Shown here piece by piece: positions 1-64,000 of a stretch of 64,000 bases of DNA. This stretch comes from Idiomarina seosinensis (GTDB taxonomy: Bacteria; Pseudomonadota; Gammaproteobacteria; Enterobacterales; Alteromonadaceae): contig NZ_PIQF01000001.1 in assembly GCF_003987275.1 (NCBI RefSeq), positions 124,001-188,000 of the forward strand, read 5' to 3'. The position numbers and the translations under genes are program-made. Under the pieces are notes generated by a model, which did no database searches, was not told the origin of the DNA, and worked only from the letters and a program-made list of their open reading frames with translations. The number at the start of each line of letters is the position of its first letter. Within the stretch, counting starts at the first letter, position 1.

Positions 1-1070
1 ACTTCTACTGTAAATGGGCTGACTTGCCATTTTTGTCGGTAAATTCCCTCGGCATCGACGAAGTTAGAAGGGTGGACCACTTTCAATTTATCGCCAACAT
101 TGACGCCATGTTGACGACCCAGGTTAAACTGCAGTTGGTTATCTTGTTGCCAGACGACGCGGCCACGAGTCGGCTCGCAGCGTAGCTGTTCGCGTACCCC
201 CGCGGCTAAATCTTCAAGCCCGGTCATTAAAGCGGCGCCAAATGGTTGGTTCCAAAACTCATTGGCAGCGACGTCCACAGACTCGTTGCGTTGGTAGGTC
301 CATGGTTGAATATCGTTAACCCGCGCGCGTGTCATTAATTCGCCACTGTTGGCATTCATCAAGTACAAGGTCAGTGCGTAATTACGCCGGTAGTCTGAAT
401 CCAATAAGCCCCAGCCGCGCTGTTGCTCTTCGACAGAAAGGTCGTTGAATAGGCCAAACAATACATATTGACTATCGTTGGCAAGACCAATCTCTCGTGA
501 CATTGAGCCCAGGTATTCGAGATTTAGTCGTTTTAACGCATCGTTAAGGCCGGCGTTACGAGACAGTGTGTGATTAACGTGAATACGTTCACTACGACTG
601 GAGATCTCTCGGGTGAAGCGGTTGGCTGCAACCTTACCTAACTCCCATATCTGACCAAATGCACCGTGTTCGCGGTTGCTGAGTTCAAATGGTACTACCG
701 AAATTGCTATTTTGTATTGGTCTTTATTACAGCTACTTTCACGATTCCAGATTTCTGCCTGAATCATAACAATTAAGCGGCCGCCACGAACCTCTTCGCG
801 AATGATATTCACTCGTTCCACATCACCACTCGCGGAAACTTGTGTCTGGTTGCTGCTAAGTACACCGTCGACAATAGACTGAACACTGGAAATTGAGCTT
901 CCGGTCATTAGTAATGCTTGCTGTAATGCATTTTGAATAGCTTGCTGGCGGGCCGCGTCGGTATCGTCGTTAACAATCCTGGCGCTGCCTTGTGCTTCAA
1001 CCACGCGCGCCTCGGCAACATTCATCACCAATACTAAAAGAGAAGAAATTAAAAAGACTTTCCAGTTCAT
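1..1070 (-). CDS. flgT: Flagellar assembly protein FlgT (partial, C-terminus beyond window)
   Basis: FlgT is a periplasmic protein of the H-ring that surrounds the LP-ring of sodium-driven polar flagella in Vibrio and relatives. The frame stays open from an ATG at 1070 down to the left edge, about 356 codons, so only the last few tens of residues should be missing. The N-terminus (MNWKVFLISSLLVLVMNVAE) is a signal peptide, followed by a VEAQGSARI stretch and an alanine/glutamine-rich helix typical of FlgT. Near the window edge the sequence reads GRQHGVNVGDKLKVV, matching the C-terminal beta domain of the family. It lies 81 bp downstream of flgP on the same strand, consistent with one operon. 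Family assignment is by remembered sequence pattern. Confidence 0.88.
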   Translation of the reverse strand, partial: MNWKVFLISSLLVLVMNVAEARVVEAQGSARIVNDDTDAARQQAIQNALQQALLMTGSSISSVQSIVDGVLSSNQTQVSASGDVERVNIIREEVRGGRLIVMIQAEIWNRESSCNKDQYKIAISVVPFELSNREHGAFGQIWELGKVAANRFTREISSRSERIHVNHTLSRNAGLNDALKRLNLEYLGSMSREIGLANDSQYVLFGLFNDLSVEEQQRGWGLLDSDYRRNYALTLYLMNANSGELMTRARVNDIQPWTYQRNESVDVAANEFWNQPFGAALMTGLEDLAAGVREQLRCEPTRGRVVWQQDNQLQFNLGRQHGVNVGDKLKVVHPSNFVDAEGIYRQKWQVSPFTVE

Positions 1071-1151
1071 AGCTTAACCTGTATCACCGTTTTTTGACGG
1101 CTCGCACACCTTGTACAAGCTATGCAGATTTAAGCAAAATCTATACCAGCA

Positions 1152-1631
1152 TTAGTAATAGATTACTCGTTTGATCTTTTGTTGACGGTTAGTGCTTTGA
1201 TAAATGTAATGTACTTTCTGAAAGTCGAGTCGCAGTTCGGTCGCATAATATTCGCCGACGGTATAGGTGCGTACGACTTCAGCACCACGAATAACGCCAT
1301 CAACAGAAGCCTGAAAAGTATCATTGGTTAGCGCCCAGTTTTCCACGGAACTGCCACCGGCGATACGTTGCCCATAGACTTGCTCAGCGAGTTCGCGGTA
1401 GGCCGCGAGTTTTGATGCACGCATGGCCGCGAGGTCTTTGTGCTGTTGATTGTCACCCTGTTGCTCGGCGATAGGTGCGTAACCAACAGCCGTTAATACC
1501 GGAAATTCGTCGGGTTTTTCGGTTTCCCACTCAACATGCTGCTGATCATAGGCTAAATCGTAATAGGCACTGCAGCCGGATAACAGCAGAGCCGAGCCTA
1601 TTAGAGCAAAAGTCGCGGCAAATTTTTTCAT
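1152..1631 (-). CDS. flgP: Flagellar outer-membrane lipoprotein FlgP (LPP20 family)
   Basis: FlgP is an outer-membrane lipoprotein of the flagellar H-ring or basal disc. The 159-residue product starts with a lipoprotein signal ending in LLLSGC, so Cys20 is the predicted lipidated residue. The middle (residues about 65-140), with the YRELAEQVYGQ and VDGVIRGAEVVRTY stretches, is the LPP20-type fold found in FlgP. It is directly upstream of flgT, the arrangement expected for H-ring genes. A sigma-28 promoter match lies about 50 bp upstream of the start, so late, FliA-dependent expression is inferred. Confidence 0.9.
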   Translation of the reverse strand: MKKFAATFALIGSALLLSGCSAYYDLAYDQQHVEWETEKPDEFPVLTAVGYAPIAEQQGDNQQHKDLAAMRASKLAAYRELAEQVYGQRIAGGSSVENWALTNDTFQASVDGVIRGAEVVRTYTVGEYYATELRLDFQKVHYIYQSTNRQQKIKRVIYY

Positions 1632-1680
1632 GACAACCTCTTTAACAGGAACTAATTGTCGACGTTTCTTATACCTGTAG

Positions 1681-1707
1681 TTAACGGCCGCGAAAGCTGA
1701 TTCTTTA
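1681..1707 (-). promoter_or_regulatory. Sigma-28 (FliA) promoter for flgP-flgT
   Basis: On the minus strand TAAAGAAT (1707-1700) is followed by 11 nt and then GCCGTTAA (1688-1681). The enterobacterial FliA consensus is TAAAGTTT-N11-GCCGATAA, so the -10 differs at one base and the -35 at two. The -35 element overlaps the last codons of the upstream lysR-type gene, which explains how flgP is expressed separately from it. Confidence 0.7.
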
Positions 1708-2571
1708 GTGATACTCTTGCAATAATTTGATCACAGTAGGGTGCTGGAATGGGCGCTTTAGTGTGATTGCGTAAAAGTCCTCAAACACGTTTGGCAGCTG
1801 CAGGTAACGCACCAGTTGCCCATTGCGTAATTCGTCTTTGACAACAACTTCGGGAATAACGGCAAGTGCGCCACTGTCACGGGCCAATAGCCGCAGCATC
1901 GCCATATCGTCAGCCTCGGCAACAATATTCGGACGCCAGTCGTATTCCGCACTTAACATATCAAAAGCGGAGCGCAGTGCGACATTTTCAGGGGGAAGCA
2001 CCCAAGACTGCTCTCGCAACTCTGGATCAGCCATATTATTGACACTAAGGCCGGGTCGGCCAATCACAGACACGGGTTGTCGAGCCAGCAACCGGCTCTG
2101 CCAAAGCTGTTTATCGCCACCGCGTACCTGACTATTGGTCAGGGCTACGTCAATTTGGTGGTTGCCCAGCTCATTAAACAGCTGATCGGGGGCCATAGAG
2201 TGCAGTCGATAGTGAGTTTTCTGCTGTTGTACCAAATCGCTAATAAAGGTTTCGACGAAGTTACGGGACATGGTCGACGCGTGGCCAATACGCACCGTGA
2301 TTGGCTGTTCAGTAGACCCTTGTTTAATTTGTTGGACCAGGTTTTCGCCTTCGGCAAAAATTCGGTCGGCGTGTTGCTTGGCCAAATAGCCCGCCTGTGT
2401 CAGCACCAGTTGGCGACCGCGACGTTCAAATAATGGGGTTCCCAGCCAATCTTCGAGTTGCTTAATTTGAGACGACAATGCGGACTGCGAGACATGCAGT
2501 TTCTGTGCTGTTTGGGTCAGGTGACCGGACTTAGCCACGTGCCAGAAGTAATTGAGATGTTTGTAATTCAT
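1705..2571 (-). CDS. LysR-family transcriptional regulator, NhaR-like, divergent from dabBA
   Basis: A 288-residue LysR-type regulator. The N-terminal winged helix-turn-helix (residues about 3-60) contains TQTAQKLHVSQSALSSQI and PLFERRGRQLVLT; the rest is a two-lobed effector-binding domain. The MNYKHLNYFWHVAKSGHL start resembles the NhaR branch. It is divergent from dabB with 95 bp between the starts, the usual layout for a LysR protein controlling its neighbour. Control of inorganic-carbon uptake is therefore an inference from position, by analogy with CbbR-type regulators beside carbon genes. The effector cannot be told from the sequence. Confidence 0.85.
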   Translation of the reverse strand: MNYKHLNYFWHVAKSGHLTQTAQKLHVSQSALSSQIKQLEDWLGTPLFERRGRQLVLTQAGYLAKQHADRIFAEGENLVQQIKQGSTEQPITVRIGHASTMSRNFVETFISDLVQQQKTHYRLHSMAPDQLFNELGNHQIDVALTNSQVRGGDKQLWQSRLLARQPVSVIGRPGLSVNNMADPELREQSWVLPPENVALRSAFDMLSAEYDWRPNIVAEADDMAMLRLLARDSGALAVIPEVVVKDELRNGQLVRYLQLPNVFEDFYAITLKRPFQHPTVIKLLQEYH

Positions 2572-2666
2572 TCTATTAAAAAGAACGTTCAGTTATTTAA
2601 TATCTATTTTACTTAACTTTAATGCTTGGTCAAACTTCGTTTATTAAAAATAACTCAAGGTGATGT

Positions 2667-3977
2667 ATGGCGGACTGGTTTTTACTGTCGGGAGTGCGAC
2701 CGGTTGTTTTATTATTGGTACTGATGCTGGCTTTCGTCGTTTTACGTTATTCATGGAGCAACTTTCGACTGGATCCGCGCCGTGGCCAGTTCATGACATA
2801 CTTAAGTTTGTGTATCACGGCGGTGGTTGTGCTGATCGTGACCAATCATATCCTGTTGTTCCTCGCTGCCTGGATTGCCATTAGCCTGTTACTTCACCAA
2901 TTATTGATGTTTTACCCACAACGCCCGCGGGCAGTTCTTGCGGCCCATAAGAAATTTATTCTGGCGCGCTTTTCAGAACTGTTTTTAGCAACAGCATTAG
3001 TACTTATTTACCTGCAAACGGAAACGCTGTTTATTGATCAGTCGATGGCTATTATAAGCCAGCAAGAGCGCGGTTGGTATCTCGAGTTTGCTGCACTAAG
3101 CCTGGTGATGGCTGCGTTAATCAAATGTGCACAATTACCGTTGCACGGTTGGTTGATCCAGGTAGTTGAGGCGCCAACGCCAGTGTCGGCTTTATTGCAC
3201 GCCGGAATCATCAACCTAGGTGGCTTTCTATTGCTAGTGACCACGCCAGTCTGGAGCGATAGTCAGCTTGCGGTTTGGTGGCTGTGCCTGGTCGCGGCAA
3301 TTTCCAGCTGTGTTGCTGCACTTATTATGACAACCCGAATTAGTATAAAAGTACGCTTGGCCTGGTCCACCAGCGCACAAATGGGCCTGATGTTAGTCGA
3401 GATTGGGCTTGGCTATTATGAATTAGCCTTGTTGCATTTAGTGGCTCATTCCATCTACAAAGCGCACGCCTTTTTATCGGTTAGCGAAGTGGCCTATATT
3501 AAGCAGCCGCAAGCGCGTTCCATTTTCCGCGTCGCGCTGGTTTTCATCGGTTTTCAGGCAATGACAATTGCCCTGGCACTGTTGGTTAGTGGTCAGCCTA
3601 AATGGGTGCCGTCGGCGTTGTTAGCAATGGCGCTCGCCTCGTTGTGGCTAAACTTAAGCCATTGGCGCGTACGCTTATGGATGAGTGGTGTTCTGCTTGT
3701 CGCTTATTTTGCGCTGTCGCTCACCGTTAAGTCGTTCTTCCTGGTGGCTCCGCAAATCGCAGCTCTGGAGTTGGTGGTGGCGGCTATTCTGAACATCTTT
3801 GCAGTGAGTTACTGGATTATTCATCACACCCCACAATATCGGCTCAGTCAACGTTGGTTTATCAGCCTAAACGCGGGTTTGTATCTGGACGAATGGTTAA
3901 CCCGTTTGGTTTTATGGCTGTGGCCAAGCCACCCGATCCGCTATTATCAAAAACGCAATAAGCAGGTAACCGCATGA
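2667..3977 (+). CDS. dabB: DabB, proton-conducting membrane subunit of the DAB inorganic carbon pump
   Basis: A 436-residue polytopic membrane protein of the NuoL/MrpA proton-translocating family (proton antiporter M domain). The segment with HGWLIQVVEAPTPVSALLHA and the later HLVAHSIYKAHAFLSVSEV is the conserved core, carrying the lysine and histidines used in proton transfer. At 436 residues it is much shorter than a NuoL subunit, as expected for DabB. It overlaps dabA by 4 bp (ATGA), so the two are translationally coupled. In characterised DAB systems DabB supplies the proton gradient that drives one-way CO2 hydration by DabA. The start is an ATG preceded by AAGGTGATGT. Confidence 0.88.
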   Translation: MADWFLLSGVRPVVLLLVLMLAFVVLRYSWSNFRLDPRRGQFMTYLSLCITAVVVLIVTNHILLFLAAWIAISLLLHQLLMFYPQRPRAVLAAHKKFILARFSELFLATALVLIYLQTETLFIDQSMAIISQQERGWYLEFAALSLVMAALIKCAQLPLHGWLIQVVEAPTPVSALLHAGIINLGGFLLLVTTPVWSDSQLAVWWLCLVAAISSCVAALIMTTRISIKVRLAWSTSAQMGLMLVEIGLGYYELALLHLVAHSIYKAHAFLSVSEVAYIKQPQARSIFRVALVFIGFQAMTIALALLVSGQPKWVPSALLAMALASLWLNLSHWRVRLWMSGVLLVAYFALSLTVKSFFLVAPQIAALELVVAAILNIFAVSYWIIHHTPQYRLSQRWFISLNAGLYLDEWLTRLVLWLWPSHPIRYYQKRNKQVTA

Positions 3978-6220
3978 TTGAATTAGCAAAAGTTGCGCAA
4001 AATGTGGCGTCAGAGGTTGCTCCGCAGTGGCCATTACCACAGTGGGTTGCAGTAAACCCATTTTGGGAGCAGCGGCAGCAACCGTTGGCACAGGTGGCCG
4101 CCGACTGGCAGTATAATTCGGGTACTAGTTTGCTAATGTCTGCTGAGTTCTATCAGCAGCAACGACAGCAGGGCAATATCGACCCGGCGCTTGTTACCAC
4201 AGCAATGGATGAGCACCTACAGCCTTTGTTAGCGGGAAAAAAAATGTCTCCACGCTGGGAGAACTTAACCCGATTAGTGGATAAATATCAGCAACGTCGC
4301 CGTAAAATGCGCTGGCACGATGAAGTGGTGTTTCAGATAAGCCAAAGCTGTGGCTTATTTATGCAGTTTCCGCAACGCTTCCAGCGGCACGGTAAAGACA
4401 CTTCCCTGTATCAGCACTGGTTAACGATTTCGCGCGCCGATCGCGGGATTGAAACGCTGATGGATGAGAGCGACCTGAATGAACTGTTTGCTGAATTGCC
4501 GGATACGCCGGAGGCTTTACTAGAGGCCTGTCGCTCGAGCTATCTAAGCTCTGCATCTGATCCAGCATTACGCTTTTATTGTCAGGCGTTGATCGCCGAT
4601 TTGCTCGGCTGGGCGTCGAGCCTTTCCTATCAGGATCGGCGACAGGGAAGCCGCTGGGTGTTCGAATTACTCTGTATACGCCTCGCCTGGGAGTACCTGG
4701 TGTGGCAATTAGCTGATAAGACCAACCGCAGTGTCTTTGCTAAATTGCAAAACGACTTTGCTACGCAGCTGGAATGCTGCCAACAGCGAGTCGATGAGCT
4801 TAAGCAACAGCAGCAGGTCTTATGGCAATGGCAGACCGCATACGAACAATCACAATTAGCAGTAATGCGTTTTGCGGCGCAACCCGCGCCCGCGAATAAA
4901 CCTGAAATTCAAGCGGTTTTTTGTATCGATGTTCGTTCAGAGCGATTTCGTCGAGCACTAGAAAACGTCGGTGAGAGTCACGGTTCAGCGGTGCAAACCA
5001 AAGGTTTTGCCGGGTTTTTCGGAGTGCCGGTGGCGCAGCAGGACAAAGACGGCAATCAGGTGCCTCATGTTCCGGGATTACTGCAACCCGGCTTTCATAT
5101 CAATAGTAAAAAAACGGACTCTCCCGGCAAAAGCCTATTGTCGCAACTGTTTAACAGTCCTACTTCGATGTTCAGTGGGATCGAAGCGCTAGGCCTGGTG
5201 AAACTTAAGGCGTTGCTAACAGGCGCGGATGGAGCGCTGGATAAAGCCTTTGATCCATCCACCATGACTATTCAATGCGGGCAGCAACAAGCTAACTTGC
5301 AACAACTCGCGGATGTTTGCCAACAGGCGTTAGCCGGTATGCAGTTTACTGACTTTGCTGAACAAGTCGTACTGGTCGGCCACGGGGCTAAACACACGAA
5401 TAATGCTCAGCGAGCCGGGCTGAATTGTGGTGCTTGTGGTGGCCAGACTGGCGCGTTAAGCGCCAGAGTGCTTTGTCACCTGTTAAATAGCTCAGAAATT
5501 AGAACTGAGTTATCAAAACGTGATATCGACATTCCGGCACAAACCCGCTTTTTCGCCGCTCTGCATGAGACAGTAACGGATGACATTGTCTGGCTTTCGG
5601 ATGATATTTCCGACTCCACCAAGGTGCTGTTTAGCCGCGCGTCACAACAACTTACCGAGACCAGTCAGGAGTCAGCAACAGAACGCAAGCGGCGCAGCAG
5701 TAATTGGGCCGAGCTGCGGCCCGAATGGGGGCTGGCAGACAATAGTCTGTTGTTCTTTGGTAATGCACGACGGTTGGCGAGCGATAACCCGGTAGGCAGA
5801 AGTTTTCTACATGACTACGACGCTAGTAACGATGATGACGCCAGCCTGTTAACGCAATTATTGTCCGCGCCGGGATTAGTTGCTAACTGGATAAACTGGC
5901 AGTACTACAGTTCGGTTACTGCGCCTCAACGTTTGGGTAGTGGCAATAAACTGCTGCATAACCGGGTTTGTAATGATATTGGCGTATTTGAAGGTAACGG
6001 CGGTGACTTGCAAATAGGTTTGGCCTGGCAGTCCGTGCATAACGGCGAACAATTGATGCACAGACCGGTTCGTTTACAAGTGGTTATAGAGGCCAGCGAA
6101 GACGCTATTAATAAGGCTTTAAACCAAGCCGAAGATTTTAACCAGCTGTACAAGAATCGCTGGATTAATGTTCTACGTTTAGATGAAAGAGGTGAGCTAT
6201 GCCCGTTAAACAATCACTAA
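3974..6220 (+). CDS. dabA: DabA, carbonic-anhydrase-like subunit of the DAB inorganic carbon pump (UPF0753/DUF2309)
   Basis: A 748-residue cytoplasmic subunit of the DUF2309 family. DabA is a beta-carbonic-anhydrase-like zinc protein that, with DabB, traps CO2 as bicarbonate in the cell. The expected zinc ligands are visible: Cys317 and Asp319 in AVFCIDVRSERF, His470 in LVGHGAKH, and Cys485 in GLNCGACGG. The His-Cys spacing of 15 equals that in the studied Halothiobacillus protein. The N-terminal PQWPLPQWVAVNPFW is also typical. There are no RuBisCO or carboxysome genes nearby, so in this presumed heterotroph the likely role is bicarbonate supply for anaplerotic carboxylation; that is inference. 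Confidence 0.92.
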   Translation: MIELAKVAQNVASEVAPQWPLPQWVAVNPFWEQRQQPLAQVAADWQYNSGTSLLMSAEFYQQQRQQGNIDPALVTTAMDEHLQPLLAGKKMSPRWENLTRLVDKYQQRRRKMRWHDEVVFQISQSCGLFMQFPQRFQRHGKDTSLYQHWLTISRADRGIETLMDESDLNELFAELPDTPEALLEACRSSYLSSASDPALRFYCQALIADLLGWASSLSYQDRRQGSRWVFELLCIRLAWEYLVWQLADKTNRSVFAKLQNDFATQLECCQQRVDELKQQQQVLWQWQTAYEQSQLAVMRFAAQPAPANKPEIQAVFCIDVRSERFRRALENVGESHGSAVQTKGFAGFFGVPVAQQDKDGNQVPHVPGLLQPGFHINSKKTDSPGKSLLSQLFNSPTSMFSGIEALGLVKLKALLTGADGALDKAFDPSTMTIQCGQQQANLQQLADVCQQALAGMQFTDFAEQVVLVGHGAKHTNNAQRAGLNCGACGGQTGALSARVLCHLLNSSEIRTELSKRDIDIPAQTRFFAALHETVTDDIVWLSDDISDSTKVLFSRASQQLTETSQESATERKRRSSNWAELRPEWGLADNSLLFFGNARRLASDNPVGRSFLHDYDASNDDDASLLTQLLSAPGLVANWINWQYYSSVTAPQRLGSGNKLLHNRVCNDIGVFEGNGGDLQIGLAWQSVHNGEQLMHRPVRLQVVIEASEDAINKALNQAEDFNQLYKNRWINVLRLDERGELCPLNNH

Positions 6221-6432
6221 CAGCGACGTCAGCGAAGCCTATCGTTAAAACCTGCTATCTGTTTCGGGATTTGTACGACTGTGTACGCACCAGACCTTTC
6301 AACAAACCGTTTGATTTAATCCATGCGGATGGCAGCGTTGACACTGGGCTTAATTCGGAGCAAGAAATGAAAGATTGTTTGTGGCAACGGAATAATCCGT
6401 TCTTACATAAGCCGGTGACGTTTCGTTGTTAG
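6199..6432 (+). CDS. Small cysteine-containing protein of unknown function, end of dab operon
   Basis: A 77-residue reading frame that starts inside the last codons of dabA (22-bp overlap) behind AGAGGTGAGCT, a good ribosome binding site. It ends four bases into the convergent flgN gene. It has no signal peptide or membrane segment, and four cysteines at residues 19, 28, 60 and 77. I do not recognise the family. Its tight coupling to dabA and the ribosome binding site favour a real gene, perhaps an accessory of the DAB pump, but this is inference. It does not look like the PII-like proteins seen beside some bicarbonate transporters. Confidence 0.55.
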   Translation: MPVKQSLTATSAKPIVKTCYLFRDLYDCVRTRPFNKPFDLIHADGSVDTGLNSEQEMKDCLWQRNNPFLHKPVTFRC

Positions 6433-6827
6433 CGAATTTTGCCTTTTGCATTGTAGGTCAGGCTGTCTTTTTTGGCGTTGGAAAGGATAGCCTGCTTGAG
6501 TTGCTCAATACTGTTCAAAGTTGATTGAACTACACGTTCATTAACGGCGCTTTGCTGTTGCACTTCGACTAACTGCTGCTTAACCAGAGACACTTGCTCG
6601 GCTAGCTCCGGGTCGTCTTGTAATAGCTTATTATCAGGATGTTCGCGCAGTTGAGCATCCAGCTCACTGACTGTTGTTAAGTACTGAGCTTTCTGCTGCG
6701 CGAGTTCGGCGACACGGCTGTGGTGGCGTTCTACAATAGCTTGTAGTTCTTGCTGTTGAGACACAGCAAAGGCATCTAGCGAGTCTGCCAGCTGCTGTAA
6801 AAGCTCGTTAACCGTTGCTGCCGCCAT
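6429..6827 (-). CDS. flgN: FlgN, export chaperone for hook-filament junction proteins
   Basis: A 132-residue, almost wholly helical protein rich in Gln, Glu and Leu, the FlgN family size and composition. FlgN binds the C-termini of FlgK and FlgL in the cytoplasm and guides them to the flagellar export gate. It starts 3 bp after flgM, the usual flgM-flgN pair, and shares its sigma-28 promoter. Its stop overlaps by 4 bp the stop of the small gene converging from the left. Confidence 0.85.
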   Translation of the reverse strand: MAAATVNELLQQLADSLDAFAVSQQQELQAIVERHHSRVAELAQQKAQYLTTVSELDAQLREHPDNKLLQDDPELAEQVSLVKQQLVEVQQQSAVNERVVQSTLNSIEQLKQAILSNAKKDSLTYNAKGKIR

Positions 6828-6830
6828 TAT

Positions 6831-7160
6831 TTATTCGTCAGATCCTATCTGGCCACCAAAAAGGTCACCTTCAAATTGAGCAAGTTTGGACGCCAGCCGG
6901 TCGACATCGACAGAATATGAGCCGTTTTCAATTTGTGTTTTTATCCGATCAACTTTACTTTGATCAATGCCGCTGCTGCTCATCGCTTTTTCTTGTAAGC
7001 TATTTAGCTGCTGCGCTTCAGATGTTAACGACACAGAGTCACCGCCGCCTTTCTGAGCAGGGGCTGGACTGCTGTTATTTTGGCCTTGTTCTACCTGACG
7101 ACTGTTTTTAGTGTCGATATTGGTATTTTTCAGGCCTGTATTATTGACATTAATTGGCAT
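6831..7160 (-). CDS. flgM: FlgM, anti-sigma-28 factor
   Basis: A 109-residue protein with the FlgM layout: a low-complexity, disordered N-terminal half (Asn/Gln/Ser rich) and a C-terminal region of short helices (residues about 65-100, with VDRIKTQIENGSYSVD and LASKLAQFE) that binds FliA. FlgM keeps FliA inactive until the hook is finished and FlgM is secreted. The gene has its own FliA promoter, giving negative feedback, and is the first gene of flgMN. Confidence 0.92.
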   Translation of the reverse strand: MPINVNNTGLKNTNIDTKNSRQVEQGQNNSSPAPAQKGGGDSVSLTSEAQQLNSLQEKAMSSSGIDQSKVDRIKTQIENGSYSVDVDRLASKLAQFEGDLFGGQIGSDE

Positions 7161-7196
7161 ATTTTTTTGCCTCGCTAGATAGAAGATCTCGTGCCC

Positions 7197-7223
7197 TTAT
7201 CGGCGCCATTAGCAAAAGCTTTA
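7197..7223 (-). promoter_or_regulatory. Sigma-28 (FliA) promoter for flgM-flgN
   Basis: On the minus strand TAAAGCTT (7223-7216) is followed by 11 nt and GCCGATAA (7204-7197), a perfect -10 and a 6/8 -35. It lies in the 83-bp gap between flgA and flgM, 37 bp upstream of the flgM start. Confidence 0.85.
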
Positions 7224-7243
7224 GCTTTTTTTTAATGATCGAG

Positions 7244-7957
7244 TTAAAGCTGCACGGTAACTTCGTTGAGTCCGGTGACTATCGCTTCTAATGCTTTGTT
7301 AGAGCGAATATTTTCTACTGTTACAGATTCGCCTTTAAGGCCATCTGCCAGTGCTTTACCGACGGCCGTTATGCGTAACGATTTATTTTTAGCCACTATT
7401 GTAACCTTTTCACCGGAACAAACAAGGCAGGTGTCGCTAGCCTGGATAGGCTGACCACTGCGAACACGCTTTTTAACGCGGGCTCCGACGAGCAGCTGTT
7501 GGTCGGTAAAAACGTTGGATCGGATACGATTGATATCGACTTCGGTTTCGGTTAAATCGGACTCGCTGATTAAATGTCCGGGAGACATTGGTACGACAGC
7601 TGTAATAACCGGTTTATATCGGTATATTCTTACCGGCACATAGGTCCGCCAATGCTGCTCGGCGCTGCACTGTATTTCTACTGTGGTATAGCTGTCTAAG
7701 CCTGAGTTTGAGGCAAAACTGACCTCAGGCGTTTGCTGACACACTTTGTCGACCATGCGTGGGTCCAAATTATTAGCAACCACCTCGGTACGGCCGTTCT
7801 CCGGAGCCACCACTTGTGTTGCAACAAAGTCATGGGCTAGCTGCTGTAGTGCTTTATGATCGTATCGTGTTGATGCGTTTGTGGTTTGGTTAGCAAACGC
7901 TGACGAATGAACTAAGATCAAAAACAAACTGATTAATGAACTAATGCGTATTATCAT
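7244..7957 (-). CDS. flgA: FlgA, P-ring assembly chaperone
   Basis: A 237-residue periplasmic protein with a signal peptide ending near SSAFA (residue 23). The C-terminal two thirds form the SAF/ChapFlgA region, seen in VRIYRYKPVITAV, GHLISESDLTETEVD and the family hallmark RSGQPIQASDTCLV. FlgA helps FlgI polymerise into the P-ring around the rod. It is upstream of flgMN on the same strand but has its own sigma-54 site, so it can be made earlier than the FliA-dependent flgMN. Confidence 0.93.
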   Translation of the reverse strand: MIIRISSLISLFLILVHSSAFANQTTNASTRYDHKALQQLAHDFVATQVVAPENGRTEVVANNLDPRMVDKVCQQTPEVSFASNSGLDSYTTVEIQCSAEQHWRTYVPVRIYRYKPVITAVVPMSPGHLISESDLTETEVDINRIRSNVFTDQQLLVGARVKKRVRSGQPIQASDTCLVCSGEKVTIVAKNKSLRITAVGKALADGLKGESVTVENIRSNKALEAIVTGLNEVTVQL

Positions 7958-7970
7958 AGTGTAATTCCAC

Positions 7971-7997
7971 TAAGGTTTTATGGTCTTCCGCCGACAT
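7971..7997 (+). promoter_or_regulatory. Sigma-28 (FliA) promoter for cheV-cheR
   Basis: TAAGGTTT (7971-7978), 11 nt, then GCCGACAT (7990-7997): one mismatch in the -35 and two in the -10 relative to the FliA consensus, with exact spacing. It lies in the divergent flgA-cheV region about 130 bp before cheV. Confidence 0.6.
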
Positions 7998-8074
7998 AAT
8001 CTTCAGTGCAAATGACGGTGAAACGTCAAAAGTTTGTCAGTGACGTGTCGGCGCAACGAATCTAATAGAGTTTA

Positions 8075-8090
8075 AGCAAAGACTATGCCA
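8075..8090 (-). promoter_or_regulatory. Sigma-54 promoter for flgA
   Basis: On the minus strand TGGCATAGTCTTTGCT spans 8090-8075, with the invariant GG (8089-8088) and GC (8077-8076) ten bases apart, matching TGGCACG-N4-TTGCW except for two bases. It lies about 118 bp upstream of flgA. Confidence 0.65.
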
Positions 8091-8130
8091 GCCAAGATAG
8101 TAATGTGGCATATCGAAGAAAGGAGCAAAC

Positions 8131-9075
8131 ATGGCCAGTATACTGGACTCGGTTAACCAGCGGACACAAATGGTCGGTCAGAACCGACTTGAATTATTGT
8201 TGTTTCGGTTAGCTGGCAGGCAACGTTTTGGCATTAACGTTTTTAAAGTTCGCGAAGTGTTGCCGTGCCCAAAATTGACGGCTATGCCTCATCGCAATCG
8301 GCTGGTTCGTGGTATTGCGCATATTCGTGGTCAAGCAATTTCTATTATAGACCTGAGCATGGCAACCGGTGGTCCCGAACTTACCGATATTTCTAACCGC
8401 TTTATTATTATCGCGGAATACAATAGAACGGTGCAGGGCTTTCTGGTGGGTGGTGTCGATCGCATTATCAATATCAACTGGGAAGAGATCATGCCGCCGC
8501 CGAAGGGGACAGGGCGTGACGCGTACTTGACTGCGGTTACCGAAATCGAGAAAGAGTTGGTTGAGATCATCGATGTTGAACGAATTTTGGCTGACATAAC
8601 GCCGGTTAATACGGACATCAGTGAAGAGGTGGCAAATCAGCCGATTAACGTCTCGAAAGAGAATTTAACCATCTTGATTACTGACGACTCAGCGGTGGCA
8701 CGAGGTCAGATAAAACGTTCTTTGGAGTCACTGGATATACCGCTGGAAGTTAAAAAGAATGGTAAAGAAGCTCTGGACTGGCTAAAAGAGAAAGCGGAAG
8801 AAGTTGGTGGCAAAGTGAATTCTCATGTGCCTGTTATTGTTTCCGACGTAGAAATGCCGGTCATGGATGGCTACACATTAACGGCCGAAATCAAAGCCGA
8901 TCCCAATTTAGCCGGTGTCCATGTTATTCTTCATACATCCTTAAGTGGCGTCTTTAACCAGGCCATGGTGAAAAAAGTGGGTGCCGATGACTTTATCGCT
9001 AAATTTCACCCAGATGAACTGGCAACAGCTGTCAAAAAATGGCTTAATGCAGAAGTAGACGTCAATATTGAATAA
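8131..9075 (+). CDS. cheV: CheV, CheW-receiver coupling protein
   Basis: A 314-residue chemotaxis adaptor. Residues about 15-150 form a CheW-like domain that couples receptors to CheA (LLFRLAGRQRFGINVFKVRE, HIRGQAISIIDL). Residues about 175-305 form a response-regulator receiver (ILITDDSAVARGQI, phospho-acceptor Asp239 in VSDVEMPVMDG). CheV is thought to tune receptor-CheA coupling during adaptation. It is followed 23 bp later by cheR and has a FliA-type promoter, as for other late flagellar genes. The start is ATG behind AAAGGAG. Confidence 0.95.
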   Translation: MASILDSVNQRTQMVGQNRLELLLFRLAGRQRFGINVFKVREVLPCPKLTAMPHRNRLVRGIAHIRGQAISIIDLSMATGGPELTDISNRFIIIAEYNRTVQGFLVGGVDRIININWEEIMPPPKGTGRDAYLTAVTEIEKELVEIIDVERILADITPVNTDISEEVANQPINVSKENLTILITDDSAVARGQIKRSLESLDIPLEVKKNGKEALDWLKEKAEEVGGKVNSHVPVIVSDVEMPVMDGYTLTAEIKADPNLAGVHVILHTSLSGVFNQAMVKKVGADDFIAKFHPDELATAVKKWLNAEVDVNIE

Positions 9076-9098
9076 GAATAACAACGCAGTAGGATACC

Positions 9099-9932
9099 GT
9101 GACAGATAAAGAGCTCAGTCAGTCGGAATACCAGGAGTTTAGAAAGTTTTTAGAACACCAGTGCGGTATCGTACTTGGTGACAACAAGATGTATCTGGTG
9201 AAAAGCCGTCTAAGCCCGCTAATGTCTCGCTTTGCAATCGACTCGCTGTCGCAGTTGGTTAAAAAGTCCATGCAAATTAGTGAGCGGGCTTTGCGAGCAG
9301 CAGTGATTGATGCCATGACGACCAACGAAACCCTCTGGTTTCGTGATACCTACCCGTTCCAAATTTTAGTCGACCGTGTTTTACCCGAGTTTAAAAATAA
9401 TTCAGGACCGGTAAAAATTTGGTCGTCAGCTTGTTCATCCGGGCAAGAGCCTTATTCTATTGCAATGAGTTATCTTGAATATAAGGCAAAAAAGCTGGGC
9501 GCTTTAAAGGGTGGCATTCGTATCACCGCAACTGATATTTCCAATAAGGTCTTAGAGCAATGCAGTAAAGGTGAATACGATAGTCTTGCTATTGCTCGCG
9601 GTTTGTCTCCAGAACGGCAAAAGAAGTTTTTCACCGCAGGCACCAAACCCGGTGCAATGAAAGTAAAAGATGAAGTGAAAAACTTTGTTCAATTTCGCCA
9701 TTTAAACTTACTCGACAGTTATTCCTTACTCGGCAAATTCGACATTATTTTTTGCCGCAACGTACTGATTTACTTTGCCCCCGACGTAAAGCGGAAAATA
9801 ATTGCCCAATTCCGGCAATCACTGAATCCCGGCGGCTACCTCTTCCTCGGCGCCTCAGAATCGATTTCCGGCCTCACCGAAGATTTTGAAATGATCCGCT
9901 GCAATCCAGGCATCATCTATCGAAGGAAGTAG
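9099..9932 (+). CDS. cheR: CheR, chemoreceptor glutamate methyltransferase
   Basis: A 277-residue S-adenosylmethionine methyltransferase that methylates receptor glutamates. The N-terminal helical CheR domain is residues about 5-60, and the catalytic domain follows, with ETLWFRDTYPF, the SAM-binding KIWSSACSSGQEPYS motif and FDIIFCRNVLIYF. The start is GTG at 9099 behind AGGATACC. The stop codon (TAG) directly abuts the first hairpin unit of the array that fills the gap to flgB. It forms an operon with cheV, and cheB, which reverses its reaction, lies at 45.1 kb. Confidence 0.95.
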   Translation: MTDKELSQSEYQEFRKFLEHQCGIVLGDNKMYLVKSRLSPLMSRFAIDSLSQLVKKSMQISERALRAAVIDAMTTNETLWFRDTYPFQILVDRVLPEFKNNSGPVKIWSSACSSGQEPYSIAMSYLEYKAKKLGALKGGIRITATDISNKVLEQCSKGEYDSLAIARGLSPERQKKFFTAGTKPGAMKVKDEVKNFVQFRHLNLLDSYSLLGKFDIIFCRNVLIYFAPDVKRKIIAQFRQSLNPGGYLFLGASESISGLTEDFEMIRCNPGIIYRRK

Positions 9933-10177
9933 CTTGCGTCTTTGACGCAAGCAGGCTTTTTGGCGCTAACGCGCCGGCTGTTTGCGTGCTCGCTTCGCTT
10001 GCACGCGGCTATTACGTCTTTAACAGCCACAGCGGCCGAAGGCACGCTGTAAAAGGCCGGCGCGAAGCGCAAAAAAGCCCGCCCGCAGGGCGAAAGAACC
10101 GGCGCGAAGCGCCAAACGGCCGCGACTTAGCCGCATATCACCGTGGCGTAAGCCACACCTCTCCGTCGCGAAGCGAC
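9932..10177. repeat. Hairpin-unit array A (mirror array) between cheR and flgB
   Basis: The 302-bp gap 9933-10234 holds no gene; it is filled with about ten short palindromes joined by 8-nt linkers. The left half reads hairpin (9932-9952), GGCTTTTT, GGCGCTAACGCGCC (9962-9975), GGCTGTTT (9976-9983) and a 23-nt hairpin (9984-10006). The right half has the linker in the opposite sense (AACAGCC and variants) between palindromes such as GGCGCGAAGCGCC, CGCCCGCAGGGCG, GTGGCGTAAGCCAC and GTCGCGAAGCGAC (10165-10177). The mirror point is near 10013-10021. Frames that cross it are artefacts of the repeats. Confidence 0.9.
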
Positions 10178-10183
10178 ATTTCT

Positions 10184-10199
10184 TGGCACGATCCCTGCA
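10184..10199 (+). promoter_or_regulatory. Sigma-54 promoter for flgBCDE
   Basis: TGGCACGATCCCTGCA: consensus -24 TGGCACG and a TGC -12 with GG (10185-10186) and GC (10197-10198) ten bases apart. It starts 6 bp after the last hairpin of array A and 51 bp before flgB, so the array occupies the place where enhancer-binding sites would normally be. Confidence 0.85.
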
Positions 10200-10234
10200 T
10201 AATATCTCCCATCGAATCATTGGGAGACGAAAAA

Positions 10235-10633
10235 ATGGCACTTACCATGGATAAACTCCTTGGCATCCAACAGCACACTTTGGGCGTTCGTACCCAACGC
10301 GCTGAGATGATCGCCAATAATATCGCTAACGCCGATACCCCTGGCTACAAAGCCAAAGGGTTAGATTTCCAGCAAGCGTTAAAGCAAGCGCAAAGCGGAA
10401 TGGAAAGCCACAAGCTGGCGCGTACCCACGATAAACATTTTAACGTAGAAATAAATCCAACCGGTCAAGAGAAGTTCCGTATGCCGACGCAGCCGGATAC
10501 TGGCGACGGCAATACCGTTGATGTGCAGTTGGAACAAAACTTGTATGCACAAAATGCATTGGAATATGAAATGACCATGAACTTTCTCGACGGCAAAATC
10601 AGCGGCGTTAAGAAAGCACTTAGTGGCCAATAG
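10235..10633 (+). CDS. flgB: FlgB, proximal rod protein
   Basis: A 132-residue rod subunit. The N-terminal flagellar rod motif is visible in MIANNIANADTPGYKAKGLD. The frame is open further upstream through the hairpin array, but the ATG at 10235, preceded by GGGAGACGAAAAA and downstream of the sigma-54 site, gives the normal family length, so it is taken as the start. FlgB forms the proximal rod with FlgC, FlgF and FliE. It is the first gene of flgBCDE. Confidence 0.96.
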   Translation: MALTMDKLLGIQQHTLGVRTQRAEMIANNIANADTPGYKAKGLDFQQALKQAQSGMESHKLARTHDKHFNVEINPTGQEKFRMPTQPDTGDGNTVDVQLEQNLYAQNALEYEMTMNFLDGKISGVKKALSGQ

Positions 10634-10648
10634 GTGAGGTAACCGACG

Positions 10649-11101
10649 ATGAGCCTATTTAATATCTTTAATGTGTCTGGTTCAGCAATGAGCGCACAAT
10701 CGGTGCGACTCAACACCACTGCCAGTAATTTGGCGAATGCCAACTCGGTCAGTAGTAGTGTTGATGAAACCTACCGCTCTCGTAGCCCCGTTTTTGCAAC
10801 CGCATTGGCGGACGCTCAGGGCAATCAACGGGGCAACAGTCTGACTAACCAGACCCAGGCGGGTCAAGCGGCTGGCGTTAAAGTAATGGGTATTGTCGAG
10901 AGCGACAAGCCGCTGCAAATAGAATACGCGCCCAACCACCCCATGGCAGACGATAAAGGCTACATTTATCGCTCTAACGTTAACACCATGGAGGAAATGG
11001 CCAACATGATTTCTGCTTCACGCTCGTATCAGACAAACGTTCAGGTCGCGGATACCGCAAAAACCATGACTCAACGCCTGCTGCGTTTAGGTCAGGGCTA
11101 A
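10649..11101 (+). CDS. flgC: FlgC, proximal rod protein
   Basis: A 150-residue rod subunit. It has the N-terminal rod signature (TTASNLANANSVSSS) and the C-terminal heptad helix ending in ASRSYQTNVQVADTAKTM, both needed for coiled-coil packing in the axial structure. It starts 15 bp after flgB behind TGAGGTAAC. Exported through the flagellar type III apparatus and assembled with FlgB. Confidence 0.96.
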   Translation: MSLFNIFNVSGSAMSAQSVRLNTTASNLANANSVSSSVDETYRSRSPVFATALADAQGNQRGNSLTNQTQAGQAAGVKVMGIVESDKPLQIEYAPNHPMADDKGYIYRSNVNTMEEMANMISASRSYQTNVQVADTAKTMTQRLLRLGQG

Positions 11102-11114
11102 CAGGAGATAACTG

Positions 11115-11798
11115 ATGGAAGGTGTAAGCAATAACTCCTATATCGACAGGATGAGATGGAAAGAAGGCGAGGGGGCGGAGTATGTTGATCCAGCCGACCA
11201 ACAGCGCCTGGAGCAGGAGGACTTTTTCAAGCTGTTGACTCAACAGTTAAACATGCAGGATCCGACTAAGCCAGCTGACAATGATCAGATGATTGCTCAG
11301 ATGACAAACTTCTCAATGGCAGAAGGGATTTCCGACTTGTCGTCTCAGTTCACGAAGTTTTCGGAGAAGATGACGTCTAACCAGGCCTTGCAAGCTTCGA
11401 CGTTGGTCGGACGCAGTGTTCTGGTGCCAACCAATAAAGCAATGGTTGAAGAAGGTGGAATGGCAAAAGGAATGGTTGCAACACAGCAAACTGCGCAAAA
11501 TGTCCGAATTTCGGTTGAAGACGCTTCAGGTCAAGTTGTTCGAACCATCAATGTCGGTGATATCGATGCTGGAACCCAAGACTTTCAGTGGGATGGCTTA
11601 GACGAGGCCGGCAATCCATTGCCGGAGGGCAATTATACTTTTACCGCTAATGCACGCATAGGAAATAGCAACGAAGAATTACCCTTGCAAATGAACGCGA
11701 CAGTACAAAGCGTCAGCATGGGAGGCGAGCGCGGAATCGTTCTTAATTTAAAAGGGTTAGGTGGCATCAATTTTGCAGATGTTACTGAAATCAGTTAA
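11115..11798 (+). CDS. flgD: FlgD, hook-capping scaffold protein
   Basis: A 227-residue hook cap. The N-terminal region has the conserved FFKLLTQQLNMQDPTKPADN motif; the C-terminal part carries the FlgD Tudor-like and FnIII-type beta domains (WDGLDEAGNPLPEGNYTF). FlgD sits at the growing hook tip and is replaced by FlgK when the hook is done. It lies between flgC and flgE in the sigma-54 operon. Confidence 0.95.
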   Translation: MEGVSNNSYIDRMRWKEGEGAEYVDPADQQRLEQEDFFKLLTQQLNMQDPTKPADNDQMIAQMTNFSMAEGISDLSSQFTKFSEKMTSNQALQASTLVGRSVLVPTNKAMVEEGGMAKGMVATQQTAQNVRISVEDASGQVVRTINVGDIDAGTQDFQWDGLDEAGNPLPEGNYTFTANARIGNSNEELPLQMNATVQSVSMGGERGIVLNLKGLGGINFADVTEIS

Positions 11799-11813
11799 TC
11801 AGTGAGGTGATTT

Positions 11814-13217
11814 ATGTCATTCAATATAGGTTTAAGCGGTATCAATGCGGCACAAAAAGATTTGGATACCACCGCAAATAATATTTCTAATGTGCGCACA
11901 ACGGGTTTTAAACAATCGCGTGCAGAATTTGCTGACGTCTACGCATCAAGTATTTTTAGTTCAGGTAACGCTAAAGTCGGAGATGGTGCATTAACTGCGA
12001 CGGTTGCTCAACAGTTTAGTCAGGGTACATTGGAATTTACAGACAATTCGCTGGATATGGCAATTAGCGGTAACGGATTCTTTGCGACGACTAGTGAACT
12101 TGGCTCGCAGGACTTTACTTACACTAGGTCTGGCGCATTTAAATTAAACAATGAAAGTTTTATTGTAGATAACCAGAACAACTTTTTGCTCGGTTTCCCT
12201 GTGGACAGAGACAGTGGCGCGTTGCAGTCAACAAGCTTAGCGACGGCATCACCAATCCAGATTCCTGATTCTGCAGGAGCGCCGGCATCAACCAATAACT
12301 TGTATCAGTCTTTTAACTTGGATTCCCGTGCACCAGGGGTTTTGGTGGATGAGCCAGGAGCAACCCCACCGATAACTGGAAACAAGTTTGACCCAGAAGA
12401 TCCGACTTCTTATACATCCTCGACGTCTTCGACCATTTATGACTCCCTTGGTGAATCACATGTTGTCACGACATACTATGTAAAACGTGACTCTGAACAA
12501 GCCTCTATCGCTGGTAATACTTGGGATGTGTATACCACCGTCGATAATCAAGCGGTTGATCTTGGAGCTACTGGTACTGGCGCGGAAGCGGGAGTTAATG
12601 CTCCTGACGGAACGCCTGCACAGGGTTATCGTATTCAATTTGATGATTCGGGTAACCCGTTAGGGCCAATAGATACAGATACCGGTTCGACCTTTGCAGA
12701 ACAGTCAATATCGTTGAATGGTGTACTAAGTAATGGTGCAGATCCAACACAACAAGTTAATGTGTTCTTCCGTGATCGGAATGATGAAGAAGGGGACACT
12801 GCTCCGACTCAATTTGCGTCAGACTTTGAAGTGAACTTACTGGAACAGGACGGGAGCACCGTTGGTCGCTTGACTAACTTGGACATCGGTGAGGATGGTT
12901 TAATCCAAGCCAGTTACTCAAACGGCGAAGTTCAGTATTTGGGACAAGTCTCGCTAACCCGCTTTGCCAACGAACAGGGGTTAAGACAAGTAGGTAATAC
13001 GTCTTGGAAGGAAACGCGCGATTCTGGCGAAGCTTTAGCAGGTGCGGCCAATTCGGGTACTTTTGGCGCGATTGAATCTTCTGCGCTGGAAAACTCTAAC
13101 GTTGACCTAACGAAAGAGCTGGTTGATCTAATTGCGGCACAACGGAATTTCCAGGCCAACTCACGGTCGCTGGAAGTAAACAATACGCTAAACCAAACGG
13201 TCTTGCAGATCCGGTAG
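11814..13217 (+). CDS. flgE: FlgE, hook protein
   Basis: A 467-residue hook subunit. The N-terminus MSFNIGLSGINAAQKDLD and TTANNISNVRTTGFKQSR are the axial-protein signature, and the C-terminal ELVDLIAAQRNFQANSRSLE completes the D0 coiled coil. The centre is the surface-exposed variable part. At 467 residues it is somewhat longer than the enterobacterial hook protein (about 400). Its TAG stop at 13215-13217 directly abuts the first hairpin of array B, and a terminator inside that array ends the flgBCDE transcript. Confidence 0.96.
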   Translation: MSFNIGLSGINAAQKDLDTTANNISNVRTTGFKQSRAEFADVYASSIFSSGNAKVGDGALTATVAQQFSQGTLEFTDNSLDMAISGNGFFATTSELGSQDFTYTRSGAFKLNNESFIVDNQNNFLLGFPVDRDSGALQSTSLATASPIQIPDSAGAPASTNNLYQSFNLDSRAPGVLVDEPGATPPITGNKFDPEDPTSYTSSTSSTIYDSLGESHVVTTYYVKRDSEQASIAGNTWDVYTTVDNQAVDLGATGTGAEAGVNAPDGTPAQGYRIQFDDSGNPLGPIDTDTGSTFAEQSISLNGVLSNGADPTQQVNVFFRDRNDEEGDTAPTQFASDFEVNLLEQDGSTVGRLTNLDIGEDGLIQASYSNGEVQYLGQVSLTRFANEQGLRQVGNTSWKETRDSGEALAGAANSGTFGAIESSALENSNVDLTKELVDLIAAQRNFQANSRSLEVNNTLNQTVLQIR

Positions 13218-13484
13218 CTCGCGCTTTTAGCGCGAGGAGCTAGTGCCTTTGGTACGGCTGTTTGCCACTGCGTGGCGGCCATTTGCGACTTTGTCGCGGC
13301 TATTGTTCGGCTCGCTTCGCTTGCCGAAGGCTGTTTAAACATAATGAAAGGGCTTGCTGTGCAAGCCCTTTTCTTTTTCATCTTTTCCCTAACAGCAGCG
13401 TGCAAGCGAAGCGAGCACGCCAACAAGCCTCGGCGTAGCCGGAAAAAGCAGTGCCGCAGGCACAAACAGCCACCACCCAGTGGT
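13217..13484. repeat. Hairpin-unit array B (mirror array) between flgE and flgF
   Basis: The 336-bp gap 13218-13553 has no gene. The left half holds palindromes such as CTCGCGCTTTTAGCGCGAG, GCCACTGCGTGGC and CGACTTTGTCG, joined by GGCTGTTT-like linkers and ending in GGCTGTTT. The centre is a strong terminator. The right half has the linker reversed (AACAGC, CAACAAGCC, AAACAGCC) between a 23-nt hairpin (13398-13420), TCGGCGTAGCCGG, GTGCCGCAGGCAC (13451-13463) and ACCACCCAGTGGT (13472-13484). The 23-nt hairpin at 13398 is the exact reverse complement of the one at 9984-10006 in array A. Confidence 0.9.
13347..13378 (+). terminator. Rho-independent terminator after flgBCDE, at the centre of array B
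   Basis: AAAGGGCTTGC pairs with GCAAGCCCTTT around a TGT loop, followed by TTCTTTTT. It separates the flgBCDE and flgFGHIJ transcripts and lies at the mirror point of the hairpin array. Confidence 0.85.
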
Positions 13485-13496
13485 AAACCCCAAACT

Positions 13497-13512
13497 TGGC
13501 ACGATCTCTGCA
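13497..13512 (+). promoter_or_regulatory. Sigma-54 promoter for flgFGHIJ
   Basis: TGGCACGATCTCTGCA with GG (13498-13499) and GC (13510-13511) ten bases apart. It is nearly identical to the flgB promoter and again lies just after the last hairpin unit (12 bp). Confidence 0.85.
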
Positions 13513-13553
13513 TTAAATACCCCAGACGACAAATTTTTGGCTGGAGGTCAGCT

Positions 13554-14297
13554 ATGGACAAAATGCTTTGGGTAGCCATGAGCGGCGCCAAAGAGAACAT
13601 GAACGCTGTTGCGTTGCGTGCCAATAACCTGGCAAACGCAAACACCACAGGGTTTAAAGCCGATCTACAACAGGCGCGTTCAATGCAGGCGTTTGGTGAA
13701 GGTTTGCCAACACGTGTGTTTTCCATGACTGAAAGCCCCGGGCAAAACTTTTCCAGCGGCGCCCTGCAAACCACCGGTCGCAATCTTGACGTTGCCGTTC
13801 AGGGGCAGGGTTGGATTGCCGTACAAGACGCTAATGGCAACGAAAAATATACCCGAAACGGTAGCTTCGAAATTGGTCCTGACGGGATGCTTAAGAATGA
13901 CCGAGGCCAGCCAGTGATGGGCGATGCCGGTCCGATATTTATTCCAATGCCGATCGATAATCTGACGATTGGCGCTAATGGCAATATTTCGATTCGCCCG
14001 CAGGGTGCGCCAGAAGATGCGATGGAGCTGGTTGATCGAATTAAGCTGGTCAATCCGCCGAACGGCAATGTGAAAAAGTCCAGCGATGGCTTATTTGAAT
14101 TAAAGGATGGTCAGCAAGCGATTGCTGATGCCAATGTTAAATTGGCGATTGGTTCACTTGAGGGCAGTAACGTCAATACGGTTGACGAAATGACCCAAAT
14201 GATTGCACTGCAGCGTCAGTACGAGATGAACGTAAAGTTGATGAAAACCGCCGATGAAAATGCCCAGCGCTCTGAATCGCTGATGCGCATTAGTTAA
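13554..14297 (+). CDS. flgF: FlgF, proximal rod protein
   Basis: A 247-residue rod subunit. The start is the ATG at 13554 (MDKMLWVAMSGAKENMNA) behind CTGGAGGTCAG; a longer upstream reading frame is only repeat array. The signature RANNLANANTTGFKADLQQA and the C-terminal MIALQRQYEMNVKLMKTAD helix are present, with the central FlgE/F/G beta domain between them (QGQGWIAVQD). First gene of the second hook-basal-body operon. Confidence 0.95.
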   Translation: MDKMLWVAMSGAKENMNAVALRANNLANANTTGFKADLQQARSMQAFGEGLPTRVFSMTESPGQNFSSGALQTTGRNLDVAVQGQGWIAVQDANGNEKYTRNGSFEIGPDGMLKNDRGQPVMGDAGPIFIPMPIDNLTIGANGNISIRPQGAPEDAMELVDRIKLVNPPNGNVKKSSDGLFELKDGQQAIADANVKLAIGSLEGSNVNTVDEMTQMIALQRQYEMNVKLMKTADENAQRSESLMRIS

Positions 14298-14335
14298 CAG
14301 AAGCTTTAGTTAAAGGCGGAAACAGGAGAAACACC

Positions 14336-15124
14336 ATGAACCCAGCATTATGGATCAGTAAAACCGGTTTAGACGCGCAGCAACGCGATATATCGGTGAT
14401 TTCAAACAACCTGGCAAACGCCAGTACGGTTGGCTTTAAAAAGAGTCGGGCCGTATTTGAGGATCTATTGTATCAAAACATTAATCAGCCGGGCGGGCAG
14501 TCAGCGCAGGACGTCGAATTGCCGAACGGCTTGATGATTGGTGCCGGTACTAAAGTCGTGGCAACGCAAAAATCCCACACGCAGGGTAATGTGCAAACCA
14601 CTGATAACTCGCTGGACGTTATGATCAACGGTAAAGGCTTCTTTCAAATCTTAATGCCCGATGGCACCCAGTCTTACACGCGTAACGGGCAGTTTTCGTT
14701 AAACGAAGAAGGTGAAATGGTCACCTCCGGCAATGGTTATCCGCTAGAACCGGCTATTCAGATTCCCGAAGACGCTACCTCGGTCAGTATTTCGCAAGAA
14801 GGCGAAGTGACCGTGCGTCAGCCTGGTAATGCCGATAATGCTGTAGTTGGTCAGATTAACCTGGCCAGCTTTATTAACCCCGCCGGGTTAGAGCCAATTG
14901 GGCAGAACCTCTATAAAGAGACTGCCGTTAGCGGTGCGCCGTTAGAAGCGGTACCTGGCGTTGATGGTATGGGAACCACTATTCAGGGCGCGTTAGAAAG
15001 CTCTAACGTTAACGTAACTGAAGAATTGGTGAACTTGATTGAATCCCAGCGTGGTTACGAAATGAATTCGAAAGTGATTTCATCCGTCGACCAGATGCTG
15101 AGTTACATCAATCAACAGTTATAA
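14336..15124 (+). CDS. flgG: FlgG, distal rod protein
   Basis: A 262-residue distal rod subunit, close to the standard length of 260. The N-terminal SNNLANASTVGFKKSRAVFE and the distal-rod-specific DLLYQNINQPGGQS are visible, as is the C-terminal ELVNLIESQRGYEMNSK. It starts 38 bp after flgF behind ACAGGAGAA. FlgG forms the long drive-shaft part passing through the P- and L-rings. Confidence 0.97.
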   Translation: MNPALWISKTGLDAQQRDISVISNNLANASTVGFKKSRAVFEDLLYQNINQPGGQSAQDVELPNGLMIGAGTKVVATQKSHTQGNVQTTDNSLDVMINGKGFFQILMPDGTQSYTRNGQFSLNEEGEMVTSGNGYPLEPAIQIPEDATSVSISQEGEVTVRQPGNADNAVVGQINLASFINPAGLEPIGQNLYKETAVSGAPLEAVPGVDGMGTTIQGALESSNVNVTEELVNLIESQRGYEMNSKVISSVDQMLSYINQQL

Positions 15125-15140
15125 CAGAGTAGGTGACGTT

Positions 15141-15815
15141 ATGCGTATTCTCACTTTAATGTTGCTCGGCTTGTTGGTCAGCGGTTGCGCCTCTAATCAG
15201 TCGCGGCCAATGCCGGATGATCCGATGTATGCACCGGTATTGCCGGAAGAGCGAGCGCAACCGGTAGTGCCGAACGGCTCATTATTTCAGGAGCAGTACG
15301 CAGACAGTCTGTATTCTGATATCAAAGCCCGGCGGCTTGGCGATATTATTACGGTGAGTTTGCAGGAGCGCACGACCGCCAGTAAGTCGGCGAACACAGA
15401 GACCACCAAAGACAGCAATGTCAATTTGCCAACGCCACAGGTATTGGGGCGTGATGTAAGCATTAATGGTAACCCTATCTCGGCATCGCTTAATAGCAAC
15501 CGCGAATTCAGTGGTGACGGCAGCTCAGATCAAAGCAACCAGTTAAACGGCGAAATAACCGTGACCGTTATCAGAACTTTATCCAACGGTAATCTAATTG
15601 TGCGCGGCGAAAAATGGATGCGTATAAACACTGGTGATGAATATATCCGCCTGACCGGCATGATCCGGCCGCAAGACATTACTGCCGATAACACCATTCC
15701 TTCGACTCGGGTTGCGAATGCACGAATTGAATACAGTGGTACGGGAACCCTGGCACAAACCCAGGAGCAAGGGTGGTTAACTCGCTTCTTTAATAGCTCC
15801 ATCTGGCCATTCTAA
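15141..15815 (+). CDS. flgH: FlgH, L-ring lipoprotein
   Basis: A 224-residue outer-membrane L-ring subunit. The N-terminal lipoprotein signal ends in LLVSGC, giving lipidated Cys16. The core has [20 protein letters not shown] and [20 protein letters not shown], typical of FlgH. The L-ring is the outer bushing for the rod. It starts 16 bp after flgG in the same operon. Confidence 0.96.
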
Positions 15816-15829
15816 GAGGGACTGAAACG

Positions 15830-16936
15830 ATGAACGCAGGCATTAAACAAATCTTTATAGTGGCCTTAACTGCGCTTAGCCTTTTAGCGATACCCGCACA
15901 AGCGTCTCGTATTAAAGACATCGCCTCGGTCGAAGGAATCCGTGATAACCAGTTAGTTGGCTACGGCTTGGTCGTCGGCTTACCCGGTACCGGTGAACAA
16001 ACGCCGTTTACCGACCAAACCTTCCGTACCATGCTGGGAAACTTTGGCATTAACATTCCGGCCGGGGAACGGCCAAAAATAAATAACGTGGCGGCGGTTG
16101 CGGTACAGGCGGACATTCCTGCCTTTGCCAAGCCAGGTCAAAAAATCGACATTACCGTGTCGTCTGTAGGCAGTGCGGATAGCCTGACTGGTGGCACCCT
16201 AATGCAAACCTTCCTAAAAGGCGCAAATGGTGAAGTGTATGCCGTTGCTCAGGGCAGCTTAATTGTTGGTGGACTCGGGGCTGAGGGTAACGATGGCTCT
16301 CGGATCGTGGTTAACACGCCCACCGTAGGTCGGATCCCAAACGGAGCTATAGTAGAACGAGAAATCCGGACTTCTTTTTCCAGTGGGGATTACTTTACCT
16401 TTAACTTGCATCAGTCGGACTTTACTACCGCCAAGCGTGTTGCTGATACCATTAACGGGCTGGTTGGAGAAGGTTCCGCGCAGGCGCTGGACGCGACTTC
16501 GGTTCGCGTCAGAGCTCCGCGCGACCTCGATCAACGAGTGAGTTATATGTCGACTCTGGAGAACCTGGAAGTACAGCAGGCTCAAGGCTCAGCAAAGATT
16601 ATTGTTAATGCCCGCACTGGTACTGTGGTGGTGGGGCAAAATGTGGAGTTGCGGCCGGCAGCCGTGGCGCACGGTAATATGCAGGTGACAATTGCTGAAA
16701 ACGTACAGGTGGATCAGCCTAACCCCTTTGCTGATGGTGAAACGGTTGTTACCCCGCAAAGTATTATCGACGTGCAGCAGGATGACGCCCGCATGTTTGT
16801 GTTTGAGCCGGGAACGAATTTAAACGACCTGGTCCGTGCCGTGAATCAAATTGGTGCAGCGCCCGGCGATATGATCGCGGTGCTGGAAGCATTAAAACAA
16901 GCAGGAGCCATTTCCGGTGAGCTCATTGTTATCTAA
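15830..16936 (+). CDS. flgI: FlgI, P-ring protein
   Basis: A 368-residue periplasmic ring subunit with a signal peptide ending at PAQA (residue 25), then [20 protein letters not shown] and [12 protein letters not shown], the family hallmark. The C-terminal [20 protein letters not shown] is also conserved. It depends on the FlgA chaperone encoded at 7.2 kb for assembly in the peptidoglycan layer. Its last 20 bp overlap the flgJ start. Confidence 0.97.
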
Positions 16937-17903
16937 TGGTGCCGGAAGCCTCCAGGGCGGCAGCGCAATGTTTGAGCTTGCCTCACAACGGCAAGCTACC
17001 TCGGCGATGGATACCCATGCGCTCGATGGCTTGCGTAAACAAGCCTTTGGTGACAATAAAGAGGCCGCTTTACGTGAAGCGGCTGAGCAGTTCGAAGCGA
17101 TATTTCTGAATATGGTGCTGGGTAGCATGCGTAAAGCCAACGATGTGTTTGCTAAAGACAACCCGTTAAACAGCCGCTATACCCAGATGTATCGTGATAT
17201 GCATGACCAGCAACTGACCTCAGAATTATCGTCACAAGGCTCGCTGGGCCTGGCTGATATGATGGTCAAGCAATTGAGCGGACAGGCGGGACTGGATAAA
17301 TCTGAGCGTTTTGGTGCTAATTTGGGTGAAGCCAAAATGCCGGTTAATAAACCTGAAGTGAGTGATCAAGGCGGCATTGATGCAGGTCTTTATTATGGCG
17401 GTAAACGTGTTAACCAGGTCAGGTTAGACGAAGGCGAAGCACGCTTTCAGTCACCACAGGATTTTATTGCTGCGATAAAACCTCAGGCCGAGAAAATAGC
17501 CGCAGAAAGCGGAATTGACGCTAACGTACTAGTTGCGCAGGCAGCATTAGAAACCGGCTGGGGCCAGCGGATTATTCCCGGTCGCCACGGTGGTTCCAGT
17601 AATAACCTGTTTAATATCAAAGCGGATCAACGCTGGGGCGGCGATCAGTCTCATGTCAGTACCCTGGAGTTTGACGGCAACGTGGCGAAAAAAGAACGCG
17701 CAGCTTTCCGCAGTTATCAGAACGTGGAACAGAGCTTGCAGGATTATGTGGACTTTATAAAAGGACATCCGCGCTATCAGCAAGCATTGCAAGTAGCCGA
17801 TGATCCAAAGCAGTACGCAGAACAGCTACAGCAGGCCGGTTATGCCACCGATCCACAGTACGCGGCGAAAATTCAGGCGGTAATGAATAAGATAGCGAAG
17901 TAG
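16917..17903 (+). CDS. flgJ: FlgJ, rod-cap scaffold and peptidoglycan hydrolase
   Basis: A 328-residue bifunctional protein. The N-terminal rod-scaffold domain (residues about 40-115) has [15 protein letters not shown] and [13 protein letters not shown]; the C-terminal glucosaminidase domain (about 165-325) has [16 protein letters not shown] with likely catalytic Glu212 and [13 protein letters not shown]. It cuts a hole in peptidoglycan for the growing rod. The start is GTG at 16917, within flgI, behind CAGGAGCC. The TAG stop is followed at once by a single hairpin unit like the one after cheR. Confidence 0.95.
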
Positions 17904-17926
17904 CTTGCGTCCCTGACGCAAGACAG
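17903..17926. repeat. Single hairpin unit after flgJ
   Basis: CTTGCGTC (17904-17911) pairs with GACGCAAG (17915-17922) around CCT, followed by ACAG. Both arms are identical to those of the first unit after cheR (9933-9951), including the position directly behind an AAG-TAG gene end; only the loop differs. There is no T-run, so it is not a classical terminator. Confidence 0.75.
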
Positions 17927-17964
17927 ATTGTTTTAGTAAGCGGCAAATAATTGCCGGTAGCAAT

Positions 17965-17991
17965 TAAACTTAATGACGCGGGTGCCGATAA
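17965..17991 (+). promoter_or_regulatory. Sigma-28 (FliA) promoter for flgK-flgL
   Basis: TAAACTTA (17965-17972), 11 nt, then GCCGATAA (17984-17991), a perfect -10. It ends 29 bp before flgK. A palindrome CGGCAA-ATAA-TTGCCG lies immediately upstream at 17941-17956 and could be an operator. Confidence 0.8.
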
Positions 17992-18020
17992 CAAAGCATC
18001 GGTAGTCTGGGAGTCAATAA

Positions 18021-20054
18021 ATGAGTTTTGATTTATTAAATATTGGTAAGGACGGGATTCTTGCGCATCAGCAAAGCCTGCAGACCACCAGTAAAAATAT
18101 CAATAATGCTAATACTCCTAGCTATGTCCGTGAACGCACGCACTACACTGAGAGCCAATACGGCGGACTTGAGCAGGTTCGTGTTGAACGCATGATCGAT
18201 CAGTTTACCACTCGTCAATTACGCACCGACACGTCCAAAGTCTCTTTTTATGAGGCCAATCTGGAGCAAGCTGAGCAGCTTGATAGTCTGCTCGGTGACA
18301 GCACTACTAATATAGCGTCTACCGTGGAAAGTTTTTTCAATACCATGCAGGACGCGAACAACGATCCCGGCTCAGTAACTGCCAGACAGCTGGTCATTGC
18401 AGAAGCCGATGCGATGGTGACGAAATTTGATGACTTTTCAGGCTATCTCGACGATCAAAAACAGATTATCAATGATCGCTTAAAGTTATCCACCGACCGA
18501 ATTAATTCTCTCGCGTCCAATATTGGTGAACTGAATAAGCGTATTGCCACCTCTAATCAGCGCAACAGCGAGAATGGCGATATCAATGCGTTATTGAATA
18601 AGCGTGACGAACAGTTATTACAGTTGTCAGAGTTGGTGGAGTTTCAAACCGTTGAAGCTAAAAACGGTGCGGTAACGGTCAATATGAAAAACGGCGAGCC
18701 ATTAGTATTAGAAGATGGTCGTTTTAATGCGGTAGCGGTGAAATCAAATCCGAATACGGAACGACTCGAATTAGCTCTACAAAAACGCAACAGCACCGGC
18801 GACGTAAGCCAGTTTTTTGTTGATACTAAAGAAGTTGGCGGCTCTGTTGGTGGTTATTTAGACTATCGCGACAAAGTTCTAATGCCGACCCAACAACGCT
18901 TAGGTCAGTTAGCGGTGCGTATTGCTGACTCGCTGAATACCCAGAATCAAAAAGGTATGGACCTGGACAATCAGCTGGGCCAAAAGCTGTTCGATTTAAA
19001 ACGGACTGAAGCTAGCGGTTTTCCAAATGACAACAATACCGGTAATCAATCGGTGTCAGTCAGCGTGTTGGAAGGGAACAGTAAATCATTCCCGTCGGAA
19101 AATATCGAGATTGGCTACGAAGACAGTCAGTACTATGCGATTCCGGTGGAGTCTGACGGTAGCCACGCAGACGGCGCAGATAAAATTTTTTTTAGCGGTA
19201 CGGCCAACAGTAGCGTGGATATCGAAGAGCTGGGCATTACCGTAAACCTGGGCGGCGGCACGCCGGATAAAGGCGACAGCTTTTTGGTGAAACCCGCTGA
19301 AAGCGCCGCTTCTGAAATTGAGTTGATTATTCGTCGTCCAGAGGACTTAGCGCTGGCAAGCCCGGTACGCACTATTAATGATATTGATAACCAGGGTGCG
19401 GCCGAAGTTGAGCTAAGTCAGGTTAATGTGCCGGATGATTTTTATAATGCGTCAGGTGACGGCTTACTGGCGACATCTCCAGCTGAGGTTGAAGTTGTTG
19501 CCGTGAACGGCGATCAATATGATGTTCGTTTAAATGACGCTAATGGCAATCAGATCGGTGACACACTGACAACGAGCAATCTGGATAATATTATTCAGCA
19601 GGTTTACGACGGCACTATGCCGGCGATTACTACTGAGCCAGACTACGATATTAATGTTGTTGGTGAGCCGGCAGCTGGTGATTCGTACCGAATTGAATAC
19701 AACCGTAATGGTTTTGACGACAACAGCAACGGCCAAAAACTGACCGAGTTACAACGTCAACAGCTAGTGCGTCGCGACGGCGGTGAAGAAGCCGACCCGA
19801 CCATGACCTTTAACGAAAGTTACGGGCGTCTAGTATCAGATGTCGGTAGCCGAGTGAGCCAGAATCGTGTATTAAGAGATTCCGCTGAAGCCGTAAAAGG
19901 TCAGACCGAAGCACTTTACGAATCCAAGTCAGGCGTGAATTTAGAAGAGGAAGCGGCTAACTTGATTCAATACCAGCAAGCGTATACCGCTTCAGCGCGA
20001 ATAATTTCGACCTCGCAGACTATCTTCGATACGTTACTGCGGTCATTAGGTTAA
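18021..20054 (+). CDS. flgK: FlgK, hook-filament junction protein 1
   Basis: A 677-residue junction protein. The N-terminal SFDLLNIGKDGILAHQQSL with NINNANTPSYVRERTHY and the C-terminal NLEEEAANLIQYQQAYTASA are the axial-protein signatures of HAP1. The central region is longer than in the 547-residue enterobacterial protein, which points to extra surface domains. It is exported with the help of FlgN and caps the hook before the filament grows. First gene of the FliA-dependent flgKL unit. Confidence 0.96.
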   Translation: MSFDLLNIGKDGILAHQQSLQTTSKNINNANTPSYVRERTHYTESQYGGLEQVRVERMIDQFTTRQLRTDTSKVSFYEANLEQAEQLDSLLGDSTTNIASTVESFFNTMQDANNDPGSVTARQLVIAEADAMVTKFDDFSGYLDDQKQIINDRLKLSTDRINSLASNIGELNKRIATSNQRNSENGDINALLNKRDEQLLQLSELVEFQTVEAKNGAVTVNMKNGEPLVLEDGRFNAVAVKSNPNTERLELALQKRNSTGDVSQFFVDTKEVGGSVGGYLDYRDKVLMPTQQRLGQLAVRIADSLNTQNQKGMDLDNQLGQKLFDLKRTEASGFPNDNNTGNQSVSVSVLEGNSKSFPSENIEIGYEDSQYYAIPVESDGSHADGADKIFFSGTANSSVDIEELGITVNLGGGTPDKGDSFLVKPAESAASEIELIIRRPEDLALASPVRTINDIDNQGAAEVELSQVNVPDDFYNASGDGLLATSPAEVEVVAVNGDQYDVRLNDANGNQIGDTLTTSNLDNIIQQVYDGTMPAITTEPDYDINVVGEPAAGDSYRIEYNRNGFDDNSNGQKLTELQRQQLVRRDGGEEADPTMTFNESYGRLVSDVGSRVSQNRVLRDSAEAVKGQTEALYESKSGVNLEEEAANLIQYQQAYTASARIISTSQTIFDTLLRSLG

Positions 20055-20077
20055 TAAGGGAAGTGAGGAGTTAGATT

Positions 20078-21292
20078 ATGCGATTAAGTACTAACTTATT
20101 TTATCAACGAGGTTTGGACAGTTTACAGACTTCTCAATCCCGGCTGGACAACATTCAGCAGCAGTTGACCAAGCAAACCAAGATCTTAAGTCCAGCCGAT
20201 GATCCCATCGGTAACTCGCAGGTTATTGCGCTGGACGAAAAAATTGCTCAGAACGAACAGTTTAAGCGTAATTCGATTACGTTAGAAAATAACTTAAGTC
20301 GTGAAGAGAGTGTACTGACCAATATAACTGATGCAGTGCAACGTGTTCGTACTCTTGCAGTGCAAGCTGGTAACGGTAGCTACGACGAGAGAAACCGAGG
20401 GGCTATTGCACAAGAGCTACGTGATATCGAAAGTGCAATTTTTGACTTAACCAATGCTCAAGATGAATCCGGTGAATATATCTTTGCTGGCTACCAGAAC
20501 CGCATACAGCCAATGGCATTCGATAAAGCAACTCAGTCTTATCAATATGGTAGCGACGATGGCCAGCGAGAAATACAGTTATCACCATCGCTGAAGCTTC
20601 CGGCGGGAGACCCCGGGAGCTCGGTGTTTGGCTCTGTGTCCAAGCGGGTCGACTTCGAATTGACTGGCGGTAGTAACTTTATCAATAAGGTTAATGTTGC
20701 CGATCGTGATACGTTGATCGCAGATACTGAGACTAGATTAGAAGCCGGCGAACCGACCGATTTTACCGTTAACTTCACAGGGCCTGACACCTACGAAATT
20801 AGCGATGGTGTTAACCCGGCGGTTACCGGAACTGTGACAGACGGAAAAATAAGTTACAACGGTATGGAACTGGAACTCGATCCAGACAATCGCCCGGCGG
20901 CGGGTGATTCAGTTAGTTACAGCTTAGGTGAGCCAGTATCACGAAATATCTTAACACAAATTAGCGATTTAGCGTCAGCATTAGAGAGTAGTGGTGAAAG
21001 TTCGAAAAGCTTTCATGAGAGTGAAATCGGTTTTGCGTTAACTGACCTGGATAAAGGTATTGAAACGTTAACCAACACCCAGGCAAAAGTCGGAGCACGA
21101 CTCAATGTGTTAGAAAACTCACGTTCGAGTAACGAAGACTTTACCATTGTGAATAAAAAAGCGCGTGCCGATATTGCGGATGTGGACTATTCTACCGCAA
21201 TTACCGACTTGATAAAAAATGAAACGATTTATTCGGCCTCACAACAAATTTTTAGCCGCGTCAGCCGCCTAAGTTTATTCGATTACTTATAA
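20078..21292 (+). CDS. flgL: FlgL, hook-filament junction protein 3
   Basis: A 404-residue junction protein of the flagellin superfamily. The N-terminal MRLSTNLFYQRGLDSLQTSQ and the flagellin-like DAVQRVRTLAVQAGNGSYDE are visible, with C-terminal ADVDYSTAITDLIKNETIY forming the other half of the D0/D1 coiled coil. It lies 23 bp after flgK. It bridges FlgK and the flagellin filament. Confidence 0.95.
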   Translation: MRLSTNLFYQRGLDSLQTSQSRLDNIQQQLTKQTKILSPADDPIGNSQVIALDEKIAQNEQFKRNSITLENNLSREESVLTNITDAVQRVRTLAVQAGNGSYDERNRGAIAQELRDIESAIFDLTNAQDESGEYIFAGYQNRIQPMAFDKATQSYQYGSDDGQREIQLSPSLKLPAGDPGSSVFGSVSKRVDFELTGGSNFINKVNVADRDTLIADTETRLEAGEPTDFTVNFTGPDTYEISDGVNPAVTGTVTDGKISYNGMELELDPDNRPAAGDSVSYSLGEPVSRNILTQISDLASALESSGESSKSFHESEIGFALTDLDKGIETLTNTQAKVGARLNVLENSRSSNEDFTIVNKKARADIADVDYSTAITDLIKNETIYSASQQIFSRVSRLSLFDYL

Positions 21293-21305
21293 CCTCTATT
21301 AAACC

Positions 21306-21332
21306 GGAGTTCGCGCCGAAGGCGTGAACTCC
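21306..21332. repeat. Hairpin after flgL
   Basis: GGAGTTCGCGCC and GGCGTGAACTCC pair around GAA with one mismatch. No T-run follows, so it is a weak candidate terminator. The GAA loop and GC-rich inner stem resemble the hairpin units of the arrays, but there is no AAACAGCC linker. Confidence 0.5.
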
Positions 21333-21380
21333 CTATCCCTCCACACCTTTATACCGTTTTAAATTTTTTTAAAAAATTCC

Positions 21381-21407
21381 TAAAGCTCCCCGAAACCCAG
21401 CCGATAC
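21381..21407 (+). promoter_or_regulatory. Sigma-28 (FliA) promoter for flagellin
   Basis: TAAAGCTC (21381-21388), 11 nt, then GCCGATAC (21400-21407): 6/8 and 7/8 matches with exact spacing. It leaves a leader of about 105 nt before the flagellin start at 21519, which is typical for flagellin messages. The rest of the 226-bp gap holds the flgL hairpin and an A/T-rich run. Confidence 0.85.
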
Positions 21408-21518
21408 CCTTTGTGAGAGGAAATTTTAACCAGGCAAAACACGACGCCGACACTTCCTCCAGCTTGGCAACAACGAACGATTGAATCCAAGCTTAGTCAA
21501 AAACTGAGGAGCTTTATC

Positions 21519-22934
21519 ATGGCACTATATGTAAACACTAATGTCAGTTCACTGAACGCACAGAACCAACTGATGCAATCAGGTAACAAGCTTGACCAAG
21601 CATTCGAACGTTTGTCGTCAGGCTTCCGTATCAACAGCGCTTCTGATGACGCTGCTGGTCTACAAATCTCAAACCGTCTGAGTTCACAGATTAACGGTTT
21701 GAACCAGGGCAATCGTAACGCAAATGACGCTATTTCAATGGCGCAAACTGCTGAAGGAGCTCTGGACGAGTCAACTAACATCCTACAACGTATGCGTACT
21801 TTGGCTATCCAATCAGAAAATGGATCTAACTCTCAAGAGGACAAAGCTGCGCTTCAAAAAGAAGTTGGTAATTTACAGCTTGAATTAACTCGAATTGCAG
21901 AAACAACCTCATTTGGCGGAAAGAATCTATTGGACGGGACTTTTGGTTCACAAGAGTATCAAGTTGGTGCTAATGCCAATGAGACAATCTCTGTATCTAT
22001 GAGAGATGTATCATCAAACGCTATTGGTAATTACACATTGGATACCCAAGGGTCTGATTTTGGTGGAGACGCGTCTGTTACTGGCGCTGTCGATTATAGC
22101 ACTGTATCAAACGGCCAAGATATATCTATAGCAGGCCCTGATGGAAATGCGTCAGGTGTGACATTGGCTACAACAGATACAGTAACTGACGTAGCAGACA
22201 AAATAAATGCTGAAAACACTGGGGTAAAAGCTTCAACTGAAGTAAACGCATCTATTAAAGACTTTTCAAGCCTAGATTCTGCAACATTGGACATTGGCGG
22301 CGATACGTTCAATTTAGCTGACTATGAAGGCTCGTCGCAAAAACTTGCCGAAGATATAGTGAAAGCAGGATATTCAGCTAGCGTAGATGGAAGTGGAGTT
22401 TTGAGCATTAGAGCTGAAAACGTCGATGGCGTAAAAGTATCTGGTTATGACGCTGATGATACTTTACAGATTGCTGGACCTGATGGTTCCTATAATCAAC
22501 CAGCAGACACTGAAAGCGGAGTTGTCAATGCGAAACTGACTCTAGAAGCGAAAGACGACTTTACTGTTTCAACTGATGGAACCGCCGGTGAGGTTTTTGG
22601 TGCAACGTCAGGTAGCTTGAATTCTGTTGGCGACATTGACATCTCAAAAAGCGGTGGCGGTCAAGATGCTTTAGCAGTAATAGACCAAGCTATCGCGCAA
22701 ATCGACTCTCAACGAGCTGATTTGGGTGCTACTCAAAATCGTTTCCAGGCAACCATTCGTAACCAATCGAACATTGCTGAAAACCTGGAAGGTGCGAAGT
22801 CTCGAATCAAAGATGCTGACTTTGCGGCTGAAACTGCAAAACTGACTCAGGCTCAGATTCTGCAGCAGGCATCACAAACTATTCTGGCGCAGGCCAACCA
22901 GCGTCCACAGGCGGCACTGCAGTTACTGGGCTAA
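21519..22934 (+). CDS. fliC: Flagellin, filament subunit
   Basis: A 471-residue flagellin. The N-terminal D0/D1 (residues 1-140) has the family pattern [40 protein letters not shown] and [20 protein letters not shown]; the C-terminal D1/D0 (about 385-471) has [20 protein letters not shown]. The residues between (about 165-370) are the variable surface part, rich in Asp, Gly, Ser and Thr. The start is behind CTGAGGAGC. Only one flagellin gene is in the window. Calling it fliC rather than flaA is convention only. Confidence 0.96.
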
Positions 22935-22962
22935 TTGCTCAACTAACTCAACCGTTACTAAC

Positions 22963-22990
22963 AACCGGAGCCATTGGCTCCGGTTTTTTT
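22963..22990 (+). terminator. Rho-independent terminator after flagellin
   Basis: AACCGGAGCC and GGCTCCGGTT pair around ATT, followed by a run of T, 29 bp after the flagellin stop. This isolates the flagellin message from flaG. Confidence 0.92.
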
Positions 22991-23054
22991 ATGCCTATAA
23001 TTCAAGATGTTACAAATAAAATTACAGTTGATTAAAAAAACTTCAGTTAATTGC

Positions 23055-23082
23055 TAAAGTTTGCAGTTGAGTTGGTCGATAA
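23055..23082 (+). promoter_or_regulatory. Possible sigma-28 promoter for flaG-fliD-fliS
   Basis: TAAAGTTT (23055-23062, perfect) is followed after 12 nt by GTCGATAA (23075-23082, one mismatch). The spacer is one base longer than the usual 11, so activity is less certain. It lies about 60 bp before flaG, with a terminator just upstream, so a promoter is needed here. Confidence 0.55.
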
Positions 23083-23142
23083 CATACACGGAGCATTGTA
23101 TTAAGTGTTAATCTACACGTAATTAAGGAAATGGTGAGTATT

Positions 23143-23544
23143 ATGACAGAGCTGTCAGTTGAAAGCCGTGCATTAAGCCAACTTAACAGTCAGGAAGGCC
23201 GCATTACCAATGCCGAGCAGCGCCCGCAAGCGCAAAAGGTGATGGATACGGTAGAACAAGTTCAAGAAAAGACTGAACAGAAGGTCGAACAGCAGGCAAC
23301 TAATAAAACGGTGACGGATACGGTTGAACAAATGAATCAGTCGTCGGTTATCCGCAATACCAGTTTGCAATTCGTGTTTGATGAAAAAGGGGACCCGCCG
23401 ATTGTTAAGGTGATTGACCAGGACAACGGTGAGACCATTCGTCAAATTCCATCGGAATTAGTCGTTAAGTTATCTAAAGCTCTGGAAGAGATGGCCGATA
23501 ATGATAGTAGTCGAATGGGGTTCTTATTCGACAACCAGATTTAA
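23143..23544 (+). CDS. flaG: FlaG family protein
   Basis: A protein of about 133 residues with a charged, disordered N-terminal half (a coiled-coil-like stretch rich in Glu, Gln, Val, Lys) and a compact C-terminal FlaG domain seen in LQFVFDEKGDPPIVKVIDQ and GETIRQIPSELVVKLSKALE. FlaG influences filament length or assembly in several bacteria, by an unclear mechanism. An ATG four codons upstream (23131) is possible, but GGTGAG lies at the right distance from 23143. It is the first gene of flaG-fliD-fliS-fliT. Confidence 0.88.
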   Translation: MTELSVESRALSQLNSQEGRITNAEQRPQAQKVMDTVEQVQEKTEQKVEQQATNKTVTDTVEQMNQSSVIRNTSLQFVFDEKGDPPIVKVIDQDNGETIRQIPSELVVKLSKALEEMADNDSSRMGFLFDNQI

Positions 23545-23558
23545 TATGAGGTGATGTT

Positions 23559-24947
23559 ATGCCACTGATTTCATCAACAGGTGCCCGTTCAGGTTTAGAC
23601 CTGGAAGGGATAATCAAAGCGACGCTAGACGCGCAGCGTATTCCTAAACAGAACCGACTGAACCAGCAGGAAGGTCGGCTACAGGTAGAGCTGTCAGCTG
23701 TTGGTGAAATGCGGTCAGTGCTTTCCAATCTTCAAAGCTCAGCAGAAAAGCTAACCGAGAGTAGCTTATTCAGCGCTATGAAAGCGTCTGTAAGCCAACC
23801 TGAGTCTGGCAATGTGATATCCGTTGAGAGCTCCGAAAACGCTAACACCGGTAACTTTGATATTGCAGTAACGCAGTTAGCAAAAGGCAGCCGTGCGGTA
23901 TCGGCCGACGGCGCTTTTGCGAGTTCGGACACGGTCGTTAACACCAATGCCGGCGCATTAACATTTGGTGCCGGTACAGAGAGCTTTAGCTTAGATCTTG
24001 CTGCGGGTTCAACTCTGGAAGATATCCGAAACGCGGTTAATAATTCAGAGGATAACTTTGGTGTTACTGCCGACATTATTAACACCGGAACTGAAGCCAA
24101 ATTAGTTTTTCGGTCTAATGTTAGTGGTGCTGGCAACGACTTGATTGTCAGTAACGATAATGCTCAGCTTGATGCGGTTTCGACAGTGGCCAACGCTGGC
24201 GGTGCTGGTGGCATGGCAATTGCCGTTGACGACGAGGCGACTGACGCCATTATTGAAGTCGATGGTATTCAGGCGACCAATGATACCAATATTTTTGCGG
24301 ATGTCATTCAGGGTTCGACCATTACTGCCTTAAAAGACAGTGAAGGTACAGAAACTGCCCAGCTTTCAATTGCTCGTGATGATGCTGGCGTTAAAAAGTC
24401 CGTTGACGAATTTGTTAAATCCTATAATAGCGTAGTGTCTTCTTTGAATGAAATGGGCGCTGAAGGAAGTATGTTGCAGGGGGATGCCACTGTTAGAGGT
24501 CTGAAAAGTCAGTTAAATAGCGTTCTAACATCTACCTTTGGCGATGACCAGACCTTATTTGATTTAGGTTTTGGCCTTGATAACGACGGTAAGTTAACTC
24601 AGGAAAATCCGATAACGAATGTAAGCGAAGTGCTATCAGATAACCCATCAGCATTGCAGTCAGTACTTGGCGGTGAAAATGGTTTAGCGTCTCGCATGGA
24701 CACATTTTTAAATGGTTATGTTGGAGCGGGCGGGTCATTGCAGATGCGCCGTGACTCAATCAACGATAGCCTGGATAGAGTGTCGGACAGCCGAGAGAGC
24801 TTACAGCGTCGCATGGAATCAATGGAAGAAACTTTACGTTCAAAGTATCAGGCTCTGGATTCACTGGTTGGACAGTTACGCGACCGTGGCGATTACGTCA
24901 GTGCTCAGCTTGCCAACTTACCCGGCTTCACCCGGGATAATGACTAA
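23559..24947 (+). CDS. fliD: FliD, filament cap protein (HAP2)
   Basis: A 462-residue filament cap. The N-terminal STGARSGLDLEGIIKATLDA and the C-terminal helix with KYQALDSLVGQLRDRGDYVS match the conserved D0 coiled-coil ends of FliD. The middle contains the two beta domains and a KKSVDEFVKSYNSVVSSLNE core helix. FliD forms the oligomeric cap under which flagellin monomers insert. It starts 15 bp after flaG behind TGAGGTGATGTT. Confidence 0.95.
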   Translation: MPLISSTGARSGLDLEGIIKATLDAQRIPKQNRLNQQEGRLQVELSAVGEMRSVLSNLQSSAEKLTESSLFSAMKASVSQPESGNVISVESSENANTGNFDIAVTQLAKGSRAVSADGAFASSDTVVNTNAGALTFGAGTESFSLDLAAGSTLEDIRNAVNNSEDNFGVTADIINTGTEAKLVFRSNVSGAGNDLIVSNDNAQLDAVSTVANAGGAGGMAIAVDDEATDAIIEVDGIQATNDTNIFADVIQGSTITALKDSEGTETAQLSIARDDAGVKKSVDEFVKSYNSVVSSLNEMGAEGSMLQGDATVRGLKSQLNSVLTSTFGDDQTLFDLGFGLDNDGKLTQENPITNVSEVLSDNPSALQSVLGGENGLASRMDTFLNGYVGAGGSLQMRRDSINDSLDRVSDSRESLQRRMESMEETLRSKYQALDSLVGQLRDRGDYVSAQLANLPGFTRDND

Positions 24948-24963
24948 ATAGAGGTAACGTTTT

Positions 24964-25395
24964 ATGAACGCGAAACTTAAAGGCTATACCAAAGGCTCGC
25001 TAGAAACTCGGGTTGCGGGAGCTAGCCCTTATCAGCTGGTACAAATGCTTATGGCGGGTGTATTAGAGAACCTTAACTATGCTAAAGGTGCGATTCAGCG
25101 TAAAGATTACGAGAAAAAGAGTCTTTATCTGAGTAAAGCTCAGGCTATTGTGGATTCATTGCGTTATAGTTTAGATGACAGTGCAGGCGCAGACGCGACT
25201 GAAAACCTGCAAGACTTGTATATGTACATGAGCACCCGAATTGCCGATGCATCGATTCAAATGGACATCGACGTTATTGACGAAGTAGCTCGATTGATGA
25301 TTGATATCAAAAGTGCCTGGGATCAGATTCCAGTGGAGCAGCGCGAAGTCGCAATGAAAGATAACAGTCAAGTGCAGCAGGCCAGCGGAGCCTAA
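24964..25395 (+). CDS. fliS: FliS, flagellin export chaperone
   Basis: A 143-residue helical chaperone. The conserved SPYQLVQMLMAGVLENLNYA near the N-terminus and LYLSKAQAIVDSLRYSLDDS identify FliS. It binds the C-terminal D0 helix of flagellin in the cytoplasm and prevents early polymerisation. It lies 17 bp after fliD and 3 bp before the fliT-like gene. Confidence 0.95.
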   Translation: MNAKLKGYTKGSLETRVAGASPYQLVQMLMAGVLENLNYAKGAIQRKDYEKKSLYLSKAQAIVDSLRYSLDDSAGADATENLQDLYMYMSTRIADASIQMDIDVIDEVARLMIDIKSAWDQIPVEQREVAMKDNSQVQQASGA

Positions 25396-25397
25396 TT

Positions 25398-25694
25398 TTG
25401 TCAGCTCAAACTGACTCACCACAGCAGCTCCAGCAGCTTTATAAGCAATTAAAGCAGCAACTAGCAGACTCTGATTTTGAGTCTGCTACCAACACCCTTC
25501 CCCAATTATTGACTGCCTTAGAACAGCTACCTGAACACTGGACTGAGTCCGAGCAGTGGGTAGAGACTGTGGCAGAAATTAATGACTTTCTAAACGAAAT
25601 ACAGCCAGAACTCGAACAGGCCCGTGACGAAACCCAGGAAACCATTACCAAGATCGGTAAGAGTAAGAAGGGCGTTAAGGCCTACACTAAATAA
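25398..25694 (+). CDS. Small helical protein after fliS, FliT-like
   Basis: A 98-residue helical protein rich in Gln, Glu and Leu, starting from a TTG two bases after the fliS stop with GCGGAG upstream. Position after fliS and size fit FliT, the FliD chaperone, but sequence conservation is low in this family and I cannot point to a diagnostic motif. The Lys-rich tail (KIGKSKKGVKAYTK) is unusual. It is the last gene before a two-way terminator. Confidence 0.7.
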   Translation: MSAQTDSPQQLQQLYKQLKQQLADSDFESATNTLPQLLTALEQLPEHWTESEQWVETVAEINDFLNEIQPELEQARDETQETITKIGKSKKGVKAYTK

Positions 25695-25712
25695 TCTGCG
25701 TTATTAAGGCAC

Positions 25713-25743
25713 AAAAAAACCGACTCTAAGGTCGGCTTTTTTT
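25713..25743. terminator. Bidirectional terminator between the fliD operon and rpsT
   Basis: An A-run (25713-25719), a CCGAC/GTCGG stem around TCTAAG, and a T-run (25737-25743). It can end both the rightward fliS/fliT-like transcript and the leftward rpsT transcript. Confidence 0.9.
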
Positions 25744-25776
25744 ATCCCAGCGCCTGAGCGTTGGTGATTAAATCTT

Positions 25777-26037
25777 TTACAGAGCTTGAATCTTAGCGTT
25801 CAAACGGCTCTTATGACGTGCCGCTTTGTTTTTGCTGATCAAGCCTTTAGTTGCGTAACGGTCCAATAGTGGAGTTACGTTTTTCATAGCCGCAGTTGCA
25901 GCTTCTTTGTCTTTGCTTTCAATCGCAGCGTTCGCACGCTTAAGGTAGGTACGCATCATTGAGCGACGGCTTGCGTTGTGGCGGCGATTTTTCTCGGCTT
26001 GGATCGCACGCTTTTTAGCAGACTTAATGTTAGCCAA
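25777..26037 (-). CDS. rpsT: Ribosomal protein S20
   Basis: An 86-residue basic protein ([20 protein letters not shown]) that binds 16S rRNA early in 30S assembly. The start codon is TTG at 26037 behind TTAGGAGTTCACC. In E. coli rpsT also starts with UUG and this rare start is part of S20 autoregulation, so the same control is likely here. It precedes murJ-ribF-ileS-lspA as in many gammaproteobacteria, on the opposite strand. Confidence 0.98.
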
Positions 26038-26087
26038 GGTGAACTCCTAAAATTCGTTAACTTATGCTTGTCTTGTAAAGGCCGCAG

Positions 26088-26115
26088 ATTATGCCTTTTC
26101 TGACGGAAAAGTCAA
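26088..26115 (-). promoter_or_regulatory. Sigma-70 promoter for rpsT
   Basis: On the minus strand TTGACT (26115-26110), 16 nt, then CATAAT (26093-26088), about 50 bp before the rpsT start. A strong vegetative promoter, as expected for a ribosomal protein gene. Confidence 0.8.
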
Positions 26116-26144
26116 CAGCTTTGATGGAAAAAGATTAGGTTTTT

Positions 26145-26262
26145 GCTCGCTGCGCTCACGGCTTTTTGTCGGCTTACGCCGACGGCCGTTTGTCGCTAAC
26201 GCGACGGCTGTTGGCAACCTGCCTTCGGCGGTTGCGGCTGTAGGTCTCGTTTTTAACGAGAC
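26145..26262. repeat. Hairpin-unit array, left half, overlapping the 3' end of the four-helix-bundle gene
   Basis: Units on the plus strand: an imperfect hairpin (26145-26159), GTCGGCTTACGCCGAC, GTCGCTAACGCGAC, a 22-nt hairpin (GCAACCTGCC...GGTTGC) and GTCTCGTTTTTAACGAGAC (26244-26262), joined by GGCTTTTT, GGCCGTTT, GGCTGTTG and GGCTGTAG. The last unit carries the stop codon of the neighbouring gene in its loop. The segment 26205-26239 is an exact 35-bp inverted copy of 26705-26739. Confidence 0.9.
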
Positions 26263-26600
26263 TGTTGCAAATTCTTAACTAAGTTGTGCAGAGATATTTG
26301 GATTCTGGTGTTGGTATTAAGCCATTTTGAAATATCTGGGTGAATGACCCAATTTAAATCCTTGCCAATTTTTAACTGTGTTTCTAATTCGGCACTGGAG
26401 CCAATAGCGTAGTAAAGTATTCGCCTTCTATCTGCAGCGGTATCCCGCACCATAGCTTCAGCAATATTACTGGGAACAGATAAAGCACTGCGTCCGACTT
26501 GGTCTTTAAAGAAATAATGTTTACATGAACTGACGTCTTTCATGATGACGACAGCGAGTGCCAATGACTCACGCCAGACCCAAAGTTTGTGATAGTTCAT
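26253..26600 (-). CDS. Four-helix-bundle protein (23S rRNA intervening-sequence family)
   Basis: A 115-residue protein of the four-helix-bundle family (S23/IVS-type, PF05635-like), recognisable from the start YHKLWVWRESLALAVVIMKD and the central VGRSALSVPSNIAEAMVRD and SSAELETQLKIGKDL. Members occur inside intervening sequences of 23S rRNA genes and as stand-alone genes of unknown function; a related fold, Avd, serves diversity-generating retroelements. Here it stands alone between two halves of a mirror-image hairpin array, flanked by exact 35-bp inverted repeats, and its last codons (QQSR, stop) lie within a hairpin unit. This context suggests insertion as a unit, which is inference. Confidence 0.85.
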   Translation of the reverse strand: MNYHKLWVWRESLALAVVIMKDVSSCKHYFFKDQVGRSALSVPSNIAEAMVRDTAADRRRILYYAIGSSAELETQLKIGKDLNWVIHPDISKWLNTNTRIQISLHNLVKNLQQSR

Positions 26601-26704
26601 AAATCACCCAAACTCAAAAGACTAGCAACCAATTGTAATAACAACGCAAATTTGCGATATTCCTCACACCATCAGTACCTTTTTTACCGAAGTACCACCA
26701 TAAT

Positions 26705-26781
26705 AGCCGCAACCGCCGAAGGCAGGTTGCCAACAGCCGCGCCAAAGGCGCAAACAGCCGTTGGCGTAGCCAACAAATAGC
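26705..26781. repeat. Hairpin-unit array, right half, before murJ
   Basis: Units GCAACCGCC...GGTTGC (22 nt), GCGCCAAAGGCGC and GTTGGCGTAGCCAAC (26760-26774), joined by CAACAGCC, AAACAGCC and ending in AAATAGC, all opposite in sense to the left half. The array ends directly at the murJ ribosome binding site AGAAGGA (26782-26788). The remaining 100 bp up to the four-helix-bundle gene show no recognisable site. Confidence 0.9.
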
Positions 26782-26796
26782 AGAAGGATTTGTCAG

Positions 26797-28353
26797 TTGT
26801 CGAAGTCATTGCTCCGATCAGGTTTCATCGTCAGCTTTATGACCCTTATCTCACGGGTGCTTGGGCTGGTGCGCGATGTGGTGATAGCCAACCTGATGGG
26901 TGCCGGTGCGGCGGCGGATGTGTTCTTCTTTGCTAATAAAATCCCTAATTTTTTAAGGCGGTTGTTTGCCGAGGGGGCTTTTGCGCAGGCCTTTGTGCCG
27001 GTACTGACTGAATATAAGCAAGGCAGGGAGCTGCCAGAGCAGCAGCTGTTAATCGCTCGTGTTTCAGGGACCCTGGGCACCATTATCACGGTGGTTACTA
27101 TTTTTGGTGTTATTGCCTCGCCTATCGTGACGGCGCTGTTTGGTATGGGCTGGTTCCTGGACTGGTGGAACGATGGCCCGCAGGGGCATAAATTCGTGCT
27201 TGCCAGCGACCTGCTGCAAATTACCTTTCCGTACTTATGGTTTATTACCTTCACCGCGATGGCGGGGGCAATTCTTAATACCCTGGGTAAGTTCGCGGTG
27301 GCGGCGTTTACTCCGGTATTTTTAAATGTGGCGATTATTTCGGCGGCTATATGGCTGGCTCCGAATCTGGATCAACCAGAATACGGTTTAGCCTGGGGGG
27401 TTTTCTTTGGCGGTTTGATACAAATGCTGTTCCAGCTGCCGTTCCTGAAAAAAGCGGGGCTGTTAGTTAAGCCACAATGGGGGTGGCGCGATCCGGGTGT
27501 GACTAAAATTCGCAAGCTGATGCTGCCGGCGATCTTCGGGGTATCGGTCAGTCAAATTAACTTATTGCTTGATACCTTAATTGCCAGCTTCTTAATGACG
27601 GGCTCTATCAGCTGGCTGTATTACTCTGACCGGCTGTTAGAGTTTCCGCTGGGCTTGTTCGGCATTGCTATTGCCACTGTGATATTACCCGCGTTGTCCT
27701 CCCGACATGTCGATAAGTCGCCTGAGCATTTTACCAAAACCCTGGACTGGGGTATTCGTATGGTGCTGATCCTGGGAATTCCGGCCATGGCCGGCTTGTT
27801 CTTTTTGGCAGAACCGATGTTGATGGTGCTGTTTATGCACGGGGCCTTTACCCCGGACGACGCGCGGATGGCCTCGTATAGCTTGATGGCGTATTCGGCT
27901 GGGTTACTGAGTTTTATGTTGGTTAAGGTACTGGCAACCGGATTTTATTCAAGGCAGGATACTAAGCGGCCGGTAAAATTTGGCATTATTGCCATGGCCG
28001 CTAACATGGTGTTTAACATTGCCCTGGCGATCCCCTTTAGTTACGTCGGATTGGCGATGGCAACCGCGGCTTCGGCGGCGATTAACGCCGGTTTGCTTGG
28101 TTTTACACTGTACCGCGAAGGGGTATTAAAAGCGCAGCCCGGGACTTGGCGTTTTATTGTTCAGGTACTCATTGCCACCGCAGTGATGATAGCCGCTATT
28201 TTATGGTACAGCCCGGGCACCGAAGCCTGGCGCACTACCTCGATATTGGAACGCCCTTGGCTACTCGCCCAGGTCATCGGCCTAGGCATCATAGCCTACC
28301 TCGGCACACTCCTCATCACCGGCATGCGCCCCCGGCATATCGCCGGGAAATAA
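26797..28353 (+). CDS. murJ: MurJ, lipid II flippase
   Basis: A 518-residue polytopic inner-membrane protein of the MOP superfamily (MviN). It flips the peptidoglycan precursor lipid II to the periplasmic face. The N-terminal SKSLLRSGFIVSFMTLISR, FFFANKIPNFLRRLFAEGAF and GLFGIAIATVILPALSSRH are highly conserved family blocks with the essential arginines. The start is TTG at 26797 with AGAAGGA eight bases upstream. It begins the murJ-ribF-ileS-lspA-fkpB-ispH row, but an 854-bp repeat tract separates it from ribF. Confidence 0.97.
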   Translation: MSKSLLRSGFIVSFMTLISRVLGLVRDVVIANLMGAGAAADVFFFANKIPNFLRRLFAEGAFAQAFVPVLTEYKQGRELPEQQLLIARVSGTLGTIITVVTIFGVIASPIVTALFGMGWFLDWWNDGPQGHKFVLASDLLQITFPYLWFITFTAMAGAILNTLGKFAVAAFTPVFLNVAIISAAIWLAPNLDQPEYGLAWGVFFGGLIQMLFQLPFLKKAGLLVKPQWGWRDPGVTKIRKLMLPAIFGVSVSQINLLLDTLIASFLMTGSISWLYYSDRLLEFPLGLFGIAIATVILPALSSRHVDKSPEHFTKTLDWGIRMVLILGIPAMAGLFFLAEPMLMVLFMHGAFTPDDARMASYSLMAYSAGLLSFMLVKVLATGFYSRQDTKRPVKFGIIAMAANMVFNIALAIPFSYVGLAMATAASAAINAGLLGFTLYREGVLKAQPGTWRFIVQVLIATAVMIAAILWYSPGTEAWRTTSILERPWLLAQVIGLGIIAYLGTLLITGMRPRHIAGK

Positions 28354-29207
28354 AAATACGGCCCCTTCGGCGCCCCGACGCAGCGGAGGAAAACGGATGG
28401 TCCGGCCCCATCGGCAAGCCGCGATCTGAATTCGCATCTACGATGGTGCCAAATATCCCACCGTCGGCAAGCCAACGGGTACCCACGATTTGAATTTATT
28501 CCGGGGTGGCCGGCAGTTCCGGTTTTTGAACAACGTTGGTGTTAAATGCTCTGATGTCCATGGCTACCGGGATCCGCCTTCAGATCGTGGGTACCCTTCG
28601 GCTCGCCGAAGGGGCAGGAGGTCATCGGCAACCTCGATGGTGGGATCCGGGGCACCTCTTTTCGGATTCCGGGATGCTCGCAATTGCATTCCAATTCGAT
28701 ATCGCGGATGCGAATAGGGGCATTCCATAGCGGCAACGGAGGAAAACGAATAATCCGCACCCATCGGCAAGCCAATGGCTACCCACGATCTGATCAATAT
28801 CCGGGATGCCGCCAGCGACGGGATTTTGAACACCATCGCTGTTAAAACCTCTGCATTTATCCGTTCCGCAATACAAATTCATATCTTAGGTACCCTTCGG
28901 CTCGCCGAAGGGGCAGGAGCTCATCGGCTACCTCGATGGTGGGATCCGGGGCACCTCTTTCGGGCTTCCGCAATACCCCTTCAGATCGTAGGTACCCTTC
29001 GGCTCGCCGAAGGGGCAGGAGGTCATCGGCTACCTCGATGGCGGGATCCGGAGAGCCCCTTTTCGGATTCCCGGATGCTCGCAATGGCATTGCTATTCGG
29101 CAACCTCGATTCGGATATGGGCGGGCAAAAGGTGTTCCGCGGGCATTATTTCAGTTATAATCGCGCCTTTCAGATAACCAATTTAGCTGGGTACGGAATC
29201 GCCAGGC
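28354..29207. repeat. Non-coding tract of long mosaic repeats between murJ and ribF
   Basis: No gene is supported in these 854 bp; short frames on both strands repeat the same peptides and have no ribosome binding site. Two repeat types alternate. Type 1 is about 100 bp, with the hairpin CCCTTCGGCTCGCCGAAGGG in GGTACC...GGGGCAGGAG and then ATCGGCNACCTCGATGG and GGGATCCGG; copies begin near 28578, 28880 and 28978. Type 2 is about 105 bp (CCATCGGCAAGCC, TACCCACGAT, TTTTGAACA, GTTAAA); copies begin near 28463 and 28763, with a partial copy near 28391. Types 2+1 thus repeat with a 300-bp period. Confidence 0.85.
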
Positions 29208-30242
29208 ATGGAACTTATTCGCGGGACACACAATTTGCGTGCCAAACACTTTGGTGAAGACACCGGTTGTGTGCTGACTATTGGTAATTTTGACGGCGTG
29301 CATTTAGGTCATCAGGCGGTATTACAGCAGGTACGCAGCAAAGCTGAAGAGCTGGGCGTCCCGTCCGCGGTGATGACGTTTGAACCGCAACCGCAGGAAT
29401 TATTCCAGCCTGAAAAAGCACCGGCGAGACTGACTAACTGGCGTGAAAAATATTTGGCACTAAAAAGCCAGCAGCTTGATCACCATATCGTTATTGAATT
29501 TAATAAAAAATTTGCCAGCCAGCCGGCACGTGAATTTATTGAAAAGATTCTGGTTGATAAGCTGGCGGTAAAATTTTTGGTGGTCGGTGATGACTTCCGT
29601 TTTGGCTATAAACGCGAGGGTGACTTTGAGCTGCTGCAAAAGGCCGGTAAAGAACTCGGGTTTGAAGTAGTCGACACCCGTAGCTATCGGCAGCAGCAAC
29701 AGCGAGTGAGCAGTACCGCCATACGTGAGGCTTTGGACGATGGTGACTTTGACAGCGCTGAACAAATGCTCGGGCGGCCGTACCGGATGGCGGGCAAAGT
29801 CGTTCACGGCCGTAAGAACGGCCGCACCATCGGCTTTCCAACCGCCAACGTCCCGTTAAAACGATTAAAAAGCCCATTGCACGGCGTGTTTGCCGTAAAG
29901 GTTTTTTTAGAAAATGGTGTAACCGACGGCAAGCAAAGCGAGCCGTCAAACAGCCTCGGCGAAGCCGAAAAAAGCCGCCCCGAAGAGGCCAACAGCCGTC
30001 ACGGCAAAGCCGTGACATACCACGGTGTTGCCAACCTCGGAACGCGGCCGACGCTAAACGGTGATGAAGTGCAACTGGAAGTGCATTTATTTGATTTTTC
30101 AGGCAACCTGTACGGTCAGCAGATGACGGTAACCCCCGTTGCCAAATTGCGTGCCGAGCAACGCTTTGCGTCGCTTGACCACCTTAAACAACAGATAGAA
30201 CAAGATGCCGCTCGCGCCAAGCAGCTTTTAGCCCAAGCGTAG
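29208..30242 (+). CDS. ribF: RibF, bifunctional riboflavin kinase / FAD synthetase, with repeat-encoded insertion
   Basis: A 344-residue enzyme that makes FMN and then FAD. The N-terminal nucleotidyltransferase has TIGNFDGVHLGHQAVL and the SSTAIREAL motif; the C-terminal riboflavin kinase has GRKNGRTIGFPTANVPL and YHGVANLGTRPT. E. coli RibF has 313 residues; the extra length is a stretch of about 31 residues (about 240-270, TDGKQSEPSNSLGEAEKS and on) placed between the strands that normally run straight from VFAVKVFLENG to YHGVANLG. That stretch is coded by four hairpin units. The essential motifs are intact, so the gene is probably functional. Confidence 0.95.
   Translation: MELIRGTHNLRAKHFGEDTGCVLTIGNFDGVHLGHQAVLQQVRSKAEELGVPSAVMTFEPQPQELFQPEKAPARLTNWREKYLALKSQQLDHHIVIEFNKKFASQPAREFIEKILVDKLAVKFLVVGDDFRFGYKREGDFELLQKAGKELGFEVVDTRSYRQQQQRVSSTAIREALDDGDFDSAEQMLGRPYRMAGKVVHGRKNGRTIGFPTANVPLKRLKSPLHGVFAVKVFLENGVTDGKQSEPSNSLGEAEKSRPEEANSRHGKAVTYHGVANLGTRPTLNGDEVQLEVHLFDFSGNLYGQQMTVTPVAKLRAEQRFASLDHLKQQIEQDAARAKQLLAQA
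29925..30016 (+). repeat. Four hairpin units in frame inside ribF
   Basis: A 23-nt hairpin (29925-29947), AAACAGCC, TCGGCGAAGCCGA (29956-29968), AAAAAGCC, GCCCCGAAGAGGC (29977-29989), CAACAGCC and a 19-nt hairpin GTCACGGC-AAA-GCCGTGAC (29998-30016). The frame reads the linker as Asn-Ser. The first hairpin differs by one base from one inside flhF (39041-39063). Confidence 0.92.
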
Positions 30243-30284
30243 CGCGTGATGTCAGTAACAATGCGGAAATGGAAACAGTGACCA

Positions 30285-33119
30285 ATGAGTGATTACAAGC
30301 ATACTTTAAACTTGCCAGATACGGCGTTTCCGATGCGCGGCAACCTGGCGCAGCGCGAACCCAAGATGCTGGAAAACTGGTACGCCGACGACTTATACGG
30401 TGAAATCCGTAAAGCCAAAGCGGGCAAGCCAAGTTTTATTTTGCATGACGGTCCTCCGTACGCAAACGGCAAAATTCACATTGGTCACGCGGTTAATAAA
30501 ATCCTTAAAGACGTGATTGTTAAGGCGAAAACGTTAAGTGACTACGATGCGCCCTACGTGCCTGGCTGGGATTGTCATGGGCTGCCGATTGAGTTGCAGG
30601 TCGAGAAAAAACACGGCAAACCCGGCAAAAAACTAAATCTGGCGGAATTCCGCGAAAAATGTCGCGAATACGCGATGGGTCAAATCGACCAGCAACGCAC
30701 CGACTTTAAACGTCTAGGCGTGTTTGGCGATTGGGATAATCCGTACCTGACGATGAACTTCAAGCAGGAAGCGGATAGTGTCCGGGCGTTGGCGAAAATT
30801 ATTGAGAATGGTCACATGCACCAGGGCTTTAAACCGGTTCATTGGTGTACCGACTGTGGTTCGGCACTGGCCGAAGCGGAAGTTGAATATCAGGATAAAA
30901 CCTCGCCAGCGATTGACGTAAAACTGCCACTGGCGGCTACTGAAGAAGCCTTAACTCGCTTTAATACCCCTGAAGGGCATAGCGGAGAAGGCAAACTCAG
31001 TATGGTTATCTGGACCACCACCCCATGGACCATTCCGGCTAACCGGGCGGTGACGCTGGCGGAAGGCCTTGAGTACGCGTTAGTGCAAATTGAGAAAGAT
31101 GACGAGCAGCAGCCAGAGCGAATTATTTTAGCCAGCGATCTGGTTAATGACTGTATGGATCGCTGGGGCATTCAGCATTACCACAAACTGGGATTTGCCA
31201 CCGGTAAAGAGCTGGAAGGTCTGCAGCTTAATCATCCGTTGTTCGAACTTAATGTACCGGTAATACTGGGTGACCACGTGACCACCGAAAGTGGTACGGG
31301 TTGTGTGCATACCGCGCCAGGCCATGGTGTGGACGACTTTTTAGTCGGCCAAAGATACGGTATCGAAGTGTATAACCCGGTCGGCGATAATGGTGTGTAT
31401 AAAGACGATACGCCGATGTTTGCCGGTCAACATGTGTTTAAAGCGAACGAACCTATCGTGGACGCGCTTCGTGATGCGGGCAACTTAATGCATGCCGAAG
31501 CTTATCGCCACTCCTATCCGCATTGCTGGCGTCATAAAACGCCGATTATTTTCCGTGCTACGCCGCAGTGGTTTATCAGCATGGAAAAACAAGGCCTGCG
31601 CCAGGGGGCGTTGGATCAAATTAAGAAAGTCGGTTGGTTCCCTGAGTGGGGCGAAAGCCGCATTGCTTCTATGGTAGAGGGCCGGCCAGACTGGTGTATT
31701 TCGCGTCAGCGCACCTGGGGTAACCCAATTGCCGTGTTCGTGCACAGAGACACTGAAGAGCTGCACCCGAATACGCTGGAACTCATGGAAAAAGTGGCGC
31801 AGCTTATTGAACAAGATGGCGTTCAGGCATGGTTCGACTTAGAGCCGGAAACACTGCTGGGCGACGAAGCTAAAGACTATCGTAAAGTGACTGATACACT
31901 CGATGTCTGGTTCGACTCAGGCGTTACCCATCACTGCGTTTTGCGCGAGTTTGATGGACTCAGCTGGCCGGCAGATTTGTATCTGGAAGGCTCTGACCAA
32001 CACCGCGGCTGGTTCCAAAGCTCATTGGTCACCGGCGTCGCTATGTATAACGAAGCCCCTTATCATCAGGTGCTGACCCATGGCTTCACGGTAGATGCCA
32101 AAGGCCGCAAAATGTCCAAGTCGATCGGCAACGTGGTCGCTCCGCAAGACGTTATGAATAAGTTGGGTGGCGACATCCTGCGGTTGTGGGTAGCCTCCGC
32201 CGATTACTCGGGTGAAATGACCGTTTCCGACGAAATCTTAAAACGCTCGGCGGATTCATATCGACGCATTCGTAATACGTCGCGCTTCTTACTGGCCAAC
32301 TTGAGTGGTTTTGATCCGTCACAGCATTTAGTGGCGATGGATGACATGGTTGAACTGGATCGCTGGATTGTTGGCCGCGCGGCGGATTTACAACAGCAAT
32401 TAGTCGAGCATTACAACAGCTATCAATTTTTATCGGTGGTACAGAAGCTCATGCACTTCTGTTCGATTGAACTGGGTAGCTTTTACCTGGATATCATCAA
32501 GGACCGCCAGTACACGGCTAAGTCTGACAGCTTAGCGCGTCGTTCGTGCCAGACTGCGTTGTACTACATTGCTGAAGCTCTGGTTCGCTGGATGGCACCA
32601 ATTTGTAGCTTTACTGCCCAAGAAATCTGGGAAGTGCTGCCGGGCAAACGCGCGAAGTACGTGTTTACCGAAAGCTGGTTTACCGGCTTTGAGCAGTTTG
32701 CTGGCGTCAGTGAACAGGAAAACCAGTTCTGGATGCAGTTACTTGAAGTTCGTGACGTGGTTAACCAAACTCTGGAACAGGCTCGCCGCAACGACGAAAT
32801 CGGTGGTTCATTGCAAGCCGAAGTCACCCTGTATGCCGAGGATGAACTGGCGCAAAAACTGGGTCGCTTAGGCGAAGAACTGCGGTTTGCGCTGTTAACT
32901 TCAGAGGCAACCGTGGCGCCATTAGCAGAAGCTCCTGCCGAGGCTCTTAAGGCCGATAAACTCGGCTTAGCCGTTGCAGTTGCTGGTTCTGATTATAAGA
33001 AATGCGAACGTTGTTGGCACCACCGTGAGGAAGTTGGCACTATTGCCGGTCACGAAGACTTATGCCAACGCTGTGTAACTAATATCGATGGACAAGGTGA
33101 GGAACGCCGTTTTGCCTAA
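30285..33119 (+). CDS. ileS: Isoleucyl-tRNA synthetase
   Basis: A 944-residue class I synthetase, close to the 938 of E. coli. It charges tRNA-Ile and edits misactivated valine. Visible are the HIGH motif in [16 protein letters not shown] (near residue 65), the editing-domain [16 protein letters not shown], the KMSKS motif in [12 protein letters not shown] (near 608) and the C-terminal zinc finger with [12 protein letters not shown] and CQRC. It precedes lspA with overlapping ends, as in E. coli. Confidence 0.98.
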
Positions 33120-33630
33120 TGACACGCTAAAAAAACGCGCCTCGGGTTTGCGTTATCTATGGGTCACCGTACTGCTGGTAGTGATTGACCAACTCACCAA
33201 AGTCTGGGTAGCGGCAGAGTATGAACTGTACGAAAGCCGTGCGGTCATCGACGGTTTGTTCAATTTTACCTATGTGCATAATTACGGCGCCGCCTTCAGC
33301 TTTTTAAGTGACAGCGGTGGCTGGCAGCGCTGGCTTTTTACCGCCATTGCCATAGCCATTAGTGCCGTGTTGTTGATCTGGCTGCGGCGTAACCCGGTTA
33401 ATTTTTGGCGACAGAACTTATCCTTTGCATTGATTCTGTCCGGCGCGATTGGCAATGTGGCAGACCGTTTAATGTATGGCTATGTGATCGACTTTTTAGA
33501 CGTGCATTATCAGGGCTGGCACTGGCCCGCCTTTAATGTGGCGGATATGGCGATTACCATTGGTGCTGCATTAATGTTGTTCGAGGCGTTTGTTGATAAT
33601 CGCCGCGACGACGAGGAGAATAGTAAGTAG
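33112..33630 (+). CDS. lspA: Prolipoprotein signal peptidase (signal peptidase II)
   Basis: An inner-membrane aspartyl protease of about 172 residues with four membrane segments. It removes signal peptides of lipid-modified prolipoproteins such as FlgH, FlgP and MlaA coded in this window. The catalytic aspartates are in [10 protein letters not shown] and [12 protein letters not shown] at 33112 is chosen because AAGGTGAGG lies nine bases upstream; an in-frame ATG at 33088 would add eight residues but has no ribosome binding site. It overlaps the ileS stop. Confidence 0.95.
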
Positions 33631-33631
33631 T

Positions 33632-34072
33632 ATGAGCCGTTTACCGATAGAAGATGGCCGCGAAGTGGTCATGCACTTTACCATCAAATTGTCCGACGGG
33701 TCGGTCGCAGACAGCACTAAAATGTCTGGTAAACCGGCAAAGTTTCGGGTCGGCGATGGTAATTTAACCGAGAATTTCGAGGCCTGCCTGATTGGCCTTC
33801 GTGCCGGAGCGAAGCGCGAGTTTACGCTGGCGCCTGAAGATGCCTTTGGAGAACCTAACCCGGACAACTATTACTATGTTGATTCGGCTAAGTTTAGCGA
33901 GGAAACAAAACCCGAGGTTGGCGCTATTCTGGCCTTTACTCAGCCTGATGGAACCGACTTACCGGGAATTGTTCGGAAAGTTGAAGGTCCAACAGTGACC
34001 ATCGACTTTAATCATCCGCTGGCAGGCCAGACGGTGATTTTTGACGTCGAAATTATAAGCGTAGAGCCGTAG
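33632..34072 (+). CDS. fkpB: FkpB (SlpA), FKBP-type peptidyl-prolyl isomerase
   Basis: A 146-residue FKBP of the SlyD/FkpB type. VVMHFTIKLSDGSVADST and the flap-containing LAPEDAFGEPNPDNYYYVD match the family, and HPLAGQTVIFDVEI is the conserved C-terminal strand. It catalyses proline isomerisation and may act as a chaperone in the cytoplasm. ATG at 33632 directly follows the lspA stop; longer versions of the frame lie within lspA. Position between lspA and ispH is the same as in E. coli. Confidence 0.96.
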   Translation: MSRLPIEDGREVVMHFTIKLSDGSVADSTKMSGKPAKFRVGDGNLTENFEACLIGLRAGAKREFTLAPEDAFGEPNPDNYYYVDSAKFSEETKPEVGAILAFTQPDGTDLPGIVRKVEGPTVTIDFNHPLAGQTVIFDVEIISVEP

Positions 34073-34104
34073 TTATTTGTTAAACCCGGCTCTCGGAGGA
34101 ATAC

Positions 34105-35037
34105 ATGCAAATACTGTTAGCCAATCCACGCGGATTTTGTGCCGGTGTTGACCGTGCCATCACCATTGTTGAACGCGCGCTGGAAATATTTGAACCGCCC
34201 ATTTATGTGCGTCACGAAGTGGTGCATAACAAATACGTGGTCAATTCGTTAAAAGACGCGGGTGCAGTATTTGTCGAAGAGCTGGATGAAGTGCCGGACG
34301 ACGCTATCGTTATTTTTAGCGCGCATGGCGTGTCGCAGGCGGTTCGGCAGAACGCCAAAGATCGTGGTTTAAAAGTATTTGATGCGACCTGTCCGTTGGT
34401 AACCAAGGTGCATATGGAAGTGACTCGTGCCAGCCGTAAGGGCCATGAATGTGTGCTGATCGGCCATGCGGGGCACCCGGAAGTAGAGGGGACCATGGGT
34501 CAATACGCCAACCAGAAAGGCGGTATTTACCTGGTCGAATCGCCGGAAGATGTTGCGTCGTTGCAGGTAAAAGATGCGGATAACCTGCACTACATGAGCC
34601 AGACCACACTGTCGGTGGATGATACTTCCGATGTTATCGAAGCGCTGCGGGAAAAATTTCCAAACATTAACGGACCACGCAAGGACGATATTTGCTACGC
34701 CACCCAGAACCGTCAGGATGCGGTACGGGAATTGGCCGCAGATGCAGAGGTGATGTTAGTCGTCGGTGCCAGCAATAGCTCTAACTCTAATCGGTTACGC
34801 GAGTTGTCAGAGAAAATGGGTACGCCTGCCTACTTGATTGATGATGCGGGTTGTATCGATCGCGAATGGCTGCAGGACAAGCAACGGGTTGCGGTTACTG
34901 CCGGAGCGTCGGCGCCGGAAGTGCTGGTGCAGTCAGTGATAAAGCGCTTACGTGAATGGGGCGGTGAAACGGTAACCGAGCGCGATGGTCGCGCTGAAAA
35001 TATTACCTTTTCGATCCCACCGGATCTGCGTGCTTAA
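34105..35037 (+). CDS. ispH: IspH, 4-hydroxy-3-methylbut-2-enyl diphosphate reductase
   Basis: A 310-residue iron-sulfur enzyme, last step of the MEP isoprenoid pathway, giving IPP and DMAPP. The three cluster cysteines are in [13 protein letters not shown] (Cys12), [11 protein letters not shown] (near 96) and [10 protein letters not shown] (near 197); [12 protein letters not shown] is also diagnostic. It starts behind CTCGGAGGAA. Its last 35 bp overlap the end of the convergent pilin-like gene. Confidence 0.98.
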
Positions 35038-35359
35038 CGACCTGGCGGGTTAGCCAGAAACGCAGCTGGTAGTCCGCGTCCGAAATTTCCAAGACCGAAT
35101 GCTGCTCATCAATGGCAGATAGAGACCAGTCTAACGAGCCAGGGTCTACACTGACCTGGCCTTGCCGCCATTGCGCGGTAATCTTTGTTTTTAATGCCAT
35201 TATTGATTCAACAGTCAGTGCCTGTTGCTCTATTTTATGCTGTTTTGTCAGAGCGAGTTGCAAGGTGTACAGGCTGCTGGGTAACCACAACGATAAGATA
35301 GCTGCAGCAACCAGTATTTCTATTAAAGAGAAGCCGTTAATCCGCGGATAAGCTGTCAT
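35003..35359 (-). CDS. Prepilin-like protein, PilV/GspI type (minor pseudopilin)
   Basis: A 118-residue protein with a type IV prepilin N-terminus: a short basic leader, then [18 protein letters not shown] with Glu at +5, the site for cleavage and methylation by PilD. The remainder is a small domain. It is the last of four overlapping pseudopilin genes and its end overlaps ispH by 35 bp on the other strand. Such minor pilins initiate pilus or pseudopilus assembly; which machine this set serves cannot be told here. Confidence 0.75.
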
Positions 35360-35555
35360 TATAAGCTTGCTGCTGTTGGTTAAAGTTCAATTCGGTTCGC
35401 TGCTTTAGTTGCAGCCACTGTCGGTGTTGCTGGGCTTGTAAAGATTGTGTTTGCAGCAGCAAAGCAGCTAACGCCATAGAGCTTAGGCCGGTTAGCGTGA
35501 CGACCGTCATTAGTACCGCCATCCCCCGTTGTTTAATCTGCATTTTATTCGGCAT
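35337..35555 (-). CDS. Short prepilin-like protein, PilX/YgdB-like
   Basis: A 72-residue protein with a leader ending QIKQRG and a hydrophobic helix MAVLMTVVTLTGLSSMALAA, like the start of PilX or YgdB, which lack the usual +5 Glu. Related proteins are roughly 130 residues or longer, so this one is either a reduced form or has lost its globular end. It overlaps both neighbours (11 and 23 bp) with intact frames, so it is probably expressed. Confidence 0.6.
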   Translation of the reverse strand: MPNKMQIKQRGMAVLMTVVTLTGLSSMALAALLLQTQSLQAQQHRQWLQLKQRTELNFNQQQQAYNDSLSAD

Positions 35556-36042
35556 GAGTCAGCACCAGCTCTCGATTAAAGGCATGGTATTCCTCGCTCT
35601 TCGGACTCTTTGCCAATAACGAAATGGATAGAACCGGCAGTGCAGCCGAATTTTCCTGTAGGGAAAAATTCAATTCCTTAATGGCTAGTGACGAGTAATG
35701 GCTTAACGACTGCCAGCCACTACTCGGGCAGTGGGGTGCTAATGTATGACGCTGCAGCTGGCGATTCTTAACCCGATATCCAATGAGTCTGCCGCTGTGT
35801 TGTGGTAATAAAAAACACGGCCCCTGCAGACTAATTTGTTCGGGAATCGAGTCCTCAATATCGCTGGTTAATTGCTGAATTAAGGATTGCGCGGTTAATA
35901 CACTGCGGGTAGCACTGACTGTTTGCTGCTGCTTCCCTTGTTGCCAGGCCCATACTTGTTGTAATGCGCCAATAATTAACAGCCCCAGAGCAGCGGCCAC
36001 AATAAGCTCCAGCAGGCCAGAACCACGTTGTTGTATTAACAT
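35545..36042 (-). CDS. Prepilin-like protein, PilW/GspJ type
   Basis: A 165-residue protein with prepilin leader MLIQQRG and helix SGLLELIVAAALGLLIIGAL (Glu at +5). The C-terminal region has two cysteines (GPCFLLP and APHCPS). It follows the fimT-like gene with a 7-bp overlap. Order GspH-type, GspJ-type, short, GspI-type resembles the ppdA-ppdB-ygdB-ppdC operon of E. coli. Confidence 0.75.
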   Translation of the reverse strand: MLIQQRGSGLLELIVAAALGLLIIGALQQVWAWQQGKQQQTVSATRSVLTAQSLIQQLTSDIEDSIPEQISLQGPCFLLPQHSGRLIGYRVKNRQLQRHTLAPHCPSSGWQSLSHYSSLAIKELNFSLQENSAALPVLSISLLAKSPKSEEYHAFNRELVLTHAE

Positions 36043-36449
36043 GGCTGCATGCCCGCTAACCGATCGCCTTGTGACTGACAGTAGCGAATCCGGCCAAGAC
36101 CACTGATAATTATTTTAATACTTAACGAGGTAGCCGTAATGGAGATACTTCCGGCTCGGGCAAAACCGCTGGCTCCTTCAAACATAAGCGGCGCCTGCGA
36201 ACGAAAGTTGTGTTCAAAACGCCAGCCCGGTGGGGTCCATTGATCGTTATAGTACTCAACCGCGACCGTTTTTGGTTTATTACTCTCCATTGCCCGCGCT
36301 TTGTGCTCTTGCAGTAGTAATAGCCAACGCTCGGCCATTGCCTGCATTTGCACCCGCTCAGAGCTTTCCCGCAGCGAGGGTAAGCCGGCTGCCATGAGTA
36401 CAGCGGTTACCGCTAGCGCCACCAATAATTCAACTAAGCTAAATCCCAT
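36036..36449 (-). CDS. Prepilin-like protein, FimT/GspH type
   Basis: A 137-residue pseudopilin with N-terminal MGFSLVELLVALAVTAVLMA; the Gly-Phe cleavage site follows only one residue, so an upstream start is possible. The C-terminal ISGLGRIRYC is the GspH/FimT pattern. First gene of the pseudopilin group, divergent from flhA with 160 bp between them. Confidence 0.8.
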   Translation of the reverse strand: MGFSLVELLVALAVTAVLMAAGLPSLRESSERVQMQAMAERWLLLLQEHKARAMESNKPKTVAVEYYNDQWTPPGWRFEHNFRSQAPLMFEGASGFARAGSISITATSLSIKIIISGLGRIRYCQSQGDRLAGMQPC

Positions 36450-36551
36450 TGGCTTATCCTAAAACAGTTAAATGTAGCCGGTTCTTTTCTCCAGTTTCAG
36501 TGGCAAATTCGGACGCTGGAGGAAGAAAATGCGGTATTGATAGCTAATCAC

Positions 36552-36567
36552 TGGCACGCTTCTTGTA
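36552..36567 (+). promoter_or_regulatory. Sigma-54 promoter for flhA operon
   Basis: TGGCACGCTTCTTGTA: perfect -24 TGGCACG, and a -12 TTGTA (one base from TTGCA) at the correct spacing, GG at 36553-36554 and G at 36565. It lies 43 bp before flhA. Confidence 0.75.
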
Positions 36568-36609
36568 TGTGGTTAGTCAGATTCAAACTTTTGACGCGAG
36601 AAACGATGT

Positions 36610-38751
36610 ATGGCGAGTGGTGCTGAAAGGCTCAATAGCTTCAAAAATTTTGCCCAGTCAAATTCTTATATTATCAAAGGATTTGGTACACCGCTGGCTG
36701 TCATGGCGATCCTTTCACTGGTGGTGTTGCCGATTCCACCATTGGCTCTCGATATCTTGTTTTCGTTCTCGATAACCCTTTCCTTAGTGGTCATGCTGGT
36801 TGCGGTTTATACCCAAAGACCATTGGATTTTGCGGCGTTCCCGACGGTTTTGCTTATTGCGACGGTACTGCGTTTGTCGCTTAACGTCGCGTCTACCCGA
36901 ATTGTATTGCTGAACGGCCATAATGGTCCCGGGGCCGCCGGTAGCGTCATCGAATCCTTCGGTAGCGTAGTGATTGGTGGTAACTACACCGTTGGTCTGG
37001 TGGTATTTGCGATTTTGGTTATTATCAACTTTATCGTTATCACCAAAGGTGCCGGGCGTATCTCGGAAGTAACCGCACGCTTTACCCTGGATGCCATGCC
37101 GGGTAAGCAAATGGCGATTGATGCCGACTTAAATGCCGGCCTGATTAACCAGGAAGAAGCAAAAACGCGCCGCAGTGATGTAACCCGCGAAGCGGACTTT
37201 TACGGCTCAATGGATGGTGCCAGCAAGTTCGTAAAAGGTGATGCCATCGCCGGTATCCTTATCCTGTTGATTAACATTGTCGGCGGCTTTTTGATTGGCA
37301 TGATCCAGCACGACCTAAGCTTTGGCCAGGCGATTGAAGTTTATACCTTATTGACCATTGGTGACGGTCTGGTGGCGCAGATTCCGGCACTGCTATTATC
37401 GGTTGCCACTGCCATTATTATCACCCGCGAGAATGACACCAAGGATATGGGTGATGCGGTTGTATTCCAACTGGTCGATAACCCGAAAGTAATGGTCATC
37501 GCCAGCGCCGTATTATTTGCTATGGGTGTTATTCCCGGCATGCCGCATTTTGCGTTCCTAAGCATGTCAGCAATGTTAGCTGGCGCAGCCTATTACAAAA
37601 TTAAGAAACGAGATACTCAAGAAGGTGAGTTAGTCGAGCAGGAGCAGCAAGAACAGCAGCAACAACAGACGCAAAAGGAATTGAGCTGGGACGACGTACG
37701 CCATGTCGACACTATTGGTCTGGAAGTTGGCTATCGACTGATTCCTTTAGTGGACAAATCGCAGGGCGGAGAGCTGCTATCACGCATCAAAGGCGTGCGC
37801 AAAAAGCAATCTCAGGAGTTTGGTTTCTTAGTGCCGTCGGTGCATATTCGAGACAACCTGGATCTTGGCCCGAATAGTTACCGGATTACCATGATGGGTG
37901 TGACCATGGGCGAAGCAGAAATTCGTCATGACTGGGAGCTCGCAATTAACCCAGGCCAGGTATTTGGCGAGCTTGACGGTGAAAAGACGAAAGATCCCGC
38001 TTTTGGTCTGGATGCTGTATGGATCCGCCCGGAGCAGCGAGAGCACGCGCAAACCTTAGGCTATACCGTGGTTGACTCGGCCACCGTAGTCGCCACCCAC
38101 CTAAGTCAGATTGTCACCAATCATGCGTCGCAGTTACTGGGCCACGAAGAAGCACAGGAGCTGCTGGATCGACTCGGCCGCAGCCATCCGAAGCTGGTCG
38201 AAGGGCTGGTCCCGGATCTGTTGTCGTTGGGTAATTTCGTTAAAGTGCTGCAAAACTTATTAGAAGAAGGTATAGCCATTCGCGATATGCGCACCATCGT
38301 GCAAACTCTGGTGGAGTATGCCGGGCGGAGTCAAGATCCTGACGTTCTTACCGCGGCTGTGCGGATATCACTACGTCGCTTGATCGTGCAGGACATCTCC
38401 GAAGGCGCGCCAGAGCTGCCGGTTGTTACCTTAGCACCAGAGTTGGAACAGATGTTGCATCAGTCCTTACAAGCCGCCGGTAGTGACGGTAATCAGCAGG
38501 GAGCAGGTATTGAACCGGGTCTTGCTGAACGTTTACAAGAGTCACTGCGCGATGTGCATCAGCAGCAAGAAATGAACGGTGAGCCGTCGGTGCTGCTGAC
38601 CTCGGGATTACTACGCACGACCATGGCACGATTTGCCCGGCATGCGACAGAAGGTATGAGAGTACTGAGCTATCAGGAAATCCCGGATGATAAACAAATT
38701 AGAATCGTTAGCTCAATTGGTGGTCAACAGCCAGTTGGACAGAATAGCTAA
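36610..38751 (+). CDS. flhA: FlhA, flagellar export gate protein
   Basis: A 713-residue inner-membrane component of the flagellar type III export gate. The N-terminal half (to about residue 330) has about eight membrane segments and the conserved cytoplasmic loop ARFTLDAMPGKQMAIDADLN; the C-terminal cytoplasmic domain binds chaperone-cargo complexes such as FlgN and FliS with their partners. A Glu/Gln-rich linker (about 335-355) joins them. flhB, usually just upstream, is absent here. Start ATG at 36610; first gene of the flhA-flhF-flhG-fliA-che row. Confidence 0.97.
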   Translation: MASGAERLNSFKNFAQSNSYIIKGFGTPLAVMAILSLVVLPIPPLALDILFSFSITLSLVVMLVAVYTQRPLDFAAFPTVLLIATVLRLSLNVASTRIVLLNGHNGPGAAGSVIESFGSVVIGGNYTVGLVVFAILVIINFIVITKGAGRISEVTARFTLDAMPGKQMAIDADLNAGLINQEEAKTRRSDVTREADFYGSMDGASKFVKGDAIAGILILLINIVGGFLIGMIQHDLSFGQAIEVYTLLTIGDGLVAQIPALLLSVATAIIITRENDTKDMGDAVVFQLVDNPKVMVIASAVLFAMGVIPGMPHFAFLSMSAMLAGAAYYKIKKRDTQEGELVEQEQQEQQQQQTQKELSWDDVRHVDTIGLEVGYRLIPLVDKSQGGELLSRIKGVRKKQSQEFGFLVPSVHIRDNLDLGPNSYRITMMGVTMGEAEIRHDWELAINPGQVFGELDGEKTKDPAFGLDAVWIRPEQREHAQTLGYTVVDSATVVATHLSQIVTNHASQLLGHEEAQELLDRLGRSHPKLVEGLVPDLLSLGNFVKVLQNLLEEGIAIRDMRTIVQTLVEYAGRSQDPDVLTAAVRISLRRLIVQDISEGAPELPVVTLAPELEQMLHQSLQAAGSDGNQQGAGIEPGLAERLQESLRDVHQQQEMNGEPSVLLTSGLLRTTMARFARHATEGMRVLSYQEIPDDKQIRIVSSIGGQQPVGQNS

Positions 38752-38765
38752 GACGGGAGTCGCTT

Positions 38766-40172
38766 GTGAAGATTAAACGTTTTTTTGCAGAAGATATGCG
38801 CCGCGCATTATTACAGGTTAAAGAAGCCTTAGGTCCGGACGCGGTGATTATGTCCAACAAAAAAGTAAACGGCGGTATTGAAATTGTCGCCGCCGTCGAC
38901 CCCGACGCCCAACAACCCGAGCCTGCTCCCACGCCGGAACCGGCGACTGCGCAGCAGGAGCCCGCACCAGCCAGCTCACTAGCCGAATTACTGCAACGCC
39001 AGAACCCTCGTGTCGAAGACACGAGCTACGGTTCACAGCCGACGGCAAGCGAAGCGAGCCGTCAAACAGCCGTACCGGAGGCACAAACAGCCGTACCGGA
39101 GGCACAAACAGCCGTACCGGAGGCACAAACAGCCGTACCGGAGGCACAAACAGCCGCTCCGCAGGAGCACACAGCCCATGCGCAGCATGAAATGGCCCAT
39201 GCGCAGCATGACCAAATCCCCGAGCACGTCTCCGGCGGTAGCGCCGAAGAGATTGCTGACCTAAAAGCTCAGATTCGTGGCATCAAAGACTTGTTGCAAC
39301 ATCAGCTAAGCGGCCTGATGAAGCAAGAAATTGAACGCGAAGAGCCGATCCGCGCGATGTTGACCAAGCGCCTGATGGGCATGGGGCTGAGTGAACGTAT
39401 TGCCGACCAGATTGCGTGCTTTATCCCCGAAGGTGGTGACGATGATGATAGCTGGGAGCAATGTCTGCAATTATTAGAAGGTCAGCTTAATACCACAGCT
39501 GACGATATTTTGACGCGCGGTGGTGCGGTGGCACTGGTTGGTCCAACCGGTGTCGGTAAAACCACTACCATTGCAAAGTTAGCGGCTCGTTATGCGCAAC
39601 GTCACGGGGCCGATAAAGTTGCATTAGTAACCACGGACACTTTCCGTATCGGCGCCAGTGAACAATTACAGACTTATGGTCGTATTATTGGGTGTCCGGT
39701 TAAAGTTGCTAACAACGCCAAAGAACTGGCTGATGCGCTGCTCACCCTGCGCGATAAGTCGTTAATATTGATTGATACGGCAGGTATGGGACAGCGTGAT
39801 AAAAGGCTCAGTGATCAACTCGCGACGTTATTACATAATAGTCGTCTGCGAATTCGGCCATATCTGGTATTATCAGCTACATCGCAAACTCAGGTTTTAA
39901 ATGATGCGGTTAAGCAATTTAAAACGCTGCCGCTCAGCGGTTGTATTTTTACCAAGCTAGATGAGTGTTTAAGCCTGGGTGAGAGTATTAGTGTTGCGGT
40001 AGAGCAAGGTATGGCAGTGAGTTATTTAACCAATGGCCAGCAAGTACCAGAAGACATTAAAGTAGCCGACGCTCATTATTTGGTGAGCGAGGCGGAACGC
40101 TTGTATGACAAAAGCATTTGTTCGACCTTGTCAGAAATGCCAAAATCATATGGGCATACTAGTATCAACTAA
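38766..40172 (+). CDS. flhF: FlhF, SRP-type GTPase for polar flagellum placement, with repeat-encoded linker
   Basis: A 468-residue GTPase that marks the cell pole for flagellar assembly. The N-terminal KIKRFFAEDMRRALLQVKEA and the G domain with GPTGVGKTTTIAKLAARYA (near residue 260), TTDTFRIGASEQLQTY and DTAGMGQRD are intact. Start is GTG at 38766. The disordered linker between the N-terminal basic region and the NG domain is partly made of hairpin units: residues about 81-148 include four QTAVPEA repeats and two MAHAQH-like repeats. Linkers here vary widely in the family, so the insertion is probably harmless. Confidence 0.95.
   Translation: MKIKRFFAEDMRRALLQVKEALGPDAVIMSNKKVNGGIEIVAAVDPDAQQPEPAPTPEPATAQQEPAPASSLAELLQRQNPRVEDTSYGSQPTASEASRQTAVPEAQTAVPEAQTAVPEAQTAVPEAQTAAPQEHTAHAQHEMAHAQHDQIPEHVSGGSAEEIADLKAQIRGIKDLLQHQLSGLMKQEIEREEPIRAMLTKRLMGMGLSERIADQIACFIPEGGDDDDSWEQCLQLLEGQLNTTADDILTRGGAVALVGPTGVGKTTTIAKLAARYAQRHGADKVALVTTDTFRIGASEQLQTYGRIIGCPVKVANNAKELADALLTLRDKSLILIDTAGMGQRDKRLSDQLATLLHNSRLRIRPYLVLSATSQTQVLNDAVKQFKTLPLSGCIFTKLDECLSLGESISVAVEQGMAVSYLTNGQQVPEDIKVADAHYLVSEAERLYDKSICSTLSEMPKSYGHTSIN
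39007..39210 (+). repeat. In-frame hairpin-unit array inside flhF, with four identical 21-bp units
   Basis: A 19-nt hairpin (39007-39025), a 23-nt hairpin (39041-39063), then four exact copies of AAACAGCC plus GTACCGGAGGCAC (39064-39084, 39085-39105, 39106-39126, 39127-39147), then GCTCCGCAGGAGC (39156-39168) and two copies of CATGCGCAGCATG (39177-39189, 39198-39210). Each 21-bp unit codes for Gln-Thr-Ala-Val-Pro-Glu-Ala. Confidence 0.95.
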
Positions 40173-40212
40173 TATGTAGCAGCATAACGCCAGCAGTAAG
40201 AGTAGCGCGCAA

Positions 40213-41085
40213 ATGGATCAAGCAAGTGGCTTAAGAAGAATGAAACAGTCAAAAATAAAAGTAATTGCAGTGACCGGAGGTAAAGGTGGTGTTGGAAAAA
40301 CCAACGTATCTTTAAATATGGCCATTGCGATGTCGCAACAAGGCAAGCGTGTGCTGGTATTGGATGCGGACTTAGGCTTGGCCAATGTCGACGTTATGTT
40401 GGGCTTGCGAGTGGAAAAAAACCTATCCCACGTATTAAACGGGCAGGCTGAATTGCGTGATATTTTAGTCGAAGGGCCTGGCGGGATTAATATTGTCCCT
40501 GCTACTTCGGGCACCCGGTCGATGGTTGAATTAACCGAGTCTGAACATGCCAGCTTAATTCGAGCCTTCAGCGATTTACAGCATGAGTTTGATGTGCTCA
40601 TTATTGATACGGCTGCTGGCATCGGCAATACCGTAGTTAGTTTTGCTCGCGCTTCACAGGATGTGATGCTGGTTGTTTGTGATGAACCTACCTCGATTAC
40701 TGATGCCTATGCGCTGATGAAGGTGCTAAGTCGCGATCAGGGCGTGTTCAAATTCAAGGTGGTCGCGAATATGGTCCGTAATTTGCGCGAGGGTCAGGTT
40801 TTATTCAATAAATTGACTAAGGTCACGGATCGGTTTTTAGATGTCGCGTTAGAATTGGCCGCTATTATTCCCTACGACGACAACCTGAGATTAGCGGTTA
40901 GAAAACAGAAAGCGCTGGTTGTGGCCCACCCGAAATCACCCGCTTCGCTGGCGGTAAAAGCGCTTGCGAAAAGAGCGTTGGACTGGCCGGTTCCGGCACA
41001 AGCCGGCGGACATATGGAATTTTTTCTTGAACAATTAATAACTTCTGCCGATAACAATACTAAGCAGGATGTTGCCAATGAATAA
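40213..41085 (+). CDS. flhG: FlhG (FleN), MinD-like ATPase controlling flagellar number
   Basis: A 290-residue ParA/MinD-family ATPase. The deviant Walker A motif TGGKGGVGKTNVSLN (residues 22-36) and VLVLDADLGLANVDVML are visible. FlhG restrains the sigma-54 activator FlrA/FleQ and keeps flagellar number to one, working against FlhF. It lies 40 bp after flhF and overlaps the fliA start, the standard flhF-flhG-fliA order of polar flagellates. Confidence 0.96.
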   Translation: MDQASGLRRMKQSKIKVIAVTGGKGGVGKTNVSLNMAIAMSQQGKRVLVLDADLGLANVDVMLGLRVEKNLSHVLNGQAELRDILVEGPGGINIVPATSGTRSMVELTESEHASLIRAFSDLQHEFDVLIIDTAAGIGNTVVSFARASQDVMLVVCDEPTSITDAYALMKVLSRDQGVFKFKVVANMVRNLREGQVLFNKLTKVTDRFLDVALELAAIIPYDDNLRLAVRKQKALVVAHPKSPASLAVKALAKRALDWPVPAQAGGHMEFFLEQLITSADNNTKQDVANE

Positions 41086-41803
41086 AGCGGCTGTTTACAG
41101 TGCCCATGCCGATAATCGGCAGGCGATCATTGAAAAACACACAGGACTGGTGAAGAGAATTGCGCACCATATGATGGCGCGGTTGCCAGCCAGTGTACAA
41201 ATTGATGATTTGATTCAATCCGGCATGATTGGATTACTGGAAGCTGCTCGCAATTTTGATAATAGTAAGGGCGCAAGCTTCGAAACCTTTGCAGGAATTC
41301 GGATACGCGGCGCTATGCTCGATGAAATTCGTCGTGGAGACTGGGCTCCGCGCTCAGTACATCGCAACCACCGGCGCGTATTAGAAGCAATACGTCAGGT
41401 GGAAAATGACACCGGCCGTGATGCTAAAGATGCAGAAGTTGCTGAACGCTTAGAAATGCCACTGGATGAATATTATGCGATACTACGGGACGTTAATTCG
41501 GGTCGTATTATTGGTCTCGAAGATCTTGGTGTTTCAGAAGACGCGATTATTCCCGAGCAGGTAACCGGGACAAATTATGAGCCACAGCGCGATGTAGAGA
41601 ACAATGCGTTCCATCGTGCGCTGGCTGAAACAATTTCTTCGTTACCAGAGCGTGAAGCTTTGGTGCTTTCATTGTATTATGACGAAGAGTTGAACTTAAA
41701 AGAGATTGGCGAAGTACTCAGTGTGAGTGAATCGCGAGTCAGTCAAATTCATAGTCAAGCCATGCTACGCCTTAAGTCGCGTATGCAAAGTTGGGTTGAA
41801 TAA
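41078..41803 (+). CDS. fliA: FliA, RNA polymerase sigma-28 factor
   Basis: A 241-residue sigma factor for late flagellar genes. Region 2 has QIDDLIQSGMIGLLEAARNF and ASFETFAGIRIRGAMLDEIR; region 4 has LPEREALVLSLYYDEELNLK and the helix-turn-helix ESRVSQIHSQAMLRLK. It is the factor for the FliA sites noted before flgP, flgM, cheV, flgK and flagellin, and is held by FlgM. ATG at 41078 is preferred because AGGA lies eight bases upstream; an ATG at 41069 is also in frame. It overlaps flhG by 8 bp. Confidence 0.97.
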   Translation: MNKAAVYSAHADNRQAIIEKHTGLVKRIAHHMMARLPASVQIDDLIQSGMIGLLEAARNFDNSKGASFETFAGIRIRGAMLDEIRRGDWAPRSVHRNHRRVLEAIRQVENDTGRDAKDAEVAERLEMPLDEYYAILRDVNSGRIIGLEDLGVSEDAIIPEQVTGTNYEPQRDVENNAFHRALAETISSLPEREALVLSLYYDEELNLKEIGEVLSVSESRVSQIHSQAMLRLKSRMQSWVE

Positions 41804-41837
41804 TTTGTGGTAATCGAGAGCCTCAGTGGAGGGAGCT

Positions 41838-42221
41838 TTGGATAAAAATATGAAAATTCTTGTTGTTGATGATTTTTCAACAATGAGACGTATCATCAAA
41901 AACTTACTGCGCGATTTAGGCTTTACCAACATTCAGGAAGCCGACGATGGGAATACTGCGCTACCGATGTTGCAGCAAGGCGATTTCGACTTTGTCGTGA
42001 CCGACTGGAACATGCCGGGTATGCAGGGTATTGATCTGCTCAAAGAGATTCGTAAAGACGATAACCTGGCGCACCTACCCGTGTTGATGGTAACCGCAGA
42101 AGCTAAGCGCGAACAAATTATTCAAGCGGCTCAAGCGGGTGTTAATGGGTATATCGTAAAACCATTCACAGCAGCGACACTAAAAGAAAAACTCGATAAA
42201 ATTTTCGAACGAATCAGCTAA
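41838..42221 (+). CDS. cheY: CheY, chemotaxis response regulator
   Basis: A 127-residue single-domain receiver. Phosphorylated by CheA at Asp56 ([12 protein letters not shown]), it binds the FliM switch to change rotation. The acidic pair Asp11-Asp12 ([16 protein letters not shown]) and Lys in YIVKPF complete the site. TTG at 41838 is taken as start, with GGAGG five bases upstream; a GTG at 41826 and an ATG at 41850 are alternatives. Sequence is nearly that of Pseudomonas-type CheY paired with CheZ. Confidence 0.95.
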
Positions 42222-42227
42222 AGGGCG

Positions 42228-42977
42228 ATGCCAAACATGTCTGAGCAAGCCCATAATATTTCGCTGGAGCAGGCCCGAGAGCTGGTTGCGCTGTTAGAGG
42301 CGGGGAACCAGAAAAAAGCGAATGAAAAGCTGGATGAAGTTTATAACCGGCGCAACGATAAATTGTTCACCTCTGTTGGCCAATTGACGCGCGACCTCCA
42401 CGAAGCGCTGCAAGACTTTCAGTTGGATCCGCGTATTTTGCAACTCACCGAAGATGAATTGCCCGATGCGCAGAATCGTCTTCAGTACGTAATCCAGAAA
42501 ACCGAAGATGCGGCTAACCGCACAATGGACGCGGTTGAAGCTTGCTTACCGCTGTCTGACGACATGCATCAAAAAATTGACCGCATTATGCCGCAATGGC
42601 AGCAATTGATGGATAACAATATCGAGTTATCAGAATTCAAGTCTTTGTGCCATGGTGTCGATGATGTATTAAAGACCTGTGGAAATAATATGCCGCAGAT
42701 CCATAGCCTGATGACCGAAGTATTGATGGCTCAGGATTATCAGGATATTACCGGTCAGGTTATCAGACGCGTCATCCAGTTGGTTGAAGATGTAGAGAAA
42801 AACCTGATTGAGCTGTTGAAACTCTTTGGCGACGAGGCTCAAGAAGCCGCCAAAGGACAGCCCAAAGAAGTCAATAAAGATCAGGCAGAAGGTCCGATTA
42901 TCGACGCGGATAAGCGCGATGATGTGGTTTCAGGCCAAGATGATGTTGACGATTTACTGTCCAGTTTAGGATTCTAG
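42228..42977 (+). CDS. cheZ: CheZ, CheY-P phosphatase
   Basis: A 249-residue helical phosphatase. The catalytic-site segment LMAQDYQDITGQVIRRVIQL (with the Asp/Gln pair) is intact, and the C-terminus ends DVDDLLSSLGF, the CheY-binding peptide. It lies 6 bp after cheY. An ATG at 42237 with AAGGG upstream is an alternative start. Confidence 0.95.
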   Translation: MPNMSEQAHNISLEQARELVALLEAGNQKKANEKLDEVYNRRNDKLFTSVGQLTRDLHEALQDFQLDPRILQLTEDELPDAQNRLQYVIQKTEDAANRTMDAVEACLPLSDDMHQKIDRIMPQWQQLMDNNIELSEFKSLCHGVDDVLKTCGNNMPQIHSLMTEVLMAQDYQDITGQVIRRVIQLVEDVEKNLIELLKLFGDEAQEAAKGQPKEVNKDQAEGPIIDADKRDDVVSGQDDVDDLLSSLGF

Positions 42978-42990
42978 GAGCAGCAATCGC

Positions 42991-45120
42991 ATGAGCTTTG
43001 AGATGGACGAAGACATTCTTCAGGACTTTCTGATAGAAGCAGGAGAAATCCTGGAGCAATTATCAGAGCAGCTGGTAGAGCTGGAAAATGATCCTGAAAA
43101 TAAGGATTTGCTGAATGCCATTTTCCGTGGTTTCCATACCGTGAAAGGTGGCGCTGGCTTCTTGTCAGTAACTGCATTAGTCGACACCTGTCATGGTGCC
43201 GAGAATGTGTTTGACACGCTGCGTAACGGTCAACGCACGGTTACTTCTGAGCTCATGGACATTATCCTGCAAGCACTGGATACGATTAACGCCCAGTTTG
43301 CGCAATTGCAGGCTCGTGAAGAACCCGAAGCCGCGGCAGATGACTTGCTGCAGGCATTGCATCAGTTGAGTCAACCAGAAAGCGAAGATGAGCAGCCGGT
43401 ATCACCAGCCGACGAGCCAGAGCAGCAAGCAGTAGAACCTGAAACTGAAGCTGAACAGTCAGACAGCGGTGATGGTGGTATTGACGAAATTCAAGATGAT
43501 GAATTTGAAGCATTACTGGATCAACTGCACGGAGAGGGCAAAGGCCCTGGTGCAGAAAGCAGCGCAAGTAAGTCCGAACCAGATTCGGATGAGATAACCG
43601 ATGATGAATTTGAAGCCTTGTTGGATGAACTGCATGGTCAGGGCAAAGCGCCGGTCAGTGCAGAAAAGCAGCAACAAGAGGAAAAGGCTAAAGCTCAGAA
43701 AAAAGCCGATGATGACGAAATAACCGACGACGAGTTTGAGTCGTTGTTGGATGATTTGCACGGTAAAGGCAAAGCGCCGACCAAAGATGCTGCCGAAAGT
43801 CAGCAGCCGGCCCCGAAAAAATCAGAGCCTAAAAAGCCCGAACCTAAGAAACCAGAGCCGAAAAAGCAAGAACCGAAAAAGCCGGAACCTAAACAGCCAG
43901 ATCAGAAACCTGCAGCTAATAAGCCCGCAGCACCGACGCCACCGCCGGCAGAAACTACTGTTCGGGTCGACACCAAGCGTCTCGATGAAATCATGAATAT
44001 GGTCGGCGAGCTGGTGTTAGTCAGGAACCGGCTGCTGAGCCTTAGCAATAGTGAAGAAGGCAAAGGCGATGAGATGGGTAAAGCCATTTCTAACCTGGAC
44101 GTAGTGACCGGTGATTTGCAGGGCGCAGTCATGAAAACCCGGATGCAACCGATTAAGAAAGTTTTTGGTCGCTTCCCGCGGGTTGTGCGCGACTTAGCAC
44201 GTAGTCTGAAAAAAGAAATTAATTTAGAGATGCACGGTGAAGATACCGATCTGGACAAGAACTTAGTTGAAGCTCTGGCCGATCCATTGGTGCATTTGGT
44301 CCGTAACTCAGTCGACCACGGCATCGAGATGCCTGATGACAGGGTTGCTAAAGGCAAGCCCCGGCAAGGGACTGTCAGTTTATCGGCGTCGCAGGAAGGC
44401 GACCACATTATGTTGTCAATTAAAGACGACGGCGCCGGTATGGACGCGGAAAAGCTAAAAGGTATCGCGATTAAACGCGGTATTTTGGATCAAGACAGCG
44501 CTGCCAGAATGAGCGATGAAGACGCCTATAATTTGATTTTTGCGGCAGGTTTTTCGACCAAAGATCAAGTATCGGATATCTCTGGTCGTGGTGTTGGCAT
44601 GGACGTGGTGAAAACCAAAATTAGCCAGCTTAACGGTAGTGTTAAAATTAAATCGGAGTTGGGTAAAGGCACCGAACTGCTGATTAAAGTGCCGCTGACG
44701 CTGGCTATTTTGCCAACATTGATGGTCGCGGTAAAAGAACAGACGTTCGCGTTACCACTGGCAGTGGTCAGCGAAATTATCGACTTAGACATGAGCCGCA
44801 CGAATACCGTAGACGGCCAGTTGACATTGATTGTACGAAATCGCGCTATTCCATTGTTCTTCCTTGAGCACTGGTTGGTTCGTAACCCCGATCGCTCAAC
44901 CCGCAACGAGACTGGGCATGTTGTGGTCGTGCAAATTGGTAACCAGCAAGTTGGTTTCGTAGTGAACGCTCTTATCGGACAAGAAGAAGTGGTGATTAAG
45001 CCGCTGGATAAACTATTACAGGGCACGCCTGGAATGGCGGGTGCAACCATCACCAGTGATGGTGGTATCGCCTTGATTATTGATGTTCCGAGCATGCTGA
45101 AGTATTACGCTAAACGTTAA
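42991..45120 (+). CDS. cheA: CheA, chemotaxis histidine kinase, with a triple acidic peptide repeat
   Basis: A 709-residue kinase. P1 phosphotransfer domain with His49 in [13 protein letters not shown]; then an acidic segment (about 160-270) holding three copies of a [16 protein letters not shown] motif; a Lys-Pro-Glu linker ([14 protein letters not shown]); then dimerisation ([20 protein letters not shown]), ATPase ([27 protein letters not shown]) and a C-terminal CheW-like domain. No ordinary P2 domain is evident; the repeated motifs may take its place in binding CheY or CheB. That is inference. Confidence 0.97.
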
Positions 45121-45134
45121 CGGACACCCTTTCA

Positions 45135-46310
45135 ATGACAGTACGAGTTCTGGTGGTAGACGACTCGGCGTTCTTTAGACGCCGAGTTACTGAGATCCTC
45201 GAACAGAATCGCCGCATCGAAGTGATCGGCTCAGCTAATGACGGCCGCGAAGCCGTTGATAAAGCAAAATCTCTTCGCCCCGACGTTATTACTATGGATA
45301 TCGAAATGCCGGTAATGAACGGCATTGACGCGGTTAAAGAGATTATGCGCTCGGCCCCTTGTCCTATCTTAATGTTTAGCTCGTTGACGCATGACGGCGC
45401 AACAGCGACGTTAAATGCGCTGGAAGCCGGTGCTGCCGACTTTTTGCCAAAGAAGTTTGAGGATATTGCCCGAAACCGCGACGATGCGGTAAGAACGTTA
45501 CAAGATAGAGTGTTGGCAATTGCGACTGACCCGGCTGCCCGCTCGGCCCGCGCAGCAACCCCACCGCCAGCACCTGTTAGTCGTCCGAGTTCTCGTACAG
45601 CAAGGCCACAAGTCGATAAACCCGGTACGTCGGCGTTGGATCGTATTCGTCAACGTAGCGACGAACGCCAGCAACGTCAACAGACCAGCGAAGGGACTAC
45701 TGCAGCAACCACGAATCTCACCATCAATCGCAACTATCAGGTGTTAGCCATTGGCACCTCGACGGGTGGGCCGGTAGCGTTACAGAAAATATTGACCCAA
45801 TTACCGCAGAACTTTCCATATCCTATTATTATGGTTCAGCACATGCCTGCGGCGTTTACCAAAGCTTTTTCACAGCGCCTGGATGGCCTGTGCAAAGTTA
45901 AAGTAAAAGAGGCGGAAGAGGGCGATGTTTTGAAGCCTGGTGTGGCCTATCTGGCGCCGGGCGGCAAGCAAATGTTGGTCGACGGCAGCGCCAGTAATAC
46001 ACGTTTACGAATACGCGAAGATGATAGCGGGCGTATTACTTATAAGCCCAGTGTCGATGTTACTTTTGCCAGCCTGTCAAAGTTATTTGGCGGCAAAGTA
46101 CTGAGCGTGATTTTAACAGGAATGGGGGCTGACGGCCGCGAAGGCGCGCGTATGTTGCAACAACATGGAGCAACCATCTGGGCTCAGGACGAAGCAAGTT
46201 GCGTAGTCTATGGTATGCCGCAAGCCGTTGCTTCGGCAGGGATTTCCAGTCGTAGTATTAGCCTTACAGATATGGCAAAAGCCATCCTGAAAGAGGTTGG
46301 ATACCAATAA
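45135..46310 (+). CDS. cheB: CheB, receptor methylesterase
   Basis: A 391-residue response regulator. The receiver domain has Asp55 in [13 protein letters not shown]; the C-terminal esterase/deamidase domain has the catalytic triad in [10 protein letters not shown] (Ser209), MVQHMPAAF (His) and GMGADGREG (Asp). The linker is Arg/Gln/Pro rich. It reverses CheR-dependent methylation during adaptation. It follows cheA by 14 bp. Confidence 0.96.
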
Positions 46311-46312
46311 CT

Positions 46313-47098
46313 ATGGTGGTCTGGACGGTTGCCAATCAAAAAGGTGGGGTAGGAAAAACCACCACCACTGTGGCACTGGCCGGATTGCTGGCAGAGCGCG
46401 GTCAACGCGTACTTTGTATCGATACCGATCCGCACGCCTCATTAACCTATTACTTTGGTTTCGACTCTGAAGAACTGCCAACCAGTGCGTTCGATGTGTT
46501 TTTACTGGGCAAAGAAATTAGCCGGGACAAAGTAAAACAGTCGATTGTGCCGAGTGAGGTAAAAAACCTGGATGTATTGCCGTCGACAATGGCGCTGGCA
46601 ACACTTGATCGGAAATTAGGCAGTCAGGGCGGCATGGGCCTTATCCTAAAACGAACGTTGGCAACGCTCGAGCAGGATTACGACTATGTGTTGATTGATG
46701 TACCACCGGTGCTCGGTGTACTGATGGTTAATGCTCTGGCCTGCTGCCATCGGGTACTGATCCCGGTGCAAACTGAGTTTCTGGCGTTGAAAGGCCTGGA
46801 GCGCATGATGCGGACGCTTAAGCTGATCCAAAAGTCACGCGGTCAGGATTATCGTTACACCATTATCCCAACGTTATACGATAAGCGCACCCGAGCTTCT
46901 TTAGATACTTATAAAAAGTTGGTCGAGCGATACGGGCGCTCAGTTTGGAACGGTATGATCCCCATCGACACTAAATTCCGTGATGCCAGTAATCAGCAAT
47001 TACCACCGTCATTGTATGCGCCGAAAGCGAGGGGCGTATTGGCTTATCAATCGTTACTTACCCATTTACAGCAGCTTGCTGAACAGGATCTGTCATGA
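46313..47098 (+). CDS. parC: ParC-like ParA-family ATPase of the polar chemotaxis cluster
   Basis: A 261-residue ParA-type ATPase with Walker A VANQKGGVGKTTTTVALA (residues 6-23), the LCIDTDPHASLTYYFG loop and DYVLIDVPPVLG. Placed between cheB and a CheW-domain gene, it matches ParC, which places chemoreceptor arrays at the cell pole in Vibrio and Shewanella-type bacteria. It starts 2 bp after cheB. A plasmid-type partition role is unlikely since no parB or parS is nearby. Confidence 0.88.
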   Translation: MVVWTVANQKGGVGKTTTTVALAGLLAERGQRVLCIDTDPHASLTYYFGFDSEELPTSAFDVFLLGKEISRDKVKQSIVPSEVKNLDVLPSTMALATLDRKLGSQGGMGLILKRTLATLEQDYDYVLIDVPPVLGVLMVNALACCHRVLIPVQTEFLALKGLERMMRTLKLIQKSRGQDYRYTIIPTLYDKRTRASLDTYKKLVERYGRSVWNGMIPIDTKFRDASNQQLPPSLYAPKARGVLAYQSLLTHLQQLAEQDLS

Positions 47099-47898
47099 GT
47101 GGAAGCAGTGATAAGGCAATGATGGAATACCTCAATGCATTGCTTGAGGAAGAACATAAGCCAGTTGCTGACTTTGATGACGAGCCGGTAAAGCGTTTGC
47201 TCAGTCAGGCAACGATTTTAGAAATTGAGCCTGCGGCCGATAATGAAGAAGTTCAGGTTCCCGAAATAGCGGTAACCACACCGGTAGCGGAACCCGTTGA
47301 AACTGTTGAAGAGCCTGAACAAGTCGAAGAAATTGAACAACTTGAACAGCCGCTAGAGACCGCCGAACAGTCTGTAGCAGCGGATGAGTCGCTGGCGACG
47401 CAACCTGATGCAATGGAAGAATATCAGCAGGGCGATTTTCAGGCGTTGTTCTTTCGGGTTGCCGGGCTAACCTTAGCGGTTCCGTTAAAGAGCTTAGGTG
47501 GCATCCACACCATTGGCAAAATCAGTCCTATTTTCGGCAAACCGAAATGGTTCAAGGGAATAATGACTGAGCGTGACGAAAAACTGCAAGTGGTCGATAC
47601 AGCGCGCTGGGTGATGCCTGAAAAGTTAACGCCTGAGCTGCAAGAGAAAATTAACTATCAGTATTTGATCACACTGAGTGATAGTCCCTGGGGCTTGCTG
47701 TGCGAGGAGCTGGTAGATAGTGAGCCGCTGCAGCCAGAGGCTATACAATGGCGTCAGGGAGTGAATGAAAAACGTCCTTGGTTGGCAGGTGTGGTTCGCC
47801 AGCGTATGTGTGCATTGCTGGATGTTAACGCATTGATTACACTGCTAGATAACGGTTTGGGACATATCCAGTCCGAACCATCAGAAAAACCGGAGTGA
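47095..47898 (+). CDS. parP: ParP-like CheW-domain protein
   Basis: A 267-residue protein with a long Glu/Val/Pro-rich acidic N-terminal half (about 1-115) and a C-terminal CheW-like domain (about 118-260: QALFFRVAGLTLAVPLKSLG, WGLLCEELVDSE). This layout and the 4-bp overlap with parC fit ParP, which links ParC to CheA and keeps arrays at the pole. The gene name is assigned from context. Confidence 0.82.
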   Translation: MSGSSDKAMMEYLNALLEEEHKPVADFDDEPVKRLLSQATILEIEPAADNEEVQVPEIAVTTPVAEPVETVEEPEQVEEIEQLEQPLETAEQSVAADESLATQPDAMEEYQQGDFQALFFRVAGLTLAVPLKSLGGIHTIGKISPIFGKPKWFKGIMTERDEKLQVVDTARWVMPEKLTPELQEKINYQYLITLSDSPWGLLCEELVDSEPLQPEAIQWRQGVNEKRPWLAGVVRQRMCALLDVNALITLLDNGLGHIQSEPSEKPE

Positions 47899-47902
47899 GA
47901 GC

Positions 47903-48406
47903 ATGACGACGGAAAACCGTAACGTAAACAAACAAGTTGAAGCAGAAGGTAATGACGAAGTTTTACAGTGGGTTACTTTTCAGCTAGAACAGGAAACCTA
48001 TGGTATTAATGTAATGCAGGTGCAAGAAGTTCTGCGTTACAGCGAAATTGCGCCGGTTCCCGGAGCCCCGAGCTACGTGTTGGGTATTATTAACTTGCGT
48101 GGCAATGTGGTGACGGTAATTGATACGCGTCTGCGTTTTGGTTTGCCCCAGGCGGAAGTCACCGACAATACGCGGGTAGTGATCATCGAGTCTGAAAAGC
48201 AAGTGATTGGAATTCTGGTCGATAGTGTTGCCGAAGTGGTTTACCTGAAAAAGTCAGAAATTGACACAGCGCCAAATGTGGGCACTGATGAAAGCTCGCG
48301 CTTTATTCAGGGCGTCAGTAACCGTGAAGGTGAGCTGTTGATTTTGGTCGATCTGGATAAAATGTTAACCGACGAAGAGTGGGACGAAATCTCACGTCTA
48401 AGTTAA
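47903..48406 (+). CDS. cheW: CheW, receptor-kinase coupling protein
   Basis: A 167-residue single CheW domain: QWVTFQLEQETYGINVMQVQ, LGIINLRGNVVTVIDTRLRF and ILVDLDKMLTDEEW are the conserved parts. It joins chemoreceptors to CheA in the signalling array. It follows parP by 4 bp and closes the chemotaxis section. Confidence 0.96.
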   Translation: MTTENRNVNKQVEAEGNDEVLQWVTFQLEQETYGINVMQVQEVLRYSEIAPVPGAPSYVLGIINLRGNVVTVIDTRLRFGLPQAEVTDNTRVVIIESEKQVIGILVDSVAEVVYLKKSEIDTAPNVGTDESSRFIQGVSNREGELLILVDLDKMLTDEEWDEISRLS

Positions 48407-48429
48407 GTCGGATTTAAGGAAACCAAATC

Positions 48430-48900
48430 ATGCTCTCAGTATCGTTGCTGGTAGCTATAGCTGCGTTAGTGTTGGCTTTGCTGGCACTGACCGCGGTCAT
48501 TATTACCTCTCGCAAACAGGCGCAGATCATCGAGCGTCAGCAACAGCGCTTGATGATGTTAACCGAGAGCGCTAGTGAGGTATTGGCCTTAAAACAACAG
48601 CTAAACAGCAGCGGTAATGACTTCGCTCAAACTGAACAATTACAGCAGAGTCTAGAGCAAAGCCTTAAGCATCAGCTTGAGCAGCAAAGTGAACGGTTAC
48701 AACAACAAGTTCGGCAGTTAACTGAAGAACAACATGCTTTGCAGCAGAAGTTTGAACAACTTTCCCAACAAGATCCTGGCGCGAAACTCTACCAACGTGC
48801 TGCAAAGTTGGTGGCCACTGGTGCCAGTGTTGAAGAAATTATGCAGGAATGCGATCTACCCCGCGCGGAAGCCGAATTAATTGCCGCCATGCGGAAGTAA
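48430..48900 (+). CDS. DUF2802-type membrane-anchored coiled-coil protein
   Basis: A 156-residue protein: an N-terminal membrane helix (residues 3-28), a long Gln/Glu/Leu coiled coil (about 30-115) and a short C-terminal helix-turn-helix-like domain (YQRAAKLVATGASVEEIMQE, CDLPRAEAELIAAM). This layout is that of DUF2802, found after cheW in many polar flagellates. Function is not known to me; position suggests a structural or regulatory role at the flagellated pole. Array E follows its stop. Confidence 0.8.
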   Translation: MLSVSLLVAIAALVLALLALTAVIITSRKQAQIIERQQQRLMMLTESASEVLALKQQLNSSGNDFAQTEQLQQSLEQSLKHQLEQQSERLQQQVRQLTEEQHALQQKFEQLSQQDPGAKLYQRAAKLVATGASVEEIMQECDLPRAEAELIAAMRK

Positions 48901-48911
48901 AGCACTTGTTT

Positions 48912-49064
48912 GCATCTGTGATGCGGCTATTTCGCCCTGCGGGCGGGCTGTTTATGCGCTCGCTTCGCTGGCGCAAGCTGTATAGACACTAACTGTTACG
49001 ATTTTCGCCACCTAACAGCCTTGGGCAAAGCCCAAAAACAGCCGCAACGAAGGTGCAAATAGCT
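48912..49064. repeat. Hairpin-unit array E (mirror array) between the DUF2802 gene and flhX
   Basis: Left half: GCATCTGTGATGC (48912-48924), GGCTATTT, CGCCCTGCGGGCG (48933-48945), GGCTGTTT, a 21-nt hairpin (48955-48975), AGCTGTAT. Centre: about 30 bp of plain sequence (48984-49013). Right half: AACAGCC, TTGGGCAAAGCCCAA (49021-49035), AAACAGCC, GCAACGAAGGTGC (49044-49056), AAATAGCT. Linkers change sense across the centre. It lies between two convergent genes and has no clear T-run. Confidence 0.9.
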
Positions 49065-49068
49065 ATTC

Positions 49069-49344
49069 TTATCCCCCCCACGACTCCGGGAATTTGCCTT
49101 CCAGCAAATAAGCGAATGCGATGAGCTCAGCGATAATGATATACAGATCTCGGGGAATTTCTTCACCAACGTTTAGCTTTGCGAGAGAATCTGAGAGTAG
49201 TGGATCTTCGTGCACTAATACTCCGTGTTCTTTGGCCACCGCAATAATTTCCTCGGCCAATTCATCAAAACCTTTGGCGATCACTTGTGGCGCATTAACG
49301 CCGTCGTAGGAGAGTCCGATGGCCTGTTTTTGTTGGTCTGTCAT
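49069..49344 (-). CDS. flhX: FlhX, FlhB C-terminal-domain homologue
   Basis: A 91-residue protein equivalent to the cytoplasmic end of FlhB (IGLSYDGVNAPQVIAKGFDE, ILAEEIIAVAKEHGV-like helix, EIPRDLYIIIAELIAFAYLL). It lacks the membrane part and the NPTH cleavage site. Such proteins can partly replace the cleaved FlhB tail in the switch of export substrate. It overlaps the fliK-like gene by 4 bp, which fits a joint role in hook-length control. Confidence 0.85.
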   Translation of the reverse strand: MTDQQKQAIGLSYDGVNAPQVIAKGFDELAEEIIAVAKEHGVLVHEDPLLSDSLAKLNVGEEIPRDLYIIIAELIAFAYLLEGKFPESWGG

Positions 49345-50981
49345 ACCGTCACCCGAATAATACCGCTCTGTTGCTTGGCCAACGTATCGGGTACTTTACC
49401 TTTTTGAACGGTTAAATTCAGCCCGTTGACTTCCAGTTCGGCAAAACGCGTCTCTAGTTTTTCCATTTGCTGTTGTACCGCTCGTTCGGCGCTATCGGAC
49501 TCTGTGTAAAAATCTACTCGCGTGCCAGCAGGGTGATAACGTCCTTTAACTAATAACGGACCGTGCTCCTGTAACTCAAAGCGTAAGGTAAATAACCACA
49601 CGGTGCGGGACGACTCATCATCTTTGCTGCGCTCATGCTCGCGCCGAATTAATAATTCGTGCTGTTGGTTCGGGTTTTGTTGTGATCCCGGAAGCAACAC
49701 AAAGTATTCGGGTTGAGTGCCGGCTGAGTCTGCCAGCCGCGCCTGACTGGTCTGGGCGCTATTAACCGAAGCTGTGAACAATTGCATTAAACGTTGTAGC
49801 TGAGTTGCCGGCAGCTGTTGCAATAGCTGGTTAATACGCTCGCGCACCTCACCGCTAAAGGCTTGTTCTCCAGCTAACCTTGGCGCGGGTCTTAATACCT
49901 GATCTAATAACGCCTGCGTTAACTGACCCACAGTGTTTTGTTGCTGTGCCGACAGCGGAGTGGTGGTTGTCGCTGCTGCGTTAGCCTTAGGTTGTTGCAT
50001 AGCAAAGCCAAGCAACATCATCAGCATTTTGCCGAGGTTACCCATTTGTTGCGCCGAGGTACTGGTTACCGGCTTAGCCGCAAACCAGTCGTTAACCCAT
50101 TGCTTAAGGGCCTGCGGCTGTTGCATTGATTCAGCCGCGGGCAGTTGTTGCATCACGGCCTGCAAAACTCGGGAGATTGCCTGTTGTGGATTCTGCGGTT
50201 GGGATGGTGCTGTTGGCGATGTTAACTGGAGTTCACCGCGGACTACCTGCTGGATCACCTGCCGAAACTGCTGGGGTGTTATTTGTTGCGCCTGTTTTTG
50301 AATGACGCCTGCGGCTATGGGTTGTGAACTGGACTGCGGCGGTGCTGGCCGCTGACGGGTTTCAGTTGGGGTCGCAAGTGGTGGCACGGTCGGTTTGGTT
50401 GATGCAATTGCAGCTTGTGCCAGGGGCTTACTCAACTGACTGGTTGGTAACTCAATCGTTACTGGTTTTTGCGGCGCTTTTGGATTAATCAGTTGCAGTG
50501 TTATCGACTGTTGCGGGCTTTGCTTCGGGCTGGGCTGGACCACCAAAACCATAGGTTGCTGAGTCGTTTTGGGGCTAATTGTTGTCGGGCCAGACGTCGC
50601 TGGCAATAGCGTCTGCAGTTGCGAGAGCTGTTGTTTGGTTACTGGTATTTGTATACTCACTGGTTGAGTATTTGTTTTAGCGGCGGTAGCCGTGGGTGCT
50701 TTGGGTGGCACTACCGTTAAGGTTAGTTGTGCCGGTGTTTGGGTCGCAGGTTTGGCTGGCGTAATACTCAGTTGTACCGGCAGCGTCGGTAGCTGCGCCG
50801 GTGGTGCCTGCTGGACTGAACTTGCGGGTAAACCGGCGGCCCGGGTAAGAACCTGCATCAGAGTTTTCGCGGACTCTGCATTAACCACTTTAGACAGATC
50901 GGTTAATGGTGCATTAGAGCCCGCGCCGGGTTTACCACCAGTTTGCGCTAACAGTTGTTGTAGCAGCTGATTGAGTTCCAT
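49341..50981 (-). CDS. FliK-like flagellar hook-length control protein
   Basis: A 546-residue protein, very rich in Gln, Pro, Thr and Ala over residues 1-340, then a compact C-terminal domain (about 400-546) with WLFTLRFELQEHGPLLVKGR and VDFYTESDSAERAVQQQMEK, resembling the FliK C-terminal (Flg_hook) domain. A long disordered N-terminal ruler and a globular switch domain are the FliK layout. It is paired with flhX. Whether it is the true FliK or a second copy cannot be told, because the usual fliK neighbourhood (fliE-R) is not in this window. Confidence 0.72.
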   Translation of the reverse strand: MELNQLLQQLLAQTGGKPGAGSNAPLTDLSKVVNAESAKTLMQVLTRAAGLPASSVQQAPPAQLPTLPVQLSITPAKPATQTPAQLTLTVVPPKAPTATAAKTNTQPVSIQIPVTKQQLSQLQTLLPATSGPTTISPKTTQQPMVLVVQPSPKQSPQQSITLQLINPKAPQKPVTIELPTSQLSKPLAQAAIASTKPTVPPLATPTETRQRPAPPQSSSQPIAAGVIQKQAQQITPQQFRQVIQQVVRGELQLTSPTAPSQPQNPQQAISRVLQAVMQQLPAAESMQQPQALKQWVNDWFAAKPVTSTSAQQMGNLGKMLMMLLGFAMQQPKANAAATTTTPLSAQQQNTVGQLTQALLDQVLRPAPRLAGEQAFSGEVRERINQLLQQLPATQLQRLMQLFTASVNSAQTSQARLADSAGTQPEYFVLLPGSQQNPNQQHELLIRREHERSKDDESSRTVWLFTLRFELQEHGPLLVKGRYHPAGTRVDFYTESDSAERAVQQQMEKLETRFAELEVNGLNLTVQKGKVPDTLAKQQSGIIRVTV

Positions 50982-51038
50982 TTAGCCTCGATTCAAAGTA
51001 GTACAGCCTGTGCGGATTTGCCGCGTCTATACATGGTT

Positions 51039-51066
51039 TTTTCGGCCGTAATTGTGGTAAACTTCA
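51039..51066 (-). promoter_or_regulatory. Possible sigma-28 promoter for the fliK-like/flhX pair
   Basis: On the minus strand TGAAGTTT (51066-51059), 12 nt, then GCCGAAAA (51046-51039): one mismatch in each element and a spacer one base longer than usual. It lies 57 bp upstream of the fliK-like start. Confidence 0.4.
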
Positions 51067-51106
51067 GTCAATTTACGTTTCTATTTTAGGCTGTTGGACA
51101 CCGTTA

Positions 51107-51802
51107 ATGACAAAGCCCGTTACGACGCAGCGAGTGAACACTGACACCCCACTATTACACGCCGACGGTGTTAGCTCAATTCGCGGTGGCCGAGTTTTAT
51201 TTGCGCAGTTGCAGTTTGCCCTTTATAGCGGTGAGCTGTGGCAGATCAGTGGTGCCAACGGTGCCGGCAAGTCTACCTTATTAAGAATGCTGGCAGGGCT
51301 GCTACAGCCCAGTAGCGGAGGTGTTTTCTTCAACGGCCATAAGCTTGCAGCCTATCGTAACGAATTTCACCAGCAATTACTCTATATCGGCCACAAAGCT
51401 GCCGTAAAGCCTGAGCTCAGTGCGTTAGAAAATGTGTTTTGGCAGCGCCGTTTAGGCGGCGACAAAAGCGCTCAGCTAAACGATGAGCGCGACTGGGATG
51501 TACTGGAGCAATTGGGATTGCTCGGCTTAGAGGAAGAACTCACCGGTAGGTTGTCGGCTGGGCAACAGCGACGAGTGGCGTTGACCCGGTTATGGAGCTC
51601 AACGGCCGAACTGTGGATTCTGGACGAGCCCTTTACGGCGCTGGATGTGGATGGTATCGCGCTGTTACAACAGCGTTTTAAGCAACACTTAGACAATGGC
51701 GGTAGTATTATCATGACGTCGCATCAACCATTAGGGCTAGCCGACTTACCGCTACAACAATTGACCTTAGCTCCGTTGCAACAAGAGGCGATGAGCGAAT
51801 GA
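51107..51802 (+). CDS. ccmA: CcmA, haem exporter ATP-binding subunit
   Basis: A 231-residue ABC ATPase with Walker A GANGAGKSTLLRML, signature LSAGQQRRVALTRL and Walker B LWILDEPFTALD. With CcmB, C and D it releases holo-CcmE during System I cytochrome c maturation. It is the first gene of ccmABCDEFGHI, in which nearly every junction overlaps. No hairpin array or clear sigma site was found just before it. Confidence 0.96.
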   Translation: MTKPVTTQRVNTDTPLLHADGVSSIRGGRVLFAQLQFALYSGELWQISGANGAGKSTLLRMLAGLLQPSSGGVFFNGHKLAAYRNEFHQQLLYIGHKAAVKPELSALENVFWQRRLGGDKSAQLNDERDWDVLEQLGLLGLEEELTGRLSAGQQRRVALTRLWSSTAELWILDEPFTALDVDGIALLQQRFKQHLDNGGSIIMTSHQPLGLADLPLQQLTLAPLQQEAMSE

Positions 51803-52473
51803 ACTCCTGGCAACTTTGGCGGTCAGTATTGGCGAAAGATTTACGGATTGCTGCGCGCCGCCGCTCCGATGCACTGAATCCGTTAATGTTTTTGTTAATG
51901 GTGGTGACATTGTTCCCGTTGGGGATTGGCCCGGGGCCAGATATTCTGGAGCGTATTGCACCGGGAATTATTTGGGTGGCAGCGTTATTAGCAACTTTGC
52001 TGGGCTTGGATCGTTTGTTTAAAGACGATTACAACGACGGAAGTCTGGAGCAGCTGTGCTTATTACCTGAACCATTAGCTTATACGCTAACCGCAAAAGT
52101 TGCCGCGCACTGGCTGTTAAGTGGCTTACCGTTGGTTCTGTTGTCGCCGCTACTGGCTCTCCTGCTCAACTTGCCGGTCGACGCTTGGTGGGCGCTGGCA
52201 TTAAGCTTGTTGCTGGGCACTCCGGCATTAAGTGCACTGGGAGCCATTGGCGCGGCATTAACGCTGCAGTTACAACGTGGCGGTTCGTTGGTTAGCTTGA
52301 TATTATTACCGCTGTTTATTCCACTGCTAATATTTGCAACTTCCGCTGTCGAAAATGCCGGCATGGGACTAGATGTTCACGCACAATTGGCTATTTTGGC
52401 CGCAATCTCCGTATTAACGGTAACCCTGGCGCCGCTGGCAATTGCGGCCGCTGTCAGAATGAGTATGAATTAA
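51799..52473 (+). CDS. ccmB: CcmB, haem exporter membrane subunit
   Basis: A 224-residue inner-membrane protein with six hydrophobic segments. The N-terminal LAKDLRIAARRRSDALNPLM and the internal RLFKDDYNDGSLEQLCLLPE are the family motifs. It overlaps ccmA by 4 bp and is separated from ccmC by one base. Confidence 0.96.
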   Translation: MNSWQLWRSVLAKDLRIAARRRSDALNPLMFLLMVVTLFPLGIGPGPDILERIAPGIIWVAALLATLLGLDRLFKDDYNDGSLEQLCLLPEPLAYTLTAKVAAHWLLSGLPLVLLSPLLALLLNLPVDAWWALALSLLLGTPALSALGAIGAALTLQLQRGGSLVSLILLPLFIPLLIFATSAVENAGMGLDVHAQLAILAAISVLTVTLAPLAIAAAVRMSMN

Positions 52474-52474
52474 T

Positions 52475-53233
52475 ATGTGGCGATGGTTACACCCTTACGC
52501 GAAGCCCGAAGCAACATATCGCTTAGTCGATAAATTACTACCCTGGTTTGCTGCTTTTACCGTAGTCAGTTTAGCGGTAGGTATGATCTGGGGACTGGCG
52601 TACGCTCCTGCTGATTATCAGCAAGGAGACAGCTACCGTATTATCTATATTCATGTGCCATCGGCGATCTTTTCCATGGCTGCTTATTTCGCGATGGCCG
52701 TGATGGGGGCAATTGCGCTGATCTGGCAAATAAAAACCGCTGAGTGGGCGATACCGGCAATAGCGCCGGTAGGGGCAGCCATGACAGTGGTCGCACTATT
52801 AACTGGCGCCATCTGGGGTAAGCCTATGTGGGGCACCTGGTGGGTCTGGGACGCGCGTTTAACCTCAGAACTTATTTTATTATTTTTGTACGTCGGTGTG
52901 ATGGCTTTGTATTATGCCTTTGACGACGTTCGTACCGGTGCCAAAGCCGCTTCTATTCTGGCTATTGTCGGGGTCGTGAATTTGCCGATTATTCATTACT
53001 CTGTGGAGTGGTGGAACACCCTGCATCAGGGCGCCACAATCACTAAATTTGAGCGACCCTCTATTGCAACCAGCATGCTTTGGCCACTGTTGGTTAGCTT
53101 ACTAGGATTCAAGTTACTGACTATTAGCCTGGTTATGATGCGTTTTAAAAATGAGTTGTTGCGTCATGAATTGCATCGGCCCTGGGCTCAAAAAGAGCTT
53201 AGCGCCGATAAGGAGCTCAGCGATGGCGTTTGA
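52475..53233 (+). CDS. ccmC: CcmC, haem-handling membrane protein
   Basis: A 252-residue protein with six membrane segments. The tryptophan-rich haem-binding motif WGTWWVWDARLTSELIL is present, flanked by histidines in IYIHVPSAIF and NLPIIHYSVEWWNTLHQG that act as haem ligands in the family. CcmC delivers haem to CcmE. Confidence 0.97.
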   Translation: MWRWLHPYAKPEATYRLVDKLLPWFAAFTVVSLAVGMIWGLAYAPADYQQGDSYRIIYIHVPSAIFSMAAYFAMAVMGAIALIWQIKTAEWAIPAIAPVGAAMTVVALLTGAIWGKPMWGTWWVWDARLTSELILLFLYVGVMALYYAFDDVRTGAKAASILAIVGVVNLPIIHYSVEWWNTLHQGATITKFERPSIATSMLWPLLVSLLGFKLLTISLVMMRFKNELLRHELHRPWAQKELSADKELSDGV

Positions 53234-53438
53234 GAGTTTTGGTGAGTTTTTACAAATGGGCGGCTACGGTTTTTATGTCTGGTTGTCCTTCTTTTTAAGC
53301 TTTTTAGTGATTGCCGGGGTAGCCCTGGACGCGGCTTTAGGCCGCCGTCGGTTGCAACGTCAAAGTCAAACTTTGCAGCGCCGCAAGCGGCGCTTGGCAA
53401 AACGGCAACAGTCGCCGGTTAAGGAGTCAACGCGATGA
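53223..53438 (+). CDS. ccmD: CcmD, small membrane protein of the haem exporter
   Basis: A 71-residue protein with one membrane helix ([20 protein letters not shown]) and a basic cytoplasmic tail, the CcmD layout. ATG at 53223 lies inside the end of ccmC (11-bp overlap), behind AAGGAGCTCAGCG; longer versions of the frame have no support. It stabilises the CcmABC-CcmE complex. Confidence 0.9.
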
Positions 53439-53932
53439 ACCCTCGTCGAAAACAGCGGTTAACCTGGATCCTGGTGTTAGTGGTCGGGGTGTCTACTGCC
53501 ATTGGTTTAATGCTTTATGCAATGAGCCAAAGTATTAACTTATTTTATACCCCCAGTGACTTTGTCGAGATGGAACAAGGGGAAAAGACGCCGGTTGTTG
53601 GCCAGCGCATGCGTGTTGGTGGAATGGTGGTAGACGGCTCTGTTGAGCGCAACCGTGATACGTTGGAAGTTAAGTTCAACATTACCGATACAGGTCCGGA
53701 AATTACCGTTTTGTATCAGGGCATCTTGCCTGACTTGTTCCGTGAAGGGCAGGGTATTGTGGCACAGGGTGAATTGATAGAACCACGGGTATTAAAAGCT
53801 AGCGAAGTACTGGCTAAACACGACGAAGAATATATGCCGCCTGAGCTCGCCGAAAAAATGAAAGGTATAAAGCACGTCAACCCGAACAACCCGGTGGATG
53901 ATTCTTATAACTCAAGCGGAGACGGCCAATGA
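53435..53932 (+). CDS. ccmE: CcmE, periplasmic haem chaperone
   Basis: A 165-residue protein with one N-terminal membrane anchor and a periplasmic beta-barrel ([36 protein letters not shown]). The covalent haem-binding histidine is in the [16 protein letters not shown] motif. Overlaps both neighbours by 4 bp. Confidence 0.97.
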
Positions 53933-55896
53933 TTGCAGAAGCAGGCCATCTAAGTATTGCCATTGCGCTGGCTTTTTCAGTGTTGCTGGCGGGATATGCG
54001 TTATACGGCTCCTGGCGCGGGCATGGCGGCGTTATGGCCTATGCACGGCCGCTGGCGATTGGGCAGTTTTTGTTTACGGCAATTGCATTTGCATTATTGG
54101 TTACCGCCTTTGTCGTTAACGATTTTTCCATTGCCTATGTGGCTGCTAATTCGAATACCCAGTTGCCGGTACAATATCGTGTTACTGCGGTGTGGGGCTC
54201 TCACGAAGGCTCGTTTTTACTGTGGATGCTGATGCAGTCCGGCTGGATTGCGGCAGTAGCACTATTGTCACGCTCAATTCCATTACCGATGGTCGCCCGA
54301 GTATTAGGTATTTTAGGGCTTATCAGCATTGGTTTTTATCTGTTCATGCTGACCGTCTCTAATCCATTTGACCGCAGTTTACCAATGATTCCGGTCGATG
54401 GCCGCGACTTGAACCCGCTGTTACAAGATCCGGGCATGATTATTCATCCGCCATTATTGTATATGGGGTATGTGGGCTTTTCGGTAGCGTTTGCATTCGC
54501 AATTGCGGCATTACTGTCGGGTAAGCTGGATGCTGCCTGGGCACGTTGGTCGCGCCCCTGGACATTAGCAGCCTGGATCTTTCTAACGCTAGGCATTGCG
54601 ATTGGTAGCTGGTGGGCTTACTACGAGCTTGGCTGGGGCGGCTGGTGGTTCTGGGATCCGGTCGAAAATGCGTCATTTATGCCATGGCTTGTCGGTACTG
54701 CGTTACTGCACTCATTGGCAGTGACCGAAAAACGCGGCAGCTTTAAGTCCTGGACCGTGCTATTGGCGATTGCCGCCTTTAGCTTAAGTCTACTGGGTAC
54801 GTTCCTAGTGCGATCGGGCGTACTGGTGTCAGTGCATGCGTTTGCTTCTGATCCAACCCGGGGCCTGTTTATTCTGGTGCTGCTGGCGCTGGTCATCGGT
54901 GGTTCCTTGATATTATACGGCCTCAGGGCTGGCCAAATGCAAGGTTACAGTCGTTATCAGTTAGCTTCGCGAGAAGTGATGCTGCTGGGTAATAACGTGC
55001 TGTTAATGGCCGCGATGGTGGTGGTGCTGTTAGGTACCTTATTGCCGTTAGTGCACAAAGAGCTGGGCATGGGAAGTATCTCTATCGGCGAGCCTTTCTT
55101 TAACGATCTATACAGCTATCTGGTTGTGCCGTTTGCGCTGCTGCTTGGCATTGGGCCGCTGATGCGCTGGCGTCGGCAGCCGTTGCAGCCATTGCTAAAA
55201 CCGTTGGCACTGTGTCTGGTTCTGGCGTTGTCGTTAAGCTTTCTGTTACCGCAAATTTGGGCCGACGAATTACCAATGTGGGCTGCAATCGGCTTGTTTT
55301 TAGCGTTTTGGGTTGTGCTTAGTACTATTACCGAAGTCCAGCAAACACTAAAACAGCGCAAACAAGGGTTAGCGGGCATCACACGTATACCGGGCAGTCA
55401 TTGGGGAATGGTGCTTGGCCACATTGGTTTCGCGGTAACCTTGATTGGCGTGGCTCTGGTCTCGCATTACGAGACCGAACAAGATGTTGCTATTGCGCCT
55501 GGACAAACCGTCGAAGTAAGCGGTTATGACTTAACCTTTAAAGAATTACGTCATGTTGAAGGTCCTAATTTTGACTCGGATGAAGGCGTGTTCCAGCTGC
55601 ACAAAAACGGTGAGTTGGTGACTGAAGTGGTTAGTGAAAAACGCTTTTATCGGGTGCAGCGTATGAGTATGACCGAAGTAGGCCTGGATGGCAGTCTGTT
55701 GCGTGATTTATATATTGCCATGGGTGAGCCGCTAGATGACGTAAACAGTGCTGATAAGTCATGGGCTGTCCGGTTCTATATTAAGCCGTTTGTACGCTGG
55801 ATTTGGTTAGGCGCTATTATAATGGCTGTTGGTGGTGTGTTTGCGATGGCAGATAAGCGCTACCGTAAAAGCAAGTCAAAGGAGCAACTCGTATGA
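53929..55896 (+). CDS. ccmF: CcmF, cytochrome c haem lyase core subunit
   Basis: A 655-residue protein with about 15 membrane segments. The WWD motif [20 protein letters not shown] and the [10 protein letters not shown] stretch are intact. CcmF with CcmH and CcmI attaches haem to the CXXCH motif of apocytochromes. Length is typical of the family. Confidence 0.97.
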
Positions 55897-56462
55897 GTGA
55901 CGCTCAAACAAAAAGTAACAAGAACTGGTGGGTATTATTTTTACCGCTGGTCGTGTTTATCGGTTTGGTCGTTTTCTTATTAAAAGGGCTGGGCAGCGAT
56001 CCCACCAAACTGGAATCTGTGTTGATTGATAAGCCGGTACCTGAATTCTCGGCAGTGGATTTATTTAACGACAACATTCAGCACACTGAAAAAGTGCTGT
56101 ACGACGGACCACTGTTAATGAACGTGTGGGCAACCTGGTGCCCGACCTGCCGGGCTGAGCACGAGTTTTTGAATAAACTGGCGGCTCAGGGCGTTCCCAT
56201 TGTCGGGTTGAATTATCAAGACGATTCGCGGGCAAAAGCCATTGACTGGCTTAATACCCTTGGTGACCCTTATACCGTCAATATCTTTGATCCTGAAGGT
56301 GATGTTGCCTTTGAATTTGGCGTGTACGGTGCTCCCGAGACCTATTTTATTGATGCTAACGGAAAAATCCGGTACCGCCATGTGGGTGACGTGAACCAGC
56401 GTAACTGGGAAAACAAACTGCAGAAAATTTATCAGCAGTTGCAGCAGGAGAGTAGCTCATGA
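55893..56462 (+). CDS. ccmG: CcmG (DsbE), periplasmic thioredoxin
   Basis: A 189-residue thioredoxin-fold protein with an N-terminal membrane anchor (residues about 10-30) and the active site WATWCPTCRAEH. It keeps apocytochrome cysteines reduced for haem attachment. The usual cis-Pro region is FGVYGAPETYFID. In-operon with 4-bp overlaps. Confidence 0.97.
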   Translation: MSDAQTKSNKNWWVLFLPLVVFIGLVVFLLKGLGSDPTKLESVLIDKPVPEFSAVDLFNDNIQHTEKVLYDGPLLMNVWATWCPTCRAEHEFLNKLAAQGVPIVGLNYQDDSRAKAIDWLNTLGDPYTVNIFDPEGDVAFEFGVYGAPETYFIDANGKIRYRHVGDVNQRNWENKLQKIYQQLQQESSS

Positions 56463-56929
56463 GTTTACTAAAAGGCCTGTTGGGCATGGTAACACTGGTT
56501 TTTTCAATGGCTCTTCTGGCGCAGCAGGTTACCTATGATGGCTATGAGTTTAAGACGGCTGAACAGCGTCAAACCTATCAGCAACTTACCCAAGAGCTAC
56601 GCTGCCCCAAATGTCAAAATCAAAACATTGCTGACTCTAATGCACCTTTAGCAGGGGATATGCGCGAGCGAGCTTATAATATGGTCATGCAGGGTCACTC
56701 CAAACAAGAAGTTATTGATCACATGGTGGCCCGCTATGGTAATTTTGCCCATTATCGGCCGCCGTTTAATCTATTTACCGCCGTGCTTTGGTTGGCGCCA
56801 TTGTTTATTGCTCTGGTGGGTATTGCTATTGCTATTCGTATGTCTCGCCGACGTCGTCAGACAGTGGCTTTGAGCGACCAGGAGCGTGAGCAGTTGCAGC
56901 AGTTAAAAGAGAGGTCAAAAGATGATTAA
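56459..56929 (+). CDS. ccmH: CcmH, apocytochrome thiol-disulfide protein
   Basis: A 156-residue protein with a signal peptide (residues 1-22), the redox motif LRCPKCQNQNIADSNAPLA and a C-terminal membrane helix (PFNLFTAVLWLAPLFIALVG). It is the short, single-domain form, with the TPR part coded by the separate ccmI gene. Confidence 0.97.
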   Translation: MSLLKGLLGMVTLVFSMALLAQQVTYDGYEFKTAEQRQTYQQLTQELRCPKCQNQNIADSNAPLAGDMRERAYNMVMQGHSKQEVIDHMVARYGNFAHYRPPFNLFTAVLWLAPLFIALVGIAIAIRMSRRRRQTVALSDQEREQLQQLKERSKDD

Positions 56930-58130
56930 GTTGCTGCTGGTATTAGCGGTACTGTTGCTTGTTGCCGTTATTGTTGTGTTGCTGGCGCGCAGAGTTCAGC
57001 GGCGTGAATCATTACAACGGACCAGCGAAAACCAACGTTGGTATCAGCAACGGCTGCAAGAATTAGATGAGGACAGGGCCGCTGGACGTGTCGATGATGA
57101 AGACTATCATCAAGCCAGACTTGAGCTGGACAAGACCTTCGTCACCGATAACAAAGATATTGAACAAGGTATTAATTGGCAACCGATTAAACCGTGGTTA
57201 CCCATGGCACTGTTAATCATCATTTCGCTGGGTTTCTATGCGGGCTATGGTAGCTGGAATTTGCAACGCCAGGCCGATGACGCTTTGCAACAATTACCAG
57301 AACTTGGCAAACGAGTATTGCAGCAGCAGCAAGAGGTCGACACTGATACCCTGAGTACCTTTGCCCTTGGCTTGCGGCAGAAACTGCAACGGCAAGGCGA
57401 CGATCCGGTTGCATGGTGGATATACGCAGGGTTAATGACAGACCTCAATCAGTTTGACCAGGCAAATAGTGCGTTCGAGAAATCACTGACGTTGGATCCT
57501 GATCGAACAGGAACCTTAGTTAGCTATGCGCGGTTTTTATTACAAAACGGTAACGAGAGTAATTTACAAAAAGCCGGCCAGCTATTAGCGCGTACCTTGA
57601 AAATTGAACCGGATAACGTCGAAGCGATTTCCCTGAGTGGGTTTGTTGCTTATGAAACCGGCAACTATGAGCAAGCCATTAATGCATGGCAACAACTGCT
57701 GCGTCTGACACCAGAAAGTAGTCCCCGGCGGACTGCGGTAGAACAGGCTATTGCTGATGCAAAACAGCAGCAACAACGAGATCTGCAGCAACTTACGGTT
57801 ACTGTAGATATTAATGACACATTGCGTCAGCAGTTGCCGCAAAATGGTACTTTATTTGTTTACGTCACTGCGGTCGATGGTGTCCCCATGCCGGCTGCTG
57901 TTAAACGGGTTCCGGCGACGGATTTTCCAATAACAGTAACGCTAAGCAATCAGGATTCGATGTTGCCAGAATTGCAATTAAGCTCGCTCGAACAATGGAA
58001 AGTACAGGCACGGGTGTCGCAAGATGATAAAATTGAACTGCAGCCGGGTGATCTTAATGCCGAGCCAAGGGTTATTAAGGCTGTAGATGCTGTAAACGTC
58101 GAACTGCAGTTGTCTGAACGACAGCCGTAA
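56922..58130 (+). CDS. ccmI: CcmI, TPR protein of cytochrome c maturation
   Basis: A 402-residue protein: N-terminal membrane helix, a basic cytoplasmic loop with RRESLQRTSENQRWYQQRL, a second membrane helix (about 88-108), then periplasmic TPR repeats (about 120-285: DLNQFDQANSAFEKSLTLDP) and a C-terminal beta domain. CcmI binds the C-terminal helix of apocytochromes and hands them to CcmFH. It overlaps ccmH by 8 bp and ends the operon. Confidence 0.93.
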   Translation: MIKLLLVLAVLLLVAVIVVLLARRVQRRESLQRTSENQRWYQQRLQELDEDRAAGRVDDEDYHQARLELDKTFVTDNKDIEQGINWQPIKPWLPMALLIIISLGFYAGYGSWNLQRQADDALQQLPELGKRVLQQQQEVDTDTLSTFALGLRQKLQRQGDDPVAWWIYAGLMTDLNQFDQANSAFEKSLTLDPDRTGTLVSYARFLLQNGNESNLQKAGQLLARTLKIEPDNVEAISLSGFVAYETGNYEQAINAWQQLLRLTPESSPRRTAVEQAIADAKQQQQRDLQQLTVTVDINDTLRQQLPQNGTLFVYVTAVDGVPMPAAVKRVPATDFPITVTLSNQDSMLPELQLSSLEQWKVQARVSQDDKIELQPGDLNAEPRVIKAVDAVNVELQLSERQP

Positions 58131-58163
58131 CAATTAACGGATTAAAGTAGTAGCGGATTAACC

Positions 58164-58940
58164 ATGAGCAAACCGTATTTAATAAAAGTTTTGACCGGCT
58201 TAAGTGCTGTTTTTATGCTGAGCGCGTGCTCGTCAACACCAGAAGATCCTTATGCCGATGAGCGTGACCCGTTGGAGGACATGAACCGCGTAGTTTGGGA
58301 TTTTAACCAGGAGCTGGACGAAGCGGTGATCAAACCGACTGCGGAAGCTTATGAAAATATTCCGGAGCCGATTCGCCGCTCGTTGTATCGGGCATTCGAA
58401 AACTTGCAGGAGCCCTGGAGTGCTGTTAATAACGTTCTGCAGGCTAAGCCTTCCGGTGCTGGATACAGTGTTGGCCGATTTGCGGTAAACTCCACCATTG
58501 GTATTCTTGGATTGTTTGATCCGGCCAGTAGTATAGGGCTGGAGAAGAGCGAAGAATCATTAGGAGAAACCCTGGCACTTTGGGGCGTTCCCAATGGTCC
58601 CTACATTATGCTGCCAGTGATAGGCCCGACGGTTCTGATAGACCGCGGCACCGACTGGGTTGATGGCCAGTTTTTCCCTTATACAGAAATTGATTCAGAC
58701 TGGGATATTCCACGCTATGTGGTCAAGGGACTGGAAATGCGGCTACGGTTGCGTGATCAGGAGCAAGTCTTAGAAAATGCATTGGATCCCTATACTTTTG
58801 TTAAAGAAGCCTACTATCAAAACTGGCTTTACAAAGTATACGACGGCAACCCACCTGAACAGCCAGATGAGTTCGAAGACGACTATAGCGAACAATACTC
58901 AGAAGACGCATTTGACGAAAACCTGGAAAATGCTTTTTAA
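58164..58940 (+). CDS. mlaA: MlaA (VacJ), outer-membrane lipid asymmetry lipoprotein
   Basis: A 258-residue lipoprotein with signal ending MLSACSS (lipidated Cys22) and the family block DPLEDMNRVVWDFNQELDEA, VGRFAVNSTIGILGLFDPAS and GPYIMLPVIGPT. MlaA removes misplaced phospholipids from the outer leaflet of the outer membrane with porin and the MlaC-FEDB path. An acidic tail (about 230-258, Asp/Glu rich) extends beyond the core. Other mla genes are not in the window. Confidence 0.95.
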   Translation: MSKPYLIKVLTGLSAVFMLSACSSTPEDPYADERDPLEDMNRVVWDFNQELDEAVIKPTAEAYENIPEPIRRSLYRAFENLQEPWSAVNNVLQAKPSGAGYSVGRFAVNSTIGILGLFDPASSIGLEKSEESLGETLALWGVPNGPYIMLPVIGPTVLIDRGTDWVDGQFFPYTEIDSDWDIPRYVVKGLEMRLRLRDQEQVLENALDPYTFVKEAYYQNWLYKVYDGNPPEQPDEFEDDYSEQYSEDAFDENLENAF

Positions 58941-59022
58941 ACGTAGATAGCTAAGCAACAACATTGACGAGCTGCTGATCCTGAACAATGCTTAAGTTAG
59001 GTTTCAGCAGCGAAGTCGAGCA

Positions 59023-60051
59023 ATGATGTCACAGGCCTCTGTATTAGTTATTGAGGACGATGCCGTTTTTCAAAGCATCGTAAAAAATTACTTAACTCAG
59101 TTAGATTACGATGTACGCTGCACTGACAGTGGGCATGAGGGCGTGCGCCTGTGCCGGCAGCTGACCCCGGATATTATTCTTTGCGATCTTAAACTTCCTG
59201 ATATTAGCGGTTTGCAGGTTATCGAGCAGCTGCTCAGTAGCCACGCTGACTTGCCCATCATTGTGGTTTCTGCCAGTGAGTCGATGACGGATATTCGCGA
59301 AGCCGTCGGGCTTGGCGCTTGGGATTATTTAGTGAAACCCATAGAGAGTTTGACGGTACTGAATGAAGCGATTCAACATTGTTTAAACCGTTACCAATTA
59401 GAAGAAACCTATTTACACGATCGTTATGAATTAGATGACCACATACAAGTGTTGTATCAGGATGACGCCTTGGTCCGGCGGCTAACCCATGAATTGTTAC
59501 CCACCGGCCCGATGGAACTGAATGGCTATCGTTTTCAGTTTGATTTGACCACCGACGAACCCTCTGTGTGGCTGGATTTTCGACCGTTGTTGCAAGGTAA
59601 GGTATTAGTGTTATTGGCAAGCCCGCAGAATGCGACGGAACAGCGGTTAATTCCACTACTGGTTTTTAAAACGCTGTTGGATCCCTTGTTACGGCAGCAT
59701 TTATCGGGCCATGATGAGAGCATTATTGAGCCGGCTAAGTTATTGACCCACTTAAATGATGAATTATGTCACTCGCGCATCCGCACGGCCTTTGATGTGC
59801 TGGTGGGGGTAGTCGATACCCGTAGTGGTGAATGGCGCTGGGGGCAGGCCGGTGACCGTATTCGATCAGAACCGCAAAGCCGCCCGGATTTGGCGTTAGG
59901 CATTTGGCAACACGCGAGTTATCACCAAAGTACGATAATAGGTCCGCACAAAATAACTGGGCGCCTGGCTAATATCGCTGATGTTATGATTCAGCGCGAT
60001 TTGCCTCAAACTGACGTACCGCCTTATCCAGATAAGGCAGACTCATATTAA
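59023..60051 (+). CDS. rssB: RssB-like response regulator (receiver plus degenerate PP2C domain)
   Basis: A 342-residue protein. The receiver (residues 5-125) has VIEDDAVFQSIVKNYL, phospho-acceptor Asp55 in LCDLKLPDISG and Lys in DYLVKPIE. The rest is a PP2C-like domain lacking clear metal-binding aspartates. In E. coli RssB hands RpoS to ClpXP, and the gene is next to galU, as here. That synteny and the length (337 in E. coli) support the call. Start is at the first of two ATGs (59023 or 59026). Confidence 0.85.
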   Translation: MMSQASVLVIEDDAVFQSIVKNYLTQLDYDVRCTDSGHEGVRLCRQLTPDIILCDLKLPDISGLQVIEQLLSSHADLPIIVVSASESMTDIREAVGLGAWDYLVKPIESLTVLNEAIQHCLNRYQLEETYLHDRYELDDHIQVLYQDDALVRRLTHELLPTGPMELNGYRFQFDLTTDEPSVWLDFRPLLQGKVLVLLASPQNATEQRLIPLLVFKTLLDPLLRQHLSGHDESIIEPAKLLTHLNDELCHSRIRTAFDVLVGVVDTRSGEWRWGQAGDRIRSEPQSRPDLALGIWQHASYHQSTIIGPHKITGRLANIADVMIQRDLPQTDVPPYPDKADSY

Positions 60052-60298
60052 TATTGATTGGCTGGGTAAACAGCGGATAGCCGATACCTGCAGCGAGTAA
60101 CGCTGGCACCTTCCACCACCCCGGCACGTCCACAATCGCATAAAAAACGATACAAATTGGCACTAACTTCGCTAAGTTGCAAATTAACCGCCGTGGTACT
60201 GGCATAGCTTCTTGAGCGATGCCCAAAATCACAGCACGTTCAGTAAAAGAATAGGGTTGCAGTTGTGGTACCCGTCGGGAAGAAAAATAAAACGCCAT
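59984..60298 (-). CDS. Small conserved membrane protein (DUF6170-like)
   Basis: A 104-residue protein with MAFYFSSRRVPQLQPYS at the start and two membrane segments (about 38-58 and 62-82). It resembles a small family found in Alteromonadales that I believe is DUF6170; function unknown. It converges on rssB and overlaps its 3' end by 68 bp, unusually deep for convergent genes in this window. A real gene is favoured by the conserved-looking N-terminus and its own upstream gap of 115 bp. Confidence 0.68.
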   Translation of the reverse strand: MAFYFSSRRVPQLQPYSFTERAVILGIAQEAMPVPRRLICNLAKLVPICIVFYAIVDVPGWWKVPALLAAGIGYPLFTQPININMSLPYLDKAVRQFEANRAES

Positions 60299-60413
60299 AA
60301 TCGTCTGACTGCCTGTAAATTCAACATGTTTAGCTGTTTCTCAGTTGCATTATAACAGCTAATCGCGGTATAAACGTGGCCGAATTTAAGATTTTCAAGA
60401 ACAGGATAAAGAC

Positions 60414-61307
60414 ATGGAAAAACAAGCCGTCAAAAAAGTGGTAATCCCGGTAGCGGGGTTAGGTACACGGATGTTGCCAGCGACCAAAGCGATTCCAAAA
60501 GAAATGCTACCGTTGGTTGATAAACCACTCATCCAATACATTGTTGAAGAGTGCGCCGCTGCCGGCTTAACCGACGTTATTTTGGTTACCCATTCGAGTA
60601 AAAACTCGATCGAAAACCACTTTGATACCAGTTTTGAGCTTGAGACGACACTTGAACGTCGGGTTAAACGTCAATTACTGGAAGAAGTGCAAGCGATATG
60701 CCCCAAAGGCACGACTATTATGCATGTGCGTCAAGGCGAGGCCAAAGGTTTGGGTCATGCGGTTCTGTGCGCGCGGCCGCTGATTGGTGACGAGCCCTTT
60801 GCAGTAGTATTGCCGGATGTATTAGTGGACGAGGCCAGTTGTGACCTAAAACAAGATAACCTGGCCGAAATGAAGCGTAATTTTGAAGAAAATGGTGCCG
60901 CTCAGGTGATGGTTGAGAAAGTACCACACCAGAGTGTTAGTAATTATGGTATCGCCGACATTAACGGTAAAGACTTAGAGCCAGGTCAACAAGCAGCTAT
61001 TAAACAACTGGTTGAAAAACCCGAAGTTGACCAGGCACCGTCGGATCTCGCTGTCGTCGGACGTTATGTGTTCCCGAAACAGTTGTGGCCACTGTTGGAG
61101 CGCACTCCAGTCGGCGCCGGTAACGAAATTCAGTTAACCGATGCGATGGCGATGTTACTGAAAGACAAGTCGGTGAACGCTTATTACATGAAAGGGCGCA
61201 GCCATGATTGTGGTAATAAATTTGGCTACGCCAAGGCGTTTGTTGAGCATGCAATGCGTCACCCGCAACTCGCCGACGATATGAAAGCGTTTTTAAAAAC
61301 GCTTTAA
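60414..61307 (+). CDS. galU: GalU, UTP-glucose-1-phosphate uridylyltransferase
   Basis: A 297-residue nucleotidyltransferase making UDP-glucose for surface polysaccharides. [20 protein letters not shown] is the nucleotide-binding signature; [10 protein letters not shown] and [16 protein letters not shown] complete the active site. Its stop overlaps the stop of cmoB on the other strand at a TTTAAA palindrome. Confidence 0.97.
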
Positions 61308-62287
61308 ACCCGGGCGGTTAGAATTGCACGGATGGGGGCTTGATAGCCCTCGACCGTCAAGCTTGGGTCGTCTGCATCTAAAAAGTCTTTTAACGACTCT
61401 CCTTGCATCCAATCTGTTGAGCGTTGCTCGTCAAGCGAAGTGACATTGTGATCAACAACCTTTATATCTTTAAAACCGAGCCGTTGCATCCAAACTGCCA
61501 GGGCTTTGGCGCTTGGTAAAAACCAAACATTACGCATTTGCGCATAGCGTTCACCCGGCATCATTACAGTCGTCTCGTCACCTGCGACGACAATGGTCTC
61601 TAATACCAATTGACCGCCAGCTTTTAATAAGCCTTTGAGTTGTTGCAAAAATTCCAACGGTGAGCGGCGATGATACAGCACACCCATGCTGAATACCGTA
61701 TCGAAACTTTTTAGCTCGGGCATTGCCTCTATTCCAACCGGAAAAAAGTGAGCTCGATCGGCAATCGATGCAGGCATATATTGTTTAATTGCCTGAAATT
61801 GAGTTAAAAACAGTTCACCAGGATCGACTCCCCATACATCTTCGGCTCCGGCTTCCAGCATTCGCCACAAATGGTAACCGCTGCCACAGCCGACATCCAA
61901 AACTTGTTGGCCACTCAAGGAATCCAAATGCGGTGCCACCCGCTGCCACTTCCAGTCTGAACGCCACTCAGTATCTATGTTCAAACCGAATAATTCAAAA
62001 GGACCTTTGCGCCACGGTTGCAACTGCTTTAACAACCCGCGCATGCGGGCCCGATCAGAATCCGAAGCCAATTCGGCTGGACCGATACCGACCGTATCGC
62101 CCAGCGACGCGGTGGGTTGCTGCTCGGTATTGATATCGGGTAGTTGTTTTAGCACACGCTGCCACTTACGAAAATCGCCATGTGGTTTACTCAAAAAATC
62201 ATGTAGTTGGCGCGGTAATGTCTCCAGCCATGCTTTATGCGGGCTCTTTACTAACCGCACTAATGATTGCTCAAACCAATCCATCAA
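61304..62287 (-). CDS. cmoB: CmoB, tRNA U34 carboxymethyltransferase
   Basis: A 327-residue SAM-fold enzyme that uses carboxy-SAM to turn 5-hydroxyuridine into cmo5U at the wobble position. [40 protein letters not shown] and [20 protein letters not shown] are family blocks. It follows cmoA with a 4-bp overlap, the standard operon. Confidence 0.97.
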
Positions 62288-63024
62288 CGGTCTCCTTTAA
62301 TGGCCAACATTGCGGCAAAATTAAAACACTGGAACCAGGTTCCGCTGTGCGCAAAACCGGCTTCTTTAAAACGTTGGTGATGAGCCGCGAGACTATCAAT
62401 TTTCATGACATTTTCGATCGCGGCGCGTTTTTGACTGATCTCCAGTTCGCTATAGCCGTTGGCGCGTTTAAAGTCATGGTGCAAATCCACCAAAACGTCA
62501 TTGATAGCATCATCGTCGGCTAATACTTTCTCGGCAATAATCAGCGCGCCGCCTTTAACCAGTCCGGAAAAAATAGTGTTAATTATCGCCATACGCTCTT
62601 CACGCGGGACGAATTGCAACGTAAAATTCAGCACCACAACCGAGGCATTCTCGATTGCTGTCTCCCGAATGTCTTCGCAGCGCAGGTGTACCGGCACCTG
62701 ACTTTTAAAACCTTGTAGATGTAATTGAGCACGCTCAATCATCGCCTGTGAATTATCCACAGCAATGATTTCGCTGCCTTCAGCCTGTTCACACCCTTTA
62801 CGTAAGGCAAGGGTGGCAGAGCCTAATGAGCAGCCTAAGTCATAAAGACGAGTGTCGGGTTGTACAAAACGCTGGGTTAACTGTGGTAACGTCTGCAAAA
62901 TGCTGGAATAACCCGGCACCGAGCGATTTATCATGTCGGGAAATACTTCGACCACATTTTGGTCAAAGCAGAAGTCCGATATGCTCGGCAACGGTTTAGA
63001 AAAAATAGTATCGCGCTGATTCAT
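62284..63024 (-). CDS. cmoA: CmoA, carboxy-SAM synthase
   Basis: A 246-residue enzyme that makes carboxy-S-adenosylmethionine from SAM and prephenate. It has DQNVVEVFPDMINRSVPGYS, SAM-binding LYDLGCSLGSATLAL and VVLNFTLQFVPREER. First gene of cmoAB, divergent from the sensor gene to the right. Confidence 0.97.
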   Translation of the reverse strand: MNQRDTIFSKPLPSISDFCFDQNVVEVFPDMINRSVPGYSSILQTLPQLTQRFVQPDTRLYDLGCSLGSATLALRKGCEQAEGSEIIAVDNSQAMIERAQLHLQGFKSQVPVHLRCEDIRETAIENASVVVLNFTLQFVPREERMAIINTIFSGLVKGGALIIAEKVLADDDAINDVLVDLHHDFKRANGYSELEISQKRAAIENVMKIDSLAAHHQRFKEAGFAHSGTWFQCFNFAAMLAIKGDR

Positions 63025-63104
63025 AAAAGTGCTGCTATATATTAAGTAATGTAGGTCGATAACTTAGTTATAGTTTACCTAACCTGTTGGAGATAATACA
63101 CCGA

Positions 63105-64000
63105 ATGACACATCAGTGGCTGTTAAAGACGATCATAGTGGTGGGCTTAGTCGGTTTTATAAACCTTGCCTTGAGCGGATCAGCCTATGCCACTGACGAA
63201 TGGTTAGTACAACACCCTGAAATAAAAGTCGGTGTGCCCACCAACTTACAACCTTTAATCAGCATCGAAGATGGTAAGGCACAAGGATTTGATGTTGATA
63301 TGTTGGAAAAAATAACTGAGGGCGTACCGGTCGATCTGATCTGGACCCCTTGTGGAACCTGGTCCGAGTGTGTGCAGTCATTGGCCGATAAAGAAATTGA
63401 TGTACTGACCAGTCTTTCTTACTCACCCGAGCGGGCTAAATTTACTAGCTATACGCAGCGATACTGGACCATGCCCTGGGCAGTTTTAACATTGTCCGAA
63501 CAGTTAGATGAAGATAATGCCGACCGCCACATCAGTCAGTTGCGTGGGCAACGACTCGGAGTTATTGACGGCTACACCGTGGTACCCATGCTTAAACATC
63601 TTGAGCAAACAGAAGTATTGGAGTTTGACTCGATTGATGAGGGCCTTGCTCGCTTAAACAGTGGTCACATCGATGCCTACATTGATAGTTTGCCCATTCT
63701 GGTCGACGAGCTGCAGCGACGCACTGCAATTAATGCAGACCTTAGTGTATTAAATGGCGCACCGGGCGAAGATCTATTTATTGGCGTGCGTAACGATTAT
63801 CAGCCGTTGGTGGTGCTATTTAATCAAGGCATCGATAGTCTGACTCAGACTGAGCGACAGCAGCTACGACGCAAATGGTATGGCTATAAGTTACAACGGG
63901 GCTGGAGTGATGAGGAGTTGCTTGACCTGGCATTAAAGGTTGGTTCGGTCGCGGCGCTGGTGATTTTCATCGTGGTATTCCGTAATAGTCGCCTGCGCAA
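63105..64000 (+). CDS. Membrane sensor with periplasmic substrate-binding (SBP_bac_3) domain (partial)
   Basis: Open from ATG at 63105 (behind TGGAGATAA) to the right edge, 298 codons. It starts with a signal or anchor helix (about 8-27), then a bacterial solute-binding domain (about 38-265: IKVGVPTNLQPLISIEDGKA, GFDVDMLEKI, LTSLSYSPERAKFTSY), then a membrane helix (about 276-292) and NSRLR. This layout belongs to histidine kinases or GGDEF/EAL proteins; the output domain lies beyond the window, so the type cannot be decided. Confidence 0.85.
   Translation, partial: MTHQWLLKTIIVVGLVGFINLALSGSAYATDEWLVQHPEIKVGVPTNLQPLISIEDGKAQGFDVDMLEKITEGVPVDLIWTPCGTWSECVQSLADKEIDVLTSLSYSPERAKFTSYTQRYWTMPWAVLTLSEQLDEDNADRHISQLRGQRLGVIDGYTVVPMLKHLEQTEVLEFDSIDEGLARLNSGHIDAYIDSLPILVDELQRRTAINADLSVLNGAPGEDLFIGVRNDYQPLVVLFNQGIDSLTQTERQQLRRKWYGYKLQRGWSDEELLDLALKVGSVAALVIFIVVFRNSRLR

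Follow-up and report, generated by a model that had tools for sequence, protein, structure and literature searches.

How can a linker stay constant along a tandem array while the palindromes that it joins differ from unit to unit and yet keep their pairing? The question is raised by the window, the whole 64,000-nt stretch of Idiomarina seosinensis DNA analyzed here, which contains six places with hairpins joined by AAACAGCC. All six clusters lie between or inside protein genes, the gaps concerned being co-directional, divergent or convergent. FlgB was assigned from PF00460, and the gene beside flgB at the gap at 9962-10177 is presumably cheR. The clusters consist of the following parts.

9962..10014, minus strand (outward): left units of the cheR-flgB gap, a GGCGC hairpin and the long unit GCGTGC-AAGCGAAGCGA-GCACGC
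10021..10177, plus strand: right units of the cheR-flgB gap, the long unit ACAGCG-GCCGAAGGCA-CGCTGT first, then the short hairpins GCGC, CGCCC, GGCGC, decayed GCGAC/GCCGC, GTGGC and GTCGC
13256..13336, minus strand: left units of the flgE-flgF gap, GCCAC, GCGAC and TTCGGC-AAGCGAAGCGA-GCCGAA
13347..13376, no strand: terminator-like stem-loop at the centre of the flgE-flgF cluster
13390..13484, plus strand: right units of the flgE-flgF gap, GCGTGC-AAGCGAAGCGA-GCACGC, TCGGC (imperfect), GTGCC and ACCAC
26160..26243, minus strand: left units of the rpsT-murJ gap, GTCGGC, GTCGC and GCAACC-GCCGAAGGCA-GGTTGC
26253..26600, minus strand: PF05635 gene in the middle of the rpsT-murJ cluster, encoding a four-helix bundle of 115 aa from the 23S rRNA-intervening sequence protein family
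26701..26782, plus strand: right units of the rpsT-murJ gap, GCAACC-GCCGAAGGCA-GGTTGC, GCGCC and GTTGGC
29925..30016, plus strand: in-frame array in the riboflavin kinase part of ribF, a GACGGC long unit, TCGGC, GCCCC (imperfect) and GTCACGGC
39041..39210, plus strand: in-frame array in flhF, a GACGGC long unit, four identical imperfect GTACCGGAGGCAC, GCTCC, CATGC and CATGC
48912..48976, minus strand: left units of the gap at 48900-49341, GCATC, CGCCC and a long AGCGAAGCGA-type unit
49013..49064, plus strand: right units of the gap at 48900-49341, TTGGGC, GCAAC/GGTGC (imperfect) and, last, the linker variant AAATAGCT

The layout is two-stranded, with arrays pointing outward from a centre, and there are two longer unit types in which the inner part is fixed and the outer arms vary; these two features, together with the link to the PF05635 gene described below, are new with respect to the first-pass annotation of this DNA. 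In the right array of the cheR-flgB gap the outer linkers are decayed and most hairpins intact. The central stem-loop of the flgE-flgF cluster also occurs without arrays in four other genomes (G008, G009, G013 and G018).

The first-pass annotation had counted about 35 units sharing an 8-nt linker in at least six places. A strict parser (linker with up to two mismatches, perfect arms) found 24 units in six places (9962-10113, 13264-13484, 26168-26774, 29956-30016, 39041-39189 and 48912-49035), and about 40 were recognized by eye when imperfect, longer or decayed ones were counted. The window has 16 copies of the linker AAACAGCC where 3.14 would be expected, and none of 100 shuffles reached 16; 13 copies adjoin array units, while those at 17168, 41089 and 43891 do not. 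A second linker, GCCNNGCAA, makes arrays of the same kind. A 400-kb background from the same genome yielded ten scattered parser matches and no arrays, one of the matches being a pair that encloses AAACAGCT and lacks GNA loops. Among 126 accepted units from 15 loci in three genomes, 62 are 13 nt long, and the 74 triloops from these loci comprise GCA (31), GAA (23), GTA (12), GGA (2) and others (6). Read on the linker strand, the loop is GNA in 68 of the 74 and the closing pair C-G in 72; an energy test for strand preference was uninformative, the folding parameters used scoring both strands equally.

Pairing was assessed without reference to hairpins, by extracting linker-N13-linker segments by spacing alone with at most one mismatch in the linker. 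The 36 distinct 13-mers obtained included 25 perfect hairpins, ten with one bad pair and a single non-hairpin; 167 of 180 arm positions were Watson-Crick, four G-T and nine mismatched, compared with 53% pairing after the 3' arms were shuffled, which upholds the earlier statement that arms change together. When the linker was relaxed to two mismatches, pairing was 273/420 against 35% in shuffled arms, a figure diluted by chance matches. The 70 perfect 13-nt units contain 25 different 5-nt arms, and arm likeness is the same for neighbouring units and for units at different sites (2.37 of 5 in both cases). The same arms recur at different sites in 122 pairs against 55.6 expected (none of 2000 column shuffles reached 122); loop sharing is not raised in these pairs (39/122 vs 611/1950), and therefore recent whole-unit copying is unsupported by them.

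Arrays are limited to one small, marine Idiomarina group. In a comparison of 19 genomes of the genus, one per species, three were rich in arrays (G000, G003 and G005) and two more had ribF arrays; the array model gave no matches outside the genus. Clusters tend to clump, with a neighbour within 25 kb for 9/10 in G000, 8/11 in G005 and 4/7 in G003, and such clumping arose in 0, 20 and 534 of 20000 uniform draws, respectively. Viral contigs contained no exact pattern matches, and plasmids and phages no blastn matches with one array as the query. Genome contigs gave 14 pattern stretches, seven of them in Idiomarina aquatica; the other seven look like chance, as L069, L074, L076, L078, L081 and L082 have no parser units and L071 is a different repeat. 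A pattern scan of 60 genomes produced a match in 16, 13 of which had one to three each, roughly as many as the reversed pattern gave as a control. The SbcD gene (TIGR00619) is present in exactly seven of the 19 genomes (G000, G003, G005, G008, G009, G013 and G018). These seven fall together on one side of a division in the RibF-FlgE-FlgD tree (support 0.999); all five array carriers are among them, as are G008 and G013, in which the model has no match. Judged by SbcD, loss of SbcCD as the cause of the arrays is thus rejected, the opposite being seen; the overlap is possibly a coincidence of a single branch.

At corresponding sites in different species, arms are inherited. The earlier remark that only the spacer is conserved is accurate between units, but when a single site is compared across species the arms prove to be kept as well. 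In 93 pairs, hand-picked and hence biased toward kept arms, two changed on both sides and two on one side; the set omits one typed pair of unequal length, which differs on one side. Two both-sided changes compare with about 0.01 expected if the sides changed independently, and both-sided change beyond independent mutation is the mark of template switching, found here in a hand-picked set. Two aligned loci of G003 and G005, in which four of 13 units are gapped and unscored, contain nine gapless units with 49 pairs, none changed on one side and four on both (three in one swapped unit), and their linkers show five changes in 72 nt. In the tuf paralogues of G000, seven units show one one-sided and no both-sided change. 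Whole hairpins have been swapped between retained linkers, and units have been gained and lost. One both-sided change substitutes an amino acid in FlhF, where four identical imperfect units have also been copied with their mismatch unmended, and the in-frame arrays of RibF and FlhF differ between sister species at one spot. The divergence of arms in relatives, suggested at the outset as a check, is not a simple uncompensated one, although one-sided decay is also seen. The alternative originally posed, selection for the hairpin or a copying process, was the right question: copying gains support, because both-sided changes are as common as one-sided ones among the 93 pairs, because of the amino-acid change in FlhF and because of the whole swaps, while selection also remains.

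A second line of evidence comes from the central gene of the rpsT-murJ cluster. PF05635 is the family of 23S rRNA intervening-sequence proteins, which are four-helix bundles. Seven matching genes are present in the genus, all of them PF05635, and a single-protein search placed matches in four of the 19 genomes, all four array carriers. At least two array units lie within 450 bp of five of the seven, compared with 55 of 5580 background positions (1%; binomial 1.9e-9); two of the seven were known before this test, and among the remaining five, three have arrays. The five array-flanked genes exceed the Pfam cut-off. Groups in the protein tree follow the arrays, linker family 1 (support 0.973), linker family 2 (0.914) and no array (0.993) being separate. 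The position of the family-1 gene differs among G000, G003 and G018, which makes three places. Both family-2 genes are at the same locus in two species and so represent one insertion, that of G003 having units on one side only. Six distant plasmid relatives, from cyanobacteria, have zero to three hairpins per side and no arrays, and no PF05635 relative was found in phages or in viral contigs, where not one of 135 pattern stretches could be confirmed.

Arrays flanking most PF05635 copies suggest an undescribed type of selfish DNA element. The reading that we prefer, giving it close to an even chance, is that these are selfish palindromic elements whose complete copies encode PF05635, most copies being gene-less, and whose arms are kept matched by template switching. 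A complete copy would be a PF05635 gene between two outward arrays of linker-joined hairpins; in most copies the gene would have been lost, leaving arrays around a short centre. During DNA synthesis the linker strand may form C-GNA-G mini-hairpins, and the nascent end could switch template to its own other arm and rewrite it, so that arms would stay matched while their sequence was free. The linker would serve as a short homology moving hairpins between arrays, the PF05635 protein may bind hairpins and aid spread, and no benefit to the cell would be required. PMC4686876 describes GNA mini-hairpins with G-C pairs as extraordinarily stable in DNA, and template switching is reported to make and mend stems in rRNA genes (PMC8794818). 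In the latter study, three-nucleotide loops were rarer among instantaneous compensations (3.52 vs 6.11%), which argues against triloops favouring switching.

A more general version, which we consider rather unlikely, is that PF05635 proteins drive palindrome-building selfish elements with the linker set by subgroup, AAACAGCC-type or GCCNNGCAA, and that the 23S rRNA intervening sequences are one branch of this class, trapped in rRNA stem-loops. A 3' end at a C-GNA-G mini-hairpin would then fold back, copy upstream and rejoin at the linker, giving fresh arms.

The preferred reading is also favoured by what PMC4990558 reports: 23S rRNA intervening sequences encode PF05635 proteins, have terminal inverted repeats and have been called selfish, and a mobility role was proposed for their ORF. 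The likeness is that of a PF05635 gene inside a sporadic palindromic insert with inverted-repeat ends. However, the Idiomarina copies lie between genes or inside protein genes, outside 23S rRNA at the places seen, and their ends are built of several hairpins each, in which the linker is constant while the arms vary.

The alternative that survives best, although we judge it improbable, is that errors of replication, namely fold-back template switching and slippage, suffice to make the arrays grow, the PF05635 gene being a passenger at the same gene-poor places. Most clusters have no PF05635 gene; at rpsT-murJ, the array of G005 flanks a nucleotidyltransferase gene (PF01909) instead, the cluster of G003 has no gene, and other species have other small genes, so that PF05635 may be a mere passenger at a hotspot for genes. 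The both-sided changes and the slippage copies in FlhF also fit this explanation. It accounts poorly for five of seven PF05635 genes standing at arrays, for their three or more separate places and for protein groups that track linker families. Matched arms and both-sided changes, inside genes as well, are known from rRNA stems (PMC8794818) and from palindromes in mitochondrial coding sequences of Nematomorpha (PMC6649704), and have been explained by template switching or arm conversion; those, however, are single hairpins, not tandem arrays with a shared linker.

Ordinary compensatory mutation under selection would keep pairing if the hairpins acted as RNA, in stability, pausing or as RNase sites. 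In favour, pairing is kept in all contexts and both-sided changes occur, and PMC4990558 describes PF05635 from inserts that are cut at the RNA level by RNase III. We nevertheless consider this distinctly unlikely, as G-T is not in excess among single bad pairs (4/10), the clusters occupy gaps of every orientation and gene interiors, any transcript would carry only one array in its GNA sense, the two sides pointing outward, and the FlhF change costs an amino acid.

Slightly less probable still is that the units are REP/BIME repeats mobilized by a RAYT (Y1) transposase. Y1_Tnp matches occur in G000, G003, G005 and sister species (11/19 genomes of the genus), four of the five GTAG hairpins in the window are at arrays, and REPs may be clustered and intragenic (PMC3733652). 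Short palindromes in inverted pairs, between and within genes, and a protein family matched to its own repeat type, with stems varying between families, are common to both systems. The contrast with REPs drawn in the first-pass annotation was in fact overstated, since GTAG-tagged REPs, as PMC3733652 describes them, join an invariant tag to stems that vary from one family or subset to the next. In the arrays, however, the stem varies from unit to unit within one array while the linker is constant, the partner gene encodes a four-helix bundle and not a Y1 transposase, and the units are flanked by AAACAGCC variants without the GTAG (or CGTC) foot tag, GTAG being essential for cleavage in the systems tested in PMC8266576. 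The RAYT gene of G000 is flanked by its own GTAG-CCTTCGG repeats, not by the array repeat, and Y1 genes are also present in G004, G007, G008, G013, G014, G015 and G018, array-free by the model. Fresh arms beside an unchanging linker recall templated addition, and in some systems PF05635-like proteins are found together with reverse transcriptases, but addition of units by a reverse transcriptase from a linker-bearing RNA template is highly improbable, RVT_1 matches being absent from G000 and G003, two of the three array-rich genomes, which largely refutes these enzymes as the source; an unknown polymerase is conceivable.

No named family was recognized at the outset, and this fits both the Rfam search, without matches in the window above the gathering threshold, and the literature searched, without a report. 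As in CRISPR arrays, a constant part takes turns with a variable one at regular intervals, but the palindrome is here the variable part and the constant part has 8 nt, compared with a constant repeat of 24-48 bp and unique spacers. The inverted layout of MITEs is present; empty sites are too diverged for an insertion or a target-site duplication to be read. Palindromic elements of Rickettsia are conserved in sequence as families, whereas only the linker is conserved here. They share with the selfish elements proposed above the insertion of palindromes within protein genes (PMC3733652).

The arrays reverse the usual rule of bacterial palindromic repeats: the spacer is conserved while the palindrome changes, with pairing retained. 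With dozens of natural replicas at hand, it becomes testable whether selection or template switching matches the arms, a question open for rRNA stems, and the in-frame arrays of RibF and FlhF allow DNA-level effects to be separated from protein-level ones. Finally, PF05635 proteins, for which PMC4990558 gives no known function, are tied to a DNA element outside rRNA genes, and the mobility role proposed for them thereby becomes testable.

Six places in the window, which spans positions 124001-188000 of contig C1 in genome G000, carry hairpins linked by AAACAGCC or near variants. Read on the AAACAGCC strand, the commonest unit is a 13-nt hairpin (N4-C, a GNA loop, G-N4), which together with the 8-nt linker gives a period of 21; it accounts for 62 of the 126 accepted units from 15 loci of three genomes. 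In most units of 21-23 nt from the same loci, the outer arms vary around an inner part that is fixed (GCCGAAGGCA or AAGCGAAGCGA-like). Intergenic clusters are two-sided, with minus-strand units to the left of the centre and plus-strand units to the right, so the GNA strand reads outward; a few clusters (L059, L061) are single-sided exceptions. The centre of the flgE-flgF cluster is a terminator-like stem-loop, found array-free in four sister species. Gene names such as cheR, flgE, rpsT, tuf, pepA and purA are assumed by us from sequence and gene order, and the Pfam scan covered ten genes of the window.

The AAACAGCC linker occurs 16 times in the window, 3.14 being expected, and the unit pattern has 15 matches in the whole genome (G000, 2.69 Mb) and none in a reversed-pattern control. 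Hairpins tipped with C-GNA-G and having arms of at least 5 reach a window density of 20.3 per 100 kb, against 4.5 per 100 kb for the genome's own background (400 kb), and were absent from 24 loci (129 kb) of 12 genus-mates outside the array group. Covariation over 26 selected two-unit pieces was strong (99.2% paired, score 0.913 vs 0.164), a count that leans on the parser's selection of hairpins; the excess of pairing therefore rests on units picked without a hairpin criterion, in which 167 of 180 positions pair.

Linkers were also searched for blindly, as neighbouring triloop hairpins 6-10 nt apart at non-overlapping loci. Such pairs numbered 14 in G000 (10 of the AAACAGCC-type first family, 4 other), 35 in the genus-mate G003 (16 first family, 8 with the linker GCCNNGCAA, 11 other), 20 in G005 (18, 1 and 1, respectively) and 4 in G009 (2 first family, 2 other); none was found in G013 or G018, and a block-shuffled control gave 0 or 1. 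By eye, the commonest unit of the second, GCCNNGCAA family has a 15-nt hairpin and a period of 24, and a longer unit has a fixed inner part. A third linker, resembling CTANNCC and joining 11-nt hairpins, is possible by eye at flgE-flgF of G003 and G005; a plain pattern count gave it no support.

A two-unit covariance model, whose scope was 13-nt units with AAACAGCC-type linkers, matched 19 places in G000, 18 in G003, 23 in G005 and 1 in G009 among 19 genus genomes (E <=0.01). Under stricter filters, with 40 and 20 scored candidates per genome, respectively, matches were confined to G000, G005 and G009 among 147 family genomes (E <=0.001) and to G000 among 295 order genomes (E <=0.0001). SbcD was found in exactly 7 of the 19 genus genomes, which form one side of a well-supported split and include all array carriers. 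Arrays also lie within coding sequences. In five of 19 genomes (G000, G003, G005, G009 and G018) RibF carries, always at one spot, an in-frame array or an insert resembling one; it differs in each, and the remaining 14 genomes have the short form (compared as DNA for 18 genomes and as a protein row for all 19). By eye, FlhF of G000 and G005 contains an array at a spot where that of G003 has REP-like hairpins with a second-family array; the REP pairs within the G003 gene (L153) seem to be in frame.

Corresponding clusters of G003 and G005 differ by a clean 23-nt unit indel, by loop and linker changes, and by whole hairpins exchanged with linkers kept. Nine gapless units (49 pairs; 4 further units were gapped) showed four arm pairs changed on both sides, three of them in one swapped unit, and none on one side, with 5 changes in 72 nt of linker. 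Among 93 pairs from 17 units assembled by hand, two changes were both-sided, ~0.01 being expected from independent hits, and two one-sided; one typed pair, dropped for unequal length, differs one-sidedly. The tuf paralogues of G000 add one more one-sided change in 7 units. Arms thus decay and are also altered together. Same-arm pairs between sites numbered 122 vs 55.6 in column shuffles (twice as many), with no rise in shared loops, and arms of adjacent units were no more alike than those of distant ones. Mirror-image arrays of G005, with GCGCC, GCTGC (long), TCGGC and GCGGAC on each side, and inverted cores of the pep clusters, both seen by eye, point to inverted copying. Another cluster lies within 25 kb of 9/10 clusters in G000, 8/11 in G005 and 4/7 in G003 (sizes of the latter two rounded, one 216 kb G005 contig entered as 200 kb); this clumping may owe something to tuf copies and gene context.

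The rpsT-murJ cluster of the window encloses a 115-aa gene of PF05635, the 23S rRNA-intervening sequence protein family. A search with its G003 relative gave seven places in four of 19 genus genomes (G000 2, G003 3, G005 1, G018 1), and all seven proteins belong to PF05635. Five of the genes have units no more than 450 bp away:

G000:150256, PF05635 gene, 3 units left and 3 right, first family
G003:643108, PF05635 gene, 3 units left and 6 right, first family
G018:44815, PF05635 gene, 1 unit left and 3 right, linkers ACACAGCC and CCCCAGCC
G005:86580, PF05635 gene, 3 units left and 2 right, second family
G003:914982, PF05635 gene, 3 units left and 0 right, second family

The genes at G000:14720 and G003:892750 have no units within 450 bp. 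Across 600 kb of G000 and G003, at least two units fell within 450 bp at 55 of 5580 background positions, and units on both sides at 13 of 5580. The binomial chance of the observed proximity is 1.9e-9, though two of the five array-flanked genes were known beforehand; leaving these out, arrays occur at three of five genes. The proteins split into three groups, corresponding to first-family arrays, second-family arrays and the absence of arrays (supports 0.973, 0.914 and 0.993, respectively). The family-1 gene has three locations: the rpsT-murJ gap of G000, the opposite flank of murJ in G003, and elsewhere in G018. The two family-2 genes count as one insertion, since by eye both adjoin a common neighbour gene. 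Against the link, the gene flanked by the rpsT-murJ array of G005 is a PF01909 nucleotidyltransferase, and no arrays were seen at six distant plasmid relatives. The rpsT-murJ gap is itself a hotspot (window 26038-26796, L197-L214): among the 19 genomes it is bare (168-235 bp) in eight, has arrays in three, other sequence of 1.5-2.6 kb in four (G008, G009, G013, G018), and in four (G001, G002, G010, G016) a pair of genes that we take, in part, to be nucleotidyltransferase and HEPN-like.

We favour a selfish element whose ends are the arrays and whose arms are matched by template switching. Array ends plus a PF05635 gene would make up a full copy, and fold-back template switching on the GNA strand would keep the arms matched. 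The 23S rRNA intervening sequences, from which PF05635 proteins are known, have been described as selfish and as bounded by terminal inverted repeats, with a mobility role proposed for their ORF (PMC4990558); DNA mini-hairpins of the GNA type are exceptionally stable (PMC4686876); template switching has been described as making and mending stems in rRNA genes (PMC8794818); and arm conversion has been proposed in Nematomorpha mitochondria (PMC6649704). Three-nucleotide loops are, however, under-represented in rRNA-gene template switching (PMC8794818), which counts against the favoured mechanism. The literature searched, which included few subscription papers, described neither such arrays nor PF05635 genes inside them.

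The nearest known kinds are rRNA intervening sequences and REP-RAYT pairs. Four of the five GTAG REP-like hairpins of the window adjoin arrays (window 9933, 13218, 26244, 39025). The genome has its own RAYT gene (L223) with GTAG-CCTTCGG repeats, and a 102-bp tandem repeat (window 28864-29051) includes a hairpin similar to these. Another tandem repeat, of 15-45 bp, lies within a CheA-like gene (window 43813-43908). A Cystobacterineae MAG (L071) has AAACAGCC followed by GGGCCGCAGGCCC in three copies spaced 113 bp, with one AAACCGCC copy on the opposite strand; this repeat is unrelated in layout to the Idiomarina arrays. RAYT genes of several genus-mates (L215-L222, L225) each lie between their own REP type, with stems such as GTCGCGCA, GTCGCGT, CCTGACA and CCTGTTGC, and these genes with their own REP types make a neat set for REP evolution.
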